NCBI GenBank assembly: GCA_943736015.1
Contig: OX031066.1
Location: 24,536,127-24,600,126, forward strand
DNA length: 64,000 nt
Reading direction: 5' to 3'
Origin: Tridacna crocea
Lineage: Eukaryota; Mollusca; Bivalvia; Cardiida; Cardiidae
Shown in pieces: positions 1 to 64,000 of this stretch (position 1 is the stretch's first letter; each line of letters starts with the position of its first letter). The position numbers were made by a program, and so were the translations under genes. Below the pieces are notes generated by a model, which was not told the DNA's origin, made no database searches, and saw nothing but the letters and a program-made list of their open reading frames with translations.

Positions 1-72
1 CTTACAAATTTAGAATTCTTTGGAGAATAAGACTAAGAATGTACTCAAGAATGGTTGGTGAATACGGGCCCT
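1..72. repeat. Family G fold-back element, right arm, cut by window edge
   Basis: The window opens inside the right arm of the fold-back repeat seen complete at 6541-6740. It ends with 'GAATGGTTGGTGAATACGGG', the usual G terminus. Confidence 0.75.
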
Positions 73-73
73 G

Positions 74-125
74 GTCTTGATCTACACTGTCCACAAAAGT
101 TCAGTGAGTCACGCTAATCGGCTCT
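74..125 (-). repeat. Family C hairpin element, terminal fragment
   Basis: The segment 'GATCTACACTGTCC' followed by 'TCAGTGAGTCACGCT' matches the reverse complement of the left half of family C (full copy at 30334-30555). The rest of the element is missing. Confidence 0.55.
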
Positions 126-129
126 CAGA

Positions 130-550
130 GTTACCAACAATGGTCACGATCTCGAGGCGCTGAGTGACGGCTTGGAATTATGCAGAGACCAAATTAAACC
201 GAGTGCACTTATCGATGTCGTCCCATTTAATAAGAAAATCCTTGAATTCATCACAGCGTTTCCTCTCATTAAAGTCGCTACGTGACACCATAACTTTCAG
301 AAAATTTCGGAAAATAATTTTCTCTCGAAACAACATGACCTTTTTTTGTCTCTTTTGCTTAAATTCTGAGGGCAATAGAAAAACTGAAAATTAGAAATTT
401 TTGTTTTAGAAAAATTATCGTAGTGTAAGATCATTTTGATTATAAATTTTACACGTGATATTGCGCAATGTAATTGTTAAATTAGTCTATATACTCTGTA
501 CCGTCCGATCTATATCTACTCCTCTGTCGCTGGGAAAGTAGTGCTAAGCG
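130..550. other. No recognised feature
   Basis: AT-rich sequence. Short open frames on both strands (164-394 and 178-375) mirror each other and show no recognisable protein, so I do not call a gene. Confidence 0.5.
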
Positions 551-778
551 TTAACCCTTTACGCCATAAGGCATTTCTATGGTATCTCTGGGTGACCCTA
601 AATAACAGCAAGGGTGAAGCCTTTTTTTATGTGTATAGGACACCTTTTGATAGCTAGAAAACATTGTGACAAAAGGTGAAATTGCTCGTCACGAGCAATT
701 TCACCTTTTGCCACAATGTTTTCCAAAAGCTCCTACAAACAATGCGTAGAAACGAGTATCTATGGAGTAAAGGGTTAA
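551..778 (+). mobile_element. Family B TTAA-flanked hairpin MITE
   Basis: The element is flanked by TTAA at both ends (551-554 and 775-778) and has inverted ends CCCTTTAC and GTAAAGGG. A hairpin of about 60 bp at 659-720 folds around GCTCGTCACGAGC. The TTAA target and CCC..GGG ends fit piggyBac-type non-autonomous elements. There is no coding capacity. Other copies are at 15005, 34708 and 50206. Confidence 0.8.
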
Positions 779-944
779 AGAAGACAATTAATAAGTTATT
801 AAACTTCTTTTTCCAAATTAGGATCTGTTTTAATGATAGTTTTTTTTAGCCACTAAACCTATTGTTATCTCATTAAATTTCAAACCATAAAGTTTCACCG
901 AGTTCAAAGTCCTAATTGCCAGAAAATTCTACACAGCATTTAAA

Positions 945-1045
945 AGTGTAGATCCAAGATCAGGTTGCATGTTAAGCGCAGTCTGAGCTTTATCTACACT
1001 GTAGGGAAAAGCTCATTCAGTCGTGTTTAGTAGTAGATTGGTAAA
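945..1045 (-). repeat. Family C hairpin, degraded copy
   Basis: A weak hairpin 'GTGTAGATCCAAGATCAG...' pairs with '...CTTTATCTACACTG', then 'TCATTCAGTCGTG' follows as in family C read from the minus strand. Confidence 0.5.
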
Positions 1046-1126
1046 TACACAACCCATTGCATTTTCACGCAATATGTATGATTACTTTACTCTGTAACAC
1101 GAATACATGTATTTGACATTCTTGTT

Positions 1127-1354
1127 TTAACCCTTTCCCAAACAATCCCTGGTTTTTACGGGTCAGGAATAAAAGCTTTTTGAAAACATTGTGGGAAAAG
1201 GAGAAAATGCTGGTAACCAGCATTTTCTCCTTTTCCCACAATGTTTTCTACCATGTCGTACAGAAAAAATATCTTTTTAGCAACTTTTAATTTGTCACCT
1301 GCAAAATGCTTTCAATTTAGTGTGGTCCAAAATTTGCAGTTTGGGAAAGGATAA
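1127..1354 (-). mobile_element. Family A TTAA-flanked hairpin MITE
   Basis: The left end is TTAA then CCCTTTCCCAAAC and the right end is GTTTGGGAAAGG, with the right TTAA mutated to ATAA. The central hairpin at about 1184-1250 has arms ending in AAAATGCTGG/CCAGCATTTT. This is the commonest family here. Plus orientation is defined as CCCTTTACC, then a TTTTAGACT segment, then GCATTTGCAGACGAC, then the hairpin. Confidence 0.8.
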
Positions 1355-1384
1355 AAAAAAAAGTCTAAACTAACATTTAAGCCA

Positions 1385-1906
1385 CGATCTATGAAAAGGG
1401 GACTCAATGCATCTGCAAAAAGTTTCAACTCATGTCAGCCTGCGCGGAGTTTTTGCACTTGATCAGTTTTCTGCTTTTCATGGGCCCATTTTACCTCCAA
1501 ACCCAGCCAATTGTAAGAAAAGAAATTAACTTTATGATTCCTTAATGCATAATGTCTACCTCGGTATAAGAAACCGCGGATATGGATTAAACCCCCTTTT
1601 GACAGAGGAGAGCCAATATTGCATATCAAGGGACCAGCCTACTTCCACATCCTGTCAACTTAAAAAAAAAAAGAAATTTATGAATCCATAATCATGTGAT
1701 ATATAGCTTCATAGTATAAATCGCCCAGATGCATTTAGCTTCTTTTTGCTATAGCAGGGCTCACAATGCATGCCAAGGGACCAATTTATCTACAGATCCA
1801 GTAATTTGGAGGCGAAACATGAAATTTATTCATCCATTATCATGTGATGTCTAGCTTGGTATAACACAAGAGGGCTATGATGTCCCTGCATCACTCCACT
1901 GGCTTT
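1385..1906 (+). repeat. Family D element with tandemly repeated tail
   Basis: It begins like other D copies ('GAAAAGGGGACTCAATGCAT', then a decayed GCAAAAAGTTTC / AGCCTGCGC hairpin half). The D tail, containing 'AAGGGACCA', 'CATAATCATGTGAT' and 'TAGCTT', is then repeated about three times with a period near 145 bp. Confidence 0.6.
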
Positions 1907-2137
1907 TTAACCCTTTCCCAAACGACAAACTTTTGGACTAGACCAAATTGAAAGTATTCGCAGACGACAATTCAACTCATGCTGAAAAGATGATTTCTGT
2001 CTATGATAGGGTAAAAAAAACATTGAGAGAAAAGGAGAAAATGCTGGTTACCAGCATTTTCTCCTTTTCCCACAATGTTTTCAAAAGGCTTCTATTCCAG
2101 ACACGTAAAAAACAGGGATTGTTTGGGAAAGGGATAA
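1907..2137 (+). mobile_element. Family A TTAA-flanked hairpin MITE
   Basis: TTAA (1907-1910) is followed by CCCTTTCCCAAACGAC. The hairpin at 2021-2082 is nearly perfect, and the right end is GTTTGGGAAAGGG followed by ATAA. The ends are of the CCCAAAC subtype. Confidence 0.8.
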
Positions 2138-2198
2138 GCCTTTACCACAAGATTTAAAGTGCTCATGACCCTGAAAAAGAGGGCTTTTGAAAACAATG
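2138..2198 (-). repeat. Family A fragment, outer third only
   Basis: The segment 'CCTTTACCACAAGAT', then 'GACCCTGAAAAAGAGGGC' and 'TTTTGAAAACA', is the right end of A in reverse, cut off before the hairpin. It abuts the preceding A copy directly. Confidence 0.6.
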
Positions 2199-2420
2199 AA
2201 TACTGTCAGGCAATACAAGCATGTTTATTCATTGGCATGAAAGCAAAAAGTTCTTGGGAAAAAACACCCTGAATGATAGAATTCTTACTACTTTGAATTT
2301 AATATACCACTCATATAAGCAGAATTATTAGCATCAAAATGAATCACTCTCTCTGAAAACAGAATGATTTTATTGAAAAACTTAAATATCTAGCACGAAT
2401 CATGTATCACTGTAGTTTGA

Positions 2421-2484
2421 TAATCAAGGGAGGTAAATAGTAACAAAATTTATAGTTTACAACAGGAGTTATTTCCCTTGATTA
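2421..2484. repeat. Short inverted repeat around GGGAGGTAA / TTATTTCCC
   Basis: TAATCAAGGGAGGTAA (2421-2436) is mirrored by TTATTTCCCTTGATTA (2469-2484), with one mismatch and a 32-bp spacer. Confidence 0.6.
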
Positions 2485-2502
2485 ATGTTCAAATGAAATG
2501 AC

Positions 2503-2594
2503 TATATCGTCGGTGTACTTCCAAAACCTCGTAACTATATATACAGCTTGTTACAAGCTGTAGTTACGAGGTTTTGAAAGTACACCGACGATAT
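2503..2594. repeat. Family I hairpin
   Basis: A palindrome of about 92 bp: 'TATATCGTCGGTGTACTT' pairs with '...AGTACACCGACGATATA', and the centre is CAGCTTGTTACAAGCTG. Related hairpins lie at 36262, 36459 and 53443. Confidence 0.8.
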
Positions 2595-2606
2595 ATGGAA
2601 GCCCAT

Positions 2607-3000
2607 GTTAAACCTGTGATCCCTGTGATGGGGCTAATTTTGACCCCAGGCCTATACCATGAAGAACTTGTGAAAGGTCCATTAGATGAAGCTACAGGTC
2701 AAATTCAGTAGCTATGAGCTTTGTTGTTTCAGAGAACAAAAAATTTTGAAAAAGTTAGCTTTTTTTTCAGTTTTATTGCCATGACAATTAGATTTTTTTG
2801 AAGGGATCAAATTCTTTCCAAAAATTCTGAAGACGACCATGGTATGATAATTTTTGTGAAGTTTCATCACATTTGGATGGGTAGTTTCAGAGAAGAAGAT
2901 GTTTGAAATAAAAGTTAAAGCACGCACGGACGGACACACGCACGTGCGACGGACACCAGGTCATGACATTACACTGCTGGCTTTAGCCCAGTGGAGCTAA
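2607..3000 (+). repeat. Long bivalve-type repeat, family L, 3' part
   Basis: It contains a 'GATGGGGCTAATTTTGACCC' and 'CAGG' segment, then 'TTTCAGAGAAGAAGATGTTT', a GGAC-rich stretch, and ends '...AGTGGAGCTAAAAAAT'. This matches the plan of the full L copy at 30660-32684. From memory such repeats are common in bivalve introns and intergenic DNA. No coding sequence is seen. Confidence 0.6.
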
Positions 3001-3002
3001 AA

Positions 3003-3240
3003 AATAAAAAGTAAGAATCCATAATTGTATAATGTCTACCTTGCTACAATGAATCGCAGAGATTCAGTAAGCCCCATATTTATAAAGCAGGGCTGACCTG
3101 CATATCAAGGGACCATTCTACTTCCAGATCCGGTCTATGTAAGGAAAAAAATATGAATCCATCACTATGTGATGCCAAGCTGAGTATTACAAAACCCGGA
3201 GATGCCCTAAGCCCTGTTTTTGACAAAGCAAAGCTCATTT
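3003..3240 (+). repeat. Family D tail tandem array, second block
   Basis: Two further copies of the D tail ('ATCCATAATTGTATAATG...', 'AAGGGACCATTCTACTTCC') follow each other, as in 1470-1906. They are separated from that array by A, I and L elements. Confidence 0.55.
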
Positions 3241-3413
3241 GTTTTGTTTTTAAACAACTTTGTTTACGTGTCCAATGGTAAAAGAACTGAACATGAATTT
3301 AGCCCGCTATAAAAGGACTTCTTTGTCAAATAAATATCGCACAATATTGCGTGTTATTGCATGGAATTTCGTGATTACAATTTCCAAATGCTAGATAGTA
3401 CTCTAGCTTTGAC

Positions 3414-3620
3414 TTAAACCTTTACCACACAATACCGACTTTTAACGACCCTGAGAAACAAGCCTGCTGAAACCATTATGGAAAAAGAAGAAAATGCTGG
3501 TTTCCAGCATTTTCTCTTTTTCCGACAAATTTTTCTACCCTTTCCAAAACAATTTCCATATTTTTTGTTGTCTGCAAGTGCTTTCAATCTAGACTGGTCC
3601 ATAGTTTTATTGTTTGGAAA
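3414..3620 (-). mobile_element. Family A hairpin MITE, right end lost
   Basis: It starts TTAA then ACCTTTACCACAC. The hairpin is at 3479-3530 and the far part 'GTCTGCAAGTGCTTTCAATC' is kept. The terminus is cut at TTTGGAAAC, where family D begins. Confidence 0.75.
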
Positions 3621-3628
3621 CCTGTGCG

Positions 3629-3849
3629 CTATGCTCTGTAAAAAGGGGGCTTAATGCATTTGCGAAAAGTTTCGACCCTGGCCAGCCGGCGCGGAGTGCG
3701 TGGGCTGATCTCGGGGCCGAGACTTTTCGCTATTGATCAATATTCTGAACTATCAAAGGCCCAGTCTACCTCACGATTAAGTCGTTTGTTACAAAAAGCG
3801 GATATTAGGGATGTCTTGTTTGGTACCATGAATTAATGAGATGCATTAA
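3629..3849 (+). mobile_element. Family D element, tail interrupted by family A
   Basis: The left end is 'ATGCTCTGTAAAAAGGGGGC'. A partly decayed hairpin is at about 3661-3735, and the tail 'GGCCCAGTCTACCTCACGAT' follows. The tail ends at 'GAGATGCATTAA', where an A element has inserted at D's own TTAA. Confidence 0.65.
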
Positions 3850-4062
3850 CCATTTACCACCCAGTGACGACTTTTAACACCCTGAAAGAGAAGGCTTTTG
3901 AAAAAATTGTGGGAAAAGGAGAAAATGCCGATAACCAGTATTTTCTCCTTTTCCGACAATCTTTTCAAAACTTCTATTTCTCCTTTTCGAACAATGTTTT
4001 TAAAAGTTCAATTTCCCACAGTCGCTAAAAAACTGGGGATTGTGCGGTATATAGCGCGTTAA
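3846..4062. mobile_element. Family A element with two right ends
   Basis: It is flanked by TTAA on both sides (3846-3849 and 4059-4062). Both halves match the right half of A: the left reads CCATTTACCACCC with 'CCTGAAAGAGAAGGCTTTTG', and the right carries a diverged version of the same end. The TTTTAGACT/GCAGACGAC half is absent, so this copy is close to one large inverted repeat. Confidence 0.65.
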
Positions 4063-4105
4063 GCCGTCGAAAGGTTAATCGTTTCTTGCATTAAGCGCTG
4101 CTGGG

Positions 4106-4326
4106 TTAACCGTTTACAAAACAACAAAATTTTAGACTTATCCGAATCAGAAAGCACTTGCAGACAACAAAATAAACGTAACTCAAAAATTGAAACTTGT
4201 TTTCAGCAAGGTAGTGGGAAAAGGACAAAATGCTGGTTATCAGCATTTTCTCCTTTTCCAACAATGTTTTCAAAGGGCTTCTATCTCAAGTTCGTGAAAA
4301 CCAGGGATTGTTTGGTAAAGGGTTAA
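4106..4326 (+). mobile_element. Family A TTAA-flanked hairpin MITE
   Basis: TTAA (4106-4109) and TTAA (4323-4326) flank a 213-bp element with left end CCGTTTACAAAACAAC and right end GATTGTTTGGTAAAGGG. The hairpin is at 4210-4275. Confidence 0.85.
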
Positions 4327-4504
4327 GCCACAACAGGGAGTAATTCCACAGGTCTAAACGACTGTAGAGGTTATTAAAATGTATGGAAAGTCGTGGATCT
4401 ATTGCATACGAAATAAGCCTGTCACACAGAGTTCAGATTGTGTCCAGATATAGATATTTAGCTCTTATGATACCACGTTGGAAAAAAAAAACTGATAATT
4501 TTTG

Positions 4505-4574
4505 CGGACGGAGTAGATCAAGATCAGACTGCACATAACGTGCAGTCTGATCTATGATCTACACCCGTCCGATA
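4505..4574 (+). repeat. Family C hairpin
   Basis: 'GCGGACGGAGTAGATCAAG' is followed by ATCAGACTGCACATAACGTG and its complement, ending 'GATCTACACCCGTCCG'. The TTAA-type ends of C are not clear here. Confidence 0.65.
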
Positions 4575-4804
4575 CTACATTCCATAGGTCGACCAAAATT
4601 CTTTTTCATTCATAAAAGAATAATATTTACTGTCTGGGAAAATGTCTTATTTATTTTCTTAGTAGAAAAAGAGCTACCTAGGTAGTTTTATGGAAAAGAC
4701 AAAAAATATAATTTCTCGATATCATGCAAGTTATGGGATCGTATTTACAATATATTCTGGAGTCAATCCTTTTGCTTCATTCCAAAGCCGGGTATCTCAT
4801 TGGC

Positions 4805-5036
4805 TTAACTCTTTACAACACAACAAAATTTTAGACTTGTCCAAACTGAAAGCATTTGCAAACAACAAAATAAATGCGACTGAAAAATTGAAACTTGTTT
4901 TGAAGAAGCCTATTAAAAACATAGTGGGAAAAGGAGAAAATGCTGGTAACCAGCATTTTCTCCTTTTCCCACTATGTTTTTAACAGGCTTCTTTCTCAGG
5001 GTCTTTAAAAGTCGGGATTGTGTTGTAATGAGTTAA
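4805..5036 (+). mobile_element. Family A TTAA-flanked hairpin MITE
   Basis: Perfect TTAA flanks (4805-4808 and 5033-5036) enclose 224 bp. Left end CTCTTTACAACACAAC, hairpin at 4919-4983 with an almost perfect stem, right end GGGATTGTGTTGTAATGAG. Confidence 0.85.
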
Positions 5037-5114
5037 AACATTTACTTTAGTTTTTAGTTTCATATTTCATTTTTTTCCGCCAGCGAATAACACATAGACT
5101 GACGGTACAATAAA

Positions 5115-5595
5115 TAAAGGATGTTTGATTTTTTGCCGGTGAAATCGAAATTTATTTCATCAAGTGAACATCATCGGTAATATTTTCACGAGTGGCTGCT
5201 GCACCACTCGTGAGAATATTACCGATAATGTTCACTTGATAAAAAAATCGATCTTTCACAAAAAAAAAAAAAAAATCGATCTATTTTATATTTTTAAACC
5301 TTTCTGGGGGAAAATTAATCAAAACCCAGTACAGTTTTTTTCGGTTATTCCCCGTGGCGTACCCCCTGCACATAGCAACGCATAACAATATTACGTCAAG
5401 CGCAAGAAATGTACATAAGTTACATCATATTTCCATCTGGTTGCGAGGCACACACATTATTTCTAGCTAACTAGTGCGTAGGAATAACTGTTTCCGACTT
5501 CATGTGAAGAGTTACAAAAGAAAAATCGTTTTCTTTTTTTCACCGGTCGTAACCATGAAATATTTCTCAATAACCTACCGGAAAAAAAAGAAAGT
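5115..5595 (+). mobile_element. Family H hairpin-tail element
   Basis: A long hairpin at 5139-5259 has arms 'AATTTATTTCATCAAGTGAA' / 'TTCACTTGATAAA' and a loop near GAGTGGCTGCTGCACCACTC. It is followed by a tail with 'CCCCGTGGCGTACCCCC' and 'ATTACGTCAAGCGC'. The tail resembles the better preserved copies at 5628 and 39300 but is more decayed; its TGACGTCA site has become TTACATCA. Confidence 0.7.
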
Positions 5596-5627
5596 AACAG
5601 ATTGTCATTGTCTTTTGGTAAAGAAAT

Positions 5628-6076
5628 AGAGGATATTTGTTTTTTTCGGTGTAAGATCGAAATTTATTTCATCGAGTGGACACCATCGGTAATATTTTCA
5701 CGAGTGGCGCAGCCACGAGTGAAAATATTACCGATGGTGTTCACGAGATGAAATAAATTTCGATCTTTCACCGAAAAAAACAAATTTTCTATTTATTTTA
5801 TGCTTTTAATCCTTTCTGGGAGGAGCTTTATCAAAATTCAGTACAGTTCTTTTCCCTTATTCCCCGTGGCGTACCCCTCCCGCATAGCAACGTTACGTCA
5901 AGCGCGTGAAATGTAAGGTATATGACGTCATATTTCCCATCTGGTTGTTAGGCACGCGCAATTTACCTAGGCAACAAGAACGTGAAAATCGGTATTTTCA
6001 CTGGTGGTACCAGTGTAAGATCGAAAAATATTTTCACTGCTATTTCTCGATATCCTACCGGAAAGCATGAAATAAT
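5628..6076 (+). mobile_element. Family H hairpin-tail element, best hairpin
   Basis: The hairpin at 5637-5783 is about 147 bp with a loop of only a few bases (GAGTGGCGCAGCCACGAGTG). The tail of about 290 bp carries 'CCCCGTGGCGTACCCCTCCC', a full TGACGTCA (5923-5930) and ends 'GAAAGCATGAAATAATG'. No open frame spans it. Confidence 0.75.
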
Positions 6077-6220
6077 GATGCCTTATACACTGGATACGGG
6101 GTACAGAATGCAAGCGTTGAGGGGATACCAAAGACTGATAACATTGTGAAGCAACCCATTTTCCTCTGTTGAGTAGCCAACATCGAACGTCATGATCACA
6201 CGCGCAGAATGATTGAATGT

Positions 6221-6516
6221 TGTTTTACCCCGTTTTTAACATTATCTTAGTTATATAACGGCGGCCAGAGCACCTATCAATGCTTTCCTGTGAGTCTCTC
6301 TTACCAGTACTCCGCACAATATTCTTTCCAAGCCACTGGCTGCTTTTCAACATAGCCATAGTAGAAAAAGATGGTCAGCGGCGGTAAGAGACTCTGAGAA
6401 ATGAATCCTGTCGCAATGACTGTCATCATTCCTCGGAAAGAAACTTGCCGAGCCAGAGATCAAACCAGCGACCCCTTGTCCTTAACTTCTACACGCTAAC
6501 GACTGAGCTACAGAGA
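6221..6516 (-). mobile_element. tRNA-derived SINE, family J
   Basis: Read on the minus strand it starts with a tRNA-like head: A-box-like GTAGCTCAGTCGTTAGCG and B-box-like GCTGGTTTGATCTC. The body follows with 'CCGAGGAATGATGACAGTC', 'GTACTGGTAAGAGA' and a 3' part 'ATAATGTTAAAAACGGGG'. It is not a tRNA gene, since the T-arm and acceptor do not pair. Confidence 0.75.
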
Positions 6517-6540
6517 CTAGGTACAAGAAATACACAGTCT

Positions 6541-6740
6541 GGGCTCGTATTCATCAACCATTCTTAAGAACAGTCCCGGTCATTTTCTCCAGAATATTCT
6601 ACATTTGAAAGTAACATAACTTCTGATTGGCTAAACCATTTGGTTTAGCCAATCAGAAGTTGTGATACTTACAAATCTAGAAAATCTGAAAGAATAAGGC
6701 AAAGAATATTCATAAGAATGGTTGATGAATACGTTCCCTG
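6541..6740. mobile_element. Family G fold-back element, complete
   Basis: The whole 200-bp unit is an inverted repeat: 'CTCGTATTCATCAACCATTC' pairs with 'GAATGGTTGATGAATACG'. The centre (6629-6659) is GATTGGCTAAACC/GGTTTAGCCAATC. Other copies are at 17685, 26180, 28590, 53985 and 54222. Confidence 0.8.
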
Positions 6741-6744
6741 GCTG

Positions 6745-7016
6745 ATCACAATTTGAGATGTTTGTTAAGCTTCACGTGAATATGTTCATATCCCATGGAT
6801 CCATAGGCAGGGCTGTCATTTTTCGTTTTTCTTTCAAAATTAAGTCATAAATGAGTGTAAAATTACAAATTCAAATGAGATACGCTATAGTTGTATACTG
6901 TGACATTTTACTCGTAAACTGGGCTACTGTACCCCTGGGGCTAAAGACAGAAAAAAAACCGGAATTACTTGTGGCCTGTAGATCCAATCTTACGGTTTAA
7001 AGATAGAGCTTTAAAT
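6745..7016. other. No recognised feature
   Basis: AT-rich spacer between G and the GA microsatellite, with no repeat or gene recognised. Confidence 0.5.
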
Positions 7017-7048
7017 AGAGAGCGAGAGAGAGAGAGAGAGAGAGAGAG
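7017..7048 (+). repeat. (GA)n microsatellite
   Basis: About 15 uninterrupted GA dinucleotides. Confidence 0.95.
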
Positions 7049-7195
7049 TGCACGTTCTGAGCAATCTTATCGTAAATCAAGCCTTGCACTTGCCACTTAT
7101 GGCTTTTACTGCAAAATGGATAAAAAAAAAACCAAACAATGCAACACTAACTTTTAGAGCAAAGCATTTTGATAGTTTTGTAGTTTTTTTTAAGT

Positions 7196-7240
7196 GTAGA
7201 TCAAGACCAGACTGCTTTGAAGGCACAGTCTTCTCTTTAA
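7196..7240 (+). repeat. Family C hairpin, degraded
   Basis: 'GTGTAGATCAAGACCAGACTG' minus one end base is followed by an imperfect complement 'CACAGTCTTCTC'. The element ends are absent. Confidence 0.45.
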
Positions 7241-7351
7241 TTTACATGTACAATGACCAGCACTTGGTACATATACCCGGCAAAAGTTGTTGCATACTCG
7301 AACTTAAAAGATGCTTGGGTCACCTAGTGAAAATATTCATAGCTATGCTCC

Positions 7352-7430
7352 AGCGAAAGGCAGGCTTGGTGCATCCCCGTGATCCATGGTACAAAGCAAG
7401 CCATCATATACTTGTGTAGAGCTCCAGATA
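7352..7430 (-). repeat. Family D tail fragment
   Basis: 'GCTATGCTCCAGCGAAAGGC', 'TGCATCCCCGTGATCCATGG' and 'AAGCCATCATATACTTG' match the outer D tail seen at 18430-18512. Confidence 0.5.
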
Positions 7431-7599
7431 AAATATATTAATGACGTTTTAAATCCGTTATTACTCTTCCAAACCCTATTTTGTGGGTTCTTATTTTAAT
7501 TGTTTCGATGAGACGATTCTAATGAGCACCCATAACATAGGGTTTAGTAGAGAATAACTAATATTTTCAATAATGAAATCAAAATCATTCCCTCTATCT

Positions 7600-7828
7600 T
7601 GAACTCTGCTTATACATGTACAGCCATAATATCCACTTCTTGTAATAATTGACTTCATCATGAGGTAGACTGGTCCTTGGGCATACAATAAATTGACTGA
7701 TAGCGAAAAGTTTCGGCACAGGTTAGCCTGCGCAGATTCCGCAGGCTAACCTGTGCCGAAACTTTTTGCAGATGCTATATGCAGATGTGAGAAGACCCCC
7801 TTTCATACAGCACGGCTCTCATTTATTT
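7600..7828 (-). mobile_element. Family D hairpin element
   Basis: The tail 'GAGGTAGACTGGTCCTTGGG' comes first, then a hairpin at 7705-7769 (GCGAAAAGTTTCGGCACAGG, loop around GCGCAGATTCCGC), then the end 'CCCCCTTTCATACAGCACGG'. Confidence 0.7.
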
Positions 7829-7829
7829 C

Positions 7830-8500
7830 AATTCAGAAGCCTTGGTATTAACCCCGCTTTATTAGCCAAACTGTCATGGGCGATATCTAATTTTCTCACA
7901 CAGAATGACGACTACACAGTAAGAGTTGAATTAAGGTCAAGTTGGCCTCCGTCCAGTTAGCGTTCGTCATTGTCAGTAACAGATTTTGATCAATCAAAGT
8001 TCGAAAGCGGGGAACCAGTACGTTGACATACAATGAAGCTGAGTATAAATTACTGAGAATACCACATTCTGTATTTCTTTTTCAAGCCGGTTTGACCATT
8101 TTAATCTTGAACAATCGAAATACAAGTATTTAGGTAGTATACCAGTAAAAGAAAACAGCCATTTCCACCGTAATATTAGGTGTATTTCTTTGAACGGGCC
8201 ACTTTCTCCTTCATATACCTTATACAGTCGTCACTGAGGCAACCATAATATGCGTTCTAGCGCATTGACCACAGCACAATACACAGACGTACCATTTCTC
8301 AAGACGAAATTTAGAGAAAAAAATACTGAGTGAAAGTCTCTCATAGGGAAAAAACCCAATGATCTTCTAAACTTCACTAGAAAAGAAGAAAAGATCCAGC
8401 AGATCATTTTCAGATAGTTAAAACTAATGAATTATTCAAGCCTTAAAAATCGAGCCTTTTGTTTTCTTGTTGTTATTCAAAATGTAAACCAAAAAGAGAG
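7830..8500. other. No recognised feature
   Basis: Nothing recognised. Short open frames at 7766-7960 and 8427-8633 start in or run into repeats. Confidence 0.5.
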
Positions 8501-8504
8501 TAGG

Positions 8505-9110
8505 TCTTGGTTTTTAGCTCTACTGGCTGAAAGCCTGCAAAACTTATGTCATGGTATGGTTTCCGTTGTCAGTCTGTCCGTCAGTATTTTGCTTGTTTAC
8601 GCGATAAAATCTGCATATGTTGTCATATTTTAATGAAACTTGCCGTTAGTTAATCTCATAAACAGCTTGAACCCTACTGATCTTGGAGAAAAAAAAAAAA
8701 AAAAAAAAACATTATGCGAAAAGTAACCATTTGAATTGGAAAATTTCAATTTCTTGCTCATGCTTTAACGTCTAAAGTCAGATTTTCATGAAACTTGCAC
8801 AGTTTGCTATCTCATCAATAGCTTGAACCCTAAAGATTTTGAATAATAAAAAAGCATGGGAAAATTAGTCATTTGAAAATAAGTACACAGTCTTGATCCA
8901 ATTCTTTTGAATTTTTCAAAGATTATTTGGGTCATTAAGGATTGAACTCTATTACAAGTTAAGAATATAAAGTAATCTGTGCGGAAAAAGCAGCCATTTG
9001 AATCTATTTTTTTTTTGTCATAGTTCTTTGAAATTTACTGGGATTGTTAAATACTAGGTGTACTGAAACCCTATCAAATTTGGCTGGATTTCAAGCATTT
9101 TTTTTTTTCG
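8505..9110 (+). repeat. Long bivalve-type repeat with about 4 degraded tandem monomers
   Basis: It starts 'TAGCTCTACTGGCTGAAAGC' and 'CAGTCTGTCCGTCAG', resembling the end of L repeats in the opposite direction. Degraded monomers near 8620, 8790, 8920 and 9040 share 'TGAAACTTGC', 'CTCATCAATAGCTTGAACCC' and 'CATTTGAA'. Confidence 0.55.
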
Positions 9111-9675
9111 CTGTTCGTACAATTCACCATACATTAGCTTATGTTGTCTTAGTGGCTTCAAATCCAGTTGTAAGAGCATGCACCCTCTCTTTTGTGTTTT
9201 ATTGTTTTGTTTTTTCTTTCTACATCATGAATTCATAGTGCATGCTAGCAAAAAGCAAAGTCATAGCCAGTAGAGCGATTTCAGGCCATCAAGGGCCTCT
9301 AGTTTCTGTTCTCGTAATAACACAAGATGCGCCAAAATACGTAGGCCTAAAACATATTTTTGAGCACGACTTCACAACTCGATCTGTGTATTTTGATATA
9401 AGATATGCAATGTCCATTATCTTGACAGATATTCTGACAGATAAGGGGGCTTTAATATCAATATTGCAATAATTTTGTCCTTGGTGCTCTCTGAAAATGT
9501 CTATTTCAATTATTCAGCACTTTTAAAAGGTTAAACCTTGTCAAGCAAATTTAGCAGAGTTTATAAAGCAATTTTATTGGCAGAAATCTGTGAGCAATTT
9601 TCAAGCCTAGTACAATGAAACTTCCTCTAAAAAAGTTTTGCTTCAAAACAACGACAACTGCGACGACAAAGTCTG
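9110..9675. other. No recognised feature
   Basis: Nothing recognised on either strand. Opposed short frames at 9551-9739 and 9615-9803 overlap the E fragment and are not credible genes. Confidence 0.5.
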
Positions 9676-9679
9676 TTAT

Positions 9680-9816
9680 GACCTGTAACACGCGAAAAGG
9701 GACACTCGCACATTTTCGTAAAGTGTCGTCTCGGATCAACCTGCACGGACTGAGACACTTTCCAACACAGTGTGGTTTTCTGTTTCACGAAAGTCTACTG
9801 TAGTACAAAATCCATG
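9680..9816 (+). mobile_element. Family E double-hairpin element, left half
   Basis: It contains the left terminus 'GTAACACGCGAAAAGGGACA', a partial first hairpin and the linker 'AAGTCTACTGTAGTACAAAA'. It stops where the Tc1 derivative begins, so the second half is missing. Confidence 0.65.
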
Positions 9817-10060
9817 ATACAGTCAGACGTAACATTACCCTAACAAATTTAGTCATATATTTTTTAAATGGATAACGTTTATTTAGTATATTTTTAAGCT
9901 ATGTACGGACCCACTAGACAAGTAACAAGCTCTTTTGTGAGCCAAATGAAAGGATGGCCACGAGAAAACTTTCCGAAGCCCAGAAAAGGCTAATTGTTGA
10001 CATGAGTAATGCTGGACTAAGCACATGGGCTATTGTTGGTCAGGTTGATCTGACTTTATA
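9817..10060 (+). mobile_element. Tc1/mariner deletion derivative, family P
   Basis: The left end is ATACAGTCAGACGTAA and the right end is TCTGACTTTATA, with TA at the borders. About 244 bp long, it keeps only the N-terminal transposase segment (9954 onward). A second copy at 29976-30259 has the same internal deletion, which suggests a MITE lineage rather than two independent decays. Confidence 0.75.
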
Positions 10061-10088
10061 CTGCAAAGAAATGTCTAGTGGTCTCTGA
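9954..10088 (+). pseudogene. Tc1-like transposase, N-terminal remnant
   Basis: An ATG at 9954 opens a 44-codon frame starting MATRKLSEAQKRLIVDMSNA. LSEAQ..., then a spacing typical of the first helix-turn-helix of Tc1-like transposases, supports the call. The frame leaves the element and stops in family F. The second DNA-binding helix set and the catalytic DDE/D domain are absent, so it cannot be functional. Family usual length is about 340 residues. Confidence 0.65.
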
Positions 10089-10568
10089 TCTGATTGGACG
10101 GTATGCCCCTAACATATATGTCATGTACAATGGCAAAACCAACGTAAAAGCAGTTTCAATTTCGCGACCTCGTATACATGATCAAAAATCAACACAACAT
10201 CCAAAATGGCTGCGTCTATCAAGATTAACATCAATATCATGCGCCAAGCTGCACGTTTTAGCACGTACTAAAAAGGTTTCAGTGAGTCAGTTCCCAGTGA
10301 CGTCAGTTTTCATAGATTTAGGGCACTCAGAAGGGAAATTCTACTTCGTCAGCGTACTCAATTTTGTAAAGTAAAAAAAAGTAAATAATAGGTAAAATTC
10401 GCTTAGCAACCCTTGGAATGGTAAAACTTTGCAGTTTAATGAATCCGTTGTACGATCAGGTAGCAGGGGACTTGAAAACTTGTTCGCGACTGGAGTGAAT
10501 CATGTCGACATGATTCACCACAACCGTGGCCAAGTTTCCAAGTTCCCTGGCACCTGATCGTACAACTT
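10061..10568 (-). mobile_element. Family F hairpin-tail element
   Basis: The tail comes first ('GATCTGATTGGACGG', TGACGTCA at 10298-10305, 'GCGTACTCAATTTTG'). The hairpin at 10447-10566 begins GTTGTACGATCAGGTAGCAG and ends in its complement. The Tc1 derivative sits at its outer tail end. Its open frame (10078-10374) is not a gene. Confidence 0.7.
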
Positions 10569-10917
10569 AAAATGTTGACGTATTATCAATGACTTGATGA
10601 TATTTCATAGAGAAGGTGTTCTCACACAAGTCGTTGATTTCTAAAAGAAGCAGAGAGCTGGCAATGGCGTCCGCGGCATAAAATTGCTGCCTGATATTGA
10701 GCTGGCACATAAATCAGCCACGGTATAAGAGTTTTTGAAAGAATGTAGTTTGGCGTGTTGGAACATCTTTCATACAGCACAGCCCTGTCACCTTGGGACT
10801 TTTGTTGTTTATTTTCATGGAAAACAGAAATGCTAGCATGACACCGGTATCATGTCGAATCCTGTAGCAGTATTGGAAGAGAAGTATACTGGTCGCTGAA
10901 ATGCCGAAAATTTACAA

Positions 10918-11031
10918 ACGGCAAAAACTTTCGAATCATGTCAGCCGGCGCAAATTGCGCCGCCTGACATGAGTCGATACTTTTTGCTAAGACATTACAC
11001 ACCATTTTTCACAGAGCATGGCTGATGTTTG
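10918..11031 (-). mobile_element. Family D hairpin and end
   Basis: The hairpin 'GGCAAAAACTTTCGAATCA' with centre GGCGCAAATTGCGCC folds to 'GAGTCGATACTTTTTGC', followed by the D end 'TTTTTCACAGAGCATGGC'. Confidence 0.7.
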
Positions 11032-11034
11032 TGC

Positions 11035-11340
11035 TATATGGGTTGAGTAGTCCATTGGACACAAACAGATTTGTTACTTGATGGCAATTAGAGTATCGTA
11101 GACGACAGCACAGACAAACATATTGAATATTTGAAACCTGACTCTTCGAGGATTAGGCAATGCCAATACTGACTTTATGGTATGTTTCCCCAAAGGGTTG
11201 AAATATATTGAAGGATTACAATTATATTGTACAACAGTGGCTTCTCTTTTCTAGTCTCCAATCAAGATAGATGTATTTATTTCATGCATTTCTGTGGTTT
11301 ATTGAGAAACAAGGATGGAATATTTAAGAAATAATATATT
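11035..11340. other. No recognised feature
   Basis: Unique-looking AT-rich sequence leading into the R hairpin. Confidence 0.5.
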
Positions 11341-11343
11341 CTC

Positions 11344-11470
11344 TATCGTGGCTTATCGTTCAATAAACCATAGTTGTGAGTTATGGGGCACAATAAATAA
11401 TCGCCCGAGTGGTTTATTTATTGCGCATCATAACTCACAAAGTGGTTCCTTGAACGATAAACCACGATAA
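11344..11470. mobile_element. Family R hairpin (possible hairpin-tail element to about 11700)
   Basis: 'TATCGTGGCTTATCGTTCAA' pairs with '...TTGAACGATAAACCACGATA', with the loop near CGCCCGAG. The sequence after it has two CRE-like half motifs (ATGACGTCC and AGACGTCAC at 11590-11640), like the tails of H, S and F. This is the only R copy in the window. Confidence 0.6.
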
Positions 11471-11784
11471 AAAGAAGATTATTTCGATTCTAACATGGCC
11501 AATTCTTAATGAAAGGAAAACAAGTTCAAACTTAGAGTAAAAACGTGGATGAATATTATGTTCCATTGAATGAATCACTTCCTATATATAAAGAATGACG
11601 TCCCTCGATATAGATAGACGTCACTCTACATGGGTTGTGAAAGATTTTTCACGCTTTCCTTGCACTGTGTTTTATAGAGCCGAATTCGCGTGTTAGAATG
11701 TTTGATATTTCATGTTTAAGACAAGTGAAAAATACCAATTTGATTTTCTAACTCTATTTGAAGGCTGAAACAATAGTTTCCGCG

Positions 11785-12118
11785 CACTAGCTACTTAGGG
11801 GCGTGCCATTTAACTAGATGGAAATTATGAGACAACTTACCCAACATTTTTCGCCCTAAACGTAATACTGTAATGCGTTGGTATGCGGAGGGGGTACGCC
11901 ATGGGGAAATAACAGAAAGCAGCTGTACTTGATTTTGATGTAAGAACACCCCCCCCCCCACCTAAAAAGCCACGCACACACACCAAGGGCGTTAAAAGCA
12001 TGAAATAAATAGAATCTTTTCTCAATGAAAGCAGCTACGAATGACAACATTATTAATGATGTTCAGTCGATAAAATAAATTTCGATCTTTCTCCGAAACC
12101 AACAAATATCCTCCATTT
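11785..12118 (-). mobile_element. Family H hairpin-tail element, decayed
   Basis: In reverse it matches the H tail: 'AATGCGTTGGTATGCGGAGG', 'GGTACGCCATGGGGAA' and 'AAAGCATGAAATAAATAGAA', then 'AAATAAATTTCGATCTTTC' from one hairpin arm. The other arm is no longer recognisable. A C-run lies at 11949-11959. Confidence 0.6.
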
Positions 12119-12119
12119 C

Positions 12120-12710
12120 TTGTTCCGTAGTCGCATGCCACAGTTGAAAAGCCCATTAATCAATGAAGTGTCATATAAATGATTGAAATTTCCCTGTATG
12201 GAAAAATTCAGATTTTGCAGCGATAATCCATCAACCTAGTATTTTTATTCTTAAGGTAAATTTCAAATACAGTTGCAATGATGTCAAAATACTTTAGAAT
12301 CAAGTTGTTGAGGAGGTAGATCCAATATCATGCTGCAGTCCGATCTTGATTTTTGTAAACTACTAAAAATTATTCTAAGCTACCCATGACAGTAAAAGAC
12401 TAAATTCTGCGACGGACAACTTTTTGAAAACCTCGAGATCTATGAATAACGGCAAAATACTTAGTATGCGAAACAGATATATTATTTAACTTATTTAATC
12501 TGACCCAGACCAAAACCATTTACATAAATTCTTATTCTGTTTTTATTCTCGGCATCGCTCGTCATGTGTTCCGAATGGTCACGGAAATATTTTACACTGC
12601 ATAGGGATGGTAAGAACAACCAAGCTTTTTCAGTGTCCAATGGCCCTGTCCTCTTGATGCAATCATGAAAAAAAGGGTTGGTTTACATCAAAGACTCAAT
12701 ATTTGGCTAT
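12120..12710. repeat. Mostly unrecognised; weak C hairpin at 12315-12360
   Basis: 'GTAGATCCAATATCATGCTG' and 'CAGTCCGATCTTGATTT' form a weak C-like hairpin. The rest holds nothing I recognise. Confidence 0.4.
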
Positions 12711-12713
12711 TTT

Positions 12714-12930
12714 CATTCCTTACCAGACGCCAAAATTTTAGACCAGACCAAATTGAAAGCATTTGCAGACTATAACATTAATGCGACTTAAAAATTGAAA
12801 TTCATTCATGGAAGGGAAGGGTGGAAAACATTGTGGGAAAAGGAGAAAATGCTGGTGACCAGCATTCTCTCCTATTCCCGCAATGTGTTCAGAAGGTTTC
12901 TTCATCTCAATAGGAGCTAGGGATTTCTCC
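12714..12930 (+). mobile_element. Family A hairpin MITE, ends decayed
   Basis: 'CCAAAATTTTAGACCAGACC', 'GCATTTGCAGACTATAAC' and the hairpin at 12826-12892 are clear. The TTAA flanks are gone and the right part is diverged. Confidence 0.7.
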
Positions 12931-12934
12931 TTTT

Positions 12935-13340
12935 ACAACGATTATTTTTCAAAGTAGAAACAGTTATGCTTCCGCTGTTATAAATATCCGGCCGTTCTTT
13001 TCTTGTTTGGTGCGTAACGCCGGGTCTGCATCATTTTAATTATTGCACGGTGACAATTCAAATATCTTTTTTTTTCTTCACAAATACACCCCGTAGAAAC
13101 TACTTATTTGGGTGCACTAATAGTATTTCCATTATGTGCAGAAAACACATAGGTGCACTTTTGATTCACAAGCTTCAATAAAAATACATGCGCAGTAGGA
13201 TGCGCACAAACATTTGTCATACACGTCGTTAAAGCCAATGTTTGGTATTACATCGATGTACATGTATCTACCTACCAGCACAGTGGCAAAGGTTGAAACT
13301 GTTTCATTGGTAATGTTCATAAATAAAATTTTCGATTCAA
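12935..13340. other. No recognised feature
   Basis: AT-rich sequence. A 62-residue minus frame at 13132-13320 is hydrophobic and cysteine-rich but resembles nothing I know. Confidence 0.5.
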
Positions 13341-13346
13341 GAATGA

Positions 13347-13559
13347 AATGAGGAACGCCCGTCAGTTCTCATTCTCGAAGAACTTAGCATAACCTCAGAC
13401 GACATCTTTTTCGAGGCGGACCAGAAAAAGGCTGCCCAAAAAGCGATCTTGTCTGAAATCTTCACAGACCGATATCTAGCAAAGCATTCTGGCCTAAATG
13501 ACCTCAGAATTGCGGTGTTCCGGTCCTATCTATTTGCAGAAAATGTCTTTCTCAGTTAG
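13347..13559 (+). CDS. Unidentified open stretch with coding-like codons, possible exon or gene relic
   Basis: A 70-codon frame without an ATG runs from after a TGA at 13344 to TAG at 13557. It encodes a charged, helix-like peptide with segments SDDIFFEADQKKAAQKAILS and EIFTDRYLAKHSGLNDLRIA. Third positions are richer in C and G than the surroundings, which is why I separate it from random frames. I do not recognise the family. There is no convincing splice acceptor (a possible CAG at 13362-13364 lacks a clear pyrimidine tract). It could be an internal exon, a decayed gene or chance. Confidence 0.3.
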   Translation, partial: NEERPSVLILEELSITSDDIFFEADQKKAAQKAILSEIFTDRYLAKHSGLNDLRIAVFRSYLFAENVFLS

Positions 13560-13847
13560 CTATCTACTGAAGTGGTTGGTAAATTGGCACAATTTAGCTT
13601 ACAGGCATTTTTTTCTCAGCCAAGAAAGAAATACATTATCTGTCCATTACCTTGACATTGCCTGTCAGGTCAGAATTATACAATATCACGTGACGTGTTT
13701 CAGACGTGTTTCACAGTTTTCTTTTGTATCAGAACTCACAGACAAAGTCGTCGACGAGGAAGCTGGATTACAGTTTTATGATTTCATTTCTAGATCTGAC
13801 AACATTTTGCCTAATTGGTCTGGTTTTAAGTTTTATACCTGAACCAT
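13560..13847. other. No recognised feature
   Basis: A 114-residue frame (13498-13842) overlaps the previous stretch in another frame and shows no known motif, so I do not call a gene. Confidence 0.45.
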
Positions 13848-13925
13848 GCTCTGGCAAAAGGGGACCAAAATGCATTTCCCGTAATTCTCTTTACCAAATA
13901 AGCCATCACAGGTGTATGGATATCT
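13848..13925 (-). repeat. Family D tail fragment
   Basis: 'CATGCTCTGGCAAAAGGGGA', 'AAATGCATTTCCCG' and 'AAGCCATCACA' match the outer end of the D tail in reverse. Confidence 0.55.
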
Positions 13926-14026
13926 AAAATCCACTGTGTCCAACAGCCGTCTAAATCAAAAGGTAAAACTGTCCTGGACATGAAGAAAATCGAACAATAA
14001 CTAACGGACTCTTCCCATCTGAGGCA

Positions 14027-14249
14027 TTTACCCTTTATCGGACAGCAACATTTTAGACCTATCGTAATTGAAAGCATTTGCAGACGACAATTTAATACTG
14101 GCTACAATGACACAATTTTTCTTTCATAGGTAGAAAACTTTGTGGGAAAAGGAGAAAATGCTGGTTACCAGCATTTTCTCCTTTTCCCACAATGTTTTCA
14201 AAAAGCTTTATCCTCAGGGTCGTTAAAACTCGTCATTGTGTGGTAAAAA
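14027..14249 (+). mobile_element. Family A hairpin MITE
   Basis: Left flank TTTA, then CCCTTTATCGGACAGC. The hairpin at 14138-14201 has a perfect stem, and the right end is CGTCATTGTGTGGTAAAA, with the terminal TTAA lost. Confidence 0.75.
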
Positions 14250-15000
14250 CTGAGTACAAACTAGAATTAACATAAGTTCAACGTTTATAAACCACAGGCC
14301 CTGGGATTTCTGTCGAATGTTTGGTAGATATTCAGTATTAGTCTTAAAACTAGATGCAACTGTACCTCTTTCCTATTTTTAGGCCAGGAGGGATTCCCTT
14401 GCCTATAGGGATCGTAAGCTGCCTATCCAGACAAAAATGTTGGACGGTGTGTCCACTCTATATCGCTGAGTCCGCCAAAACAACTAGTTTCCCAAGTATA
14501 TACAGAGATTGCTTATCACACGGTGTGAATGCTTTCCTTTCCTCAAAGCTTTCATCTGCAAAACGCCATGGAATTGCAAGGGTATTACAATCTTTTAATA
14601 ACTGACGAGTGTGTGTTTTTTATCCCGTTTTTGTCATTAACACTGACCTAATAAAGGTGTAACCTAATGAACTTAGCTTTATCCGGCAGTTGTGTATTCC
14701 TACGCGCTATATACGGTTAATATCTATAACGCTCTCTCTTGCACTCCGGATCATTAACATTCAGGTATGGTGAGATTAACGAACGACGACTCTGCTCGGA
14801 GTTTGTCTATAACGTAGTGTTGACATTTGAACATATGTGCCACAAAACGCGTCTCCGCTAAAATGCGGTTGTAAATAAAGCAAACTATTACTCTCTGATG
14901 ATAATTTAAGCCTTTGTTTATATACACAACATAACAAAATAAACACATAAAAGGTAAGACAGGTAAAAATACATGCTTCATTACATAGACGGTGCAGCGG
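14250..15000. other. No recognised feature
   Basis: No repeat recognised. Frames at 14354-14605 (plus) and 14754-14981 (minus) have no motif I know. Confidence 0.5.
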
Positions 15001-15004
15001 GTAT

Positions 15005-15233
15005 TTAACCCTTTACCCCGAAAGGCATTTCTGTGGTATCTCTAATTGACCATAAATAAGAGCAAGGATAAAGCCGTTTCTTATGTGTATATGACACCTT
15101 TTGGTAGTGTAGAAAACATTGTAGCAAAAGGTGAAATTGCTCGTGACGAGCAATTTCACATTTTGCCCCAATGTTTTCCAAAGGCTCATACAAGCAATGC
15201 GTAGAAATGAGTATCTATGGAGTAAAGGGTGAA
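15005..15233 (+). mobile_element. Family B TTAA-flanked hairpin MITE
   Basis: TTAA (15005-15008) is followed by CCCTTTACCCCG. The hairpin is at 15113-15175 with centre GCTCGTGACGAGC, and the right end is GGAGTAAAGGG with TTAA mutated to TGAA. Confidence 0.8.
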
Positions 15234-15390
15234 GCTGTGAGGAATACCTATTTCCCCTATAATTATAAAGTCAATCGACCCTAAAAAAGATACTGCTATC
15301 GTCTGAGAGTAATACATATAGGATATTGTTATGTTTATCATTTTTTCCTATGTATCTCGACTAAATCTAGGGTACTTCAGCGGAATGCTG

Positions 15391-15526
15391 GAGAAATCGG
15401 CCCCTGGAGAAATCGTCCCCAAACTGCTTGGTCCGTGTTATGTTTATCACTCTAGAGAAATCGTCCCCTGGAGACGATTTCTTTGGTGAAATCGTCCCCA
15501 AATAAAATTTTAGAAAAATCGACCCC
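15391..15526 (+). repeat. Iterated GAGAAATCGTCCCC motif
   Basis: Four near-identical 14-mers start at 15391, 15407, 15455 and 15486, a weaker fifth is at about 15513, and a reverse-complement piece (AGACGATTTCT) is at 15472-15482. Spacing is irregular. Confidence 0.75.
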
Positions 15527-15930
15527 AACATCAAATTTTATCCATATCGTTAATCAAGTTGTCTATAAAAATATTTTTGAAATTTCGTTGTCTTTAGTAT
15601 GTACATTATGTGTATTAGTTACCTTTATCCAAGAGTTATTTGGTAGTTTTGTCATTGTTTATTCTGCCTATTTCACACTGATAGGATGTATTTCACACCT
15701 TTTACACCTGTCACAAATAGATTACACCTGTGTGATTCTTAAAAATGTCTTTGATTGACTTTGATTTGAAACCAAATAAATACTTATAATTTTTTTCTGT
15801 AGTCGTTCGCTTGTCATTTAATGTATTTTTTTTTTATCTCTCTCTCTCTACTAGTGTCATATGACATACCTGTGACCAATACCATTTAGCTGGGGTATCA
15901 GTGTCTCTGACACACATATTTCTAGTGTTC
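15527..15930. other. No recognised feature
   Basis: A hydrophobic 91-residue frame (15483-15758) begins inside the iterated motif and has no recognisable family. A short (TC)n lies at about 15838. Confidence 0.45.
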
Positions 15931-16480
15931 ACTAGGGCTTGTGTGCATCCGAATATTTCCGGTCCATAACTTCTTCAATTGTGGATTGATTTCAAAATAA
16001 TTTGGCACAATTGAACTCCATCATGGTTAGTTTAATTTTTAGTTTAAACATATTTATTTTACATCGATTGAGAAACAAGTTCTTACAACTTATACTAATC
16101 TCTCTCGATTCTGCTTCCTGGGAACTACACCAGTACTCGCGCCGAATTTGTGGGCCAATGAAAAATCCCAAAGTTGACACCCGCTCCCGGGAATCGAACT
16201 CAGGACCTTTAAGTTATGAAGCCGACGCTCTACCTCACGACCACGGACACCATCATGGTTAGATGTGCCATTTGAAACATCTGTTCAAGTAGGTTCAAGA
16301 TCAAGGCCACATTGATGGCCAATTTTTCGTCCGAACCATAACTCCTACATTTTTGGATAGATTCCGATATAAATTAGCATTATGCATTGTTCTCCATCAT
16401 GAGTAGAAGTTCCCTTTGAAACATTTATTCAGGTCCAGGGTCTAGGTCAAGCTTGAGAGTCAAGTGTTCGCGGGCTTGAC
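15930..16480 (+). repeat. Bivalve-type 145-bp monomers, two copies, interrupted by a SINE
   Basis: Monomer 1 ('GGTCCATAACTTCTTCAATT', 'TTTGGCACAATTGAACTCC', then 'ATGTGCCATTTGAAACAT') is split by the SINE at 16031-16250. Monomer 2 follows ('GAACCATAACTCCTACATTT', 'CTCCATCATGAGTAGAAG', 'CAGGTCCAGGGTCTAGGTC'). From memory, repeats with this plan are widespread in bivalves. Confidence 0.55.
16031..16250 (-). mobile_element. tRNA-derived SINE, family N, with 12-bp target duplication
   Basis: CATCATGGTTAG occurs on both sides (16019-16030 and 16251-16262). On the minus strand the head has A-box-like GTGAGGTAGAGCGTCGG and B-box-like CCTGAGTTCGATTCCCGG. The body includes 'TTGGGATTTTTCATTGGCCC' and the tail 'AAATAAATATGTTTAAAC'. 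It is a complete 220-bp copy. Confidence 0.85.
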
Positions 16481-16499
16481 ACAAGTTGTCCTTGGACAA

Positions 16500-17684
16500 C
16501 GATTATGAATTAGGATTAACGTCTTTTTATATTATGTAGATATAAGTATCGAAGCTCAAGTCACTGTGACTTGTCCGTAAAATAAGCAAGTAAAATAGGA
16601 AAACCGAGCTTAATCGTCTTCCCAAAACAATCCAACCTTTTCACAGTATTTTATTGAGAAAATATTTTGGCTAAAAGAGAATTCACTTGTAACAAGCAAT
16701 TCCTCCCAATTTCCCCAAAATCTTTCTTTTCAATATACACGAAGAACTACTTTGGATTTTCATATACAACTTCCTTCAAATATGACCAGTTCAAAATTTC
16801 ATCGACTTGTGGAAGGTAGAGATAACATGACCAACTCCCGTATCACTCCAATCTTTATTATACATTACATTTTACCTTGATATCTATCTTACATGTATTT
16901 TCATTGAAATCAATAAAAATAAATATGTTCTTGTGTCATAAATGTAAAAAATAGCGTCATTCAGGACTACAAGACATCACATGTCTCAGAAAATTTAGAT
17001 AACCAAAGTTGGTGTTGCACCGATTGAATACGGTTCAATTTTGACTTGGGATTGTTTACAAGCACGACAAATTACTAAGTATTCTAAGCCATTATCAAGC
17101 ACCGCATAACTGTGAGCACATGCCTAGCTCTGGCTTAATTAGTTTCTGGCTGATGCTTTCTAGTATCAGTTCAAAATTTCCTGATAAAACCAAAAATTCC
17201 AGGGGCTTAGTGGAATCCGCTTGTATCCCTGTCCGTCTATCTGTTTGTATTAATTAAAATTGGCTTCATGTGTTGTTTCGTATCCTCAATTTCCTGGCCT
17301 TCAGTACTATCAGTACTTTGATTATTCATGTGTTAGTACTATTTCATGATGCACCCGGTGTTCAAAACCTCTTTAGTCTCTCTTTTAAGATCGTTAGTAT
17401 CGACATTCGTTTCCTATATCACACCAACAAGTCTTATCACATCTGCCATCTAACCATGTGAAATGCCTCTATAAGATTTTATTTCATTTCTTCTCTAAGC
17501 CTTACATATTTTAGCTCGTCACGTAAGGTCACATTAAGCCTCCGTCCCAACTGAATGGCACGTCCAGTTGTCAACCTCTTTACCGTCATGCAAAAATGAC
17601 ATGACAATGGATAAAACTTTCGATTCCTTGCATTACAAAATGCTTATCGCCGTGCGACCATGGTCCCCATCCATGCATTTTTAG
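16500..17684. other. Long stretch with no recognised feature
   Basis: About 1.2 kb, AT-rich. I found no repeat family, convincing open frame or RNA gene. A short frame at 17270-17461 is not supported. Confidence 0.5.
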
Positions 17685-17882
17685 GTCTGTATTCGCCAAC
17701 CATTCTTAAGAACTTTCTTTATCTTATTCTCAACGGTTTTCCAAATTTGAGAGAAACACATATTCTGACTGGCTAGTTCAAGCGTTGTAGCCAATCAGAA
17801 GTTGTGTTTCTTTCAACTTTAGAAAAATCTGAAGAATAATACAAAGACTGTTCTTTAGAATGGTTGGTGAATGTGGACCCTG
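17685..17882. mobile_element. Family G fold-back element, complete
   Basis: The left arm 'GTCTGTATTCGCCAACCATT' pairs with the right end 'GAATGGTTGGTGAATGTGGA'. The centre is CTGACTGGCTAGTTC / GTAGCCAATCAG. Confidence 0.75.
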
Positions 17883-18098
17883 AAGTTTCTTTCACCAGCA
17901 CACCGCACAAAATTCTTTCCAAGCCATTGGCTACTTTCCCGCATAACCTTCATCGAAATAATGATCAACATGGAGAGAGGAAGGAATCATGCCTCAATAA
18001 CTCTCACCATCCTCGAAAGGAAATTGGCCGAGCTGGGAATCGAACCTACGATCTCCTGTCCTCAGTACTGTACACTACCGACTGAGCTACATGAGCTC
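17883..18098 (-). mobile_element. tRNA-derived SINE, family J, best-preserved head
   Basis: On the minus strand, TAGCTCAGTCGGTAG (about 18075-18090) is a canonical A box and GGTTCGATTCCCAGC (18032-18046) a canonical B box. The body continues through 'GCCAATTTCC' and 'GTGGTTATGCG'-like sequence. The 3' end is missing where the G element begins. Confidence 0.75.
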
Positions 18099-18351
18099 AG
18101 CTGTTTGATAAAGGATTGTTATGATGATTACACGACTCGACATCAGGACAAAGTTTTTAGATCCTAGCGCACAAGTACCCAAAGGAAGCAACGTCCATAT
18201 ACTATGACGACAGCAATAACATTTACATATTGACAGTTTGCAGCTTCCGTTGCACTCCGACATTTCTTAAAATTGTTTCTCGCTCTTGCAGCACTTGCAT
18301 TATTGGCTGTATATGGCGGGTATAAATCATGCACAGCACGTACATAGCTCT

Positions 18352-18412
18352 TTAACAGACGATAAAACGCCAGACTTGTCCAAATCGAGAACCTTTTCAG
18401 ACGCGATATTTA
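18352..18412 (+). repeat. Family A left-end fragment
   Basis: TTAA then CAGACGATAAAACGCCAGAC and TTGTCCAAATCGAGAAC match the left third of A, without the hairpin. Confidence 0.5.
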
Positions 18413-18429
18413 GGTATGGTTAAAACGGT

Positions 18430-18512
18430 TGAGCCATGCTCTGGCAAAAGGGGGGTTTAATGCATCTCCGTGAGCCATGATACCGGGCAAGTCGTCACAT
18501 GATCAGGGCTCC
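18430..18512 (-). repeat. Family D tail fragment
   Basis: 'CATGCTCTGGCAAAAGGGGG', 'TTTAATGCATCTCCGTGAGC' and 'CATGATACCGGGCAAGTCGT' form a clear outer D tail. Confidence 0.6.
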
Positions 18513-18526
18513 ATTAAAGCCACTTT

Positions 18527-19012
18527 ATTAGTTGTACGGTCAGGTGGCAGGGGACTTGGAAACTTGTTCACGACCGTGGTAAATCATTTCGTCCCGAGCC
18601 GAAGGCGAGGTGGCGACATGATTCACCACAGCCGTGAACAAGTTTTTCCAAGTCCCCTGCCACCTGACCGTACAACGAATTTATTATACTGCAAAGTTTT
18701 ACCCTTTCAAAGCGCGTTAAGCGAAATTTTCCTGTTTTGTAATTTCACGAATCGAGTATGCTGACGAAATAGAAATTCCCTTCTGTGTGTCCCGATTTAA
18801 TGAAAACTGACATCACTGGAAACTGACGTCACTAAAATGTGCAGTTTGGTTCATAAATGTGCAGTCTGGTGATCGATCGACGCCGCCATTTTGGATGATG
18901 TGTTGCACAGGGAAACTGGTTTTACGTGGTTTTTGTCAGGGAACATAATATATGTTCCCGGCATGTTAACCAATCAGATCACGAGAAATTTCTTTGCAAT
19001 ATAATAATGTCT
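18527..19012 (+). mobile_element. Family F hairpin-tail element, reference copy
   Basis: The hairpin at 18531-18676 starts GTTGTACGGTCAGGTGGCAG and closes with its complement; the loop is around CGAGCCGAAGGCGAG. The tail has ATTATACTGCAAAG just after the hairpin and its inverse CTTTGCAATATAATAAT at the end, TGACGTCA at 18824-18831, and 'GATCGACGCCGCCATTTTGG'. It supplies the uninterrupted sequence for the copy broken at 57389. Confidence 0.8.
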
Positions 19013-19045
19013 AATGATCGGCCGAGTCATTATACCTATGCATAC

Positions 19046-19172
19046 CACTCCTTAGACATACAGAAAATTGATCAATAGCGAAAAGTTTCGGCCCAGGTCA
19101 GCCTACGTGAACTGCGCAGGCTGACCTGGGTTGATACTTTTCGCAAATATATTAAGCCTTCTTTTCACAGAG
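19046..19172 (-). mobile_element. Family D hairpin element
   Basis: 'AAAATTGATCAATAGCGAAA' leads into a hairpin (about 19078-19144) around CCTACGTGAACTGCGCAGG, then the end 'CTTCTTTTCACAGAGCAT'. Confidence 0.7.
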
Positions 19173-19254
19173 CATAAGTACATTAGATTTGATTTTGAAA
19201 GGGTTGAAAAGTTGTAGCAATTTCTTCTTTTCCTTCAATGTTTTATTTCTGTTT

Positions 19255-19402
19255 ACCTTGGTAACTAGTCCACGAGAACTACTGTTTCCGCCTTCAATTG
19301 AAGAGTTAGAAAATATGAAATTAGTATTTTAACTTGTTGTATATTCCACTATTATTTCTCGGTTAATTACCGAAAAGCATGAAATAATCAAAGTATTGTA
19401 AA
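19255..19402 (+). repeat. Family H tail fragment
   Basis: 'GGTAACTAGTCCACGAGAAC', 'CTGTTTCCGCCTTCAATTG' and 'CCGAAAAGCATGAAATAAT' match the tail end of the H copy at 5115-5595. Confidence 0.5.
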
Positions 19403-19554
19403 CACTGGAGTGGAATTTGTCAAGGAAGCGATTGTGTGGAAATAAATATTTGAAAGAAAAGGAGAAACACATGTATAATTCAAATACTAGCTTTAAAGTC
19501 AGCATGCTAAGCAAATTGATTAATTCTTGGTTGAAGAGAAAGTACTCGTCACAA

Positions 19555-20140
19555 AGTTAGGATTATTTGTGTATTGGTTGTCTCCCTTTGGTCACTCAAG
19601 AAGAGGCAGGAGTGACGTTCCTTGACAATAGGATGCATGAGATAGATGTTAGAGATAGAAACTATGTAAATGTATCGAATAGAATTAAGTTTGTACCTGA
19701 AAATTATGATTTTGAAATATCTTTGGATGTAAAGATCTAGCTCCCAACATTACATTCCATTACTTCGATCTATATGATATATTCGTGTACAATGAAATGG
19801 TGTAGTGTGCAACTATGGGACGAACAAGCCACGGGACGAACTGGTTTTGGAACGAAAAAGCCCGGGACCAAGCCGTCAGTAGAAAAATTTTGCGTAAATC
19901 ATTGAGCCAACAGAAGGCTTTGAGCGGGTGAAGCTATTTTCATTCAAAATGAAGTATTTCCACGATCGATGGCCTCACCCAGTGTAATTTTACATGCCAT
20001 TTCCAATTACTTATCTGAACGCTATCGAAATACCCATTTGCCTAAGAAAAAACGAGCTTGGCACAAAAGACGATACAATGATGTTCAAAATACAATATTG
20101 AACTCGTAGTGGCACTTCGACAAATGCCACAACAAAAATC
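19555..20140 (+). repeat. Family X 600-bp dispersed repeat, copy 1
   Basis: It is colinear with 62535-63140. Shared blocks include 'TTGTGTATTGGTTGTCTCCC', 'ATTAAGTTTGTACCTGAAAA', 'GATCGATGGCCTCACCCAGT' and 'CATGCCATTTCC'. There is no hairpin, long frame or clear terminal repeat. Confidence 0.7.
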
Positions 20141-20234
20141 TGCAGTACAATCTATTTTATGTTTATTGCTTAATGTAGATTCTCATTCCTCAACAAGGAC
20201 CAATGTAAATGTTTGTTGTCTTTAAAATAGGTAA

Positions 20235-20532
20235 GTCGCTTGCCAATAGCCCAGTCGGTAGCGTACAGGACTTGAGAATATAGGGTCGCTGATTCTTGGC
20301 TTGCCAATAGTTCTGTCCGAGGATTGATGATAGTCATTGCGACAATTTTTATTCCTCTCTCATTGCTGACTATCAATTCGACGATGGATATGTGGGAAAG
20401 CAGTCAGTTGCTTAAAAACGAAAAATGTGCGGAGTACTTGAATAAAAAAAAAACTCCATGGATTGATGCACCGACCTCCGCGATATAACTGAAACAATGT
20501 TAAAAACGGTGTTAAACACAATGCAATCAATA
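20235..20532 (+). mobile_element. tRNA-derived SINE, family J, with 11-bp target duplication
   Basis: AAAATAGGTAA lies at 20224-20234 and again at 20533-20543. The head contains CCCAGTCGGTAGCG, the body 'GAGGATTGATGATAGTCATT', and the 3' end 'ACAATGTTAAAAACGGTGTT'. The B box is degraded. It is complete. Confidence 0.8.
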
Positions 20533-20814
20533 AAAATAGGTAAACAAATACCTCTACGTCTCAGGATGGTGAAAGAGTAAGTCAACGAACTAGAGCTAGA
20601 TTGGGTTCATTTCCCTTTTCTCCTCGATTTTCTTTTAAAATAACGTGAATAAATAACCCTCGTTCGTTGTTCTCATTGGGGAATATGACCAATTATGGTA
20701 GTGACTGAAATTTTTCGGGAAAAAAATCTCAGAAATTTCTTTGAAATTACCATGTTTGAAGACACACACATACGTCACGCAGCCTATCTTCTCTGTTTAA
20801 ATTGTTAACCCTTT

Positions 20815-21010
20815 ATCTGCTCCGCAAGACTCAATGACCTTTTGCGGACATTGTAGATGATCAGACTGCACAGAACGTGCAGTCTGATCTTTGATCTACA
20901 ATATCCGATACAGAAAAAAGTTTGTAAAAAAAAATTTTCAGTTTTTTTAATGTCGGCTTAAAAGGTTTTTTTCTTTTTTTAATTTGACTTATTTAGCAAA
21001 ATAAGGATCA
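20815..21010 (+). mobile_element. Family C TTAA-flanked hairpin MITE
   Basis: TTAA (20815-20818) then CCCTTTATCTGCTCCGC. The hairpin at about 20843-20909 has arms CAGACTGCACAGAA/CGTGCAGTCTG. The right half ends 'TAGCAAAATAAGGAT', a decayed version of the GGATAAGGG end at 30551. Confidence 0.7.
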
Positions 21011-21535
21011 AATAAGCATCGAAAACGACTAAAAAACGGGTTCTATTTATCGATGCATATGTCGAAAAATCAATCTTTAGACACTACAATGTTTCTTAAG
21101 CCCTCAGCACAAAACAGAATTACAGTCTATCTATAGTAAAATCTCTTGCAAACGGCAAATTAGATGTGGCTAGAATTATGAGATTTGTATGTGAAAGGAA
21201 AGAAAACGTTTCTCAGTGCTACGTCACATAACATAACCTCTCAATGCTACAAATGCACATTTTATAACTGCTCCGTGTTCCAGTTTGCACTGACTCCTTG
21301 CATGTATTCGTTTTCATCATAACCATTCCTTATTCTATACAGTATGCAAAAAGTATGTATCTGGAAATAAGCAAGGAATTTCGTGGAATCTCATTCCCCG
21401 CCGAAAAAAAAAAATTAACTCGACTGATGTGTAATTTTAAACGCTCCAAGTCCGCCATTTCGTATCGAATAAAAAAAAAAAGTATATATTGGCAGAATGC
21501 GTTATTGTCCACACATAAAAAAATGCACGAAAATC
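21010..21535. other. No recognised feature
   Basis: AT-rich. The longest frames (21298-21711 and opposite) run into the GGAC-rich L end and are not credible. Confidence 0.5.
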
Positions 21536-21539
21536 TGTC

Positions 21540-21715
21540 CAATGGCATTGGAGATATTTTCCCGATGGGACGGATGGTCGGTCCGACCGACGAACGAACG
21601 GACGCAGGGGGAGGGGGGAGAGAAGGACGAACGGACAGACAATTCGAGGACGACCGGACGGACGGACGCACAACGCTACAGCTATCTTCCTCCGCGTTCG
21701 GCAGGGGCTAAAAAA
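21540..21715 (+). repeat. Family L end fragment with GGAC-rich stretch
   Basis: A 'GACGGATGGTCGGTCCGACC' block with repeated GGAC/GAAC ends in 'GCAGGGGCTAAAAAA', resembling the GGAC-plus-GAGCTAAAAA end of L at 2607-3000. Open frames on both strands here come from the tetranucleotide composition. Confidence 0.55.
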
Positions 21716-21744
21716 TGGATATTCTCAGTTAGAACCTTATCATC

Positions 21745-21955
21745 ATGCTAATAAGCTCGACTCACTGACCTTATGCAGACAATAACCTTATGCGAATCAC
21801 GATCAGACTGCACAGAATGTGCGATTTGATGTGAATCTATATTGTCTGTGAAAGAAACATTTTTTTTCTCTAAAAACAAGTTTCAAATAACATTATTTTG
21901 GTTTTTGCTCTCGGCTTGAAGTTTTATCTAACTTATTAACTAGAAAAAGTGTTAG
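21745..21955 (+). mobile_element. Family C hairpin element
   Basis: 'CTCGACTCACTGACCTTATG', then the hairpin GATCAGACTGCACAGAATG with partly decayed pairing, then an AT-rich tail. It abuts the next A element at TTAG. Confidence 0.55.
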
Positions 21956-22182
21956 CTCGTTACCAAACGACAAACTTTTAGGTTTGTCCAAATCGAAAGC
22001 ATTTGCAGACGACAAAATAAAAGTGACTGAACATTTGAAATCTGTTTTGTGAAGGATAGAAAACATTGTGGTAAAAGGAGAAAATGCTGGTTACCAGCAT
22101 TTTCTCCTTTTCACGCAGTGTTTTCTAAAGGCTTCTTTCTCAGGGTCGTCAAAAGTAAGGATTGTGTGATAATGCTGGTTAA
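21952..22182 (+). mobile_element. Family A hairpin MITE, first of a tandem pair
   Basis: The left end is TTAG then CTCGTTACCAAACGACAA. The hairpin is at 22064-22122, and the right end 'GGATTGTGTGATAATGCTGG' is followed by TTAA. Confidence 0.8.
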
Positions 22183-22364
22183 GATAAAAGTGCAATTTCA
22201 AAAAGTGACTGAACATTTGAAATCTGTTTTGTGAAGGATAGAAAACATTGTGGGAAAAGGAGAAAATGCTGGTTACCAGCATTTTCTCCTGTTCCTATAG
22301 TGTTTTCCAAAGGCTTCTTTATCAGGGTCGTCAAAAGTAGGGATTGTGTGGTAATTCGGGTTAA
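22183..22364 (+). repeat. Tandem duplicate of the family A hairpin half
   Basis: From 'AAGTGACTGAACATTTGAAA' onward this repeats 22021-22200 with a 182-bp period, including hairpin, right end, TTAA and the flanking GATAAAAGTGCA. It therefore arose by local duplication that included flanking DNA, not by a second insertion. Confidence 0.75.
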
Positions 22365-22421
22365 GATAAAAGTGCAGTTTAAAAAAAAAATGGTCGAAAC
22401 ATCTAGTAAAGAAGTGGACCG

Positions 22422-22490
22422 TGTAGGTATATGATCAGACTGCGCCTTCTGCACAGTCTAATCTTGATCTACATCTTGATCTACACACTC
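22422..22490 (+). repeat. Family C hairpin, first of a C cluster
   Basis: GATCAGACTGCGCCTTCTGC and 'ACAGTCTAATCTTGATCTAC' form the hairpin; the outer arm ATCTTGATCTACA is duplicated. Confidence 0.6.
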
Positions 22491-22730
22491 CTTTGAAGAA
22501 AATCGCAGTTCAGCGCCGCACAGTTCAAGAAGTAAAACCACGTTTAAGAAAGCGAAATCCATTTGACATAATTGAGGTTAAGGTCGGAAATTATTACCAC
22601 GGAAAGATTGCCGGAGGTAGCGAAAACATTTCTGACGAAATGTGAAAAGGTTGCGGTGCCCTCCCTAATGGCTTACCACGACCGGAAGCTAAATCCTAGC
22701 TAAATGCAAGGATAACTCATAGAAGATCTA

Positions 22731-22930
22731 TCAACCCTTTTCTCCCGCTATATGCCACCATTGATGCACTATTTCAGTAGATGTAGACAAAGATCAGATT
22801 GCAGATACGTGCAATTTGATCTTGGTATGGATTTTTTGTCTCCCTGTTATTGGTTTTAAGACATAGAACTCCAATTTAATTCGGAAAAAAAAAACAACAT
22901 TTTAAATTATCTAATTGCTAGTACTCGTAC
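22731..22930 (+). mobile_element. Family C-like hairpin element, diverged
   Basis: TCAACCCTTTTCTCCCGC, then the hairpin AAAGATCAGATTGCAGATAC / GTGCAATTTGATCTTGG, then a C-type AT-rich tail. Confidence 0.5.
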
Positions 22931-23087
22931 ATAATGTGTATTTACAGTAAAATGAATTTACAGTTTTCAACGGTCAAATGTATCAAGTCGACCTATATCA
23001 ACGGTCGAAGTTATAATCCACAGAAAATTAGAAATGTCATTGTTCTAATCTATAAATGTGACTAAACAAGTATTTAGTATATAGCTA

Positions 23088-23160
23088 AGATCAGACCATC
23101 AGTATTGTGCAGTCTGATCTTGATCTTTATCGTCCACAAAGCTCATATTTTCGCCTATTG
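23088..23160 (-). repeat. Family C hairpin
   Basis: 'CTAAGATCAGACCATCAGTA' pairs with 'GTGCAGTCTGATCTTGATC'; the outer end 'TCGTCCACAAAGCTCA' is in reverse orientation. Confidence 0.55.
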
Positions 23161-23166
23161 CACTAA

Positions 23167-23392
23167 TTTAATGCTTTAGCCTACTGGGCGCGACCCAAGG
23201 GCCTTTTGCAGACAGTGTATAGATCAAGATCAGATTACACATTCCATACAGTCTGATCTTGAACCCACACTGTCCGACAAAGAGATTATACTGCTACATA
23301 ATATAAACTTTGAAATAGCAGAATTTGAAGTATTCAACATAGACCTGAAAGTTTCAGTTTACTTATTTTGAAGACAAAACTCTAGCCTGCTA
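23167..23392 (+). mobile_element. Family C hairpin element
   Basis: 'GGGCGCGACCCAAGGGCCTT', hairpin at 23212-23278 (CAGACAGTGTATAGATCAAG ... CACACTGTCCG) and an AT-rich tail to 'TCTAGCCTGCTAAA'. Confidence 0.65.
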
Positions 23393-23484
23393 AATAAATT
23401 AAATGAAACTTCCAAGCCAACGGTGCAATAAGAACCCAAGTAATATTATTTCAAGCTTATTCTTATGTATTAAAAATATCTCCT

Positions 23485-23600
23485 AATCGGACAGTGTAGA
23501 TCCAAGATCAGACTGCACGTTTTGTGCAGTCTGATCTTGATCCACACTGTCCGTAAAAGGACAGTTATTCGCTTTCAGAAGCTAAGAGTTCAAGGGTAGA
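23485..23600 (-). repeat. Family C hairpin
   Basis: 'ATCGGACAGTGTAGATCCAA' pairs with 'TTGATCCACACTGTCCGT'; the centre is GACTGCACGTTTTGTGCAGTC. Confidence 0.7.
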
Positions 23601-23719
23601 AAGAAATACTAACGTGGAAGTATGAATGAACTCAGACTGACAGTCTTGACGGATTAACTGGAATTATATAGACTATCAATCCTTTCGTCGACAAGAGCGA
23701 ATTCTAGATCCGATAGCAC

Positions 23720-23778
23720 ACAGTGTAGATCAAGATCAGACTGTATAGAATATACAGTCTGATCTTTGATCTACGTTC
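23720..23778. repeat. Family C hairpin core
   Basis: GTGTAGATCAAGATCAGACTG, one of the arms, is followed by TATAGAATATACAGTC and its closing arm. The flanks do not match C ends. Confidence 0.65.
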
Positions 23779-23978
23779 TCAGCTTTAGTGTGAGACATAA
23801 TGACCATAAACGCAAGGAACTATGATACGCTTAGTCGTTTGTTACAGATAAAATTTTGCACTTCCGTGGATATGCCCGTCAAAGAGTAACGTTAATTATG
23901 GGTGGGTTATTCGACTATAAAAATCAAGTAACTAGTTAATGAAATGCATGCGTTACACTTCCAGCGCCAGTTATATCA

Positions 23979-24211
23979 ACTGTTTACCACACGTAAAAAT
24001 CTTAGGGCCAGCCCGCATAGCTCAGTTTGCATAGAGTAAGCAAAACAATATGGGAAAAGGAGAAAATGCTGGTAGCCATCATTTTCCTCCTTTTCCCACA
24101 ATATTTTCTACCCTATCAAAGTCAAATATTATCATATTAACAAGATTTAATTTGTTGTCTGCAGATGCTTTGAATTCGATCCAGCACAAAAATTTGGCGT
24201 TTGGTAAAGAG
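23979..24211 (-). mobile_element. Family A hairpin MITE with a replaced patch
   Basis: Left end CTGTTTACCACAC, hairpin at about 24050-24110, far part 'GTTGTCTGCAGATGCTTTGA', right end GTTTGGTAAAGAG then TTAA. The patch at 24008-24040 ('GCATAGCTCAGTTTGCATAG') looks like a SINE/tRNA head rather than A. Confidence 0.65.
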
Positions 24212-24224
24212 TTAACGCCATTTT

Positions 24225-24335
24225 CATCATAAGTTCAGTTACATCGCGGCGGCCAGTGCACTTATCCATGCATTCCTGGAGTTTCTCTTACCAGTATTCC
24301 CCACAAATTTGTAATACTCGAAAGGAAAGGAAATG
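24225..24335 (-). repeat. SINE family J, 3' fragment
   Basis: 'GCGGCGGCCAGTGCACTTAT', 'CCATGCATTCCTGGAG' and 'CTTACCAGTATTCC' match the 3' part of J at 6221-6320; the head is missing. Confidence 0.6.
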
Positions 24336-24354
24336 TTTCGAGCCACCATTACCG

Positions 24355-24700
24355 CCCGCTAGATGGCATTCTATAATACAGATCTATCTAATTTGGGCAT
24401 TCTGGGTATAGAACGGGACTACTTTTCTACACGACAAGTGTAACTTTGAATTTCAAACTAAAATAAATATTTACTCAATGAAACTCTACCTGATGCGCTT
24501 CATTCAGCTATGAGTAGCAGTTAAGAGAAAACTGGAGCTGAAACAGGCCTGATTTCTCTTCAAAAATATTGATAAAAGTCGTTTTCTCCATTGCTACCTT
24601 ATAGCGCGTATTACTACAATCCCCCCAACTTTGGGGGAGGGGGTTGATGTGTCATAGCAGACATATCGAATGTTCGAAGAATATGACATGTATACCGACA
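24355..24700 (+). repeat. Family T dispersed repeat, copy 1
   Basis: It starts 'CCCGCTAGATGGCATTCTAT'; later blocks are 'GGGACTACTTTTCTACACGA', 'GCGCGTATTACTACAATCCC' and 'TCGAAGAATATGACATG'. Copies: 28232, 34887 (partial), 49400 (reverse), 63595. No hairpin and no coding. Confidence 0.65.
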
Positions 24701-24704
24701 ACGT

Positions 24705-24800
24705 TCATGTCATTTACGGCCTAGTGCTACTATCTCGTCGGTAAGCATCGACGTTTTCGTAAAGGTTATTTGGCCAATCTCGGCAGATTCCGTCTTTTAA
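24705..24800 (-). repeat. Single monomer of the V repeat
   Basis: 'CTCGTCGGTAAGCATCGACG', 'TTTTCGTAAAGG' and 'TTGGCCAATCTCGGCAGATT' then 'CCGTCTTTTA' is the reverse complement of the monomer at 38502-38575. Confidence 0.6.
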
Positions 24801-24802
24801 TA

Positions 24803-25070
24803 TGGAGTGCAACACGCCAAAAGGTGCATTCGGACATTTGCGTAAAGTGTCGTCCCGGATTAGCCTGCGCAGTCCGCGCAGGCTAATCCGAGACGGCACT
24901 TTACAACTATATTAGATTTTGTGCTACAGTAGACTTGCTTAGAACAGAAAATCACATAAAGTCAGAAAGTGTCGTTTCGGATTAGCCCGTGCGGACTATA
25001 CACGCTGATCAGAGACGACACTTTACGCAAATGTCCGAATGACCCTTTTCGCGTGTTGAACTCCAATTAT
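24803..25070. mobile_element. Family E double-hairpin element, complete
   Basis: Terminal inverted repeats TGGAGTGCAACACGCCAAAA / TTTTCGCGTGTTGAACTCCA extend inward through GGACATTTGCGTAAAGTGTC. Two GC-rich hairpins sit inside: 24848-24905 (core GCCTGCGCAGTCCGCGCAGGC) and a decayed one at 24965-25025. A linker 'GTGCTACAGTAGACTTGC' lies between. Confidence 0.8.
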
Positions 25071-25089
25071 GAGAGTTAGGACCAGTAGA

Positions 25090-25150
25090 CAGCGAAGATC
25101 AAAAGATCAGTTTGTACATAACGTGTAATCAGATCTTTGATCTACACTTT
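25090..25150. repeat. Family C hairpin, degraded
   Basis: 'GAAGATCAAAAGATCAGTTTG' less one base pairs with 'TCAGATCTTTGATCTACAC'. Confidence 0.5.
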
Positions 25151-25228
25151 GAAATGCTAAAACCACGATAAAAAAAGTCACTACATAATGCAGAGAGGTC
25201 GTGATTCAAATCGTCGAAAATGTCGAAT

Positions 25229-25458
25229 TTAACTCGTTACCACATAATCCCGACTTTCAACGACCCTGGGAAAGAAGCCTTTAGAAAACATTGTGGGAAA
25301 AGGAGAAAATGCTGGTAACCAGCATTTTCTCCTTTTTTCCACAATATTTTCTACTCTTCTAAATTCAAATTTTAACTTTTGATTCACATTAATTTTGTTG
25401 TCTGCAAATGCTTTCAATTTGGACTAGTCTAAAATTTTGTCTTCTGGTAAAGACTTAA
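25229..25458 (-). mobile_element. Family A TTAA-flanked hairpin MITE
   Basis: Perfect TTAA flanks (25229-25232, 25455-25458). Left end CTCGTTACCACATAATCCC, hairpin 25287-25350, right end GTCTTCTGGTAAAGAC. Confidence 0.85.
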
Positions 25459-25493
25459 GATCAATTATCCTTTTGACAACGATAGACCTGCCA

Positions 25494-25574
25494 GGGTCCA
25501 TATTCATCAACTGTTCTTAAGTTTAACCAATCACAAGTCGTGTTACTAAGAATGGTCGGTGAATACCGACCCTG
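25494..25574. mobile_element. Family G element, internally deleted
   Basis: Both termini are present ('GGGTCCATATTCATCAACTG' and 'GAATGGTCGGTGAATACCGA') but much of both arms is lost; half of the ATTGG centre survives. Confidence 0.65.
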
Positions 25575-25576
25575 TT

Positions 25577-25788
25577 ATTTCACCCCGTGTTTTAACGGTC
25601 TGAAAAAAAATTCCAGGAAGAAGAGAAAATGATGGTTACTAGCATGTTCTACTTTCCAACAAGGTTTTCTACACTTTTTCATGACAAATCAGGATAATTT
25701 GAGCCACTTTTAATTTGTCGTCTGCAAATGCTTTTAATGCAGAGGAGATTTAAGAGTGACAAATTGACAAATTTTGTCGTCTAGGCAA
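25577..25788 (-). mobile_element. Family A hairpin MITE, decayed
   Basis: The hairpin 'AGAGAAAATGATGGTTACTA' / 'GCATGTTCTACTTTCC' is imperfect; 'TTTGTCGTCTGCAAATGCTT' identifies the far part. Ends are gone. Confidence 0.6.
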
Positions 25789-25849
25789 GTGTGAATCTAG
25801 ATGCATCGACCTTGAAAGCTGTGTACCCTTGACGAAACAATCACGTATT

Positions 25850-26080
25850 TTAACCCTCTATCACACAATGACGACTTTTGGTGACCCTGAGGTAGAATAC
25901 CTTTTGAAAACATTGTGGGAAAAGGAGAAAATGCTGGCAACCAGCATTTTCTCCTTTTCCCACAATGTTGTCTACCCTTCTCAAAATCAAATTTCGATTT
26001 TCAGTCACATTCATCTTTGTCGTGTGCAAATGTTTTCAATTTGGACCAGTGTATAGATTTTTCGTGTAGTAAAGGGTTAA
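25850..26080 (-). mobile_element. Family A TTAA-flanked hairpin MITE
   Basis: TTAA at 25850-25853 and 26077-26080. Left end CCCTCTATCACACAATG, hairpin 25910-25970, right end TCGTGTAGTAAAGGG. Confidence 0.85.
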
Positions 26081-26450
26081 TGACCCTTGGAAAGAAGACT
26101 TTTGAAAACATTGCTGGAAAAAAAAAAAGGAAAGAAAATGCTGGCCTTAGAAAGTTTTTTAAGCTGACAGAGAATATCTGGGCCCGTATTCACAAAAGCA
26201 TTCTTAGGAACATTCTCTGTCTTATTCGTGAAGATTTTCTGACTGTGAAAGTAATAGGACTTCTAATTGGCTTAACCAAACGGTTTAGCCAATCAGAAGT
26301 TCTGTTAGTTTCCACATTGACAAAATTCTGAAGAATTAGACAAAGAATGTTCTTAAAAATGGTTGGTAAATATGGACCCAGTTCATTCGTGTCAAGTTTT
26401 GCATTGGCATCTGCAGATGTTTGCAATTTGTCAATGTGTAAAACTTAACT
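26081..26450 (-). mobile_element. Family A element split by a G insertion
   Basis: Its left part 'GACCCTTGGAAAGAAGACTT' runs to the half hairpin 'AAAGAAAATGCTGGCC'. The far part 'GGCATCTGCAGATGTTTGCA' appears beyond the G element at 26180-26380. Confidence 0.55.
26180..26380. mobile_element. Family G fold-back element, complete
   Basis: 'GGGCCCGTATTCACAAAAGC' at the left and 'GGTTGGTAAATATGGACCCA' at the right; the centre is GATTGGC...ACGGTTTAGCCAATC type. It sits within an A element. Confidence 0.75.
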
Positions 26451-26559
26451 AAATTGGGCTTAACTAGGTATTGATAAGAGCAGTATTGGATCGGACTGTA
26501 CGGATGAACGGTCTGATCTTGGTTTTCTATCTTAACCTATGACATCAATACTGCGCCCA

Positions 26560-26622
26560 CTGTCTAGGCTGACATGGGTCGATACTTTTCGCAAATACAT
26601 TAAGCCCCCTTTTCACAGAGCA
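26560..26622 (-). repeat. Family D end fragment
   Basis: One arm 'AGGCTGACATGGGTCGATAC' and 'TTTTCGC', then 'CCCCCTTTTCACAGAGCAT'. The opposite arm is missing. Confidence 0.65.
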
Positions 26623-26661
26623 TTGCCCAAATCTTAGTGGTCCCCACCCCCTAGTGCCTTA

Positions 26662-27160
26662 ATTTAAAGGTGGCCCTTCAGATTCAAGGACGAAAATTTT
26701 ACAAAAGTACAAAAAAATCATCCTTATACTCCCAAAGCATTACAATTTTCTTTTATAAAACCCCGGTAGTCGAAAACCATCCGACAACCAGAGAAAGTAG
26801 TGATTCACTGCAGCCCAGGTCGACACCGACGGGAAAAACACGATCTATTTTTACATGAGCAACTCGCTCATTTATATACCGGAAATACACATACGAAGCT
26901 TCAAACATAGCGTCCGAAGATGACATTATGGAATATAATTACCTGTTTGTTATGTTATGGAATTTAAGCGTAGTTCGTCACGTGCCAGTCACTTAACATT
27001 CCCAAAATGCTTTTTTGATTTTTGGCGCGAAATCTAAAGATAACTTAAGAGGCTACGTAGCCTTTTAAGGGAATACCATCCAAAAATATAAATTTCAGTG
27101 ATATATATATATATTTTTAATTTGGTGTGATGTGAAAAACCGAAATACCCACTTTTAAGG
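26662..27160 (+). mobile_element. Family K element, copy 1
   Basis: It begins TTTAAAGGTGGCCCTTCAG and ends ATACCCACTTTTAA, so the ends are short inverted repeats (AGGTGG/CCCACYT) within TTAA. Internal blocks 'AAAACCCCGGTAGTCGAAAA' and 'AGAGGCTACGTAGCC' are shared with 48428-48974. A local (TA)n lies near 27103. Confidence 0.65.
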
Positions 27161-27670
27161 CAAATCTAAAATACATAATCCAAGGCCCTCTCAGCTCCAT
27201 GAAACAATGCAACAAAAGTGCTACTGAAAAAAAAAAAAAAATATTGGATTACCTTTGAAGGCAACGACCCCGAAGAAGTCTCGCAAACGTGTAAGAAATG
27301 GAAAATTTTGTCAGCTAGTAAAGAGCCAAAACAAATCTTGTTTACTACTTTGTTTTTGTCGCTATTCTTATCCGATAAAGCGGCGAGGTAATTTGTAAAT
27401 TATGGTCGTCTGCTGCGTAGAATGTTTGATTCGATATCATTTAACTGTCGTCTGCATCAGATGAAGAGGAAACAAGAGAGGAAGCCCCAGAGACAAGGTT
27501 TTCACTAACACTTACTTCAGACATGATGTTTTTCCCCCAACGTTCATCAGACTGTGAAATCGCGATTTTACGGACACGCAATATTTATGAATATGACGCT
27601 CGTTTTGATACATTTTTGGGGTGAGTAAAATTTGAAAAAAAAAAAACTTTAAAGACAGAAATTTGTGAAC
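27161..27670. other. No recognised feature
   Basis: AT-rich with poly(A) runs; no repeat family or gene recognised. Confidence 0.5.
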
Positions 27671-27955
27671 CACACACTGGCAAGGGGGCTTAACTCATTA
27701 CCAAACGACAATATTTTAGGCTTGTACAAATCGAAAGCATTTGCAGTCGACAAAATAAAAGTTACTGAAAATTTGAAATTGGTTCTGGGAAGGGTAGAAA
27801 ACATTGTGGGAAAAGGAGAAAATGCTGGTTACCAGCATTTTCTCCTTTTCCCAAAATGTTTTCTAAAGGCGTCTTTCTCAGGGTCATTAAAAGTAGGGAT
27901 TGTGTGGTAATGGGTTAATGCATGCCTGTGACACATTTATACCATACAAGTTTTA
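27671..27955 (-). repeat. Family D tail split by a family A insertion
   Basis: 'CACTGGCAAGGGGGCTTAA' before and 'TTAATGCATGCCTGTGACAC' after the A element join to the usual D tail (GGGGGCTTAATGCAT). Confidence 0.65.
27690..27917 (+). mobile_element. Family A TTAA-flanked hairpin MITE inside D
   Basis: TTAA duplicated (27690-27693 and 27914-27917); 220-bp element, left end CTCATTACCAAACGAC, hairpin 27804-27866 perfect, right end GATTGTGTGGTAATGGG. Confidence 0.9.
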
Positions 27956-27987
27956 ATTTTGGATCCATAAAATCCGATTTTTTTTCA

Positions 27988-28018
27988 ATCCAAAATTTTG
28001 TCGTTTGGTGAAAAGATA
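27988..28018 (-). repeat. Family A terminal fragment
   Basis: 'CCAAAATTTTGTCGTTTGGT' plus GAAAAG followed by ATAA is the left end of A in reverse. Confidence 0.5.
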
Positions 28019-28139
28019 ATCGTCCCTTTTAACAGTACATTTTCAGCCATATTGATTGTTTGTTCATGTCTGCTGTTGGCTGAATGGCACCAGACTAGGG
28101 GTAGAAAGTACATTTCTCCTATGAAGTCTTTCGTGTTAC

Positions 28140-28222
28140 TTGTGCCGCGAGACAGGATTAAACCAGAACTTCTACGGTACAAATCCAATGTCTTGACCTC
28201 TGAGCCATTGAGCCATAAACAG
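28140..28222 (-). repeat. Degraded tRNA-like head (SINE remnant)
   Basis: On the minus strand 'ATGGCTCAATGGCTCAGAGG' resembles an A-box region and 'CTGGTTTAATCCTG' a B box. It does not fold as a tRNA and no SINE body is recognised. Confidence 0.35.
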
Positions 28223-28231
28223 ACATTATCT

Positions 28232-28580
28232 CCCGCTAGATGGCATTTTACAAATACACGTCTTTCTAATTTTGGCAATCTGGTTACAGAACACAACTAC
28301 TTTTCTACGCGACACCCGTTACTTTGAATTTCAAACTGAAATAGACGTAAACTCAATAAGACGCTATCTTGTGCGATTCGTTCAGCTATGATCAGCAGTT
28401 TAGAGAAATCTGGAGCTTAAACATGCCTGATTTTTCCTCAAGCGTATAAAAGGCCATTTTCTCCTTTGCTACTTTATAGCGCGTATTACTACAATCTCCC
28501 CCAATATTGGGGAGTGATGCGTCATATAAGACAGGTCGAATCTTCGAAGAATATGACATGCGCAGACAATGAGAGACAGA
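28232..28580 (+). repeat. Family T dispersed repeat, copy 2
   Basis: It begins 'CCCGCTAGATGGCATTTTAC' and continues through 'GCGCGTATTACTACAATCTC' to 'TCGAAGAATATGACATGCGC', parallel to 24355-24700. Confidence 0.65.
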
Positions 28581-28589
28581 TTTCTGCTT

Positions 28590-28768
28590 CTGTATTCACC
28601 AACCATTCTTAAGAACACTCTCTGACTTATTCTCTATATTTTTTTGTATTCGATAGTAACACAACTTCTGATTGGCTAAACCATATTTGGTTTAGCCAAT
28701 CAGAAATTGTGTCACTTTCGAATTCTTGACTAAGAACATATTGATATGAATGGTCGATGGATATTATA
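28590..28768. mobile_element. Family G fold-back element
   Basis: 'TGTATTCACCAACCATTCTT' on the left, palindromic centre GATTGGCTAAACCATA/TTTGGTTTAGCCAATC, right end 'GAATGGTCGATGGATATTA' decayed. Confidence 0.75.
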
Positions 28769-28969
28769 CGAAATCTGAATTATGGGGACAGAAACAATCA
28801 GTGCACGGGTCTTTGATCTTTGGTTTGTGCAGTGTGATTTGTATCTATACTGTTCGCATAAAGCTATCTTCAGCATCACATGTCAGAGCATTAACTGCAC
28901 CAATAACCATACACACTGACTGATTGAAAATTTAAAACTTCAATTTAAAATCAATTTCAGTAATGCCGA

Positions 28970-29300
28970 TTCTATCTCTCTGCCTTCCTCTCGCCGCCTC
29001 TCCGTCTGTCTAACTGACTGTCCGTGTCTGCCAGTCTCTGTCTTTCTCTATCTTTCTCTCTCTTACCCCTCTCTATCTCTCATTTTCCCCCCCTCTCTCT
29101 CCCACTCTCTCTCCCTCATTTCCCCCTCTCTTTCCCCCTTCTCTATCTTTTCACCCATCTCCTTCTTCCTCTCTCCCCATTTCTCCCCCCTGTACATCTC
29201 CCTCTCTATCTCTTCCTCTCTTTCTCTCTCCCCCATCTCTCTTTCTCCCTTTTCTATCTCTCCCTCTCTTTCTCCCTTTTTCTATCTATTAACTTCCTCT

Positions 29301-29357
<57 letters not shown>

Positions 29358-29462
29358 GCTCATTCTCCCCTTCTCTCCCCTTTCTCTCTTCTTTTTACCC
29401 CCTCTCTATTCATTCATTCTCCCTCAGTCTCTCCCTCTCCCACTCTCTCTCTTTTACTCTTG
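28970..29462 (+). repeat. CT-rich low-complexity tract with (CT)n core
   Basis: About 490 bp of almost pure pyrimidines on the plus strand, with an uninterrupted (CT)n at 29303-29352. The 169-residue Ser/Leu/Pro-rich frame through it is a composition artefact. Confidence 0.9.
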
Positions 29463-29774
29463 GAGTGAAGTTTCAAGGAGAAGAAAAAGACCAGAACATC
29501 ATGTCCGAACGTGACCCCATTAAATCTAAGTAATATGATTATTTTCAATGGTCTTCAGACCTTGTTATAAACAAGATCGAGAGCGCTTCATTTTCAGAGA
29601 TTGCTAGAAGAATTCTGTGCAAATTACATGAAGGCCTACATGTATAAAGAATTCTACCTAGTGGACTTAGTACAAATCTTTATATCCATCTAAAATGAGT
29701 AGCAGTCTTTTTGACACACTAAAGAAAAAACTATGACGATACAAAAATTGATGTCAATAATCTGGTGGAATCAT

Positions 29775-29932
29775 GCGGTAGAATGGTCCTATGACATGCA
29801 GAATTTTTTCTGTAAGCAAAAGATTTCGACTCAAATCAGCTTGCGCAGGCTGACCTGAGTCGATACATTTTTGCAGATGTAACAAATCTCCTTTTCACAC
29901 AAATCTCCTTTTCACAGAGCATAGCTCAAATA
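29775..29932 (-). mobile_element. Family D element, hairpin arms shortened
   Basis: 'AAAGATTTCGACTCAAATCA' / 'CTGACCTGAGTCGATAC' with the core reduced to GCTTGCGCAGGC, then the D end, with CTCCTTTTCACA repeated twice. Confidence 0.65.
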
Positions 29933-29975
29933 GATCAAATTAAACCGATAAAAGAGAATATAAAAAGTGTTAAGA

Positions 29976-30259
29976 TATACAGTCAGACATAAGTCTGACT
30001 CCAAAACTCCAAAACATCACCAAAACTGACCAGCAATAGCCCATGTGCTTAGATCAGCATTATTCATGCCCACAATTTGCCATTTCTGGGCTTCGGAAAG
30101 TTTTCTCGTAGCCAACCTTTCATTTGGCTCATAAATCATCCTGTTACTTGTCTAATGGGTCCGTGGATAGCTTGAAAATATACCAAATAAAAGGTTACCC
30201 ATTGAAGAAATTATGACTAAATTTGTTCTGATGATGCTAAACTTATGTCTGACTGTATA
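29976..30259 (-). mobile_element. Tc1/mariner deletion derivative, family P, copy 2
   Basis: Perfect 19-bp terminal inverted repeats: TATACAGTCAGACATAAGT and ACTTATGTCTGACTGTATA, TA included. About 280 bp, carrying only a transposase N-terminal segment on the minus strand. Confidence 0.85.
30017..30115 (-). pseudogene. Tc1-like transposase, N-terminal remnant
   Basis: On the minus strand the frame reads ATRKLSEAQKWQIVGMNNAD, then LSTWAIAGQFW and stop. It is the same segment as 9954-10088. The start is TTG where the other copy has ATG. Only the beginning of the first helix-turn-helix is left; no catalytic residues. It is dead. Confidence 0.7.
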
Positions 30260-30333
30260 ATTATATGTATTGTCTCATCGCCTACTTTAACCTGACAAAA
30301 ACATCCAGTCAGTATATTTCCACAGAAAAGCTG

Positions 30334-30555
30334 TTAACCCTTATTCTGGAAAGCGCGACTCGCCGACCTTTTGCGGACAGTGTAGATCAAGATCAGACTG
30401 CACATAACGTGCAGTCTGATCTTAGATCTACACTGTCCGATGCGGAAATATTTTTTCTGCAGAAAATAAATTTGAAATAGCATCATTCGGCTTTATACGT
30501 TACTATCGGCTGAAAAGATTTTTTTTTAAATTTTGTATAGCAGGATAAGGGCTAA
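30334..30555 (+). mobile_element. Family C TTAA-flanked hairpin MITE, reference copy
   Basis: TTAA (30334-30337), then CCCTTATTCTGG. The hairpin at 30374-30439 is near perfect with centre TGCACATAACGTGCA, and the right end is CAGGATAAGGG followed by CTAA. The TTAA target with CCCTTAT/ATAAGGG ends groups C with A and B. Confidence 0.8.
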
Positions 30556-30659
30556 CCTTATGGCTCAGTAGAATTGGCGGGGGACAAGTGGACAAGTGTA
30601 GGATTCCTCACCTTTACGCCCATCATGCCCATCGAGCATCTTTGCATCATTTTTTTTAA

Positions 30660-32684
30660 AACTAGAGGGCCAAGATGGCCCTGGATCGCTCACCTGAATT
30701 TCTGAGAGAACCATAGCCATTTTTTTCAAAATCTAATCAGCCATTTTAGACAAGAAGAATTTTCAAGAATTGTAAATAGCCCACAGCCATCAGAGCCATG
30801 TTTCTTGATAGATCAAAATTTCTTGAGCAATTTTTGTTCAGAGAAAAAGAATTTTAAAGACCAAATAGTGCAAGTAGTCACCATTCACCAGATCCATGTT
30901 TCTAGACAAATCAGCATTTTGCGAACAATTTTTGATAAAGGCCTGTTTACACATTCACGATTTTTGGCTACGGTGCCGCTACGATTCGCCACGATTTGTA
31001 AAATCGTCGTGTACCGTGGTGATTCGTAGTAGAACCGTGGTGAATCGTGGTGAATCTTGATGAATCGTAATGATTCGGGAAACTCCACGGTAGCGCTACG
31101 GAAGTTTTAAACTGTTTAAAACATTCGTGGCGAATCGTGGTGGTTATTGGGCGTGGCCTAATTCGTAGCGCAACCGTAGCGGAATCGTGCTTATTCGTAC
31201 TGACACCGTAGCTATATTCGCGGCTATTCGTGAGAGATCGTAGCCAGTCGTGGAATCTTTGACACCACGAATTCTCACGATTCACCACGAATTGTGTACG
31301 GTTGTCCTACGAATCATCCACGATTTCGCTACGGAGCTCCACGATTGGCCACGACTAGTACCGTATCGAACCGTACAAGCACCGTGAGCATTCGTTGTGC
31401 CACCGTGGTCAATCCTCATTGACCGTAGCGTTGCCGTCATGAATCGTCATTGATTCGTAGCGATACCTTACAGACACCGTACTAATATCGTGGACATTCT
31501 TACTGGAATCGTAGTGACACTGAATATTTCTACTTTTCGCCACGATTCATCCCGATCCATCCCGATTTTTCTGACCATGAGAAATCTGGGTGAATCGTGG
31601 TGAATCGTAGAGAAAATCGTGAATGTGTAAACGGGTCTTAAGGGTTACCAAAGGAACTTTTCTGTGATATTATTTCAAAATCTGATCAGCCGTTTCAGAG
31701 AAGAAGAATTTTAAAGAATTTCTTCATTTCCCTATAGTGCAAGTAGCCCCATTTCTTGAGCAATTTTTGTTCAGAGAAAAAGAATTTTAAAGACCAAATA
31801 GTGCGAGAAGCCCCCATTCACCAGAGCCATGTTTCTTGATGGATCAAAATTTCGCAAATATCTTTTGAAAAGGGTCACCAAGGGAACATTTCTGTGAAAT
31901 TATTTCGAAATCTGACCAGCGGTTTCTGAGAAGAAGAATTTTTAAGAATTTCTTCATTTCCCTATAGTGCAAGTAGCCCCCATTCACCAGAGCCGTGTTT
32001 CTCGACGGATCAAAATTTCGCTAAAAATTTTTGGAAAGGGTCATCAAAGGAACATTTCAGTGAAATTGTTTCAAATTCTGACCAACGGTTACAGAGAAGA
32101 AGAATTTTTAAGAATTTTTTTATTTCCGTATAATGCAAGTACCCCCATTCACCAGAGCCGTGTTTCTTGATGGATAAAAATTTCGCGAACAACTTTTGAA
32201 AAGGGTCACCCAAAGAATATCTCTGTGAAATTATTTCAAAATCTGACCTGCGGTTTCAGAGAAGAAGAATTGTTAAGAATTCCTTCATTTCTGTATATTG
32301 CAAGTAGCCCCCCATTCACGAGAGCCACATTTTTTGATGGATCAAAATTTCACGAACACATTCCGAAAACGGTCACCCAAGGAACACATCTGTGAAATTA
32401 TTTTAAATCCGACCAGCGGTTTCAGAGGAGAAGATTTTTAAAGAATTTGCTAAAGAATTCCATTTGTTGCCATGGCAACCAGAGTTTTTGATGGAATCAA
32501 ATTCTGTGAACAAATTTTAAAGAGGACTTCCCAAGGAACATTTCAGCCAAGTTTGGTCCAAACTGGCCCTGCGGTTTAGGAGAAGTTGATGTTTAAAGAA
32601 TTGTTGACGACGCACAACGCACGACGAACACCGGGTGATCCTAAAAGCTCCCCTTGAGCACCTTGTGCTCAGGTGAGCTAAAAA
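30660..32684 (+). repeat. Long bivalve-type repeat, family L, full copy
   Basis: It starts 'AGAGGGCCAAGATGGCCCTG', then 'GATCGCTCACCTGA', and ends 'GTGCTCAGGTGAGCTAAAAA', so the outer parts are inverted (CTCACCTGA/TCAGGTGAG). Between are about six monomers near 190-220 bp sharing 'TTTCAGAGAAGAAGAATTTT', 'GCAAGTAGCCCCC', 'ATTCACCAGAGCC' and 'GGGTCACC'. An insertion at 30939-31638 interrupts the first monomer. Confidence 0.7.
30939..31638. mobile_element. PIF/Harbinger-like non-autonomous element, CpG-rich
   Basis: Flanked by TAA on both sides (30936-30938 and 31639-31641). Ends AGGCCTGTTTACACATTCAC and its near-complement GTGAATGTGTAAACGGGTCT form an inverted repeat of about 26 bp. The 700-bp interior consists almost wholly of degenerate copies of CGTGGTGAAT / CGTAGCG on either strand and has no coding frame. 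3-bp TAA targets are typical of PIF/Harbinger; assignment beyond that is inference. Confidence 0.75.
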
Positions 32685-32753
32685 AGTAGTGCGCTCGGGT
32701 AACACGCTTTAGAGCCCTAACCTAGTACTAGTGAAACCCAGGATAACATAAAT

Positions 32754-32820
32754 AAGTGATCTGTCGCCGTGATATGTCTGAAATAATGTTGAAAACGGCG
32801 TAAAACACCATTCCAACCAG
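32754..32820 (+). repeat. SINE family J, 3' tail fragment
   Basis: 'TGTCGCCGTGATATGTCTGA' and 'AATAATGTTGAAAACGGCGT' match the J 3' end at 20480-20530. Confidence 0.55.
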
Positions 32821-33230
32821 AAGGGTTAACAGGACAAATAAATCGAGTGAGAATATTTCCACAGAAAACGGTTAACTGCCGTTACAGCCGTAATTTTGTT
32901 TCTGTCCGGAGAAGAGATAATTGGATGAGCTTGCAGACAATTAGAATTTATTTTCTTGGACAGGATACATTGTCCACTTTGGTTAACAAGAGAATTTAGT
33001 AAAAGTGACAGTCGTAAAGGACCATTGTCCAGTACTGTAGTTTGTTAATACGTTGTTCGCCAACAATGCCCGGAAGTCGGAGCTTTTTTATTTCTCTGTT
33101 GAAGTCAGATATTCCATTTTTTTTTTATTTAAGTTATCTTCCAAACGCCTTAAGCTAGTTATACTCAAGTCTAGTTTCACCAAATGAGTTTTATAGCTTC
33201 AAAGTGAAACTTTTTACCTAATTGTAAAAA
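32821..33230. other. No recognised feature
   Basis: Spacer between the J tail and the split C hairpin; nothing recognised. Confidence 0.5.
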
Positions 33231-33231
33231 T

Positions 33232-33815
33232 AGCTTTTGCGGACGACACAGATCAAGATCAGGCTGTATATTATTAGTTGTACGGTCAGGTGGCGGAGGA
33301 CTTGGAAACTTGTTCATGGCTGGGTTGAATCATGTCGGCACGGGGCGACATGATTCACCACAGCCGTGAACAAGTTTCCAAGTCCCCTGCCACCTGATCG
33401 CAAAACGATTTTATCATATCACAAAGTTTACCATTCCAACGTTTGTTGGGCAAATTTTACCTTTTTTTTTTGGTTTTAAAAAATCCCTTATCCCTTATGC
33501 TGACGAAGTAGAATTTCCCTTCTGAGTGCCCCAATTCAATGAAAACTTACGTCAATGGGAACTGACGTCACTGAAACCTTGGTAATAGGTGCTAAAATAT
33601 GCCGCTTGGCGCATAATCTTGATATCAATTTTGATCGACGCCGCCATTTTAGATGTTGTAGTCATGATACGGGGCTCCCGAAAGGGAAACTGCTTTTGTG
33701 TTGGTTTCGCCAGTGGATATGATATATATGTTCGGGGGCATATTGTCCAATCAGATCACGAGAAATTTCTTTGCAGTATAATAAAAGGTCCATTCTGATC
33801 TTGAATACACCTTGT
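33232..33815 (+). repeat. Family C hairpin split by a family F insertion
   Basis: The left arm 'TTGCGGACGACACAGATCAA' and GATCAGGCTGTAT lies at 33235-33268; the right arm 'TCTGATCTTGAATACACC' lies at 33793-33810, beyond F. The break is at the hairpin loop. Confidence 0.65.
33269..33785 (+). mobile_element. Family F hairpin-tail element
   Basis: Starts ATTATTAGTTGTACGGTCAG; hairpin to about 33405 with loop GCACGGGGC; tail has TGACGTCA at 33563-33570, 'GATCGACGCCGCCATTTTAG' and the end CTTTGCAGTATAATAA. Confidence 0.8.
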
Positions 33816-34110
33816 ATCAACCATGCATGATACTAAACTATGCCAAAACCAACTTGAATTATGGTGCTGGTTTTCATTCTCTACCTCGAAGAATGTCACT
33901 ACTTATGCAGCTGGTCATATGAGATAAAGGTTAGTATACTATAACATTAACAATTGGCAGTAAATTGAAGCAATCAACATTGCACTTGTGATAATGTCTG
34001 CCTACCATACAATAGTTTTACTAAAAGGTACATTTCGTTAATGATGAAGTATGGCTTTCGAAACATTGCCCAGTATATAAAAGTTTATCATGATATAAAA
34101 GTTTATCATG
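33816..34110. other. No recognised feature; 16-bp tandem pair at its end
   Basis: 'ATAAAAGTTTATCATG' occurs twice in a row at about 34077-34110. Confidence 0.5.
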
Positions 34111-34113
34111 CAG

Positions 34114-34368
34114 ACGTTTCTGTGAAAAACGGGCTAAAATCCATCTGCGAAAAGTATCGACTCAGGTCAGCCTGCGCAGTCCGCGCAGGCTGACCTGAGC
34201 CGAAACTTTTCGCTATTGGTCAATTTTCTGTTTGTCAACAGACCAGTCTATATCATGATTAAGTCGAGTATTTAAAAAAGTAGCTCTTGTGGATCCATAA
34301 TTATGAGATGACTTGGTCTGGTATATTATGGCGATGCAATAAGCCCCTTTTGCCAGAGCACAGCTCAT
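34114..34368 (+). mobile_element. Family D hairpin element, reference copy
   Basis: Left end 'TCTGTGAAAAACGGGCTAAA'; hairpin 34147-34213 (GCGAAAAGTATCGACTCAGG ..., loop CGCAGTCCGCG); tail 'GACCAGTCTATATCATGATT' and 'TGGATCCATAATTATGAGAT'; right end 'AAGCCCCTTTTGCCAGAGCA'. Ends are inverted (CTCTG...AAAAGG / CCTTTTGCCAGAG). Confidence 0.8.
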
Positions 34369-34707
34369 TTGTTTTTCACACACGCTCAGTACAGTTGTAC
34401 TTTGTTAATATTGGGTTTATAAAGCAGGAATAGTGCGTCCTAATAGCTCTCAATGGGCTGAAAAGTCTAAAGTATCATTACATGGGATCATCTTAAGTAC
34501 ATACCATCTTCCAAAATGTTCTGGTAAGCTTATTGCATTAACCTGTCTATATCTTTTAGGCTTCTTTGGTTAGAATAGTCAACAACTGCGTGTGAAAAGA
34601 AGCAAGTTCTTACAATCACAGTGTTTTCCTGACTAATGAAAAAAAAAAACTTTTCCCTTTACAATTTTTCTACTTCAGTAATTTGTGAAAAAAAATCCCG
34701 GTTGGTC

Positions 34708-34886
34708 TTAACCCTTTACCCCATAAGGCATTTCTGTGGTGTCTCTAATTGACCCTTAATAACAGCAAGGATGAAGCCATTTCTTATGTGTATATGACAC
34801 CTTTTGACAGCATAGAAAACATTGTGACAAAAGGTGAAATTGCTCGTCACCAGCAATTTCACCTTTTGCCGCAATGTTTTCCAAAC
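34708..34886 (+). mobile_element. Family B hairpin MITE, right end lost
   Basis: TTAA then CCCTTTACCCCATAAGGC; hairpin 34817-34880 with centre GCTCGTCACCAGC. It ends at 'AATGTTTTCCAAA', where family T sequence begins. Confidence 0.75.
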
Positions 34887-34990
34887 CGTTACTTTGAATT
34901 TTAAACTAAAATAAACGTTTACCTAATAAAACGCTACCTGGTGCGATTCATTCAGCTGTGATCAGCAGTTTAGAGAAATCTGGAGCTAAA
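34887..34990 (+). repeat. Family T fragment
   Basis: 'CCGTTACTTTGAATTTTAAA', 'GATTCATTCAGCTGTGATCA' and 'GAAATCTGGAGCTAAAACA' match the middle of T (28318-28425). Both ends are truncated by joined elements. Confidence 0.6.
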
Positions 34991-35068
34991 ACACGTTCTG
35001 TGCAGTCTGATCTTGATCTACACTATCCGCAAAAGGTCAGTCAGTCGCGCTTAGCAGTCAAAGGGTTG
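34991..35068 (-). repeat. Family C right half
   Basis: 'GTTCTGTGCAGTCTGATCTT', then 'CACTATCCGCAAAAGGTCAG' and 'CAGTCGCGCTTAGC', ending AAAGGGTTGA. Confidence 0.65.
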
Positions 35069-35440
35069 ATTTTTTATTTCAACCTCTTCCAGTAAGGTAA
35101 AAGATCAGTAACACAACCTGTTCAAGAAGCTGTTGAGCCCGATATCCTTCTTTGTCTGCGTGTATAATGATAAGTAACAACTAAGCATATCGGACAGTGA
35201 ATGTCCATAATCCGACAGTCTCCCTTTTTTTTCAAAATTCATAGACATAAGAACATATTTGTACATTGACGAGATTGCCTATTCTTTCATTTATTTTTGA
35301 GCGGATATATTCGGAACCGGAAAACCAACACAACATTTTATCGTAAGGGCCATTATTGTGGCGCCGCATGGGCGGCGGCACTATTTCTTTTATTCGCTTT
35401 TGAAAAGTACCTCTTGAGGCCGCCATATTGTTTACTCGGC
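35069..35440. other. No recognised feature
   Basis: Includes a short GC-rich patch (GTGGCGCCGCATGGGCGGCG) at 35357-35376. The 113-residue frame from 35297 runs on into the iterated motif below and is not credible. Confidence 0.45.
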
Positions 35441-35445
35441 TTCCA

Positions 35446-35585
35446 GTCATTTCGTAATAAGATCATTTCGTACCTAGGCCACTTTGTACAATTTTGGTCA
35501 TTTCGTATCCACCTATACTTTTTATTTTGGTCATTTCATACTCACTTTGATAATTTCGTACTAACTTTGGTCATTTCATACCCAG
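35446..35585 (+). repeat. Iterated GGTCATTTCGTACC motif
   Basis: Six copies of TCATTTCGTA or a close variant at about 35446, 35461, 35497, 35529, 35549 and 35569, the last three about 20 bp apart. Confidence 0.7.
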
Positions 35586-35847
35586 TTTTTAATGCGAATT
35601 TGGTAAATGTAGAACCTAGTTTTACTCCTGTTTTCTAATGATATTTGCCGAATGACAACTGCTTTTGTGCACAGCTCTAGTAGAACTTGTGTTATATTTG
35701 GCCGAAGAATGGCTATTATTGTGTCTTACCATTGTTGTCTCTTTCTTTTCTTAAGTTTTTAGTTGGATTCGAAGGATTATTTAGGGCTTCTCAATTGATT
35801 TTTCATCGATTTCTACGTAAATTTACGTTGGACAATTGAAATGCTGT

Positions 35848-35935
35848 AATATGCCTTATTTCAGAAACAATTGGTTTACGGCGCCATTGATGTTACGCAT
35901 CAATATTTTCTTGTCTCTGAATTTAAAGTTTCCTT
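35848..35935 (+). repeat. Family EE repeat, copy 1
   Basis: 'ATTTCAGAAACAATTGGTTT', 'ACGGCGCCATTGATGTTACG' and 'CATCAATATTTTCTTGT' recur at 47853-47935 at about 90% identity by eye. Confidence 0.6.
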
Positions 35936-36261
35936 CTCTTGGACTGTATGTGTGTACTATTTCAAAAACATTACCGCAAAGAAAACTTAGAGCCGATTTC
36001 CCTTAAATTCGCCTTAAATGGTGTATATCTCATGTGTCTAGGCAATTTTACTGTGTCACAGTCTATTTAATGCCGACCTCCGCAGGGCTAGAAATATACG
36101 AGATTGCACTAATCTCGTGGTATTGTTAAATTTAACGTCTTTAAGAGACTGAAAATAACACTAAATAACAATTTATGTAATCAAGGTTTTGCAGGCCAGC
36201 GCTACAAATCAACACAATTCACTGCAAAACCCCCAGTTTCGAAAGAATAAAACGATGGCGT

Positions 36262-36340
36262 CGACTTACTTCGAAAATCTCGTAACTACAGCTTGTTATA
36301 AGCTGTATAATATAGTTACGAGGTTTTTAAAGTAAAACAC
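36262..36340. repeat. Family I hairpin
   Basis: 'ACTTCGAAAATCTCGTAACT' pairs with 'AGTTACGAGGTTTTTAAAGT' around CAGCTTGTTATAAGCTG. Confidence 0.7.
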
Positions 36341-36458
36341 GGTATGCAGATTCACTTTTAAAACACCAAGAAGTGAATGAAAGAATATTTTCAGCCCGTT
36401 AAATATGTCCACACCTTGTAATTTCACAGATTCTCTGTCAGAAGATCTAGAGAGAACC

Positions 36459-36543
36459 ATATCGTCGGTTTACTTCAAAAACCTCGTGACAAGAGCTTGG
36501 TTTCAAGCGGTAGTTACCAGATTTTTTAAGTAAACCGACGATA
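36459..36543. repeat. Family I hairpin
   Basis: 'ATATCGTCGGTTTACTTCAA' pairs with 'TTAAGTAAACCGACGATAT'; the centre is GAGCTTGGTTTCAAGC. Confidence 0.75.
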
Positions 36544-36544
36544 T

Positions 36545-37460
36545 GCTTCTTCGATGCATATGCAGTTTGAACGAGACGGTCAGCAAACACAACTGAACAG
36601 CAGATAACATGCAAAGGTTTGAATGTTTGAAAATAAAGCTGAAAACATAAAAAGTAGCTTCTTTCTCATTTCAGTTAAGTACCTTTTAAACTTATTTTCA
36701 CACGTTGGTTTTTTTTTTACAAAAGAAGCCAGGAGAGGTCAGAATCAATGTTTTCAAACAGTTTGTTGGCTTTTAATTTCAATATATTTTGGTACATGCA
36801 AATAAACAAGTAAAAAAAACCGCTGCGTAGAAACCTCATATTCTTTTACACGACGGTCATTTGGCCATCTTGCCGCTTTTTCAAGTCTCTTGATCTTGTC
36901 CAGCGGTCTATAGTTTCTCTTTGTCAACGAAATCTTCTTGTTTTTTTCATCTGTTTAGATTTATTTGCATCGTGAAATATTACAATTTTTGAGAGATTTG
37001 CAGCCATGGCAAATTAATATAACAATTTTTTTCCTAAGTTCGTCAATGTTAAAATAAACCATTTCCATTTCTTGTTTCTGTTTTCTTATTTCGCTTTATT
37101 TACAAAACCATGACGAAACAGACTGTATATCAAAACAATTTCGCGAGAAAAATGCATTTAGACAGCAAATTCTGTGACAGCCTACCTTTTAAACTCACCA
37201 CTATTTGAGAAACTTACTTTAACCTCTTTGGTTCAACAAGCCATATCTGACATACATGTATATTGATTTGAGGAATGGCTCTTCTTCCCCCAAGTCTACT
37301 TTACAAAACCAACAACTGCTATAAGCTTTGGCTTCAATTTGAATCTATTTGAATCAGACATTATACCCTAACCTTTTCGTAACTTGATGTGATATGGCCC
37401 TACCACGACTTGATCCATATCTTTTCCCTAACCCTGCGAACGCTCCATTAGGCCATGGCG
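36545..37460. other. Long stretch with no recognised feature
   Basis: AT-rich. No repeat family seen. A lysine/phenylalanine-rich 60-residue frame (36623-36805) has no motif. Confidence 0.5.
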
Positions 37461-37461
37461 G

Positions 37462-37675
37462 TTTTACTCTTCACGAAACGACAAAATTTTGGACTAAAAG
37501 CATTTGATGATGACAAAATCAATGAAGTTCAAATGATGATTTCTGAATATGATGGGGTAGAAACCATTGTGGGAAAAGGAGAAAATGCTGGTAACCAGCA
37601 TTTTCTCCTTTTCCCACAATGTTTTGAAAAAACTCTCTTCTTCGAGGCTGGTAAAATTCGGAGTTGTGAGGTTAA
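37462..37675 (+). mobile_element. Family A hairpin MITE
   Basis: Left flank TTTA, then CTCTTCACGAAACGAC. Hairpin 37566-37624 perfect. The right end is diverged but TTAA (37672-37675) is kept. Confidence 0.8.
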
Positions 37676-38045
37676 ATACAAATTAATAACACCATTGTAA
37701 AACCATTAGCAAAAAAACTACATTGCCCGATCAGTCATTGACATAATACGGAAAAATCTAGACGGCGTAGATCTTATTATAACAAATAAAGGAATAAATA
37801 AATTCAATAACTTTAATCCCAGGGTCAATTTTTTCAACACAAAAGAACAACCATTTTCTTTTTAATTTTGGCCCCAGACTTATTGTATTTCTAAATCACA
37901 TCACGTTGACATTTCAATGTTACAAATTCAATTAAGTTTAAGAAGAATATTGACTTTAAACGAGTGAATGCATGCTATTTTCCTTACAATTGTACGTTTT
38001 GGCCTTTTTGAAATTTACCCAGAGTCAAACTCTATTTATTGTAAT
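37676..38045. other. No recognised feature
   Basis: AT-rich spacer. Confidence 0.5.
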
Positions 38046-38575
38046 GTCTACGGCCTCAAACTCTCATATTTAACCCATAACCACACAATCACTACTTATT
38101 TTTTTTTGACGACCCTGAGAAAGAAGCTTTTAGAAAACATTTTGGGAAAAGAAGAAAATGCTGGTAACCAACATTTTCTCCTTTTTCTACCATGTTTTCT
38201 ACCCCTCACAAAAGAATTTTCAAATTTTCAGTCACTTTTATTTTGTTGTCTTCAAATGCTTTCGATTTGGACAAACCTACATTTTGTCGTTTAGTAACGA
38301 GTTTAAACGGAAGCTGCCGGGACTGGCCCAACAGAACTTACGATGTTACACGATATTTACCGATGAGGTAGTGAGTCTACGGCCCCTAACTCTCATATTA
38401 AAAGACGGAAGCGGCCGAAATTGGCCAAACAGAACTTACGATGTTACACGATATTTACCGATGAGGTAGTGAGTCTATGGCCCCTAATTCTCACATCAAA
38501 AGACGGAAGTTGCCGAGATTGGCCCGATAGCCTTAACGAAAACGTCGATATTTACCGATGAGTTAGTGCTCGAAG
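38046..38575 (+). repeat. V tandem repeat, about 98-bp period, split by family A
   Basis: ACGGAAGCTG, ACGGAAGCGG and ACGGAAGTTG begin monomers at 38307, 38405 and 38502. Each contains 'ATATTTACCGATGAG' and 'TAGTG'. A partial monomer (38046-38073) lies left of the A insertion. A lone reverse monomer is at 24705. Confidence 0.8.
38070..38306 (-). mobile_element. Family A TTAA-flanked hairpin MITE inside V
   Basis: TTAA at 38070-38073 and 38303-38306. Left end CCCATAACCACACAATC, hairpin 38143-38195 with a few mismatches, right end TCGTTTAGTAACGAG. Confidence 0.85.
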
Positions 38576-38639
38576 ACCTTAAAGACTCATTAGTGTTTTT
38601 CCTTATTGTTTAAATTTAGTCTTTAGAATATTATTCCGA

Positions 38640-38743
38640 GTTTTTAACGTCCCCGAGATAGAAAGCTGATGAAAACTTTGCAGGAAAAAATTCCTGTCTG
38701 CAAAAGGTCAGCGAGTAGCGCTTTGGTACAAAAAGGTTAATTC
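38640..38743 (-). repeat. Chimeric fragment: family A end joined to family C end
   Basis: 'AACGTCCCCGAGATAGAAAG' and 'GATGAAAACTTTGCAGG' (A) run straight into 'CTGTCTGCAAAAGGTCAGCG' and 'AGTAGCGCTTTGG' (C), followed by TTAA. Confidence 0.5.
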
Positions 38744-38966
38744 CAAGTACAAAGCCCACGTCCCAACGACTTTGGGCTACTGCAGGGAACTGATGATTCT
38801 CTGTGAACAGTTGAAAAAAATATTATAAAGAACGTCAGACTATACTTGAAAAGTTAAAAAAAAAAAAATATGAAATCTTCTTAAAGTTTTTGTTCGCCAA
38901 TAGATCGACGGATATTACTTTTAAGCTTGGAATTATTGATCTATAATTATGTTCTTTTTTTTAGGA

Positions 38967-39300
38967 ATGCTAGGAAAGTTTTAATGCTTTCAAATTTTCT
39001 TGAAAGTTTCTATTGATTATCACAAACCGCAACCATATTACGAAGCTTCATTATTTCCATTACCGGGATATTGCAATAAAAAAAAACTTTTCTGTGAAGT
39101 ACTAGCTCTTTGGTTAAGACCAAGAACTTGTATCCAATAGTGCCCAAGACTAATCTGTACGCTAAAGAAAGTTTTAATGGTCTCAATTTTTGTTACAAGC
39201 CTCTAGATCTATTGATTATCACAAACCGCAACTATACTACAAAACTGCATTATTTCCATTACCCGGATACTGTAACAAAACACTTTCTGTGAGATACATA
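38967..39300 (+). repeat. Local tandem duplication, about 200-bp unit
   Basis: 'TTGATTATCACAAACCGCAA' occurs at about 39012 and 39213, each followed by 'CATTATTTCCATTACC'. The end of unit 2 resumes at 40004-40064 ('TATCCAATAGTGCCCAAGAC') after H and A insertions. Confidence 0.75.
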
Positions 39301-39764
39301 GAGGATATTTGTTCGGTGAAGAATCGAAATTTATTTCATCGAGTAAACACCATCGGTAATACTTTCATGAGTGGCACAGCCACGAGTGAAAATATTACCG
39401 ATGTTGTTCATGAGATGAAATAAATTTCGATCTTTCACCGGAAAAAAGAATACCAACAAATATTCTATTTATTTCAGGCTTTTAACCCTTTCTTGGAGGA
39501 GCTTTATCAAAATCCAGTATAGTTCTTTTCCGTTATTCCCCGTGGCGTACCCCTCTCGCATAGCAACGCATCACAATATTACGTCAAGCGCGAGAAATGT
39601 AAGGTAAATGACGTCATATTTCCCATCTGGTTGTCAGGCACGCGCAATTAACCTAGGCAACAAGAACGTGAAAATCAGTATTTTCACTAGTGGTACCAGT
39701 GTATGATCGAAAAATATTTTCACTGCTATTTCTCGATATCCTATCGGAAAGCATGAAATAATAC
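39300..39764 (+). mobile_element. Family H hairpin-tail element
   Basis: Hairpin about 39312-39437, loop GAGTGGCACAGCCACGAGTG; tail with 'CCCCGTGGCGTACCCCTCTC', TGACGTCA (39609-39616) and end 'GGAAAGCATGAAATAATAC'. It lies inside the duplicated unit. Confidence 0.75.
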
Positions 39765-39778
39765 AAGCTCTCCAACGG

Positions 39779-40007
39779 TTAACTCTTTACCACACGACAA
39801 AATTTTAGACTGGTTCAAATTGAAAGCATTTGCAGACGACTACATAAAGGTGACTGAAAAATTGAAATTTGTTCTAGGAAGGGTAGAAAACACTGTGGGA
39901 AAAGGAGAAAATGCTGGTCACCAGCATTTTCTCCTTTTTCTACACTGTTTTCAAAAGGCTTCTTTCTCAGGGGCGTCAAAAGTAAGGATTGTGTGGTAAC
40001 GGGTTAA
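39779..40007 (+). mobile_element. Family A TTAA-flanked hairpin MITE with readable empty site
   Basis: TTAA at 39779-39782 and 40004-40007, 221-bp element. Left end CTCTTTACCACACGAC, hairpin 39889-39951, right end GATTGTGTGGTAACGGG. The unit-1 copy of the host repeat has a single TTAA at 39114-39117 in the same place. Confidence 0.9.
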
Positions 40008-40312
40008 GACCACGAAGTTGTATCCAATAGTGCCCAAGACTAATCTGTACGCTAAGACTTCCTTTGAATATCTATCACTGTCATTCAGTTCCTAAGTAAA
40101 ATTATGGCGGACCAGTTATTGGATGGAGCTTTCCATGACTTTGTAGTGATGGGTAATCCGGAATATTAGGTATGGTCGTATCGTGCAGTACCATGCTCGT
40201 GGGGTCGTCAATAAGTAAGGCTATGCATAGACCCTTTTGCTAATGAAAGCTAGAAACACATATTCACAAGTACAAAGCCGCCTTGGTATTTCTGGTAAAC
40301 CCTTGAAACCAC
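40008..40312. other. End of the duplicated unit, then no recognised feature
   Basis: The unit-2 remainder runs to about 40064. Nothing is recognised after that. Confidence 0.5.
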
Positions 40313-41047
40313 ATCATTATACTACAAAGAAGTTTCTCGTGATCTGATTGGATAACTTACCCCGAACATATATATCATGTACACTGGCAAAACCAGCGTA
40401 AAAGCCGTTTCCCTTTTCACGGCGGGGAATCACGTAACACAACAACGACAACAATGACCGTTATTTGAAAAAATTCCCCAACTTGAGGTAAGAAAATCTT
40501 CAATAATTCCGTTAATACATGACCGATTGGAATTTGGTTTGAAGCAGAGAAGGCGGAAGGACTCCGGGATTTGCTTGATATGTTAGATTTTTTAAACAAC
40601 ACCTGATAAAAAAGTTATTGACGAGCAAACAAATTTTTTACCCTGGATAATTTGTTTTTCAAACATCGGTCATTGTTGTTGTTGTTGTGTCACGTGATTC
40701 CCCGCCGTGCTTTTGGAAGCTCCGTAAAAATGACCACACTATCAACACAACATCCAGAATGACGTCAGCTATCAAGATAAACATCAAGACTATGCGCCAA
40801 TCTGCACGTTTAGCACGTATTACTAAGGTCTCGGTGACGTCAGATTTTAGTTTTCATTGAATTTAGGCACGCAGAAGGAAAAATCTTCTTCGTCAGCGTA
40901 CTCATGAAAAAAGAAACAGGTAAAATTCGCTTAACAAACGTTGGAATGGTAAAACTTTGCAGTATAATATATGCATTGTACGGTAAGGTGGCAGGGCGCT
41001 TGGAAACTTGTTCAAGTCCCCTGCCACCTAACCGTACAACTAATAAT
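40313..41047 (-). mobile_element. Family F hairpin-tail element with internal insertion
   Basis: The tail end 'TTTCTCGTGATCTGATTGGA' comes first; two TGACGTCA sites (40760-40767 and 40835-40842) follow; then a shortened hairpin (40978-41040). A 292-bp element sits at 40418-40709. Confidence 0.8.
40418..40709. mobile_element. 292-bp inverted-repeat element with 5-bp target duplication
   Basis: Ends CACGGCGGGGAATCACGT and ACGTGATTCCCCGCCGTG are perfect complements over 18 bp and continue imperfectly through (CAA)n and CAATGACCG to about 50 bp. CTTTT flanks both sides (40413-40417 and 40710-40714). No coding frame for a transposase (minus frame 40417-40602 has no motif). Confidence 0.85.
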
Positions 41048-41336
41048 GTAAATAAGGCAAAATGACAGGATAGACACCCCTCTTCCTTTCATATCAAGCA
41101 TATTTTTTCGCGATTCAGTTGTAAATTGATGAGCTAAATGTCCTCCATGAAAACGCACACAGTGCAGATTTAGCACTTTACGTAGCCAGTACTTTACTTA
41201 GTATAAATCCAAGATTTTACTGGACATTTTGTTCGGTCTTATCTTGATCTATACCCTTCACTATAGTTAACATATTTATTCCAGAGATCCGAAAACTTAG
41301 AGATATCCTTCATTTTTTTCTTGAAAAAAAAAATGC
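41048..41336. other. No clear feature
   Basis: A very weak C-like hairpin ('AAATCCAAGATTTTAC' / 'GTCTTATCTTGATCTATAC') lies at about 41207-41258. Otherwise nothing. Confidence 0.4.
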
Positions 41337-41531
41337 TTAACACACGACAAAATTTTAGACTGGTTCAAATTGAAAGCATTTGCAGACGACAGAATAAAGG
41401 TGACTGAAAAATTTGTTCTGGGAAGGGTAGAAAACACTCTGGGAAAAGGAGAAAATGCTGGTTACCAGTATTTTCTCCTTTTCCTACAGTGTTTTCAAAA
41501 GGCTTCTTTCTTAGAGGCGTCCAAAGTAGGT
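41337..41531 (+). mobile_element. Family A hairpin MITE, both ends shortened
   Basis: TTAA is directly followed by CACACGACAAAATTTTAGAC, lacking the CCCTTTAC end. Hairpin 41446-41510. It ends at 'GTCCAAAGTAGG'. Confidence 0.75.
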
Positions 41532-41639
41532 TTAAATATCAACAGTTTATCTAAGTGTCTCGTTAAAACTGAAATTAGAAAATACAGTTAATTCCCATCT
41601 GTATAATCTGTAAGCTTAACTGCAAAGCTTAAATAACAC

Positions 41640-41770
41640 TCTCCGTCTTACGGCTATTGTCTGTAAAGGATCTAAAATACTGCTGGGAAAAGGAGAAAAC
41701 GCTGGTTACCAGCATTTTCTACTTTTCCCTGCAGTGTTTTCAAAAGCTATCTTGTCCATGATTAGCTAAA
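41640..41770 (+). repeat. Family A-like hairpin, diverged flanks
   Basis: The stem AAAAGGAGAAAACGCTGG / CCAGCATTTTCTACTTTT and 'CAGTGTTTTCAAAAGC' are A-like, but the surrounding sequence is not. Confidence 0.55.
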
Positions 41771-42019
41771 CACATAATATCTGATTATGGGTCAAGCTGC
41801 ACTAATCTAGTTCACCATGCAGAATATCGACCACGTCAATCAAGGATTTAAACAAGACAGATACTTGTCTTTCTCTGAAATATTATACACCGTTGATGCA
41901 GTGTTAAATAATATCAGTTAATTGATGCAAACTATCACATCGAATCGTTTAAATAAAAACTCCAATTAATCATCGGAATTGCGGACATTTTTGACTTCTT
42001 TCTTTGTGTTTAACGTCCT

Positions 42020-42110
42020 GGCTGCCAATTTATCTCTTTCACTGCCAAAATGAGGCTAAAAAGCTTTTTGCGAACCATATAAATCAACCCCAGACTGCAC
42101 AAAACTTTGA
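42020..42110 (+). repeat. Family C left half
   Basis: 'TCACTGCCAAAATGAGGC', 'TTTTTGCGAACCATATAAAT' and 'CCCAGACTGCACAAAAC'; the closing arm is missing. Confidence 0.45.
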
Positions 42111-42278
42111 CATTGTATCGTTTCAATGAAAACTATGTTGTAATATTTCCTCGAATCAGAGACAATATTGGCATATCCAAGTCCCGGTCACCTCTATAGC
42201 TTTGGCAAAATGAATGACAACTTTAAGGTCGTAGACCCGTAATGGAAAACAGCTACTAGTATTTCCACTATAATATTA

Positions 42279-42547
42279 ATTGGAGTGCAACATGCGAAAA
42301 GGGTCATTCGGACATTTGCGTAAAATGTCGTCTCTGATCAGCTTGTGCAGTCCGCACAGGCTAATCCGAAACGATACTTTCCGATTTTATGTGATTTTCT
42401 GTTTTACGCAAGTCTACTGTAGCACAAAATCTAATGTAGTCGTAAAGTGCCGTCTCGGATTAGCCTGCGCGGACTGCGCAGGCTAATCCGGGACGACACT
42501 TTACGCAAATGTCCGAATGCACCTTTTCGTGTGTTGCACTCCAATTA
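42279..42547. mobile_element. Family E double-hairpin element, complete
   Basis: Ends TTGGAGTGCAACATGCGAAA and its complement at 42525-42547. The first hairpin is reduced to GCTTGTGCAGTCCGCACAGGC; the second (42441-42510) has a perfect GCCTGCGCGGACTGCGCAGGC core. The linker is 'AAGTCTACTGTAGCACAAAA'. The whole unit is also one long inverted repeat. Confidence 0.8.
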
Positions 42548-42567
42548 TTATCCTACAAAATCTGCTA

Positions 42568-42815
42568 TCATTCAAAAAAAGTATTATTGTACAACTGTAA
42601 CCGATCCACTTTCTCCCATCTTGGAATTATCATTTATAAATCTAAAACTGCTACATTCCTATTACAATTGGAGACAATAATTACCTCCCTTTTCAGGAAA
42701 CTGACAAAAGTATCAACAAAGGATTTCAAGATAGTTATCAAAGGAATTTCTGGTTGGTCCAAAAAATGCAAAAGTATCATATCAGTATAAATCCTTAGTT
42801 ATCAACTATGAAGAA
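42568..42815 (+). repeat. Family AA dispersed repeat, copy 1
   Basis: 'GAATTATCATTTATAAATCT', 'AATAATTACCTCCC' and 'TTTTCAGGAAACTGACAAAA' match the reverse of 47995-48260. The overlapping 93-residue frame has no motif. Confidence 0.65.
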
Positions 42816-42824
42816 ATTTTATTA

Positions 42825-43185
42825 TATACCTAGCAGTGAAATCCTGGAATTTCCCAGTGTAATAAATTTTGATATCATCACTAGTGACGTTATCAACTTT
42901 CACATCCTGACGTCATTTGGGAACTACCTTTTTTTCGACTACATTTTTTTCGACTTTCAAACGCAAAATTAAAAATAATAATGTTAATAAGGTACATGTA
43001 TATAATAAATAGAATAATCAACTGGTTATTTTTGATATGAAAAAATATCTCACTCGGACGCGTCGTAAGGCGTTAAAAAAACTCGTGCTGCGCACTCGTT
43101 TTTTCAACGCCTAACAACGCATCCTCGTGAGATATTTTTCATATCAAAAATAACCAGTTGATTATTCTCTATTTATTTCATCTTG
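42825..43185 (-). mobile_element. Family S tail-hairpin element
   Basis: The tail, with 'CATCCTGACGTCATTTGGG' (TGACGTCA at 42908-42915), precedes a 158-bp hairpin at 43011-43168: AGAATAATCAACTGGTTATT pairs exactly with its complement at the right, and the loop is around CTCGTGCTGCGCACTCG. The end 'CTATTTATTTCAT' is also found after the H hairpin. Only copy in the window. Confidence 0.7.
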
Positions 43186-43412
43186 CACCAGAAGTTTTAG
43201 GGTCTACTATCTTAATAGCTGTTGAGAACTCCATATTTAAAGATCAGACTTACCTGAACTTTCAAATCGTTTGCTCTCCAGTGGAGGCTCTCTAGATGAT
43301 CACAAGATTACGGACTCTATTGAATTCCATCTTTGCGCTACACCTTCTTGTGAGCTCTTTATTTCTTTTACTGACATTGGCAACTGTAAGGGAAGTGCAA
43401 CAGAAAGTTATA

Positions 43413-43557
43413 GTATTAGTTGTACGGTCAGGTGGCTGGGGACTTGGAAACTTGTTCACGGCTATGGCAAATTATGTCGCTTCTTCGCCTTTGCCTTTGG
43501 TCGGTACGATTTGCACGGTCTTGAACAACTTTCCAAGTGCTCTGCCACCGACTACAG
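43413..43557 (+). repeat. Family F hairpin only, decayed
   Basis: 'TTAGTTGTACGGTCAGGTGG' on the left, imperfect complement 'CTTTCCAAGTGCTCTGCCAC' on the right, no tail. Open frames here are artefacts of the hairpin. Confidence 0.65.
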
Positions 43558-43559
43558 TA

Positions 43560-43928
43560 TCGTGAACCAAGTTACAAACCAAAATAATCCTTTGTAGGTT
43601 TCAATGACATTTTAATTCTGTATCTTTTTTTTTTTTAAATGCATAGCTACATTTCAAAATGACTTTGCTATATCTTAGATACTTTAAAAGTTTTTCCTTT
43701 TATATCTGAGAAATTCTCAGGTTCCAGTAAATGAATACGTCACAAGAAAGTCTTTACAGTTATACATTCATATATTTTTTCAAGTGAGATTTATTTACAT
43801 GCACTTTATATCGCGACGTTTATGTCAAAAAAATCTCCCAACTCGCTGTCTGGATAAGAGATTTTAATGGTAATAAGGAAGCCTGGAGTTCACATCTGAA
43901 CATTTGTTATCGTTTGATACAATAGAGT
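43560..43928. other. No recognised feature
   Basis: AT-rich spacer. Confidence 0.5.
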
Positions 43929-44130
43929 TGTGCTCTCTGTAAAGGAGGTTTAATTCATCTGCAAAAAGTATCGACCCATGTCAGCCTGCGCAGTTCGCGC
44001 AGGCTGACGTGGGTCAACACTTTTTGTTATTTGTAAATTTCTTGCATGTCAAAGGACCAGATATGTCCACCCGATAATTCATTTGGTTATTGAACAAAAT
44101 CAATTTTACGGATCCATTGAACAGGAATGT
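43929..44130 (+). mobile_element. Family D hairpin element
   Basis: 'TGTGCTCTCTGTAAAGGAGG', hairpin 43962-44029 (core GCCTGCGCAGTTCGCGCAGGC), tail 'ATGTCAAAGGACCAGATATG'. Confidence 0.7.
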
Positions 44131-44225
44131 CTTACTTAGTTCAAACACTTTTTTTTATACATTGTTACTGGAGACCACGCCTTCGTGCATAGCTTTACCC
44201 TATTTAAATGTAATACCTGACCACT

Positions 44226-44330
44226 GCGTTAGAGAGATGTCTTTTTGGTTATGGTATTGGTCTTTTAAAACCTCGCAAGACGTGAATCTTGTTCGCCATC
44301 GGTTCGAATCCCGCCAGATGCGGTTTTTAT
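44226..44330 (+). repeat. Possible tRNA-like SINE head
   Basis: A canonical B-box-like GGTTCGAATCCCG at 44300-44312 is followed by a T-run, and GGTATTGG lies upstream. Pairing of tRNA arms fails, and no second copy of this head was seen. Confidence 0.3.
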
Positions 44331-44397
44331 TTAAGCTATTCATATGTCTATTTATTTCTTTGTCACGAACTTTGTTCGTAAGAACATCGATTTAGAA

Positions 44398-44545
44398 TTT
44401 ATATTAATCTCTCTCGATTCTGTTTCTAGGGAACTACACCAAAACCCACACCTATGTATGGGGGCCAATGCGGAGCGCCAAAGTTGACACCCACTCCCGA
44501 GAATGGAACCAATGACCTAAAATTACGAAACTAGAGCTGTACTTT
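44398..44545 (-). mobile_element. SINE family N, decayed
   Basis: 'TTAATCTCTCTCGATTCTGT', 'GGGAACTACACCAAAACCC' and 'AGTTGACACCCACTCCCGAG' match the N body; head boxes are mutated and the 3' tail is missing. Confidence 0.65.
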
Positions 44546-44584
44546 ACATCCATCGACACTACAAAAGTCTTGCTTGGTTCAATG

Positions 44585-44625
44585 CATCATAGAAATGCAT
44601 GAAACCCCCTTTTGCCAGAGCACGA
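44585..44625 (+). repeat. Family D end fragment
   Basis: 'AAATGCATGAAACCCCCTTT' then TGCCAGAGCACG is the right end of D. Confidence 0.6.
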
Positions 44626-44764
44626 TTTAAATAATCACACGAAGATGGGCATTGTATATTTTTATTTGATGGTAAATCTCAGACAAGTTGTAATAAAAAT
44701 CTGAATAATGTGAAGCTCTATCCGAAACCCTTCATAATGTGCACTCGCCCCTGAAATCCTTTGC

Positions 44765-44840
44765 AAGCCTTTGAAAACAATGTGACGGAAGGGAAAAATT
44801 GCTCTAAAGGAGTAATTTCTGCGTTTGACACAACATATGC
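44765..44840 (+). repeat. Weak family B-like hairpin
   Basis: 'AAAACAATGTGACGGAAGGG' and 'AATTGCTC...GAGTAATTTCTGC' resemble B but pair poorly. Confidence 0.35.
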
Positions 44841-44952
44841 TTCATTATATCTTATTTGACATTTTGTTTTTGTAATTTAGATATTCTTCAAACATGATTT
44901 CGGCAAATGGTCGGGTAAATGTTTATATGTATTGCGTGATTGAGTAATGTTC

Positions 44953-45172
44953 TTCACTCTTTCCAAAACGATAACATTGTAGAATTGTCCTAATTGAAGG
45001 CATCTACAGACGACAGTCTAACTCTAATGTGACTAAAATTGAGAAGGGAAGAAAACATGGTGAGATAAGGAGAAAATGTCTGCTGGTTGCCTGAACACTA
45101 TCCATTTACCGCAATGTTTTTTCAAGAATTTTCTTTGCCGGGGTCGTTAAAAGTCAGAAAAATGTACAAAGC
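44953..45172 (+). mobile_element. Family A MITE, strongly decayed
   Basis: 'CTCTTTCCAAAACGATAACA', 'GCATCTACAGACGACAG', 'AGGAGAAAATGTCTGCTGG' and 'GGGGTCGTTAAAAGTCAG' keep the A order; the hairpin no longer pairs. Confidence 0.6.
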
Positions 45173-45174
45173 TT

Positions 45175-46735
45175 AAGATTTATTGCAATTTGGCTTTTTG
45201 GACTGCAGTAGAAACAAATTAGACGTGTCATTTCAAACATGGTTATGTGCTTTCATATTTTTTTCTTTGGCTTCGACACACATTGACATCTCTTTTGTCT
45301 GTTCGTATCCTACTATCGACTGACAATTATCGTTTGTGTACATTTGATAAAGCAACAAAAGACGTATATCTATTTCTTTGTAGTTGTTCAAATTAGGGGT
45401 TAAAAACATATAATTATAGGAGAAATACTCAAATATGGGTTCAAAAATTTAGTCTTTATATCGTGACGATGCACCCAGTGTGTTACGAATGAATGTACTG
45501 TTCAATAATTATTAAGTGAAAAAAAAGGTAAGATCACTAATTTGTTTTAGGATCGCTGAGGTTGTCAATGTTTCTATACGCCATGAATAATGTTTTTTTC
45601 CATGTCTAACAAGAAATGTCAATAAATAGAAATAGAAGGCGTACAAGAGTTATTAAAATATTTGTACTGAAACTCTTTTGTGACTCAATATGAAGTAAAA
45701 TAATGATAAGTACGTAACCTCATTGGAACGTCTTTGTTTAAAAGAAGTATTGGGTTATTGGCTGACGCTTATAGAAATATCAAATTTCCCATCAGAATAA
45801 GACAAGGACCATTTTCTATAACTTTAATTATCTGTGGTATGAATAAGGACCCACAGGGCATCGATTAGCATCAGCAATGCTTGTAAGTAGGGATTTCATA
45901 AATGTACGAGAAAATATGGCGGTAAGGACCCGCAGAATGAACATGTGCACATTTTTAACCAATCCCAACTTACCATATATTCATTCTGTATTAGTAACAA
46001 GAAGTAGGTCAAAAGGTTAGCGCATTCAGCTACCGCCTAAAAAAAAAAGTTACAGCAAATGTATCCGATTCCTAAACCGCTCGTATGTACATTTATCTAT
46101 CAAAGTGTTACAACATCTGACAGCAACGCTATTTTACGGGAAATCCGATTAGTGTTTACAGCAACCAAACTGTATGATTTATAAGGATATAAAAGCCAAT
46201 CCTTCGACTGGCTGTCATTTTGTAGTTTGCTTCCAGTGCCCCACTTCCGTTTTTTTTTTTATTTCAGGATGATGTATTTAACTCACTGTTACAGATTTAG
46301 ACCCATGAATAAATAAAACAATCGTTTCAAGTATTCCGCATGGCTGAATGTGCTGGCCTTTGACATACTTTGTGATAACGAATGAATAAATAGGAATTTG
46401 TAATTGATCAAAAGTTTGGACATGTTATTCTAAGGGATCCTCGGGTGAAATATGTATAATACGTTTATTTTAAGAGCTCCAGTCTATTTACTGACAATTT
46501 AAGTCGTCTTTTTCTTCAAAAGATATTTCTTGTTTAGAGTGTAGTTTTTGCTAGAATAGCAAAATTTGGATAGTGTAATCCAACATCAGACTTCAGGCTG
46601 TGTAAACTTTGGTCTTGAGACTACGGGTTGGTCCATTGTCCTACAGTTCCACAGTAGTATACGTAGAAAAAATTTAATCATCATGAGTACCTATTATTCT
46701 CTCAGGTCATAAGGTTTTTCTTAGAAACTTCACGC
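45175..46735. other. 1.5 kb without recognised repeats
   Basis: The most repeat-poor stretch besides 58.6-60.6 kb. No long frame. A good TATA-like box is at 46188-46195. If a gene is near this window, its upstream region or an intron could lie here, but I see no exon. Confidence 0.5.
46188..46195 (+). promoter_or_regulatory. TATA-box-like TATAAAAG
   Basis: TATAAAAG is followed about 27-30 bp later by CTGTCATTTT, a possible initiator. An 8-mer like this is expected by chance in AT-rich DNA and no gene follows, so this is only a candidate. Confidence 0.2.
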
Positions 46736-46740
46736 TGTAA

Positions 46741-47710
46741 CGGGTATACATGTGGCAACGCAGTAACACGTATACATGCAATAACGAAATTTTATGTATA
46801 CATTTGGTAACGCAGCAAGACGTTTACATTTGGTAACGCAGTTACACGAAGAGATTTTGTAGCGCAGTTACACGTATACGTGTGGTAATGCAGTAACAGA
46901 TACATATGTGGTACAGCAGTAACACGTAGACATATGCAGATATACGTATACATGTGGTAACGCAGTACTTAACAGGTTCACGTTTGGTAACGCAGTGACA
47001 CTTACACGTGTGGTAATGCAGTGATATATACACAACGGTAACGCAGTGACACGTACACATGTAGCAAAGCAGTAACGCGTACATATATGGTAAGGCATTA
47101 ACAAGTATACATGTGGTAACGCAGAAACACATAAACATGTGGCAACGCAGAAACGCATACACAATCGTAAAAGCAGTAACACATACAAATGTGATATTGT
47201 AATGCATTTATACGTACACTAGTGTTTACTCTCTAACACATACACATGTGAGTTACAATTACACGTGTGGTAATGCAGTAACACGTATACATGTGTCAAC
47301 GCAGTTCACGTTTGGTAATGCAGTTACACGTCCACATGTGGTAACGCAGTAATAAGTACACATGTACTAAAGCAGTTACACGTATACACTTGGTAAGCAG
47401 TAATACGCATACATGTGGTAACACGGTTACACGTATACATGTGGTTTACGCATTAACACGTATACATGTATTTTAAGCAGTTACACGTATACATGTGGTG
47501 GTGTAGTAACACGTATGTACGTGGTTTACGCAGTAACACGTATATATGTGATTTAAGCAGTAACACGTAGACATGTGGTTTACGCAGTAACACGTATACA
47601 TGTAATTTAAGCAGTAACAATTATACATTTCGTAACGCAGTTCCACGTATGCAGGTGATAAAGAAATCTTAAGTTTACATGTTATGAGGCAGTCACAAGT
47701 TTAAACATGT
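46741..47710 (+). repeat. 26-bp minisatellite
   Basis: About 35 degenerate copies of a unit near GTAACACGTATACATGTGG + TAACGCA. The block ACACGTATACATGTG inside the unit is partly self-complementary. Units near 47440-47620 carry GGTTTACGCA instead. Minus-strand frames of 106 and 121 residues here are repeat artefacts. Confidence 0.9.
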
Positions 47711-47852
47711 AGTAAGCAGGTCGTTATCAACTTTGTTGTTTGGTAAGACTGTAAGTTCGAGAAATAAGTCACGTGTTCAAGTATTATCTGTCACAAATTT
47801 TTGAAGCTGCTGTTTTGAATCAAACGGGAGAAGTTTGGGGGAAAAAATCAAC

Positions 47853-47935
47853 CCGTTGTAATGTGCCATATTTCAGAAACAACTGATTTGCGGCGCCATT
47901 GATATTATGCATCAATATTTTCTTGTACTTTTACT
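47853..47935 (+). repeat. Family EE repeat, copy 2
   Basis: 'ATTTCAGAAACAACTGATTT', 'GCGGCGCCATTGATATTATG' and 'CATCAATATTTTCTTGTAC' match 35848-35935. Confidence 0.6.
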
Positions 47936-47994
47936 GCGTTACATAGACTACATAGGACTTAAAGGTAAAACCTGTGTAATGCACTTCCGGTGAA

Positions 47995-48260
47995 AATTCT
48001 AATTGGTTGATGAATAAGGATTTATTATGAAATAATATTTTTGCACATTTCAAACGGATCAGAAATTCCATTTATGTCTATCTTGAAATTATTTTTTGAT
48101 ACTTTTGTTAATTTCCTGAAAAGGGAGGTAATTATTATCTCATTTTGAATTGAGAATATAGTGGTTTTTAGATTTATAAATGATAATTCAAAGAAGATAA
48201 AAAGGAAAAAAATGAATCGGTGAAAGTAGTTCAATAATACTCATTTTCAATTATAGCTAA
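47995..48260 (-). repeat. Family AA dispersed repeat, copy 2
   Basis: Reverse orientation of 42568-42815: 'TTAATTTCCTGAAAAGGGAG', 'GTAATTATTATCTC' and 'AGATTTATAAATGATAATTC'. Confidence 0.65.
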
Positions 48261-48427
48261 TTTTGCAGGATGATATTTTAGTGGAAATAGCTGTTTTGCA
48301 TTGCTCAGGTCTTACCTTAAATATATTTGCTAGTTTGGAAAACAGGATGCCTGCTATCATTAAAAAAAAACATGTCCTTCATTCCTTCTTCCTTAAAAAA
48401 ATGAAATCCTTCGTACGTATCTTGTAC

Positions 48428-48974
48428 TTTAAAGGTGGCCCTTCAGATTTTGGGACGAAAATTTTACAAAAATGCAAAAAAAATCATCCTTATACTCCCA
48501 CAGCCTTTCAATTTGCATTCATAAAACCCCAGTAGTCGAAAACCATCCGTTAACACGAGAAATTAGAAATTTATTACGGACCAGGTTGACACCAACGGGA
48601 GACATGTTCTATTTTTAGATTATCAATTCTCTCATTTTAATACAGGAAAACACAGACAAAGTTTCAAACATAGCGTCCGAAGAAGACATTATGGAAAATA
48701 ATTATAACATGTTTGTTATGTAATCGAATTTAAGTGTTATTAGCCACGTGCCAGTCACTTTACATTCCCACAATGCTTTATTGATTTTTGGCGCGAAATC
48801 TAAAAATAGCTTAAGAGGCTACGTAGCCTTCTAAGGGAATACCATCAAATTTTTTTTTTGTAACTTTATGATTCTTAATTATTGATGATTTGTATTGTTT
48901 TCTCATATAAATTTCAATGATATATATATTCTTTAATTTGGTGAGATGTGAAAATTCTAAATACCCACCTTTAA
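48428..48974 (+). mobile_element. Family K element, copy 2
   Basis: TTTAAAGGTGGCCCTTCAG at the left and ATACCCACCTTTAA at the right. Compared with copy 1 it carries about 50 extra AT-rich bases near 48845-48900. Confidence 0.7.
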
Positions 48975-49400
48975 CTAAGAAGTAGGTCTTTAAAAATCCT
49001 GTCTGATAATTGGAAAAATAATGTGAAAAAAAGATTTATAGAGTTAAGCTAGGTATTAGACTCAAATAATGGATAGCTTTTTTTAAACTTGATTCCAAGA
49101 AAAATGAATTTTGTTATATACGATAGACCAAAATTGTTATGAAGCGTAACTCATTTATTACTGTGCCTATCTAGATACAGCATTAATCCTTATCCTGATG
49201 TAAAAAAACTTCCCTGAAACGTTCAAACCAATAAAAGCATAATGCATTTGACACTTTCAAATTCTTTTTAACCCTTAGTATATAACATGTCTACATTTGT
49301 ACCACAGGGGCCTGTAGAAGGAACACGTCTTTTGGACCAATCATAAAGTTCTATTCATTCATTTGTTATCAATACCAAACACTTGGTCACAAGCCGGCAC
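48975..49400. other. No recognised feature
   Basis: AT-rich spacer. Confidence 0.5.
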
Positions 49401-49835
49401 ATTCAGCCACGCCAAAACACAATGGGGAAAACAACAATAACAACAACAAAATGGCATGAAATTGTTGTATGCGCATGCCATATTTTTCGAATTTTCTACC
49501 CGTCTGATATGACACATCACCTACCCCCACCCCCAAATTTGGGAGGACTGTAGTAATACGCGCTAATAAAGTAGCAATGGAGAAAATGGCTATTGCCAAT
49601 AGGTTTAGGCCTGTTTTGATAAATGGTCGGTGCATAGGTAGCATGCTAGCTGATCATAGCTGAATGAGTCGCGCCACGTAGCATTTAAATGAGTAAACGT
49701 TTATTTTAAATTTGAAATTCTAAGTAACAATTGTTGCGTAGAAAAGTAGTCCGGTCCTGTACACAGAGTGCCAAAATTAGATAGATTAGTATTTGTAGAA
49801 TGCAATCTAGCGGGAGACAATCGTCATAAAACAAG
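49400..49835 (-). repeat. Family T dispersed repeat, copy 4
   Basis: In reverse: 'GGAGGACTGTAGTAATACGC', 'GCTAATAAAGTAGCAATGGA', 'AGAAAAGTAGTCCGGTCCTG' and 'AATGCAATCTAGCGGGAGAC'. It includes the C-rich ACCCCCACCCCC next to the conserved block. Confidence 0.7.
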
Positions 49836-50157
49836 TTCAAAGTCAAGGTCAAAACAAATCAAGTGCATGTACATGTACTTGAAGAAAAATCAAAATAAAT
49901 TTTACAGAAAATCTTCGCACAAGATACTTTAGGTCACAGAAAAGTTTCTCAAAAGGTGTAATTTCATTCCAACTAATCAAGCTAAAAGTTGCAAGAAGGC
50001 TAAAATTTCTCACTTTTGTATCTCAAGTACGATATGACACGTGGTCGAATTCCAATCCCAGGATTCTTAATTTAATGTAAGAAAATCCCATTTTCTAGTG
50101 CTCTGAATGTAATTAGAATTAAAACACCGAAACATTGATGTATGGAGCCATTTCAAT
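49836..50157. other. No recognised feature
   Basis: Contains a 20-bp perfect palindrome AAGTGCATGTACATGTACTT less one base pair; otherwise nothing. Confidence 0.45.
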
Positions 50158-50545
50158 CGTAAACCACATAACCCCGTGTTGTAAGGTAACTGAGGAAGAA
50201 AGCTTTTAACCCTTTACCTCATAAGGCATTTCTATGATATCTCTAACTGGCCTTACATAACAGCAAGGATGAAGCCGTTTCTTATGTGTATATAACACCG
50301 TTTGATAGTGTAGAAAACATTGTGGCAAAAGGTGAAATTGCTTGCCACGAGCAATTTCACCTTTTGCCATAATGTTTTCCAAAGGCTCCTACAAGCAATG
50401 CGTAGAAATGAGTATCTATGGAGTAAAGGGTTAATAGCATTGTGGGTAAGGGAGAAAACGATGTTAACCAGCATGTTCTCAATTTTCTACGATGGCTTTC
50501 ACCATTTCGAAGACAAACACAATAATTCGAGTCTAGTTTAATTTG
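50158..50545 (-). mobile_element. Family A element split by family B
   Basis: The left part 'AACCACATAACCCCGTGTTG' and 'GAGGAAGAAAGCTTTTAA' lies before B, and 'CATTGTGGGTAAGGGAGAAA', 'ACGATGTTAACCAGCATG' and 'TTTGTCGTTTACATACG' lie after. Confidence 0.65.
50206..50434 (+). mobile_element. Family B TTAA-flanked hairpin MITE inside A
   Basis: TTAA at 50206-50209 and 50431-50434, 221-bp element. Left end CCCTTTACCTCATAAGGC, hairpin 50318-50378 (centre GCTTGCCACGAGC), right end GGAGTAAAGGG. Confidence 0.9.
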
Positions 50546-50565
50546 TCGTTTACATACGTGTATAT

Positions 50566-50812
50566 GGGTCGTAATACGCGAAAAGGGACATTCGGACATT
50601 TGCGCAAAGTGTCGTCTCGGATCTGCCTGCGCAGGCTAATCCGGAATTTTACAACTATACATTAGTGCTACAGTATACTTGCGCAAGAAAAAAGTAAAAC
50701 ATTAAAACGGAAAGTGCCGTCTCGGATCAGCCTGCACGGACCGTGCAGGCTGATCCGAGACGGCACTTTACGCAAATGTCCGATTGCCGCTTTTCGAATG
50801 TTGCAAGCCACA
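50566..50812. mobile_element. Family E double-hairpin element
   Basis: First hairpin reduced to GATCTGCCTGCGCAGGCTAATC; second (50718-50772) perfect with core GCCTGCACGGACCGTGCAGGC. Ends 'GTCGTAATACGCGAAAAGGG' / 'CTTTTCGAATGTTGCAAGCC' are decayed. Confidence 0.8.
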
Positions 50813-50867
50813 TATGCTTTCAAGGTGGACAAGTCTAAACTTCTGTCGTCTGATAAAGAAATTAAAA

Positions 50868-51134
50868 TTATGTATGGTGTTAAACGCCGTTTTCAACAGT
50901 ATTTCAGTGCACCTATCCATGCTTTTACCAGTACTGCGGCGCACAATATTCTTTCCAATTCACTGGCTGCTTTCCCACATAACCATCAACGAAACAACGG
51001 TCAGCGGTCGAATGAATCCTATTGCAACTGACTATCATAAATCCTCGGAAAGAAATTGGCTGTGCCGGGGATCGGGCCCAACAACCACCATTTCTCAAGT
51101 CCTGTACGCTACCGACTGAGTTACCGAGGCTTGG
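50868..51134 (-). mobile_element. tRNA-derived SINE, family J
   Basis: Minus-strand head AACTCAGTCGGTAGCGTACAG less one base, degraded B box around GGGCCCGATCCCCGG, body 'CCGAGGATTTATGATAGTC', 3' end 'GTTGAAAACGGCGTTTAAC'. Confidence 0.7.
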
Positions 51135-51224
51135 CAAAGCATATAGCATTACTTCGCCAAACATGACCCATTTTCTTGTCTTGTATTTGATTTTTTTTCT
51201 AATTAATTAAACCTGTGCCTCAAA

Positions 51225-51440
51225 ATCCCCAGTTCTAACGATTCTGATAAAGAAGGCTTTTGAAAGCATTTGTGAGAAAAGGAGAAAATGCTGGTAACCA
51301 GCATTTTCTTCTTTTCCCACAATGCTTTCTAGCCTTTCTTAAACATATGCTATATCTCTACAGCAACACTTAATTTTTTGTAGTCTGAAAATGCTTTGAA
51401 TTTGGAGAAGACCATATTTTTTTTAATCGTTCGATAACGA
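51225..51440 (-). mobile_element. Family A hairpin MITE, ends decayed
   Basis: 'CTGATAAAGAAGGCTTTTGA', hairpin 51266-51327, far part 'TAGTCTGAAAATGCTTTGAA'. Confidence 0.7.
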
Positions 51441-52110
51441 TTCAGTGTACTCTTGCAACGTAAATCGTTATTCATGTTTTCTACTGATTTTCACTTCTCA
51501 AAGACAAACAGGTCCGCTCGCAAACTCCTAACCGAAATTCAACTCAGCTTTTAATTAGATTTATATTAAATCTCAATTTATTTCTCTCCACACAACGAAC
51601 CTTAAAAGATTATAGCATAAAATGACTCTCCGTTTGTCTCCGCGTATTTCACTTGAAACACGTTTGTATTGAAAAAAAAAATCTGTAGCTTACTAGGTTC
51701 TCTTGAAAATTAGTATTGTTACATGTCTTGGTATTCATCAAAGCGCTAACGCACCGAAGGAAGCGGATATTCTTTTCTAGCTCCCAATACATTCTACTAT
51801 TTGGTATGTTCTACTATACATGAGAAATCTAATCCTTGAGATTAGGGTCCGAGTTCACCAGGGTCCGAGTTCTTCAGCAAAGAGGTATGTTCTTGTATAA
51901 AAGTGCTAGATTGCGCAGAGATCTTAAACCTGGCACGATTTTTGTTTTAATCTAGCTGAAAATCTTTTGTCACCTTAAAAGGGCAACTGAAACATGCTGT
52001 ATAATTTCTTTTTGAGAGCATTCAGTATCGAGTTGAACTGCTTTGTTTGCATAACATTGGCGGAACTATTTTGTTAGTATACGAAATTGGTTTTGTTTAC
52101 ACGCGTACCC
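51441..52110. other. No recognised feature
   Basis: Includes a short direct repeat GGGTCCGAGTTC (51846 and 51861). No gene or repeat family recognised. Confidence 0.5.
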
Positions 52111-52119
52111 AGGCAAAAC

Positions 52120-52532
52120 CATCTTCGCGAGCCAAGGTTACGATCACTGCGTGGATCTTACCTTAGCTAATTGAACCCGATTTCGAGATTCCTGCTATGC
52201 GTCCTCTATTAGATTCTGGTTATTAAACTCCCCCCTTTACATCATATTTCTGAAAGCCAATGAAATATCTTTTTACCTACCGCTTACAAATAGTTATTCA
52301 TCATGAAGCGATAAGCAGACATCCACGTGGGTTTCCATGTATACCTTCTATTCGAGAGGTCGCAACCTTATTTTATTTTTATCAAAAATGAAATGCTACG
52401 AGCGATTTCATTCGTTGCAGTCAGAGCTGGCTGCATCCAATGAAAAAGCGCATCGGGAGAATGTAAAAATCAAGCTCGATCCGCCAAGGGTAGAATAGCG
52501 TAGTGAATCGTCAGGCTTGGCTTGCGAAGATG
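52120..52532. mobile_element. 413-bp inverted-repeat element with 9-bp target duplication
   Basis: AGGCAAAAC occurs at 52111-52119 and 52533-52541. The ends CATCTTCGCGAGCCAAG and CTTGGCTTGCGAAGATG are inverted with one mismatch and pairing continues through ACGATCACTGCG / CGTAGTGAATCGT. No coding frame. 9-bp duplications are typical of Mutator-like elements; that assignment is inference. Confidence 0.8.
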
Positions 52533-52695
52533 AGGCAAAACCTGCCGGAAGCAAAGATCTGACCTAGATAAAGATAGTAGGCTTCAGAAACCAGTATATA
52601 CATGTGGGAACTATGACAGCAGGGTAAACCTGCCGCCAATAACACAATGGCAACGTATTAGCGACCAAGACAGACTGTGCAGTTTGACCTTGGAT

Positions 52696-52835
52696 CTGAC
52701 CATTTGGTTTAGCCAATCAGAAGTTATTTTACTTTCAGATTTAGGTAGAAGTTATTTTACTTTCCGATTTAGGTATTTCTAGAGAACAAGACTAAAGATT
52801 TTTATGAAATAAAAATTCTTGATGGAAACGGACAC
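52696..52835. repeat. Family G half with 27-bp tandem duplication
   Basis: The right half from GGTTTAGCCAATCAG is present. GAAGTTATTTTACTTTC + AGATTTAGGT-type sequence occurs twice in tandem (52720-52746 and 52748-52774). Confidence 0.65.
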
Positions 52836-52886
52836 AACTTTTACTAACCAAGAATGAAAAGCATGTTGCGATAGATTCGAGATTAA

Positions 52887-53136
52887 ATGGCCTACAACAC
52901 GTAAAAAGAGGCATTCGGACATTTGGGTAAAGTGCCGTCTCAGATCTGCCTGCGCAGGCTAATCCGAAACGACACTTCCAGTTTCTATGTAATTTTCTGC
53001 TTTGCGTGTCTACTTAAGCACTTCTTATGTAGTGGTAAAGTGCCTTCTCCAATTAGCTTGCGCGGTATGTGCAGGCTGATCCGAGACGACGCTTCACGCA
53101 AATGTCTCAAAGCCCCTTTTTGCATGTTGCAAGCCA
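52887..53136. mobile_element. Family E double-hairpin element
   Basis: First core CTGCCTGCGCAGGC; second decayed (GCTTGCGCGGTATGTGCAGGC). Outer ends 'GGCCTACAACACG' / 'CATGTTGCAAGCC'; linker 'GTGTCTACTTAAGCACTTC'. Confidence 0.75.
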
Positions 53137-53219
53137 TATAATCTATTATCATGTTGTTGTGTGCTGTGATACTGACTCCTCTCCCGTCATGGGTAAAAAC
53201 ACCCACACAAACACACACA

Positions 53220-53292
53220 GACGGCTTTGCGCACGGTAAGGATCAAGATCAGACTGAACAGAAAATGCCATCTGATCTATACCGTCCGTTTT
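53220..53292 (+). repeat. Family C hairpin
   Basis: 'TGCGCACGGTAAGGATCAAG', 'ATCAGACTGAACAGAAAATG' and 'CCATCTGATCTATACCGTCC', with partial pairing. Confidence 0.6.
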
Positions 53293-53442
53293 TTTTAGTC
53301 AATCCAGAAAGATTGAAATCCTTTTTGAGTGCCCATGGATTCTATTTTCAGCCGTCGAACTCGGTCGACTTTTTTCTTCATGGCGCCAGAGGAGTTTACC
53401 ATTAAACTGCTAAATAACTTCGATTGTTTGAACCTCGATTTC

Positions 53443-53521
53443 CTTCAAATATTGTCAGTACCACGTAACTACAGCTTGAAACAAGCTGTGGTTACGAGGT
53501 TTTTGAGGTAAACTGACGATG
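53443..53521. repeat. Family I hairpin
   Basis: 'ATTGTCAGTACCACGTAACT' pairs with 'GTTACGAGGTTTTTGAGGTA' and AACTGACGAT, centre CAGCTTGAAACAAGCTG; the left arm is shortened. Confidence 0.7.
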
Positions 53522-53587
53522 AAATTTTCAATCCGTTAGTAAAACTCTAAATAATGCTATTTCAAACTTACATTTATGAGAAAAAAA

Positions 53588-53735
53588 TGTCTCTACTGGA
53601 CAGTGTAAATCAAAGATCAGACTGCACGTTTCGTGCAGTCTACTCTCGATCTACACGTCCCATGCAGTCTAATCTCGATCTACACTGTCCGAAAAAGGTC
53701 GGTGAGTCGTGCTTGGCAGCCCGAGAGTGAAACAA
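53588..53735 (-). repeat. Family C hairpin with duplicated arm
   Basis: Stem 'CTGGACAGTGTAAATCAAAG' / 'ATGCAGTCTAATCTCGATCT'. The arm GCAGTCTA.TCTCGATCTACAC is present twice (about 53634 and 53661); then 'GTCGGTGAGTCGTGCTTGGC'. Confidence 0.65.
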
Positions 53736-53984
53736 GCTCAAAGACTTTGTTAGGTATGCCAGGGATTAAAGAGGGCTTCATGGGAATGAGAGGTTAATTA
53801 CTGGCAGCTTGTTTATCTATACAACACGAATTAATAGATAATAAAACACATTCTCGGTTTATTTTTTTGAAACTTTCCTAAGCACTTGTACATAACCATA
53901 TCTTCATGATAAACGGTAAATTTGTATATCTTTTCTGCCGAAAGTAACCGGCTTTTTATCGATAGATTCCGAAATCAGGGCCCG

Positions 53985-54130
53985 TATTCACAAATTATTT
54001 TTAAGAACTTTCTTGGTCTATGTCTCCAGAATTTCGTAATTTTGAAAAAAAAAAACAAACCAGAACTTCGTGAAAATCTAGAAGAATAAGACTAGGAATA
54101 ATCCTGAGAAGGTTGGTCAATACGGATCCA
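53985..54130. mobile_element. Family G element, centre deleted
   Basis: 'GGGCCCGTATTCACAAATTA' and 'AGAAGGTTGGTCAATACGGA' are the ends; the ATTGG palindrome is missing. Confidence 0.7.
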
Positions 54131-54221
54131 GGACTCGACTATCTTGCTCTGATTGCGCTGCTACGCTAAGCCCGTGAGCTCAGTCAGTACAGGCTTTTTA
54201 TCGATATATGGCGATGTCAGC

Positions 54222-54425
54222 TGGGCCCGTATTCACCAATAATTCTCAAGAACATTCTTGGTCTCTGTCTCCAAAATTTCGTAATTTTGAAAAAAAAAAC
54301 ACAACTTCTGATTGGCTAAAGCAAATGGTTTAGCCAATCAGAAGTCGTGTTAGTTTCAAATTTTAGAAAATCTTGAAGAATAAGATTGGGAATAATATTG
54401 AGAATGGTTGGTAAATACGGACCCA
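54222..54425. mobile_element. Family G fold-back element, complete
   Basis: 'GGGCCCGTATTCACCAATAA' to 'GTTGGTAAATACGGACCCAG', centre GATTGGCTAAAGC/AAATGGTTTAGCCAATC. Confidence 0.75.
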
Positions 54426-54445
54426 GGACTCTCGACTATCTTGCT

Positions 54446-54755
54446 GCGCCAAGCCCGTGAGCTCAGTCGGTACAGGACTTTAGAACACGGGGTCGCTGGT
54501 ATGAACCCCGACTCGACAATTTTTTCCCCAATGAATGATGATAGTAATCGCGACAGGATTCATTCCTCTCTCACTGCTAATCATTGTTTCGACGATGGCT
54601 ATGTGGGAAAGCAGCCAGTGGCTTCGAGAGAATATAGTGCGGAGTACTGGCAAAAGAAACTACAGGGAAGCATGTATAGGTGCACTGGTCGCTGTGATTA
54701 ACAAAAAATGATATTGAAAGTGGCGCCAAACACCATACATGATCAATCTATCTTG
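54446..54755 (+). mobile_element. tRNA-derived SINE, family J
   Basis: Head GTGAGCTCAGTCGGTACAGG (A-box region) and GCTGGTATGAACCCCGAC (B-box region); body 'ATGAATGATGATAGTAATCG', 'GCGGAGTACTGGCAAAAGAA'; 3' end 'AAAATGATATTGAAAGTGGC'. Confidence 0.75.
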
Positions 54756-54779
54756 ATCAGGGTCGTAAAAATGTTGTGT

Positions 54780-55216
54780 CCGGTGTCCGTGGTCGTGAGG
54801 TAGAGCGTCGGCCTCATAACCTAAAGGTCCTGAATTCGATACCCTGGAGCGGGTTTCAACTTTGGGATTTTCATTGGCCCACACATTCGGCGCGAGCACT
54901 GGTGCAGTTCCCAGGAAGCAGAATCGAGAGAGATTAGCATAAGTTGTAAGAACTTGTTTCTCACTCGATGTAAAATAAATATGTTTAACCCATTACCACA
55001 CAATCCCTACTTTTGACGCCCCTGAGAAAGAGGCCTTTTGAAAATACTGTAGGAAAAGGAGAAAATGCTGGTAACCAGCATTTTCTCCTTTTCCCACAGT
55101 GTTTTCTACCCTACCTAGAACAAATTTCAATTTTTTAAGTCATCTTTATTTCGTCGTCTGCAAATGCTTTCAATTTGAACCAGTCTAAAATTTTGTCGTG
55201 TGGTAAAGAGTTAGAC
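54780..55216 (+). mobile_element. SINE family N with a nested family A, 14-bp target duplication
   Basis: TAAAAATGTTGTGT occurs at 54766-54779 and 55217-55230. Head GTCGTGAGGTAGAGCGTCGG and GAATTCGATACC; body 'TTGGGATTTTCATTGGCCCA'; tail 'AAATAAATATGTTTAA' interrupted at its TTAA by A, then ACTAAAAAT resumes. Confidence 0.85.
54985..55214 (-). mobile_element. Family A hairpin MITE inside SINE N
   Basis: TTAA (54985-54988) and TTAG (55211-55214) flank 222 bp. Left end CCCATTACCACACAATCCC, hairpin 55046-55107, right end GTCGTGTGGTAAAGAG. The uninterrupted SINE at 16031 reads GTTTAAACTAAAAAT here. Confidence 0.9.
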
Positions 55217-55230
55217 TAAAAATGTTGTGT

Positions 55231-55504
55231 GGTAAATGATTTAGACACAGCTATCTAGGGCAAAAACGAAGGATTACATGTTCTATATGGATAGAATGCA
55301 AATTAAGTATCAATATAACATGGCCTAGTCATGAAATTCGATCAGCAAAGAAAAAAAGGGATTTTCGAAAGTCACTTATACATGTTATTTAACGTGACAA
55401 AAGCTAACGAAATTAATTTTGCGGTTTTGAAAGCTCCTCCATATTTGTTGGGGATAGACCAATTCTTTTTGTTCTCATACTGAATCTTTCCTATATGACA
55501 AGCT
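55231..55504. other. No recognised feature
   Basis: AT-rich spacer. Confidence 0.5.
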
Positions 55505-55690
55505 TTAAGACTTTTCCCAATTCAAAGCATTTGCACGCAATATACTCGAAAATTATACATAAAAGCTCACGTTCTCCGAAAGGGTAGAAAACATTGTGGG
55601 AAAAGGAGAAAATGCTGGTCACCTAAATGTTTTCAAAAAAAACTTTTCCCTTACTATCCTTGAATTCGGGATTATATGGTGTATGATTAA
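55505..55690 (+). mobile_element. Family A element lacking one hairpin arm
   Basis: 'TTCAAAGCATTTGCACGCAA', 'TAGAAAACATTGTGGGAAAA' and GGAGAAAATGCTGG, then directly TCACCTAAATGTTTTC. The whole closing arm is deleted. Confidence 0.65.
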
Positions 55691-55975
55691 ACACAAAATA
55701 ATAGAGCAAAGTACCCTATTATCGACAAGTTAAGCACTTCAACCTGAATTTCGGCGAGCAATGTGTTTTTCCAATCGGAAAGTAACCATGTTTATAAAGC
55801 AAGATTTCATTGGATATTTCATGCAATGACTAGGTTCATACAAAGAAAACTCGACCAATGAAATGCCTTGAAACAGCTACTCTCATTTTGATGGAATTCA
55901 ACAAAGGTTCCTATCATCGACACCCTTCAACTCCTATTATCGACACCCACGAGGATTTAAAAAAAAAAAAACAGT

Positions 55976-56073
55976 TTAACCCTCTTCAATAATCATTTAT
56001 TCTGTGATTTTGACGCCTACAAATGCTGTCAATTCGGTCAAGTCCAAAATTTTGTCATCAGGTAAAAGGTTAA
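55976..56073 (-). mobile_element. Family A, internally deleted 90-bp copy
   Basis: TTAA at 55976-55979 and 56070-56073. Left CCCTCTTCAATAATC, right 'CCAAAATTTTGTCATCAGGT' + AAAAGG. The hairpin and about 130 bp are missing. Confidence 0.7.
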
Positions 56074-56194
56074 ATCAGTAATTTACGTTTTAAAAACCAA
56101 AACAAATTTAAATGGTATTTAAAACAGCATACCGACTTCATTGAAACACTTTTAACAACAACCTTTACTGCAAGCCAAAGTACCTACGAACAAA

Positions 56195-56450
56195 ATTTGC
56201 GCAAGTTTTAGGTGACTATAGTATGGTGGCATATTTATGCCACGAGATACGAGATAACTGTCATGATTATTTTAGAAACCTTTTGCGATAAATCAAAGCT
56301 TCCTAGAAAATGAATCTAGATGAAAAGATTTTCAAATTTCCATGACACTTTCATTCATCGCCACAGTCTTCTAAAATAATGATAGTTACTGCGTATTTCG
56401 TGGCAGAAGTATGCCACCATACCATAGTTATGTAAAACTTGTAAAAGCTC
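56195..56450. mobile_element. Inverted repeat Y next to an F tail
   Basis: Arms of about 85 bp: 'TATGGTGGCATATTTATGCC' (56222-56241) and 'GGCAGAAGTATGCCACCATA' (56402-56421) with flanking complementarity, separated by about 85 bp. It lies where other F copies have their own hairpin. Confidence 0.7.
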
Positions 56451-56526
56451 TATCTGTATTTGATATTTGTTGTTTAGAAGAGTTGTGGCCACGTTCCTTT
56501 GATACTGCAGATTTATGGCAATAACA

Positions 56527-56888
56527 TTACAAAGTTTTACCAATCCAACGATTGTTAAGCAAATTTTACCTGTTTTTTAGTTTTAAAAAAATTGAGTGGG
56601 CTGACGAATTAGAACTTCCCTTCTAAGTGCCCCAATTCAATGAAAACTGATGTCACTGGGAATTGACGTCACTGAAATCTTGGTAACACGTAATAAAACG
56701 TGCAGCTTGGCACATAGTCTCTTGGTGTTAATCTTGATCGACGCCGCCATTTTAGATGTTGTGTTGATAGAGTAGTCATGTGTACAGTGCTCCCGAAAGG
56801 GAAACTTCTTTTACATTGGTTTTGCCAGTGTACATGATATATGTGTTCCGGGCATACTATCCAATCAGATCACGAGAAATTTCTTCGT
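56527..56888 (+). mobile_element. Family F tail without the F hairpin
   Basis: 'ACAAAGTTTTACCAATCCAA', TGACGTCA (56664-56671), 'GATCGACGCCGCCATTTTAG' and 'CCAATCAGATCACGAGAAAT' match the F tail. The F hairpin GTTGTACGGTC is absent. Confidence 0.7.
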
Positions 56889-57106
56889 ACCGAGAAGCAG
56901 ATAAAAATCCAATAGGTTCAGATATGCCTAAAAAAAGGCCACTAAAAACTGGAAAAACAACAACAAGTTTTACTCGCTAAATTAACAACGCTTGGTGAAA
57001 ACTACGGAACCATGAATAAAAAAGCCGTCGCCAAGAAATTTATCATTAATCGTATACTTTTTTCAGACCGCCTAGATTCTTTACCAAACAATTTTCTTCA
57101 ATCAAT

Positions 57107-58135
57107 ATTAGTTGTACGGTCAGGTGGCAGGGGACTTGGAAACATGTGAATCATGTCACCCCGAGCCGAAGGCTAAAAAAACCATACAACGAATTTATTA
57201 TACTGCAAAGTTTTACCTTTTATAAGCGTGTTAAGCGAAATTTTCCTGTATTATAATCTCACGAATCGAGTATGTTGGCGAAATAAAAATTCCCTTTTGA
57301 ATGCCCAATTCAATGAAAACTTACGTCACTGAAAACTGAAGTCACTAAAACGTGCAGTTTGGTGTATAAATGTGCAGTCTGGTGATCGCAATCTCCGACC
57401 AGAGTTGTCGTTCGTTACTCTCACCATACATCTCTACAATGAGCTAAATGACAAGCATCTTGTCAAACCGAGGAAACGATGTTTTGTTACTGTTTAACTC
57501 TTTTATGTGTAACGTTATAAAGTAGAAAAAGGAAATGTGATTCTGTATACATTATAGGTGCATTCAAACTGATGAATTTACCTGCATACAAACTATTTCT
57601 TTCGAGACTCTTTACTGATTAGAATCTTACGCCAATTTTAACAAAGATGGCTGCGCCCATGAATGATGACAATAGATTTGACACACAGATGGATCTTAGT
57701 TTATGAGATTGAAAAACAAGTTATGGTCCTTTAAAAGACATTTAAGTTTTTCAGAAAATCCCTCTTTTCCACATTTCCTACACTTAGTCTGATTGGCCGT
57801 ATGCTGTTTGAACAGCACACAAAATAATCGATATTGGCCTTTCTTTCACCAGCGTTTGTGTCGCCATTTTGAATTCTGGTCATGTGACGAAAGTATCACG
57901 TAATGACGGACAACTTTCTGAGCCCACTACAGAGGTGAATGTGAATGATCCGGAGTGCAAGAGAGTGTGGTGATCGATCGACGCCGCCATTTTCGATGTT
58001 GTGTTGCACGTGTAGTGATGGCACTCAAAAGGGAAACTGGCTTTACCTGAATTTTGCCTGTGAACATGATATATATGTTCCCGGCATGTCAACCAAACTG
58101 GTCGCGAGAAATTTCTTTGCGGTATAATAATGTGT
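57107..58135 (+). mobile_element. Family F element, hairpin shortened, tail split by an insertion
   Basis: Left portion 57107-57388 (TTAGTTGTACGGTCAGGTGG, collapsed hairpin ending CCATACAAC, tail 'GTGCAGTTTGG'); right portion 57968-58135 ('GATCGACGCCGCCATTTTCG' to 'CTTTGCGGTATAATAATG'). Confidence 0.75.
57389..57967. mobile_element. 579-bp insertion in F with 9-bp target duplication
   Basis: TGGTGATCG is at 57380-57388 and 57968-57976, and single in the uninterrupted F at 18867-18875. Ends CAATCTCCGACC and GCAAGAGAGTG are at best weakly inverted (CAnTCTC). The interior has no frame or family I recognise. Confidence 0.75.
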
Positions 58136-58136
58136 T

Positions 58137-58382
58137 TTAACCCATTACCACACAATCCCTACTTTTGACGACCATGAAAAAGAAGCCTTTAGAAAACATT
58201 GTGGGAAAATAAGAAAATGCTAGTAGCCAGCATTTTCTCCTTTTTCCAACAATGTTTTTCCATCTTTCCAACAACAAATTTTAATTTTTTTTGCCAAATG
58301 TATTTTGTCGTCTACAAAATTAATGCTTTCAGTTTGGACAAGCCTAAACTATTGTCGTTTGGTAAAGAGTAAACTAACACCA
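58137..58382 (-). mobile_element. Family A hairpin MITE
   Basis: TTAA (58137-58140), then CCCATTACCACACAATCCC; hairpin 58198-58255 with some mismatches; right end GTCGTTTGGTAAAGAG then TAAA. Confidence 0.8.
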
Positions 58383-58394
58383 GGAACTAGGAAG

Positions 58395-58575
58395 ACCTCA
58401 AAAAAGTGAGAAAAAAAAAAATAGAAAATGCTTTCACCCGGCGCTTTCTCCCCTTTTCCTAAAATACTTTCTTACCCGTCGAAAAGAAATCTTTCAATCA
58501 CTGTTAACTATTCGTCTGCAAATGCTTTTAGTTTGAACTAAAAAAAAAAACATTTGATGATATGTCCAGTTAATA
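58395..58575 (-). repeat. Family A, strongly decayed
   Basis: 'TAGAAAATGCTTTCACCCGG' / 'GCGCTTTCTCCCCTTTTCC' and 'ATTCGTCTGCAAATGCTTTT' keep the A order. Confidence 0.55.
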
Positions 58576-58579
58576 AAAA

Positions 58580-60640
58580 AAAAAAAATCAAAGGACTGAT
58601 AGTCCTGAGAGTCGCCTGTAGGGTAATGGGTTAGAAGTTTTCGCCCTTTTTTGTTCAAATCTATTAAAAGCATTCAAAATACAAAATAACTTAACCATAA
58701 GACAGTATTACATATTTCTGAGTTGTCATCCTAAAATTCAAAATATCCGTATTAAAATTTACATTTAAAAAATGTGGTGGAAATTAAAATTTGGGCACCA
58801 GGACCAGCTTTAATGAGTTCAACGTTTTTTATTCACAGACAACACCCTTTACAAATAAAGACCAGGTTATCTTCTGGTATAGGATCTAGTGACATACTTT
58901 TAGACAAAAAATGCCCTTTTGCAACTCGCTCATATCTAATCTTAGCAGTCTGACAAAGTTTCATAAGTATTAGACTGAACATAAATGGGTTCTACAGCTC
59001 TATTACGGTTTCGTCTGATTTGACCTAATGACAATCTTAAGGCTTTTTCTTTTAACCCAAGGTGACCTATATTCAGTTTTGTCAAAGAAATTACTGAGAC
59101 AAACAGCCGGGCAATTTCATCATTATTGGACTGCACTGTAGCCTTTAGAGCACAAACAAATATTTGACTCAGTGATCTACCTGTCCTTTGAAAATAATTT
59201 GTTTTTGTTGTTGTCCAGGTTGAGGTTTTGACCAGCAATGGATTCTATGAATGTGGCTGCTACATCTCAATAAAATCTATAACCCAACAGCATGATCATC
59301 AGCCTTTAATATTTGTCTGCGTTTTATAACGTCCCAGGGATTATAGTGCTTCTACACCAATCGAAAATTGTCTACATGTATATTGCTTTGGTATAAATTA
59401 AATGTTTGCGATTCGCTTTATTACCCTTTACAAAAACCCTTCACAAGATTACAAACACTCCAATAAAGAACTTGTTGTTCGAGCGGGTAAACACTGATCT
59501 GTTCTATTATATTGAATTATAGCGGAGTGAAAAGTCAATTTCTCAGATTGCTGTTTGTTAGAACTGCGTAGTGTAAATTCAGATTTTGGCAGTTACAAAA
59601 GCACCTTTGCGTTCTAACACCCGCACTAATAAATTGTTGTTTAATAAATACTAGATCTAAGTTAATCGCTCATTGAAAAAAAAAAACAGCAAACTTTAAC
59701 AAATTTGGCCGTCTTTATGAACAAAAACCAATTAAATATAGTAAATTTCCAACCCTCTCCCTACATAGGTCGGTGCACGCTGAAAGTAAAGGCCAGTTCA
59801 GCGACTGATTCCTAAATATGTAAATTCATAAAGATTTCCGTGGTGCAAATGACGTTTATACGTCACGTGATTACGAGATCTATATTTGTCGCAAACCTAC
59901 ATTCCAGAAAACACCTGGAAAGCGATAACTTGGTACAGCCTAGAACCGTGTACATTGCGTACGCTATGTACGATCTCTGGTGCACCTAGAATATGGGTGT
60001 GCAAAGTATCTAAAGTCTAGATTAAAAAGCTGGGAAGAAGCAACGTGTAAGAATGTCTAAGAAGGCAATCTAACCATTCCATGTCGTTAAAAATTCGTTT
60101 AAAAAAATAGCCTACTGTTGACATGTTAACTCGGCATCGCCTTCCTCTGTCCAATCATAGGTTGAGCGCTGAATTGAAATAAGGCTTGCAGTTAGGATTG
60201 TAAGATTGTAAGAGTTAGAGTATACTTCTAATGGGTAATTATCAGACAGTTTTCACTGAGAATTGTCCTCAAATAGAAGCAGAAAAGATGCTTGTAATTG
60301 AAGATTTCTTACCGTGTCCGCAGACTTGTTTAGTTCACGGCAGGTATTTTTACATATATACGTAATGCGCTATTTTTAGAGATGATGTCTTACACAGACA
60401 TCAGGCTAATGTTTACCCTTGTGGACGAAATGATTATTTCAAAGGTTTGAACCGTTAAACAGCTCAGTCTTTAAAGACATATTCATCATCACAAAGGCAC
60501 AATTGTAAATTCTTTACAACAGAAAAAAACTGGGTTGTTCACCGAATTATTAGAAAACTGTTTTATCTCGTAAACCGGAACTTGGAACAGGAAGCAGTAC
60601 AAGGCCGGAGGTATGCTTACGTCACCCCATAGATCAAGAC
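58580..60640. other. Two kilobases without recognised repeats or genes
   Basis: I found no member of the families above and no convincing frame. A 98-residue minus frame (58942-59238) shows no known motif and no codon bias I can see. This may be single-copy sequence. Confidence 0.5.
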
Positions 60641-60653
60641 CATAACAATGAGA

Positions 60654-60676
60654 GCCTGTTTGCTACGCAAACAGGC
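60654..60676. repeat. Short perfect hairpin
   Basis: GCCTGTTTGC - TAC - GCAAACAGGC, a 10-bp stem with a 3-base loop. It is not followed by a T-run. Confidence 0.7.
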
Positions 60677-60719
60677 GACTCAATAAGTTGCAGAGAAAAG
60701 GGCAATGGATCATAAATAC

Positions 60720-60780
60720 ATTTTTATTTTCCAGCACTTACTCCCTTTTCCACAATATTTATTAAAAGCCTCTCATCTCG
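60720..60780 (+). repeat. Family A fragment
   Basis: 'CCAGCACTTACTCCCTTTTC' and 'CACAATATTTATTAAAAGCC' match the closing arm and following part of A. Confidence 0.5.
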
Positions 60781-60786
60781 CACTGC

Positions 60787-60857
60787 GTTGGCTGACCTGG
60801 GTCGAAAATTTTTGAAGATGCATTTATTAAACCCCCATTTCATAGAGCACAGCTCAA
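60787..60857 (-). repeat. Family D end fragment
   Basis: 'TTGGCTGACCTGGGTCGAAA' then 'AACCCCCATTTCATAGAGCA'. Confidence 0.55.
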
Positions 60858-60931
60858 ATAATTCAGCCAATCAGGAGTTACCTTTCTGTATAAATGTAAC
60901 CCATCACGCAAAAAGTGACCTTCTGGGTACT

Positions 60932-60998
60932 GCGAAAAGTGTCAACTCTCGGCACACTGCGCGAATTGCGCAGTGTGCCCAGAGTTGACACTTTTCGC
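60932..60998. repeat. HH hairpin, relative of the D and E hairpins
   Basis: A 67-bp near-perfect hairpin: GCGAAAAGTGTCAACTCTCG pairs with AGAGTTGACACTTTTCGC, core GCACACTGCGCGAATTGCGC. The outer arm GCGAAAAGTGTC is shared with D/E, but the inner arm differs. Confidence 0.75.
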
Positions 60999-61504
60999 GT
61001 TATTAAAATAACCTGCACTATCGTTGATCTGTTTTCATCTAATTGATGTACAGAATTTCCAGATGGCTCCTTTTTGCCTGATGGGACACAAATCTAGAAT
61101 TAGTCTCAAAATGAAATGTAAAATAGTTCGTTAATACGAACCCACCTCTCCTACATATAACTTCAAAAGCAGTTATCTGTATATATATCAAGGTCAACAT
61201 GCCCCACATCATTCGATTGCATTTTGATCTTGTCGCCGTTTTATATTATATATCAAGAACCACAGAGCTTTATAATAATCTAATTACGAGTCGACGTCCA
61301 TGAAATTATGTTCTATTCACATTTGTAGGTCAGATACAGTTACTAGCCTCAGAACTCTGCCGAAATTCCATTTAGATACAATTATGTTGTCGTGTTCTTC
61401 GGAGAACTTTCGGTAGGCAGAGTCTATTTAGATACTATACTACTCAAACTTTGATATGGATCACTTCCATATTTCTGTATTGGTTAATATGTTACAACAG
61501 TTTT
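60999..61504. other. No recognised feature; small inverted repeat at about 61350-61425
   Basis: ACTCTGCCGAAA (61355) and TTTCGGTAGGCAGAGT (61409) are inverted, each followed by CATTTAGATAC-like sequence. Otherwise nothing. Confidence 0.45.
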
Positions 61505-61708
61505 GCACATAGTCTCTACGATGTTATAAAATTCTAGATCTGTCTAAGTTGAAAGCATTTTCTGACCAAAAACTATATGCAACGTGCACAATGATGTCTG
61601 TCATAGGATAGAAAACATCGTTGGAAAAGGAGAAAATGCTGGCATCCAACAATGTTTTCCAAAGTCTTCTTTCTCAGTATCTTTAACAGTCGGCATTGTG
61701 AGGCATCA
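61505..61708 (+). mobile_element. Family A element lacking one hairpin arm
   Basis: 'AGAAAACATCGTTGGAAAAG' + GAGAAAATGCTGG is followed at once by CATCCAACAATGTTTTCC; the closing arm is deleted, as in 55505-55690. 'GTTGAAAGCATTTTCTGACC' marks the left half. Confidence 0.65.
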
Positions 61709-61879
61709 AAGATCCATTTCCACTGGTATTTTATTGATCAGTGTAGCAATGTAACAATGTAAAACCATATTTGATACATGCCACATATATATATTTAGAG
61801 TGAACCTTTTAGGGTGGTCCCTAGCAAATTTTGAGTAGTATAAGTGCATTGCTTTTACAAGGCTACGTTAATCCGCTCC

Positions 61880-62336
61880 TTAACCCTTTATAGAAAGACC
61901 ACAAATTATTAGACTTGTAATACTAGAGGGAAGTTGCAGACAGTATACTAAAAGTGTCCCCAAATGACTGAAATTGTCTTACTTTAGTTCAGTGTATTTA
62001 TTTTATATCGATTGAAAAACAATTTCATACAACTTACACTTATCTCAACGGATTCTGCTTCCTGGGAACTACACCACTGCCTCTGCCAAATGTGTGGATC
62101 AGTGAAAAACCCTATAGTTGACAACCGCTTCCGGGTATCAAACTCGGGACCATATGGATAAGAGGCCGACGCTCTACCTCACATGCCACGTGCGGCACTC
62201 ATAGATAGGTAATGAAACAAATGCGGGAAAAAAGGAGAAAAAGCTGTTTACCACCATTTTCTCCTTTTCCCACTAGGTTTTAAGAGCAGTCTTACTTATG
62301 GTCATTGAAATAAGGGATTGTTTGGGAAAGGATTAA
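61880..62336 (+). mobile_element. Family A element split by a SINE
   Basis: TTAA (61880-61883) then CCCTTTATAGAAAGACC; the right half resumes after the SINE with hairpin 'AAAGGAGAAAAAGCTGTTTA' / 'CCACCATTTTCTCCTTTTC' and ends GATTGTTTGGGAAAGGA with TTAA (62333-62336). Confidence 0.7.
61985..62205 (-). mobile_element. SINE family N inside family A
   Basis: Tail 'TATTTATTTTATATCGATTG', body 'CTTCCTGGGAACTACACCAC', minus-strand B-box region GAGTTTGATACCCGG and A-box region 'GTGAGGTAGAGCGTCGGCC'. I could not define its target duplication. Confidence 0.75.
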
Positions 62337-62348
62337 AACATTTTACGC

Positions 62349-62369
62349 ATCTCTCTCTCTCTCTCTCTT
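62349..62369 (+). repeat. (TC)n microsatellite
   Basis: Ten uninterrupted TC dinucleotides. Confidence 0.9.
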
Positions 62370-62534
62370 AAATGTGTTAAAGATGCAACCTTACAGCTAG
62401 AGAGTAAAGAAACGCTGTTACAAATTTACAATGTATAGAAGCTAGATAGTAGTGTAGATAAATCAAAGCGATGAGAGCACTGAAGTGGCAGTCAACCAAC
62501 TAAGCAAATAAATACCTTTTAGGTTGAAAGGAGA

Positions 62535-63140
62535 GTACTCATAACAAAGTTAGAATTATTCGTGTATTGGTGATCTCCCTTTGACAATAAGTTGGAATCA
62601 TGAGTAACACCTCTGAATAGTATGATGCATGATGGGAAGGGAGAGAAACCATGTAACAATATCGAATAAAATTAAGTTTGTACCTGAAAACCATGATTTT
62701 GAAATATATACTGGCCTTTAACATTAAATTCCCAACATTACAAGCTATCATTTCGATCTATAAATATTCATGTCCTATCAAATGTAGTAGCGCGAAATCA
62801 TGAGATGAACAAGCCATGGGACAAACTGGTTTTTGACTAAGCGATCGGCAGACAGATTTTTGTATCATTTTGCCAATAGAAAGCTATGAGCGTGTAAAGC
62901 TATTTTCAATAATAAATTAGTATTTCCATGATCGATGGCCTCACCCAGTTTATTTCAACATGCCATTTCCGATTAAGAATCTGAAAACCTCATTTGTCTG
63001 AGAAAAATTGAGTTTAATTGGGTTTATTTCCTTCGGCTTTGCACAAAACACAATACATTGTCTTCGAAATTCAATATTGAACTCATAGTACTATTGTCTT
63101 CGACAAATACCACAAAAATCGACTAAAACCATAAACTATG
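62535..63140 (+). repeat. Family X 600-bp dispersed repeat, copy 2
   Basis: Colinear with 19555-20140: 'TCGTGTATTGGTGATCTCCC', 'ATTAAGTTTGTACCTGAAAA', 'GATCGATGGCCTCACCCAGT', 'ATTCAATATTGAACTCATAG'. Confidence 0.7.
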
Positions 63141-63594
63141 GCTAGTTGCAATAGAATTTTCTATACGTCGTAATCTGTGCAACCTTACAATCGCCAGGGG
63201 TAAAATTTGGCAAAAAGATACAAAAATGGGTATAATCTTATAAAATTAAGGTAAAATTGGTTACAAAACTGGATAGAAACGAGTGAAGATGCGTCTATAA
63301 GTTATGCTTACAAGAAACAAGAAATTCGACTGGCACCTTTCGACAATAAAAATTGTTTCATCCATGTAATTATCTTTTTACAATTTTACAGAAACATCCC
63401 ACACAGACCGTTTTATAAGAAATTTTAGAAGGAATTATTTTATTAATGATCTTTATGCCTTCCTCGAATACCACTATTAAATCTCTGATCTCTGCAGTAT
63501 CGTGGGAGGAAAATTAAGCTAATGGATGATGTAATCGTCAGGTAGCTTACTTTGAAGGTTTTGGTCTTTTAAAATAACTTCCGCAAGGAGGGAT
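63141..63594. other. No recognised feature
   Basis: AT-rich spacer. Confidence 0.5.
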
Positions 63595-63900
63595 TTTTCA
63601 AATACTGACCTATCTAATTTGAGCATTTTGGGTACAGAATCGGACTACTTTTCAAAACGATAATCGTTACTTCGAATTTCAAAATAGTGAAAAAAATCCC
63701 TTACTCATGAAACGCTACCTAGTAACAGGCTAGATTTTTCCACAGTTGTATTGTTTATAAACTTTTTCTCCACTGCTACTTTTTTAGCGGCAAGTTTTAT
63801 AGTTTACACACCGCGTACTGATGATTATCCTGTACAGGTTAGTGATGCGTCAAAGCAGACAGCTCGATTCGAAGAATGTGACATGCGCAGACAACGTGGT
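63595..63900 (+). repeat. Family T dispersed repeat, copy 5
   Basis: 'GACCTATCTAATTTGAGCAT', 'GACTACTTTTC', 'CTCCACTGCTACTTTTTTAG' and 'TTCGAAGAATGTGACATGCG'. The 77-residue frame from 63751 lies in it and has no motif. Confidence 0.65.
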
Positions 63901-63956
63901 TTATTTTTGTATCAAAAACTGCTCAATGGAAATCGGTCATTGCACAAGTCAAGTTC

Positions 63957-64000
63957 AGGACCTGTATTCACTAACCATTCTTGAGAATATTCTTAGTCTG
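63957..64000. repeat. Family G left arm, cut by window edge
   Basis: 'GGACCTGTATTCACTAACCA' and TTCTTGAGAATATTCTTAG match the left terminus of G. Confidence 0.65.

Follow-up and report, generated by a model that had tools for sequence, protein, structure and literature searches.

A 64,000-nucleotide stretch of Tridacna crocea DNA (contig OX031066.1; hereafter the window) carries copies of two short repeat families, A and B, whose central hairpins differ by changes that are matched on the opposite arm. Paired changes are usually read as evidence for RNA structure, and the question raised by this locus is what produces and retains them in a repeated element. The sequence-only reading of the interval 555..27913 had proposed either that selection maintains the fold or that fold-back copying re-made the arms of each family, and had held that ordinary neutral decay would not do this.

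Hairpin elements of the window

Read directly, the A arm is GGAAAAGGAGAAAATGCTGG and the B arm ACAAAAGGTGAAATTGCTCG, with differences at positions 1, 2, 10, 15 and 19. In a numbering that runs outward from the loop (k), position 1 is k19, whereas positions 2, 10, 15 and 19 are k18, k11, k6 and k1, respectively. The stem is longer than initially described, as GAAAAC...GTTTTC also pairs, yielding 32 bp around 3 bases. Individual copies in the window comprise the following elements:

555..774, + strand: B element 1 (B1), flanked by TTAA on both sides (551-554 and 775-778); stem 657-688 with 692-723; -45 kcal/mol
15009..15231, + strand: B element; stem 15112-15178
34712..34885, + strand: B element, right end lost; stem 34815-34881
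50210..50432, + strand: B element in which k19 is G-C and k1 has T opposite G; stem 50313-50379
1127..1350, - strand: A element, young A1 subfamily; perfectly paired stem 1182-1248
4810..5036, + strand: A element whose outer stem changed on both arms at k23, T-A to A-T; stem 4915-4981
39784..40007, + strand: k24-group A element (CACTG on the left); the right arm has C, so that k24 is unpaired here
54985..55209, - strand: A element with a paired change at k24, T-A to C-G; stem 55040-55106
41335..41550, + strand: A element with the k24 letters of the 54985..55209 copy; stem 41430-41496
21957..22182, + strand: A element, first of a tandem pair; its arm differences from the twin are unpaired
22183..22364, + strand: A element, twin of the 21957 copy in the tandem pair; stem 22241-22307
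25850..26072, - strand: A element; stem 25906-25972
27695..27918, + strand: A element at the right end of the interval 555..27913; stem 27797-27863
37467..37685, + strand: A element with 27-bp arms identical to the consensus and flanks 31% off

Altogether, 27 A copies were aligned in the window, alongside 4 B copies, of which that at 34712 lacks its right end; a looser count that includes fragments gave 37 A and 6 B matches. The A arm alone yielded 48 matches at ≤3 mismatches, against a mean of 0.00 in shuffled sequence. In the 1.05 Gb genome, families A and B are part of a single group of TTAA/CCCTTT MITEs, ~223 bp long with a central hairpin, bearing out the earlier suggestion that they are related, and their matches make up 15.9% of 200 kb sampled. 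Furthermore, we found two additional families with an intermediate hairpin, I1, whose flanks are A-like, and I2, whose right flank is B-like; exact matches to the intermediate core were located at 10,018 sites genome-wide.

The terminal inverted repeat CCCTTT...AAAGGG is present in B, A1, I1 and I2, and the ends of the main A group are mostly CTCTTT. In 40 A1 copies, including one in the window, the left end starts with TAACCC and the right end is AAAGGGTTAA followed by differing DNA, with TTAA at the right end in most of them. We take a terminal repeat starting with CCC to mark piggyBac; Kolobok elements likewise use TTAA. The element, at ~223 bp, encodes no transposase, and the 56-residue frame of an A element had no Pfam match. 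Nor did the 10 scanned among the 17 window reading frames of at least 110 residues (stop to stop; cutoff 0.01). Nucleotide searches (blastn) of B1 against phages and of A1 against plasmids gave no match, as did the exact 23-base arm against viral contigs, and the sole bacterial match to a 21-base arm was isolated, without a partner arm next to it. Predicted proteins of many animals presumably include translations of the A hairpin. A, A1, I1, I2 and B are probably lineages of one old, very abundant, non-autonomous piggyBac-like TTAA MITE.

Paired changes between family consensuses

As the sequence-only reading had recognized, four of the five A/B arm differences (k18, k11, k6 and k1) are matched on the opposite arm, and all four are flips (G-C/C-G or A-T/T-A). 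Its description of k19 was likewise accurate, with A opposite C in the 555 copy and a G-C pair in the 50210 copy; the B consensus of 14 copies has G-C here, and A opposite C is a variant common to 5 of the 14.

The consensus stems of A, A1, I1, I2 and B are each paired at 32 of 32 positions, the 12 outer pairs included. They differ at k1, k6, k11, k18 and k24, each time on both arms, and four of these five pair changes are flips without a G-U route. The stems of I1 and I2 differ at k24 alone. Paired changes lie on at least three branches, namely A/I1, I2/B and again within A, where the k24 change recurs in a separate clade of 14 leaves. I1 is monophyletic on the flank tree (support 0.80), and its stem branch carries three paired changes. 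Paired events at the family level are few. Since five pairs differ, each on both arms, and the intermediate hairpin exists in two flank contexts, A and B cannot be separated by just one arm replacement.

The ratio of paired to unpaired changes was 5:0 between consensuses compared to 9:164 for private changes (Fisher p 1.4e-6; 7.9e-6 allowing one unpaired consensus change), where 16 of 19 I1 and 3 of 4 I2 copies had been retrieved by an exact core pattern that forces pairing of k0–k13. A covariation analysis of the stem yielded a score of 0.167 versus 0.022–0.037 for slid partners; none of 500 shuffles, which ignore relatedness, reached it, and the signal is carried almost wholly by the five pairs. 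The left flanks of A and B no longer align above chance, yet the stem is kept. The opposite picture, with arms decaying like flanks and one replacement separating the families, does not describe these data. The paired changes between the main lineages suggest that the fold itself helps the element to spread.

Decay of individual copies

Individual copies behaved differently from the consensuses. On a tree built from flanks only (93 copies), terminal branches showed 164 breaks versus 9 paired changes, and another count of changes in individual copies gave 228 versus 14; by this test, pairing is not kept in individual copies. Private changes were likewise mostly single in B (0 paired versus 23 single; 13 of 14 copies) and I1 (2 versus 18; 16 of 19 copies), and no frequent arm homogenization was found among the private changes of A, B and I1. 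Most arm changes within families are thus unpaired, so that single copies are subject to ordinary decay, and in this respect the sequence-only reading does not hold in its original form. Copy-by-copy arm correction is ruled out as the main cause.

Deeper in the tree, 7 breaks, 3 restorations and 4 paired changes fell on internal branches with at least three leaves; those with two leaves had 11 breaks and lacked paired changes. Changes confined to the right arm affected 11 of 89 A copies at k22 and 14 of 88 at k20, and some of them were common to a subfamily as G-T. One of the five A clusters of at least three copies (cluster 22, n=3), which lies outside the 5:0 count, has two broken pairs in its consensus, where its three copies disagree. 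Unpaired variants that groups of copies have in common, such as k19 in B and those at k22 and k20 in A, weigh against selection on the fold and slightly reduce our confidence in it.

These counts bear on the proposal that fold-back or template-switch copying re-makes the arms whenever a family is founded, without selection on pairing. The prevalence of flips without a wobble route is what such copying would produce, and the process is already in print (PMC8794818, PMC8604942), but private paired changes are few in the tree, in B and in I1, and the I1 and I2 stems differ by k24 alone. As a complete explanation we regard it as fairly unlikely.

Conservation of the arm sequence

Selection on the fold in spreading lineages, which we favor, is further addressed by the arm sequence itself. 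To exclude detection bias as a source of arm conservation, copies were chosen by their flanks only (n=94; 93 after removal of one double count). In the 94 copies, the inner arms were off consensus at 63 of 1838 and 61 of 1778 positions (3.4%) compared to 16% for the flanks, a roughly five-fold stronger conservation of the 20-bp inner arms. That the arm letters are simply less mutable is unsupported, as the flank spectrum predicts 575 inner-arm changes and 124 were seen (93 copies). The remaining inner-arm changes are dominated by C>T and G>A.

On the flank-only tree, internal branches carried ~2.0 changes per site in the flanks versus 0.35 in the inner arms, and terminal branches 6.2 versus 2.7. 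Counted separately, singletons numbered 44 in 136 flank sites versus 5 in 40 inner-arm sites. The lower number of private inner-arm changes could reflect constraint on copies or unsampled lineages. Arm copying would not hold the arm sequence five-fold more conserved than the flanks. Since the inner arms have also kept their sequence, fold-back copying alone is insufficient, although it may be the origin of the paired changes.

Loop, centre base and RNA-type signals

Of 89 copies, 84 retain the T and 85 the A adjoining the centre, and 77 the centre base. Since the centre base thus varies almost like the flanks (12 of 89 copies) inside conserved arms, palindrome-centred gene conversion between copies is disfavored. 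Among the 12 changes in A, 8 are to the complement (p 0.065), as spacer inversion would give, and in B 3 of 4 (p 0.006, with the relatedness of the copies not removed). This tendency agrees with arm copying; against it, the A1 loop showed one singleton in three sites among 40 oriented copies, so that spacer inversion would be rare in A1.

The same positions resemble a DNA dyad, and the arms might be half-sites for a protein dimer, their symmetry arising from binding specificity rather than from folding. Conservation of sequence and not of pairing alone is in line with this, but if the half-sites were independent, some neutral changes would become fixed without a partner, whereas none of the five consensus changes is unpaired and the 12 outer pairs are intact as well; we give this reading little credence.

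Alternatively, the selected product could be a hairpin RNA, shRNA- or miRNA-like. Folding energies of four stems were -45 to -54 kcal/mol (z -12 to -16). Dicer products are ~20 bp in size, and the best-conserved part of the element, the 20 bp adjoining the loop, is about that long. The outer arms lean towards wobble types (28:14, p 0.04), probably owing to one subfamily. In contrast, single-arm transitions in the inner arms gave no RNA-strand signal (32:32 wobble versus mismatch types), the consensus changes are flips instead of wobble-route changes, and the window has no Rfam match. Despite the precedent of Made1/mir-548 (PMC1784062), we regard this product as very improbable.

Discussion

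Our data argue, on balance, for purifying and compensatory selection on the fold in the lineages that are still spreading, and not in each copy. The earlier proposal that selection maintains the fold is thus supported for the spreading lineages, in light of the paired consensus changes and the covariation, but not for the single copy. New copies would descend mainly from elements whose stem is intact and close to the required sequence, and the stem would thereby be selected at the level of the spreading element. As the pair flips have no G-U intermediate, a mutated arm was probably copied onto the other arm by intrastrand template switching, producing a paired change that selection would then retain; the stem would act either as extruded DNA or as RNA. 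As four of the five changes lack a G-U route, single-step arm copying may supply the four flips. More tentatively, the folded hairpin might be a selected transposition organ that works as extruded DNA and that lineages re-pair in RNA-like fashion, with dead copies recording the unselected mutation spectrum.

The element resembles piggyBac-type MITEs in its TTAA target, CCCTTT/AAAGGG ends, length of ~220 bp without room for a transposase and very high copy number, and differs from them in having an internal stem of 32 bp, better conserved than the remainder of the element, whose changes from family to family are paired. As with the Made1 MITEs and the mir-548 miRNA family (PMC1784062), it is a short palindromic MITE that could form a hairpin RNA, yet its hairpin forms an internal module set between flanks that diverge. 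Inverted repeats and RNA stems homogenized by template switching share the paired changes and possible spacer inversion, whereas private changes here are mostly unpaired (compare PMC8794818, PMC8604942), so that copying appears too rare to maintain the stem by itself. SINEs with conserved central domains also keep a central module between families with differing flanks (PMC3272025); those are retroelements, and the analogy is our own. For the haemoglobin genes of Lucina pectinata, PMC4732748 describes a MITE-like consensus 1 of 210 bp, the central 77 bp of which are self-complementary (96%); it has similar fragments in other molluscs, and no target duplication was found there. We liken it to the present element in length and self-complementary centre. 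Among the matches listed in our literature search, no title or abstract opening mentions this element or MITE families that differ by paired changes, and strings of element letters retrieved no papers.

A single genome here holds both a selected record, the families, and an unselected one, the dead copies. The origin of compensatory changes, by two mutations with selection or by a single arm-copying event, thus becomes countable. The paired changes further suggest that the internal hairpins of MITEs, usually viewed as passive, may aid their spread.

Structure and abundance of the element

The window (G000:C11:24536127-24600126, within a 1.05-Gb genome of 31 contigs) yielded four B copies, one of them truncated, and 27 A copies that were aligned. 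Both families measure ~223 bp and share one layout: TTAA, a CCCTTT or CTCTTT end, ~100 bp of left flank, a 32-bp stem enclosing 3 bases, ~50 bp of right flank, AAAGGG and TTAA. Together, A and B matches covered 15.9% of the bases in twenty 10-kb stretches from contigs C1 to C7, a sample that takes in one tandem array. Three arrangements of copies were observed:

G000:C1:25000001-25010000 (stretch L011), this tandem array, unit ~1.67 kb, with the same A element at identical scores in each of six units
window 50210-50554, a degenerate A copy directly adjoining a B element, with TTAA between the two
window 41611-41820, an A copy with one extra base in each outer arm (ACTGCTGGG / CCCTGCAGT), a possible paired insertion

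A search of the accessible literature found no publication with the element's letters. One mollusc MITE, 210 bp long and palindromic over its central 77 bp (PMC4732748), may be kin, judging by its description.

Paired changes between families

The five arm differences between A and B proposed by the sequence-only reading, four of them matched on the other arm, are real and can be read directly in the sequence; each of the four is a pair flip. At the fifth place the consensus of 14 B copies has G-C, giving 32/32 stem pairing, and A opposite C is common to 5 of the 14. The consensus stems of A, its young subfamily A1, the intermediate families I1 and I2, and B are each paired at 32/32 positions. 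They differ at pairs k1, k6, k11, k18 and k24, counted outward from the loop, with both arms altered at every one; five right-arm changes placed at random would agree in place and letter with a chance of 2e-8. Across 70 hairpins (58 distinct, picked for few gaps) 96.3% of cells were paired, and the covariation score was 0.167 versus 0.022-0.037 for controls in which the partner columns were shifted by one to three positions, these cells being interdependent and mostly derived from the five family changes.

Clustering 143 near-full A matches by their flanks resulted in five clusters of at least three copies, three of which carry the A stem, perfectly paired. A four-copy cluster showed the letters of B at k1 and k6 and those of A at k11 and k18, with a fully paired consensus and some additional single changes among its members, and the consensus of the three-copy cluster 22 was unpaired at two positions, where its members differ from one another. 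Genome-wide, exact matches to the core of the intermediate hairpin number 10,018 (reversed control, 0). Of 20 such sites examined, 16 were read as I1, three as I2 and one as neither: this element (L081, G000:C1:2361565-2361915) combines the core with a k18 flip, G-T at k19, other flanks and a GGTGTTAA end, and is perhaps a further family. The I1 flanks are A-like, with one member (L063) retaining the right flank only, and a fourth I2 copy was located in stretch L024. Judged against 500 letter shuffles, with I1 and I2 sets chosen mostly by core sequence, flank similarity was z 11.4 (left) and 8.7 (right) for A-I1, 3.6 and 8.1 for I2-B, and 1.1 and 4.6 for A-B. Based on these flank similarities and the intermediate hairpins, A and B look like opposite ends of one lineage, with the k1/k6 changes on a different branch from those at k11/k18.

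Tree building by FastTree and parsimony from 135 flank columns is rough. On a wider flank-only tree (A copies, 16 of 40 A1 and 19 I1), I1 was monophyletic (0.80) with three paired changes on its stem branch, and k24 underwent a second paired change in a 14-leaf A clade. Branches with at least three leaves additionally carried seven breaks and three restorations, and two-leaf branches 11 breaks.

Loss of pairing within families

The sequence-only reading's picture of matched arm changes breaks down inside the families. When 93 A copies were placed on a tree, changes on terminal branches mostly broke pairs, with 164 breaks versus nine both-side changes to a new pair, besides four both-side changes without pairing and four restorations; the wider tree of A, A1 and I1 gave 228 breaks versus 14 paired changes. 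Leaving out poor stems, we counted 23 single-arm and no paired changes in 13 of 14 B copies, and 18 and two, respectively, in 16 of 19 I1 copies. By eye, the arm differences between the tandem A twins at 21957 and 22183 are likewise unpaired. Breaks far outnumber paired changes; therefore, single copies shed pairing much like neutral DNA.

Conservation of the inner arms

In 94 copies picked by flank profiles only, 3.4% of sites in the inner arms (the 20 bp nearest the loop) were off consensus versus 16% in the flanks, with 9-12% in the next 7 bp of stem. Inner-arm changes numbered 124, versus 575 predicted from the flank spectrum. On the flank tree of the 93 A copies, flanks accumulated ~6.2 terminal and ~2.0 internal changes per site and inner arms 2.7 and 0.35, so that the inner arms are held most strongly on internal branches. 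Singletons among 40 A1 copies comprised five in 40 inner sites versus 44 in 136 flank sites. We read the low inner-arm change on terminal branches and in A1 singletons as master lineages hidden in terminal branches; alternatively, it may reflect constraint acting on the copies themselves. The T and A flanking the hairpin centre were unchanged in 84/89 and 85/89 copies and the centre base in 77/89.

Origin and maintenance of the fold

The ratio of paired to unpaired changes was 5:0 in the consensus stems versus 9:164 in private changes (Fisher p 1.4e-6; 7.9e-6 if one unpaired change is allowed). If the mutation process is the same in dead and spreading copies, this contrast suggests that spreading copies are under selection for pairing. 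The pairing rule is not strict, as seen from unpaired variants that several copies share, at k19 in B, on the right arm at k20 and k22 in A, and in cluster 22. We therefore lowered our weight on selection of the fold in spreading lineages from moderately to marginally better than even, and slightly raised its rivals. Predicted folding energies of four stems were -45 to -54 kcal/mol, and the window held no match to Rfam families. Single-arm transitions of wobble and mismatch types stood at 32:32 in the inner and 28:14 in the outer arms. These observations fit a role of the stem as DNA and as RNA alike.

Pair flips have no possible G-U intermediate. In addition, the centre base often turned to its complement (8/12 changes in A, p 0.065; 3/4 in B, p 0.006), although the A1 loop hardly varies. 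Both features fit occasional template switching, from which the paired variants may arise. Such a source of paired variants is described for RNA genes (PMC8794818) and inverted repeats (PMC8604942). Among the matches listed in a literature search, no paper had paired changes between MITE families as its subject.

The window also contains hairpin repeats unrelated to this element:

6637, 28683, 54323, repeat CTTCTGATTGGCTAAACC
5197, 5707, 39375, repeat ATCGGTAATATTTTCACGAGTGG
30373, repeat GTGTAGATC...GTGCAGTCTGATC
24861, 34168, 42461, 43982, 50728, repeat AGCCTGCGC...GCGCAGGCT (11 hairpins compared)

By eye, the two subtypes of the AGCCTGCGC...GCGCAGGCT repeat likewise seem to differ by paired changes, and the pattern may therefore be general.
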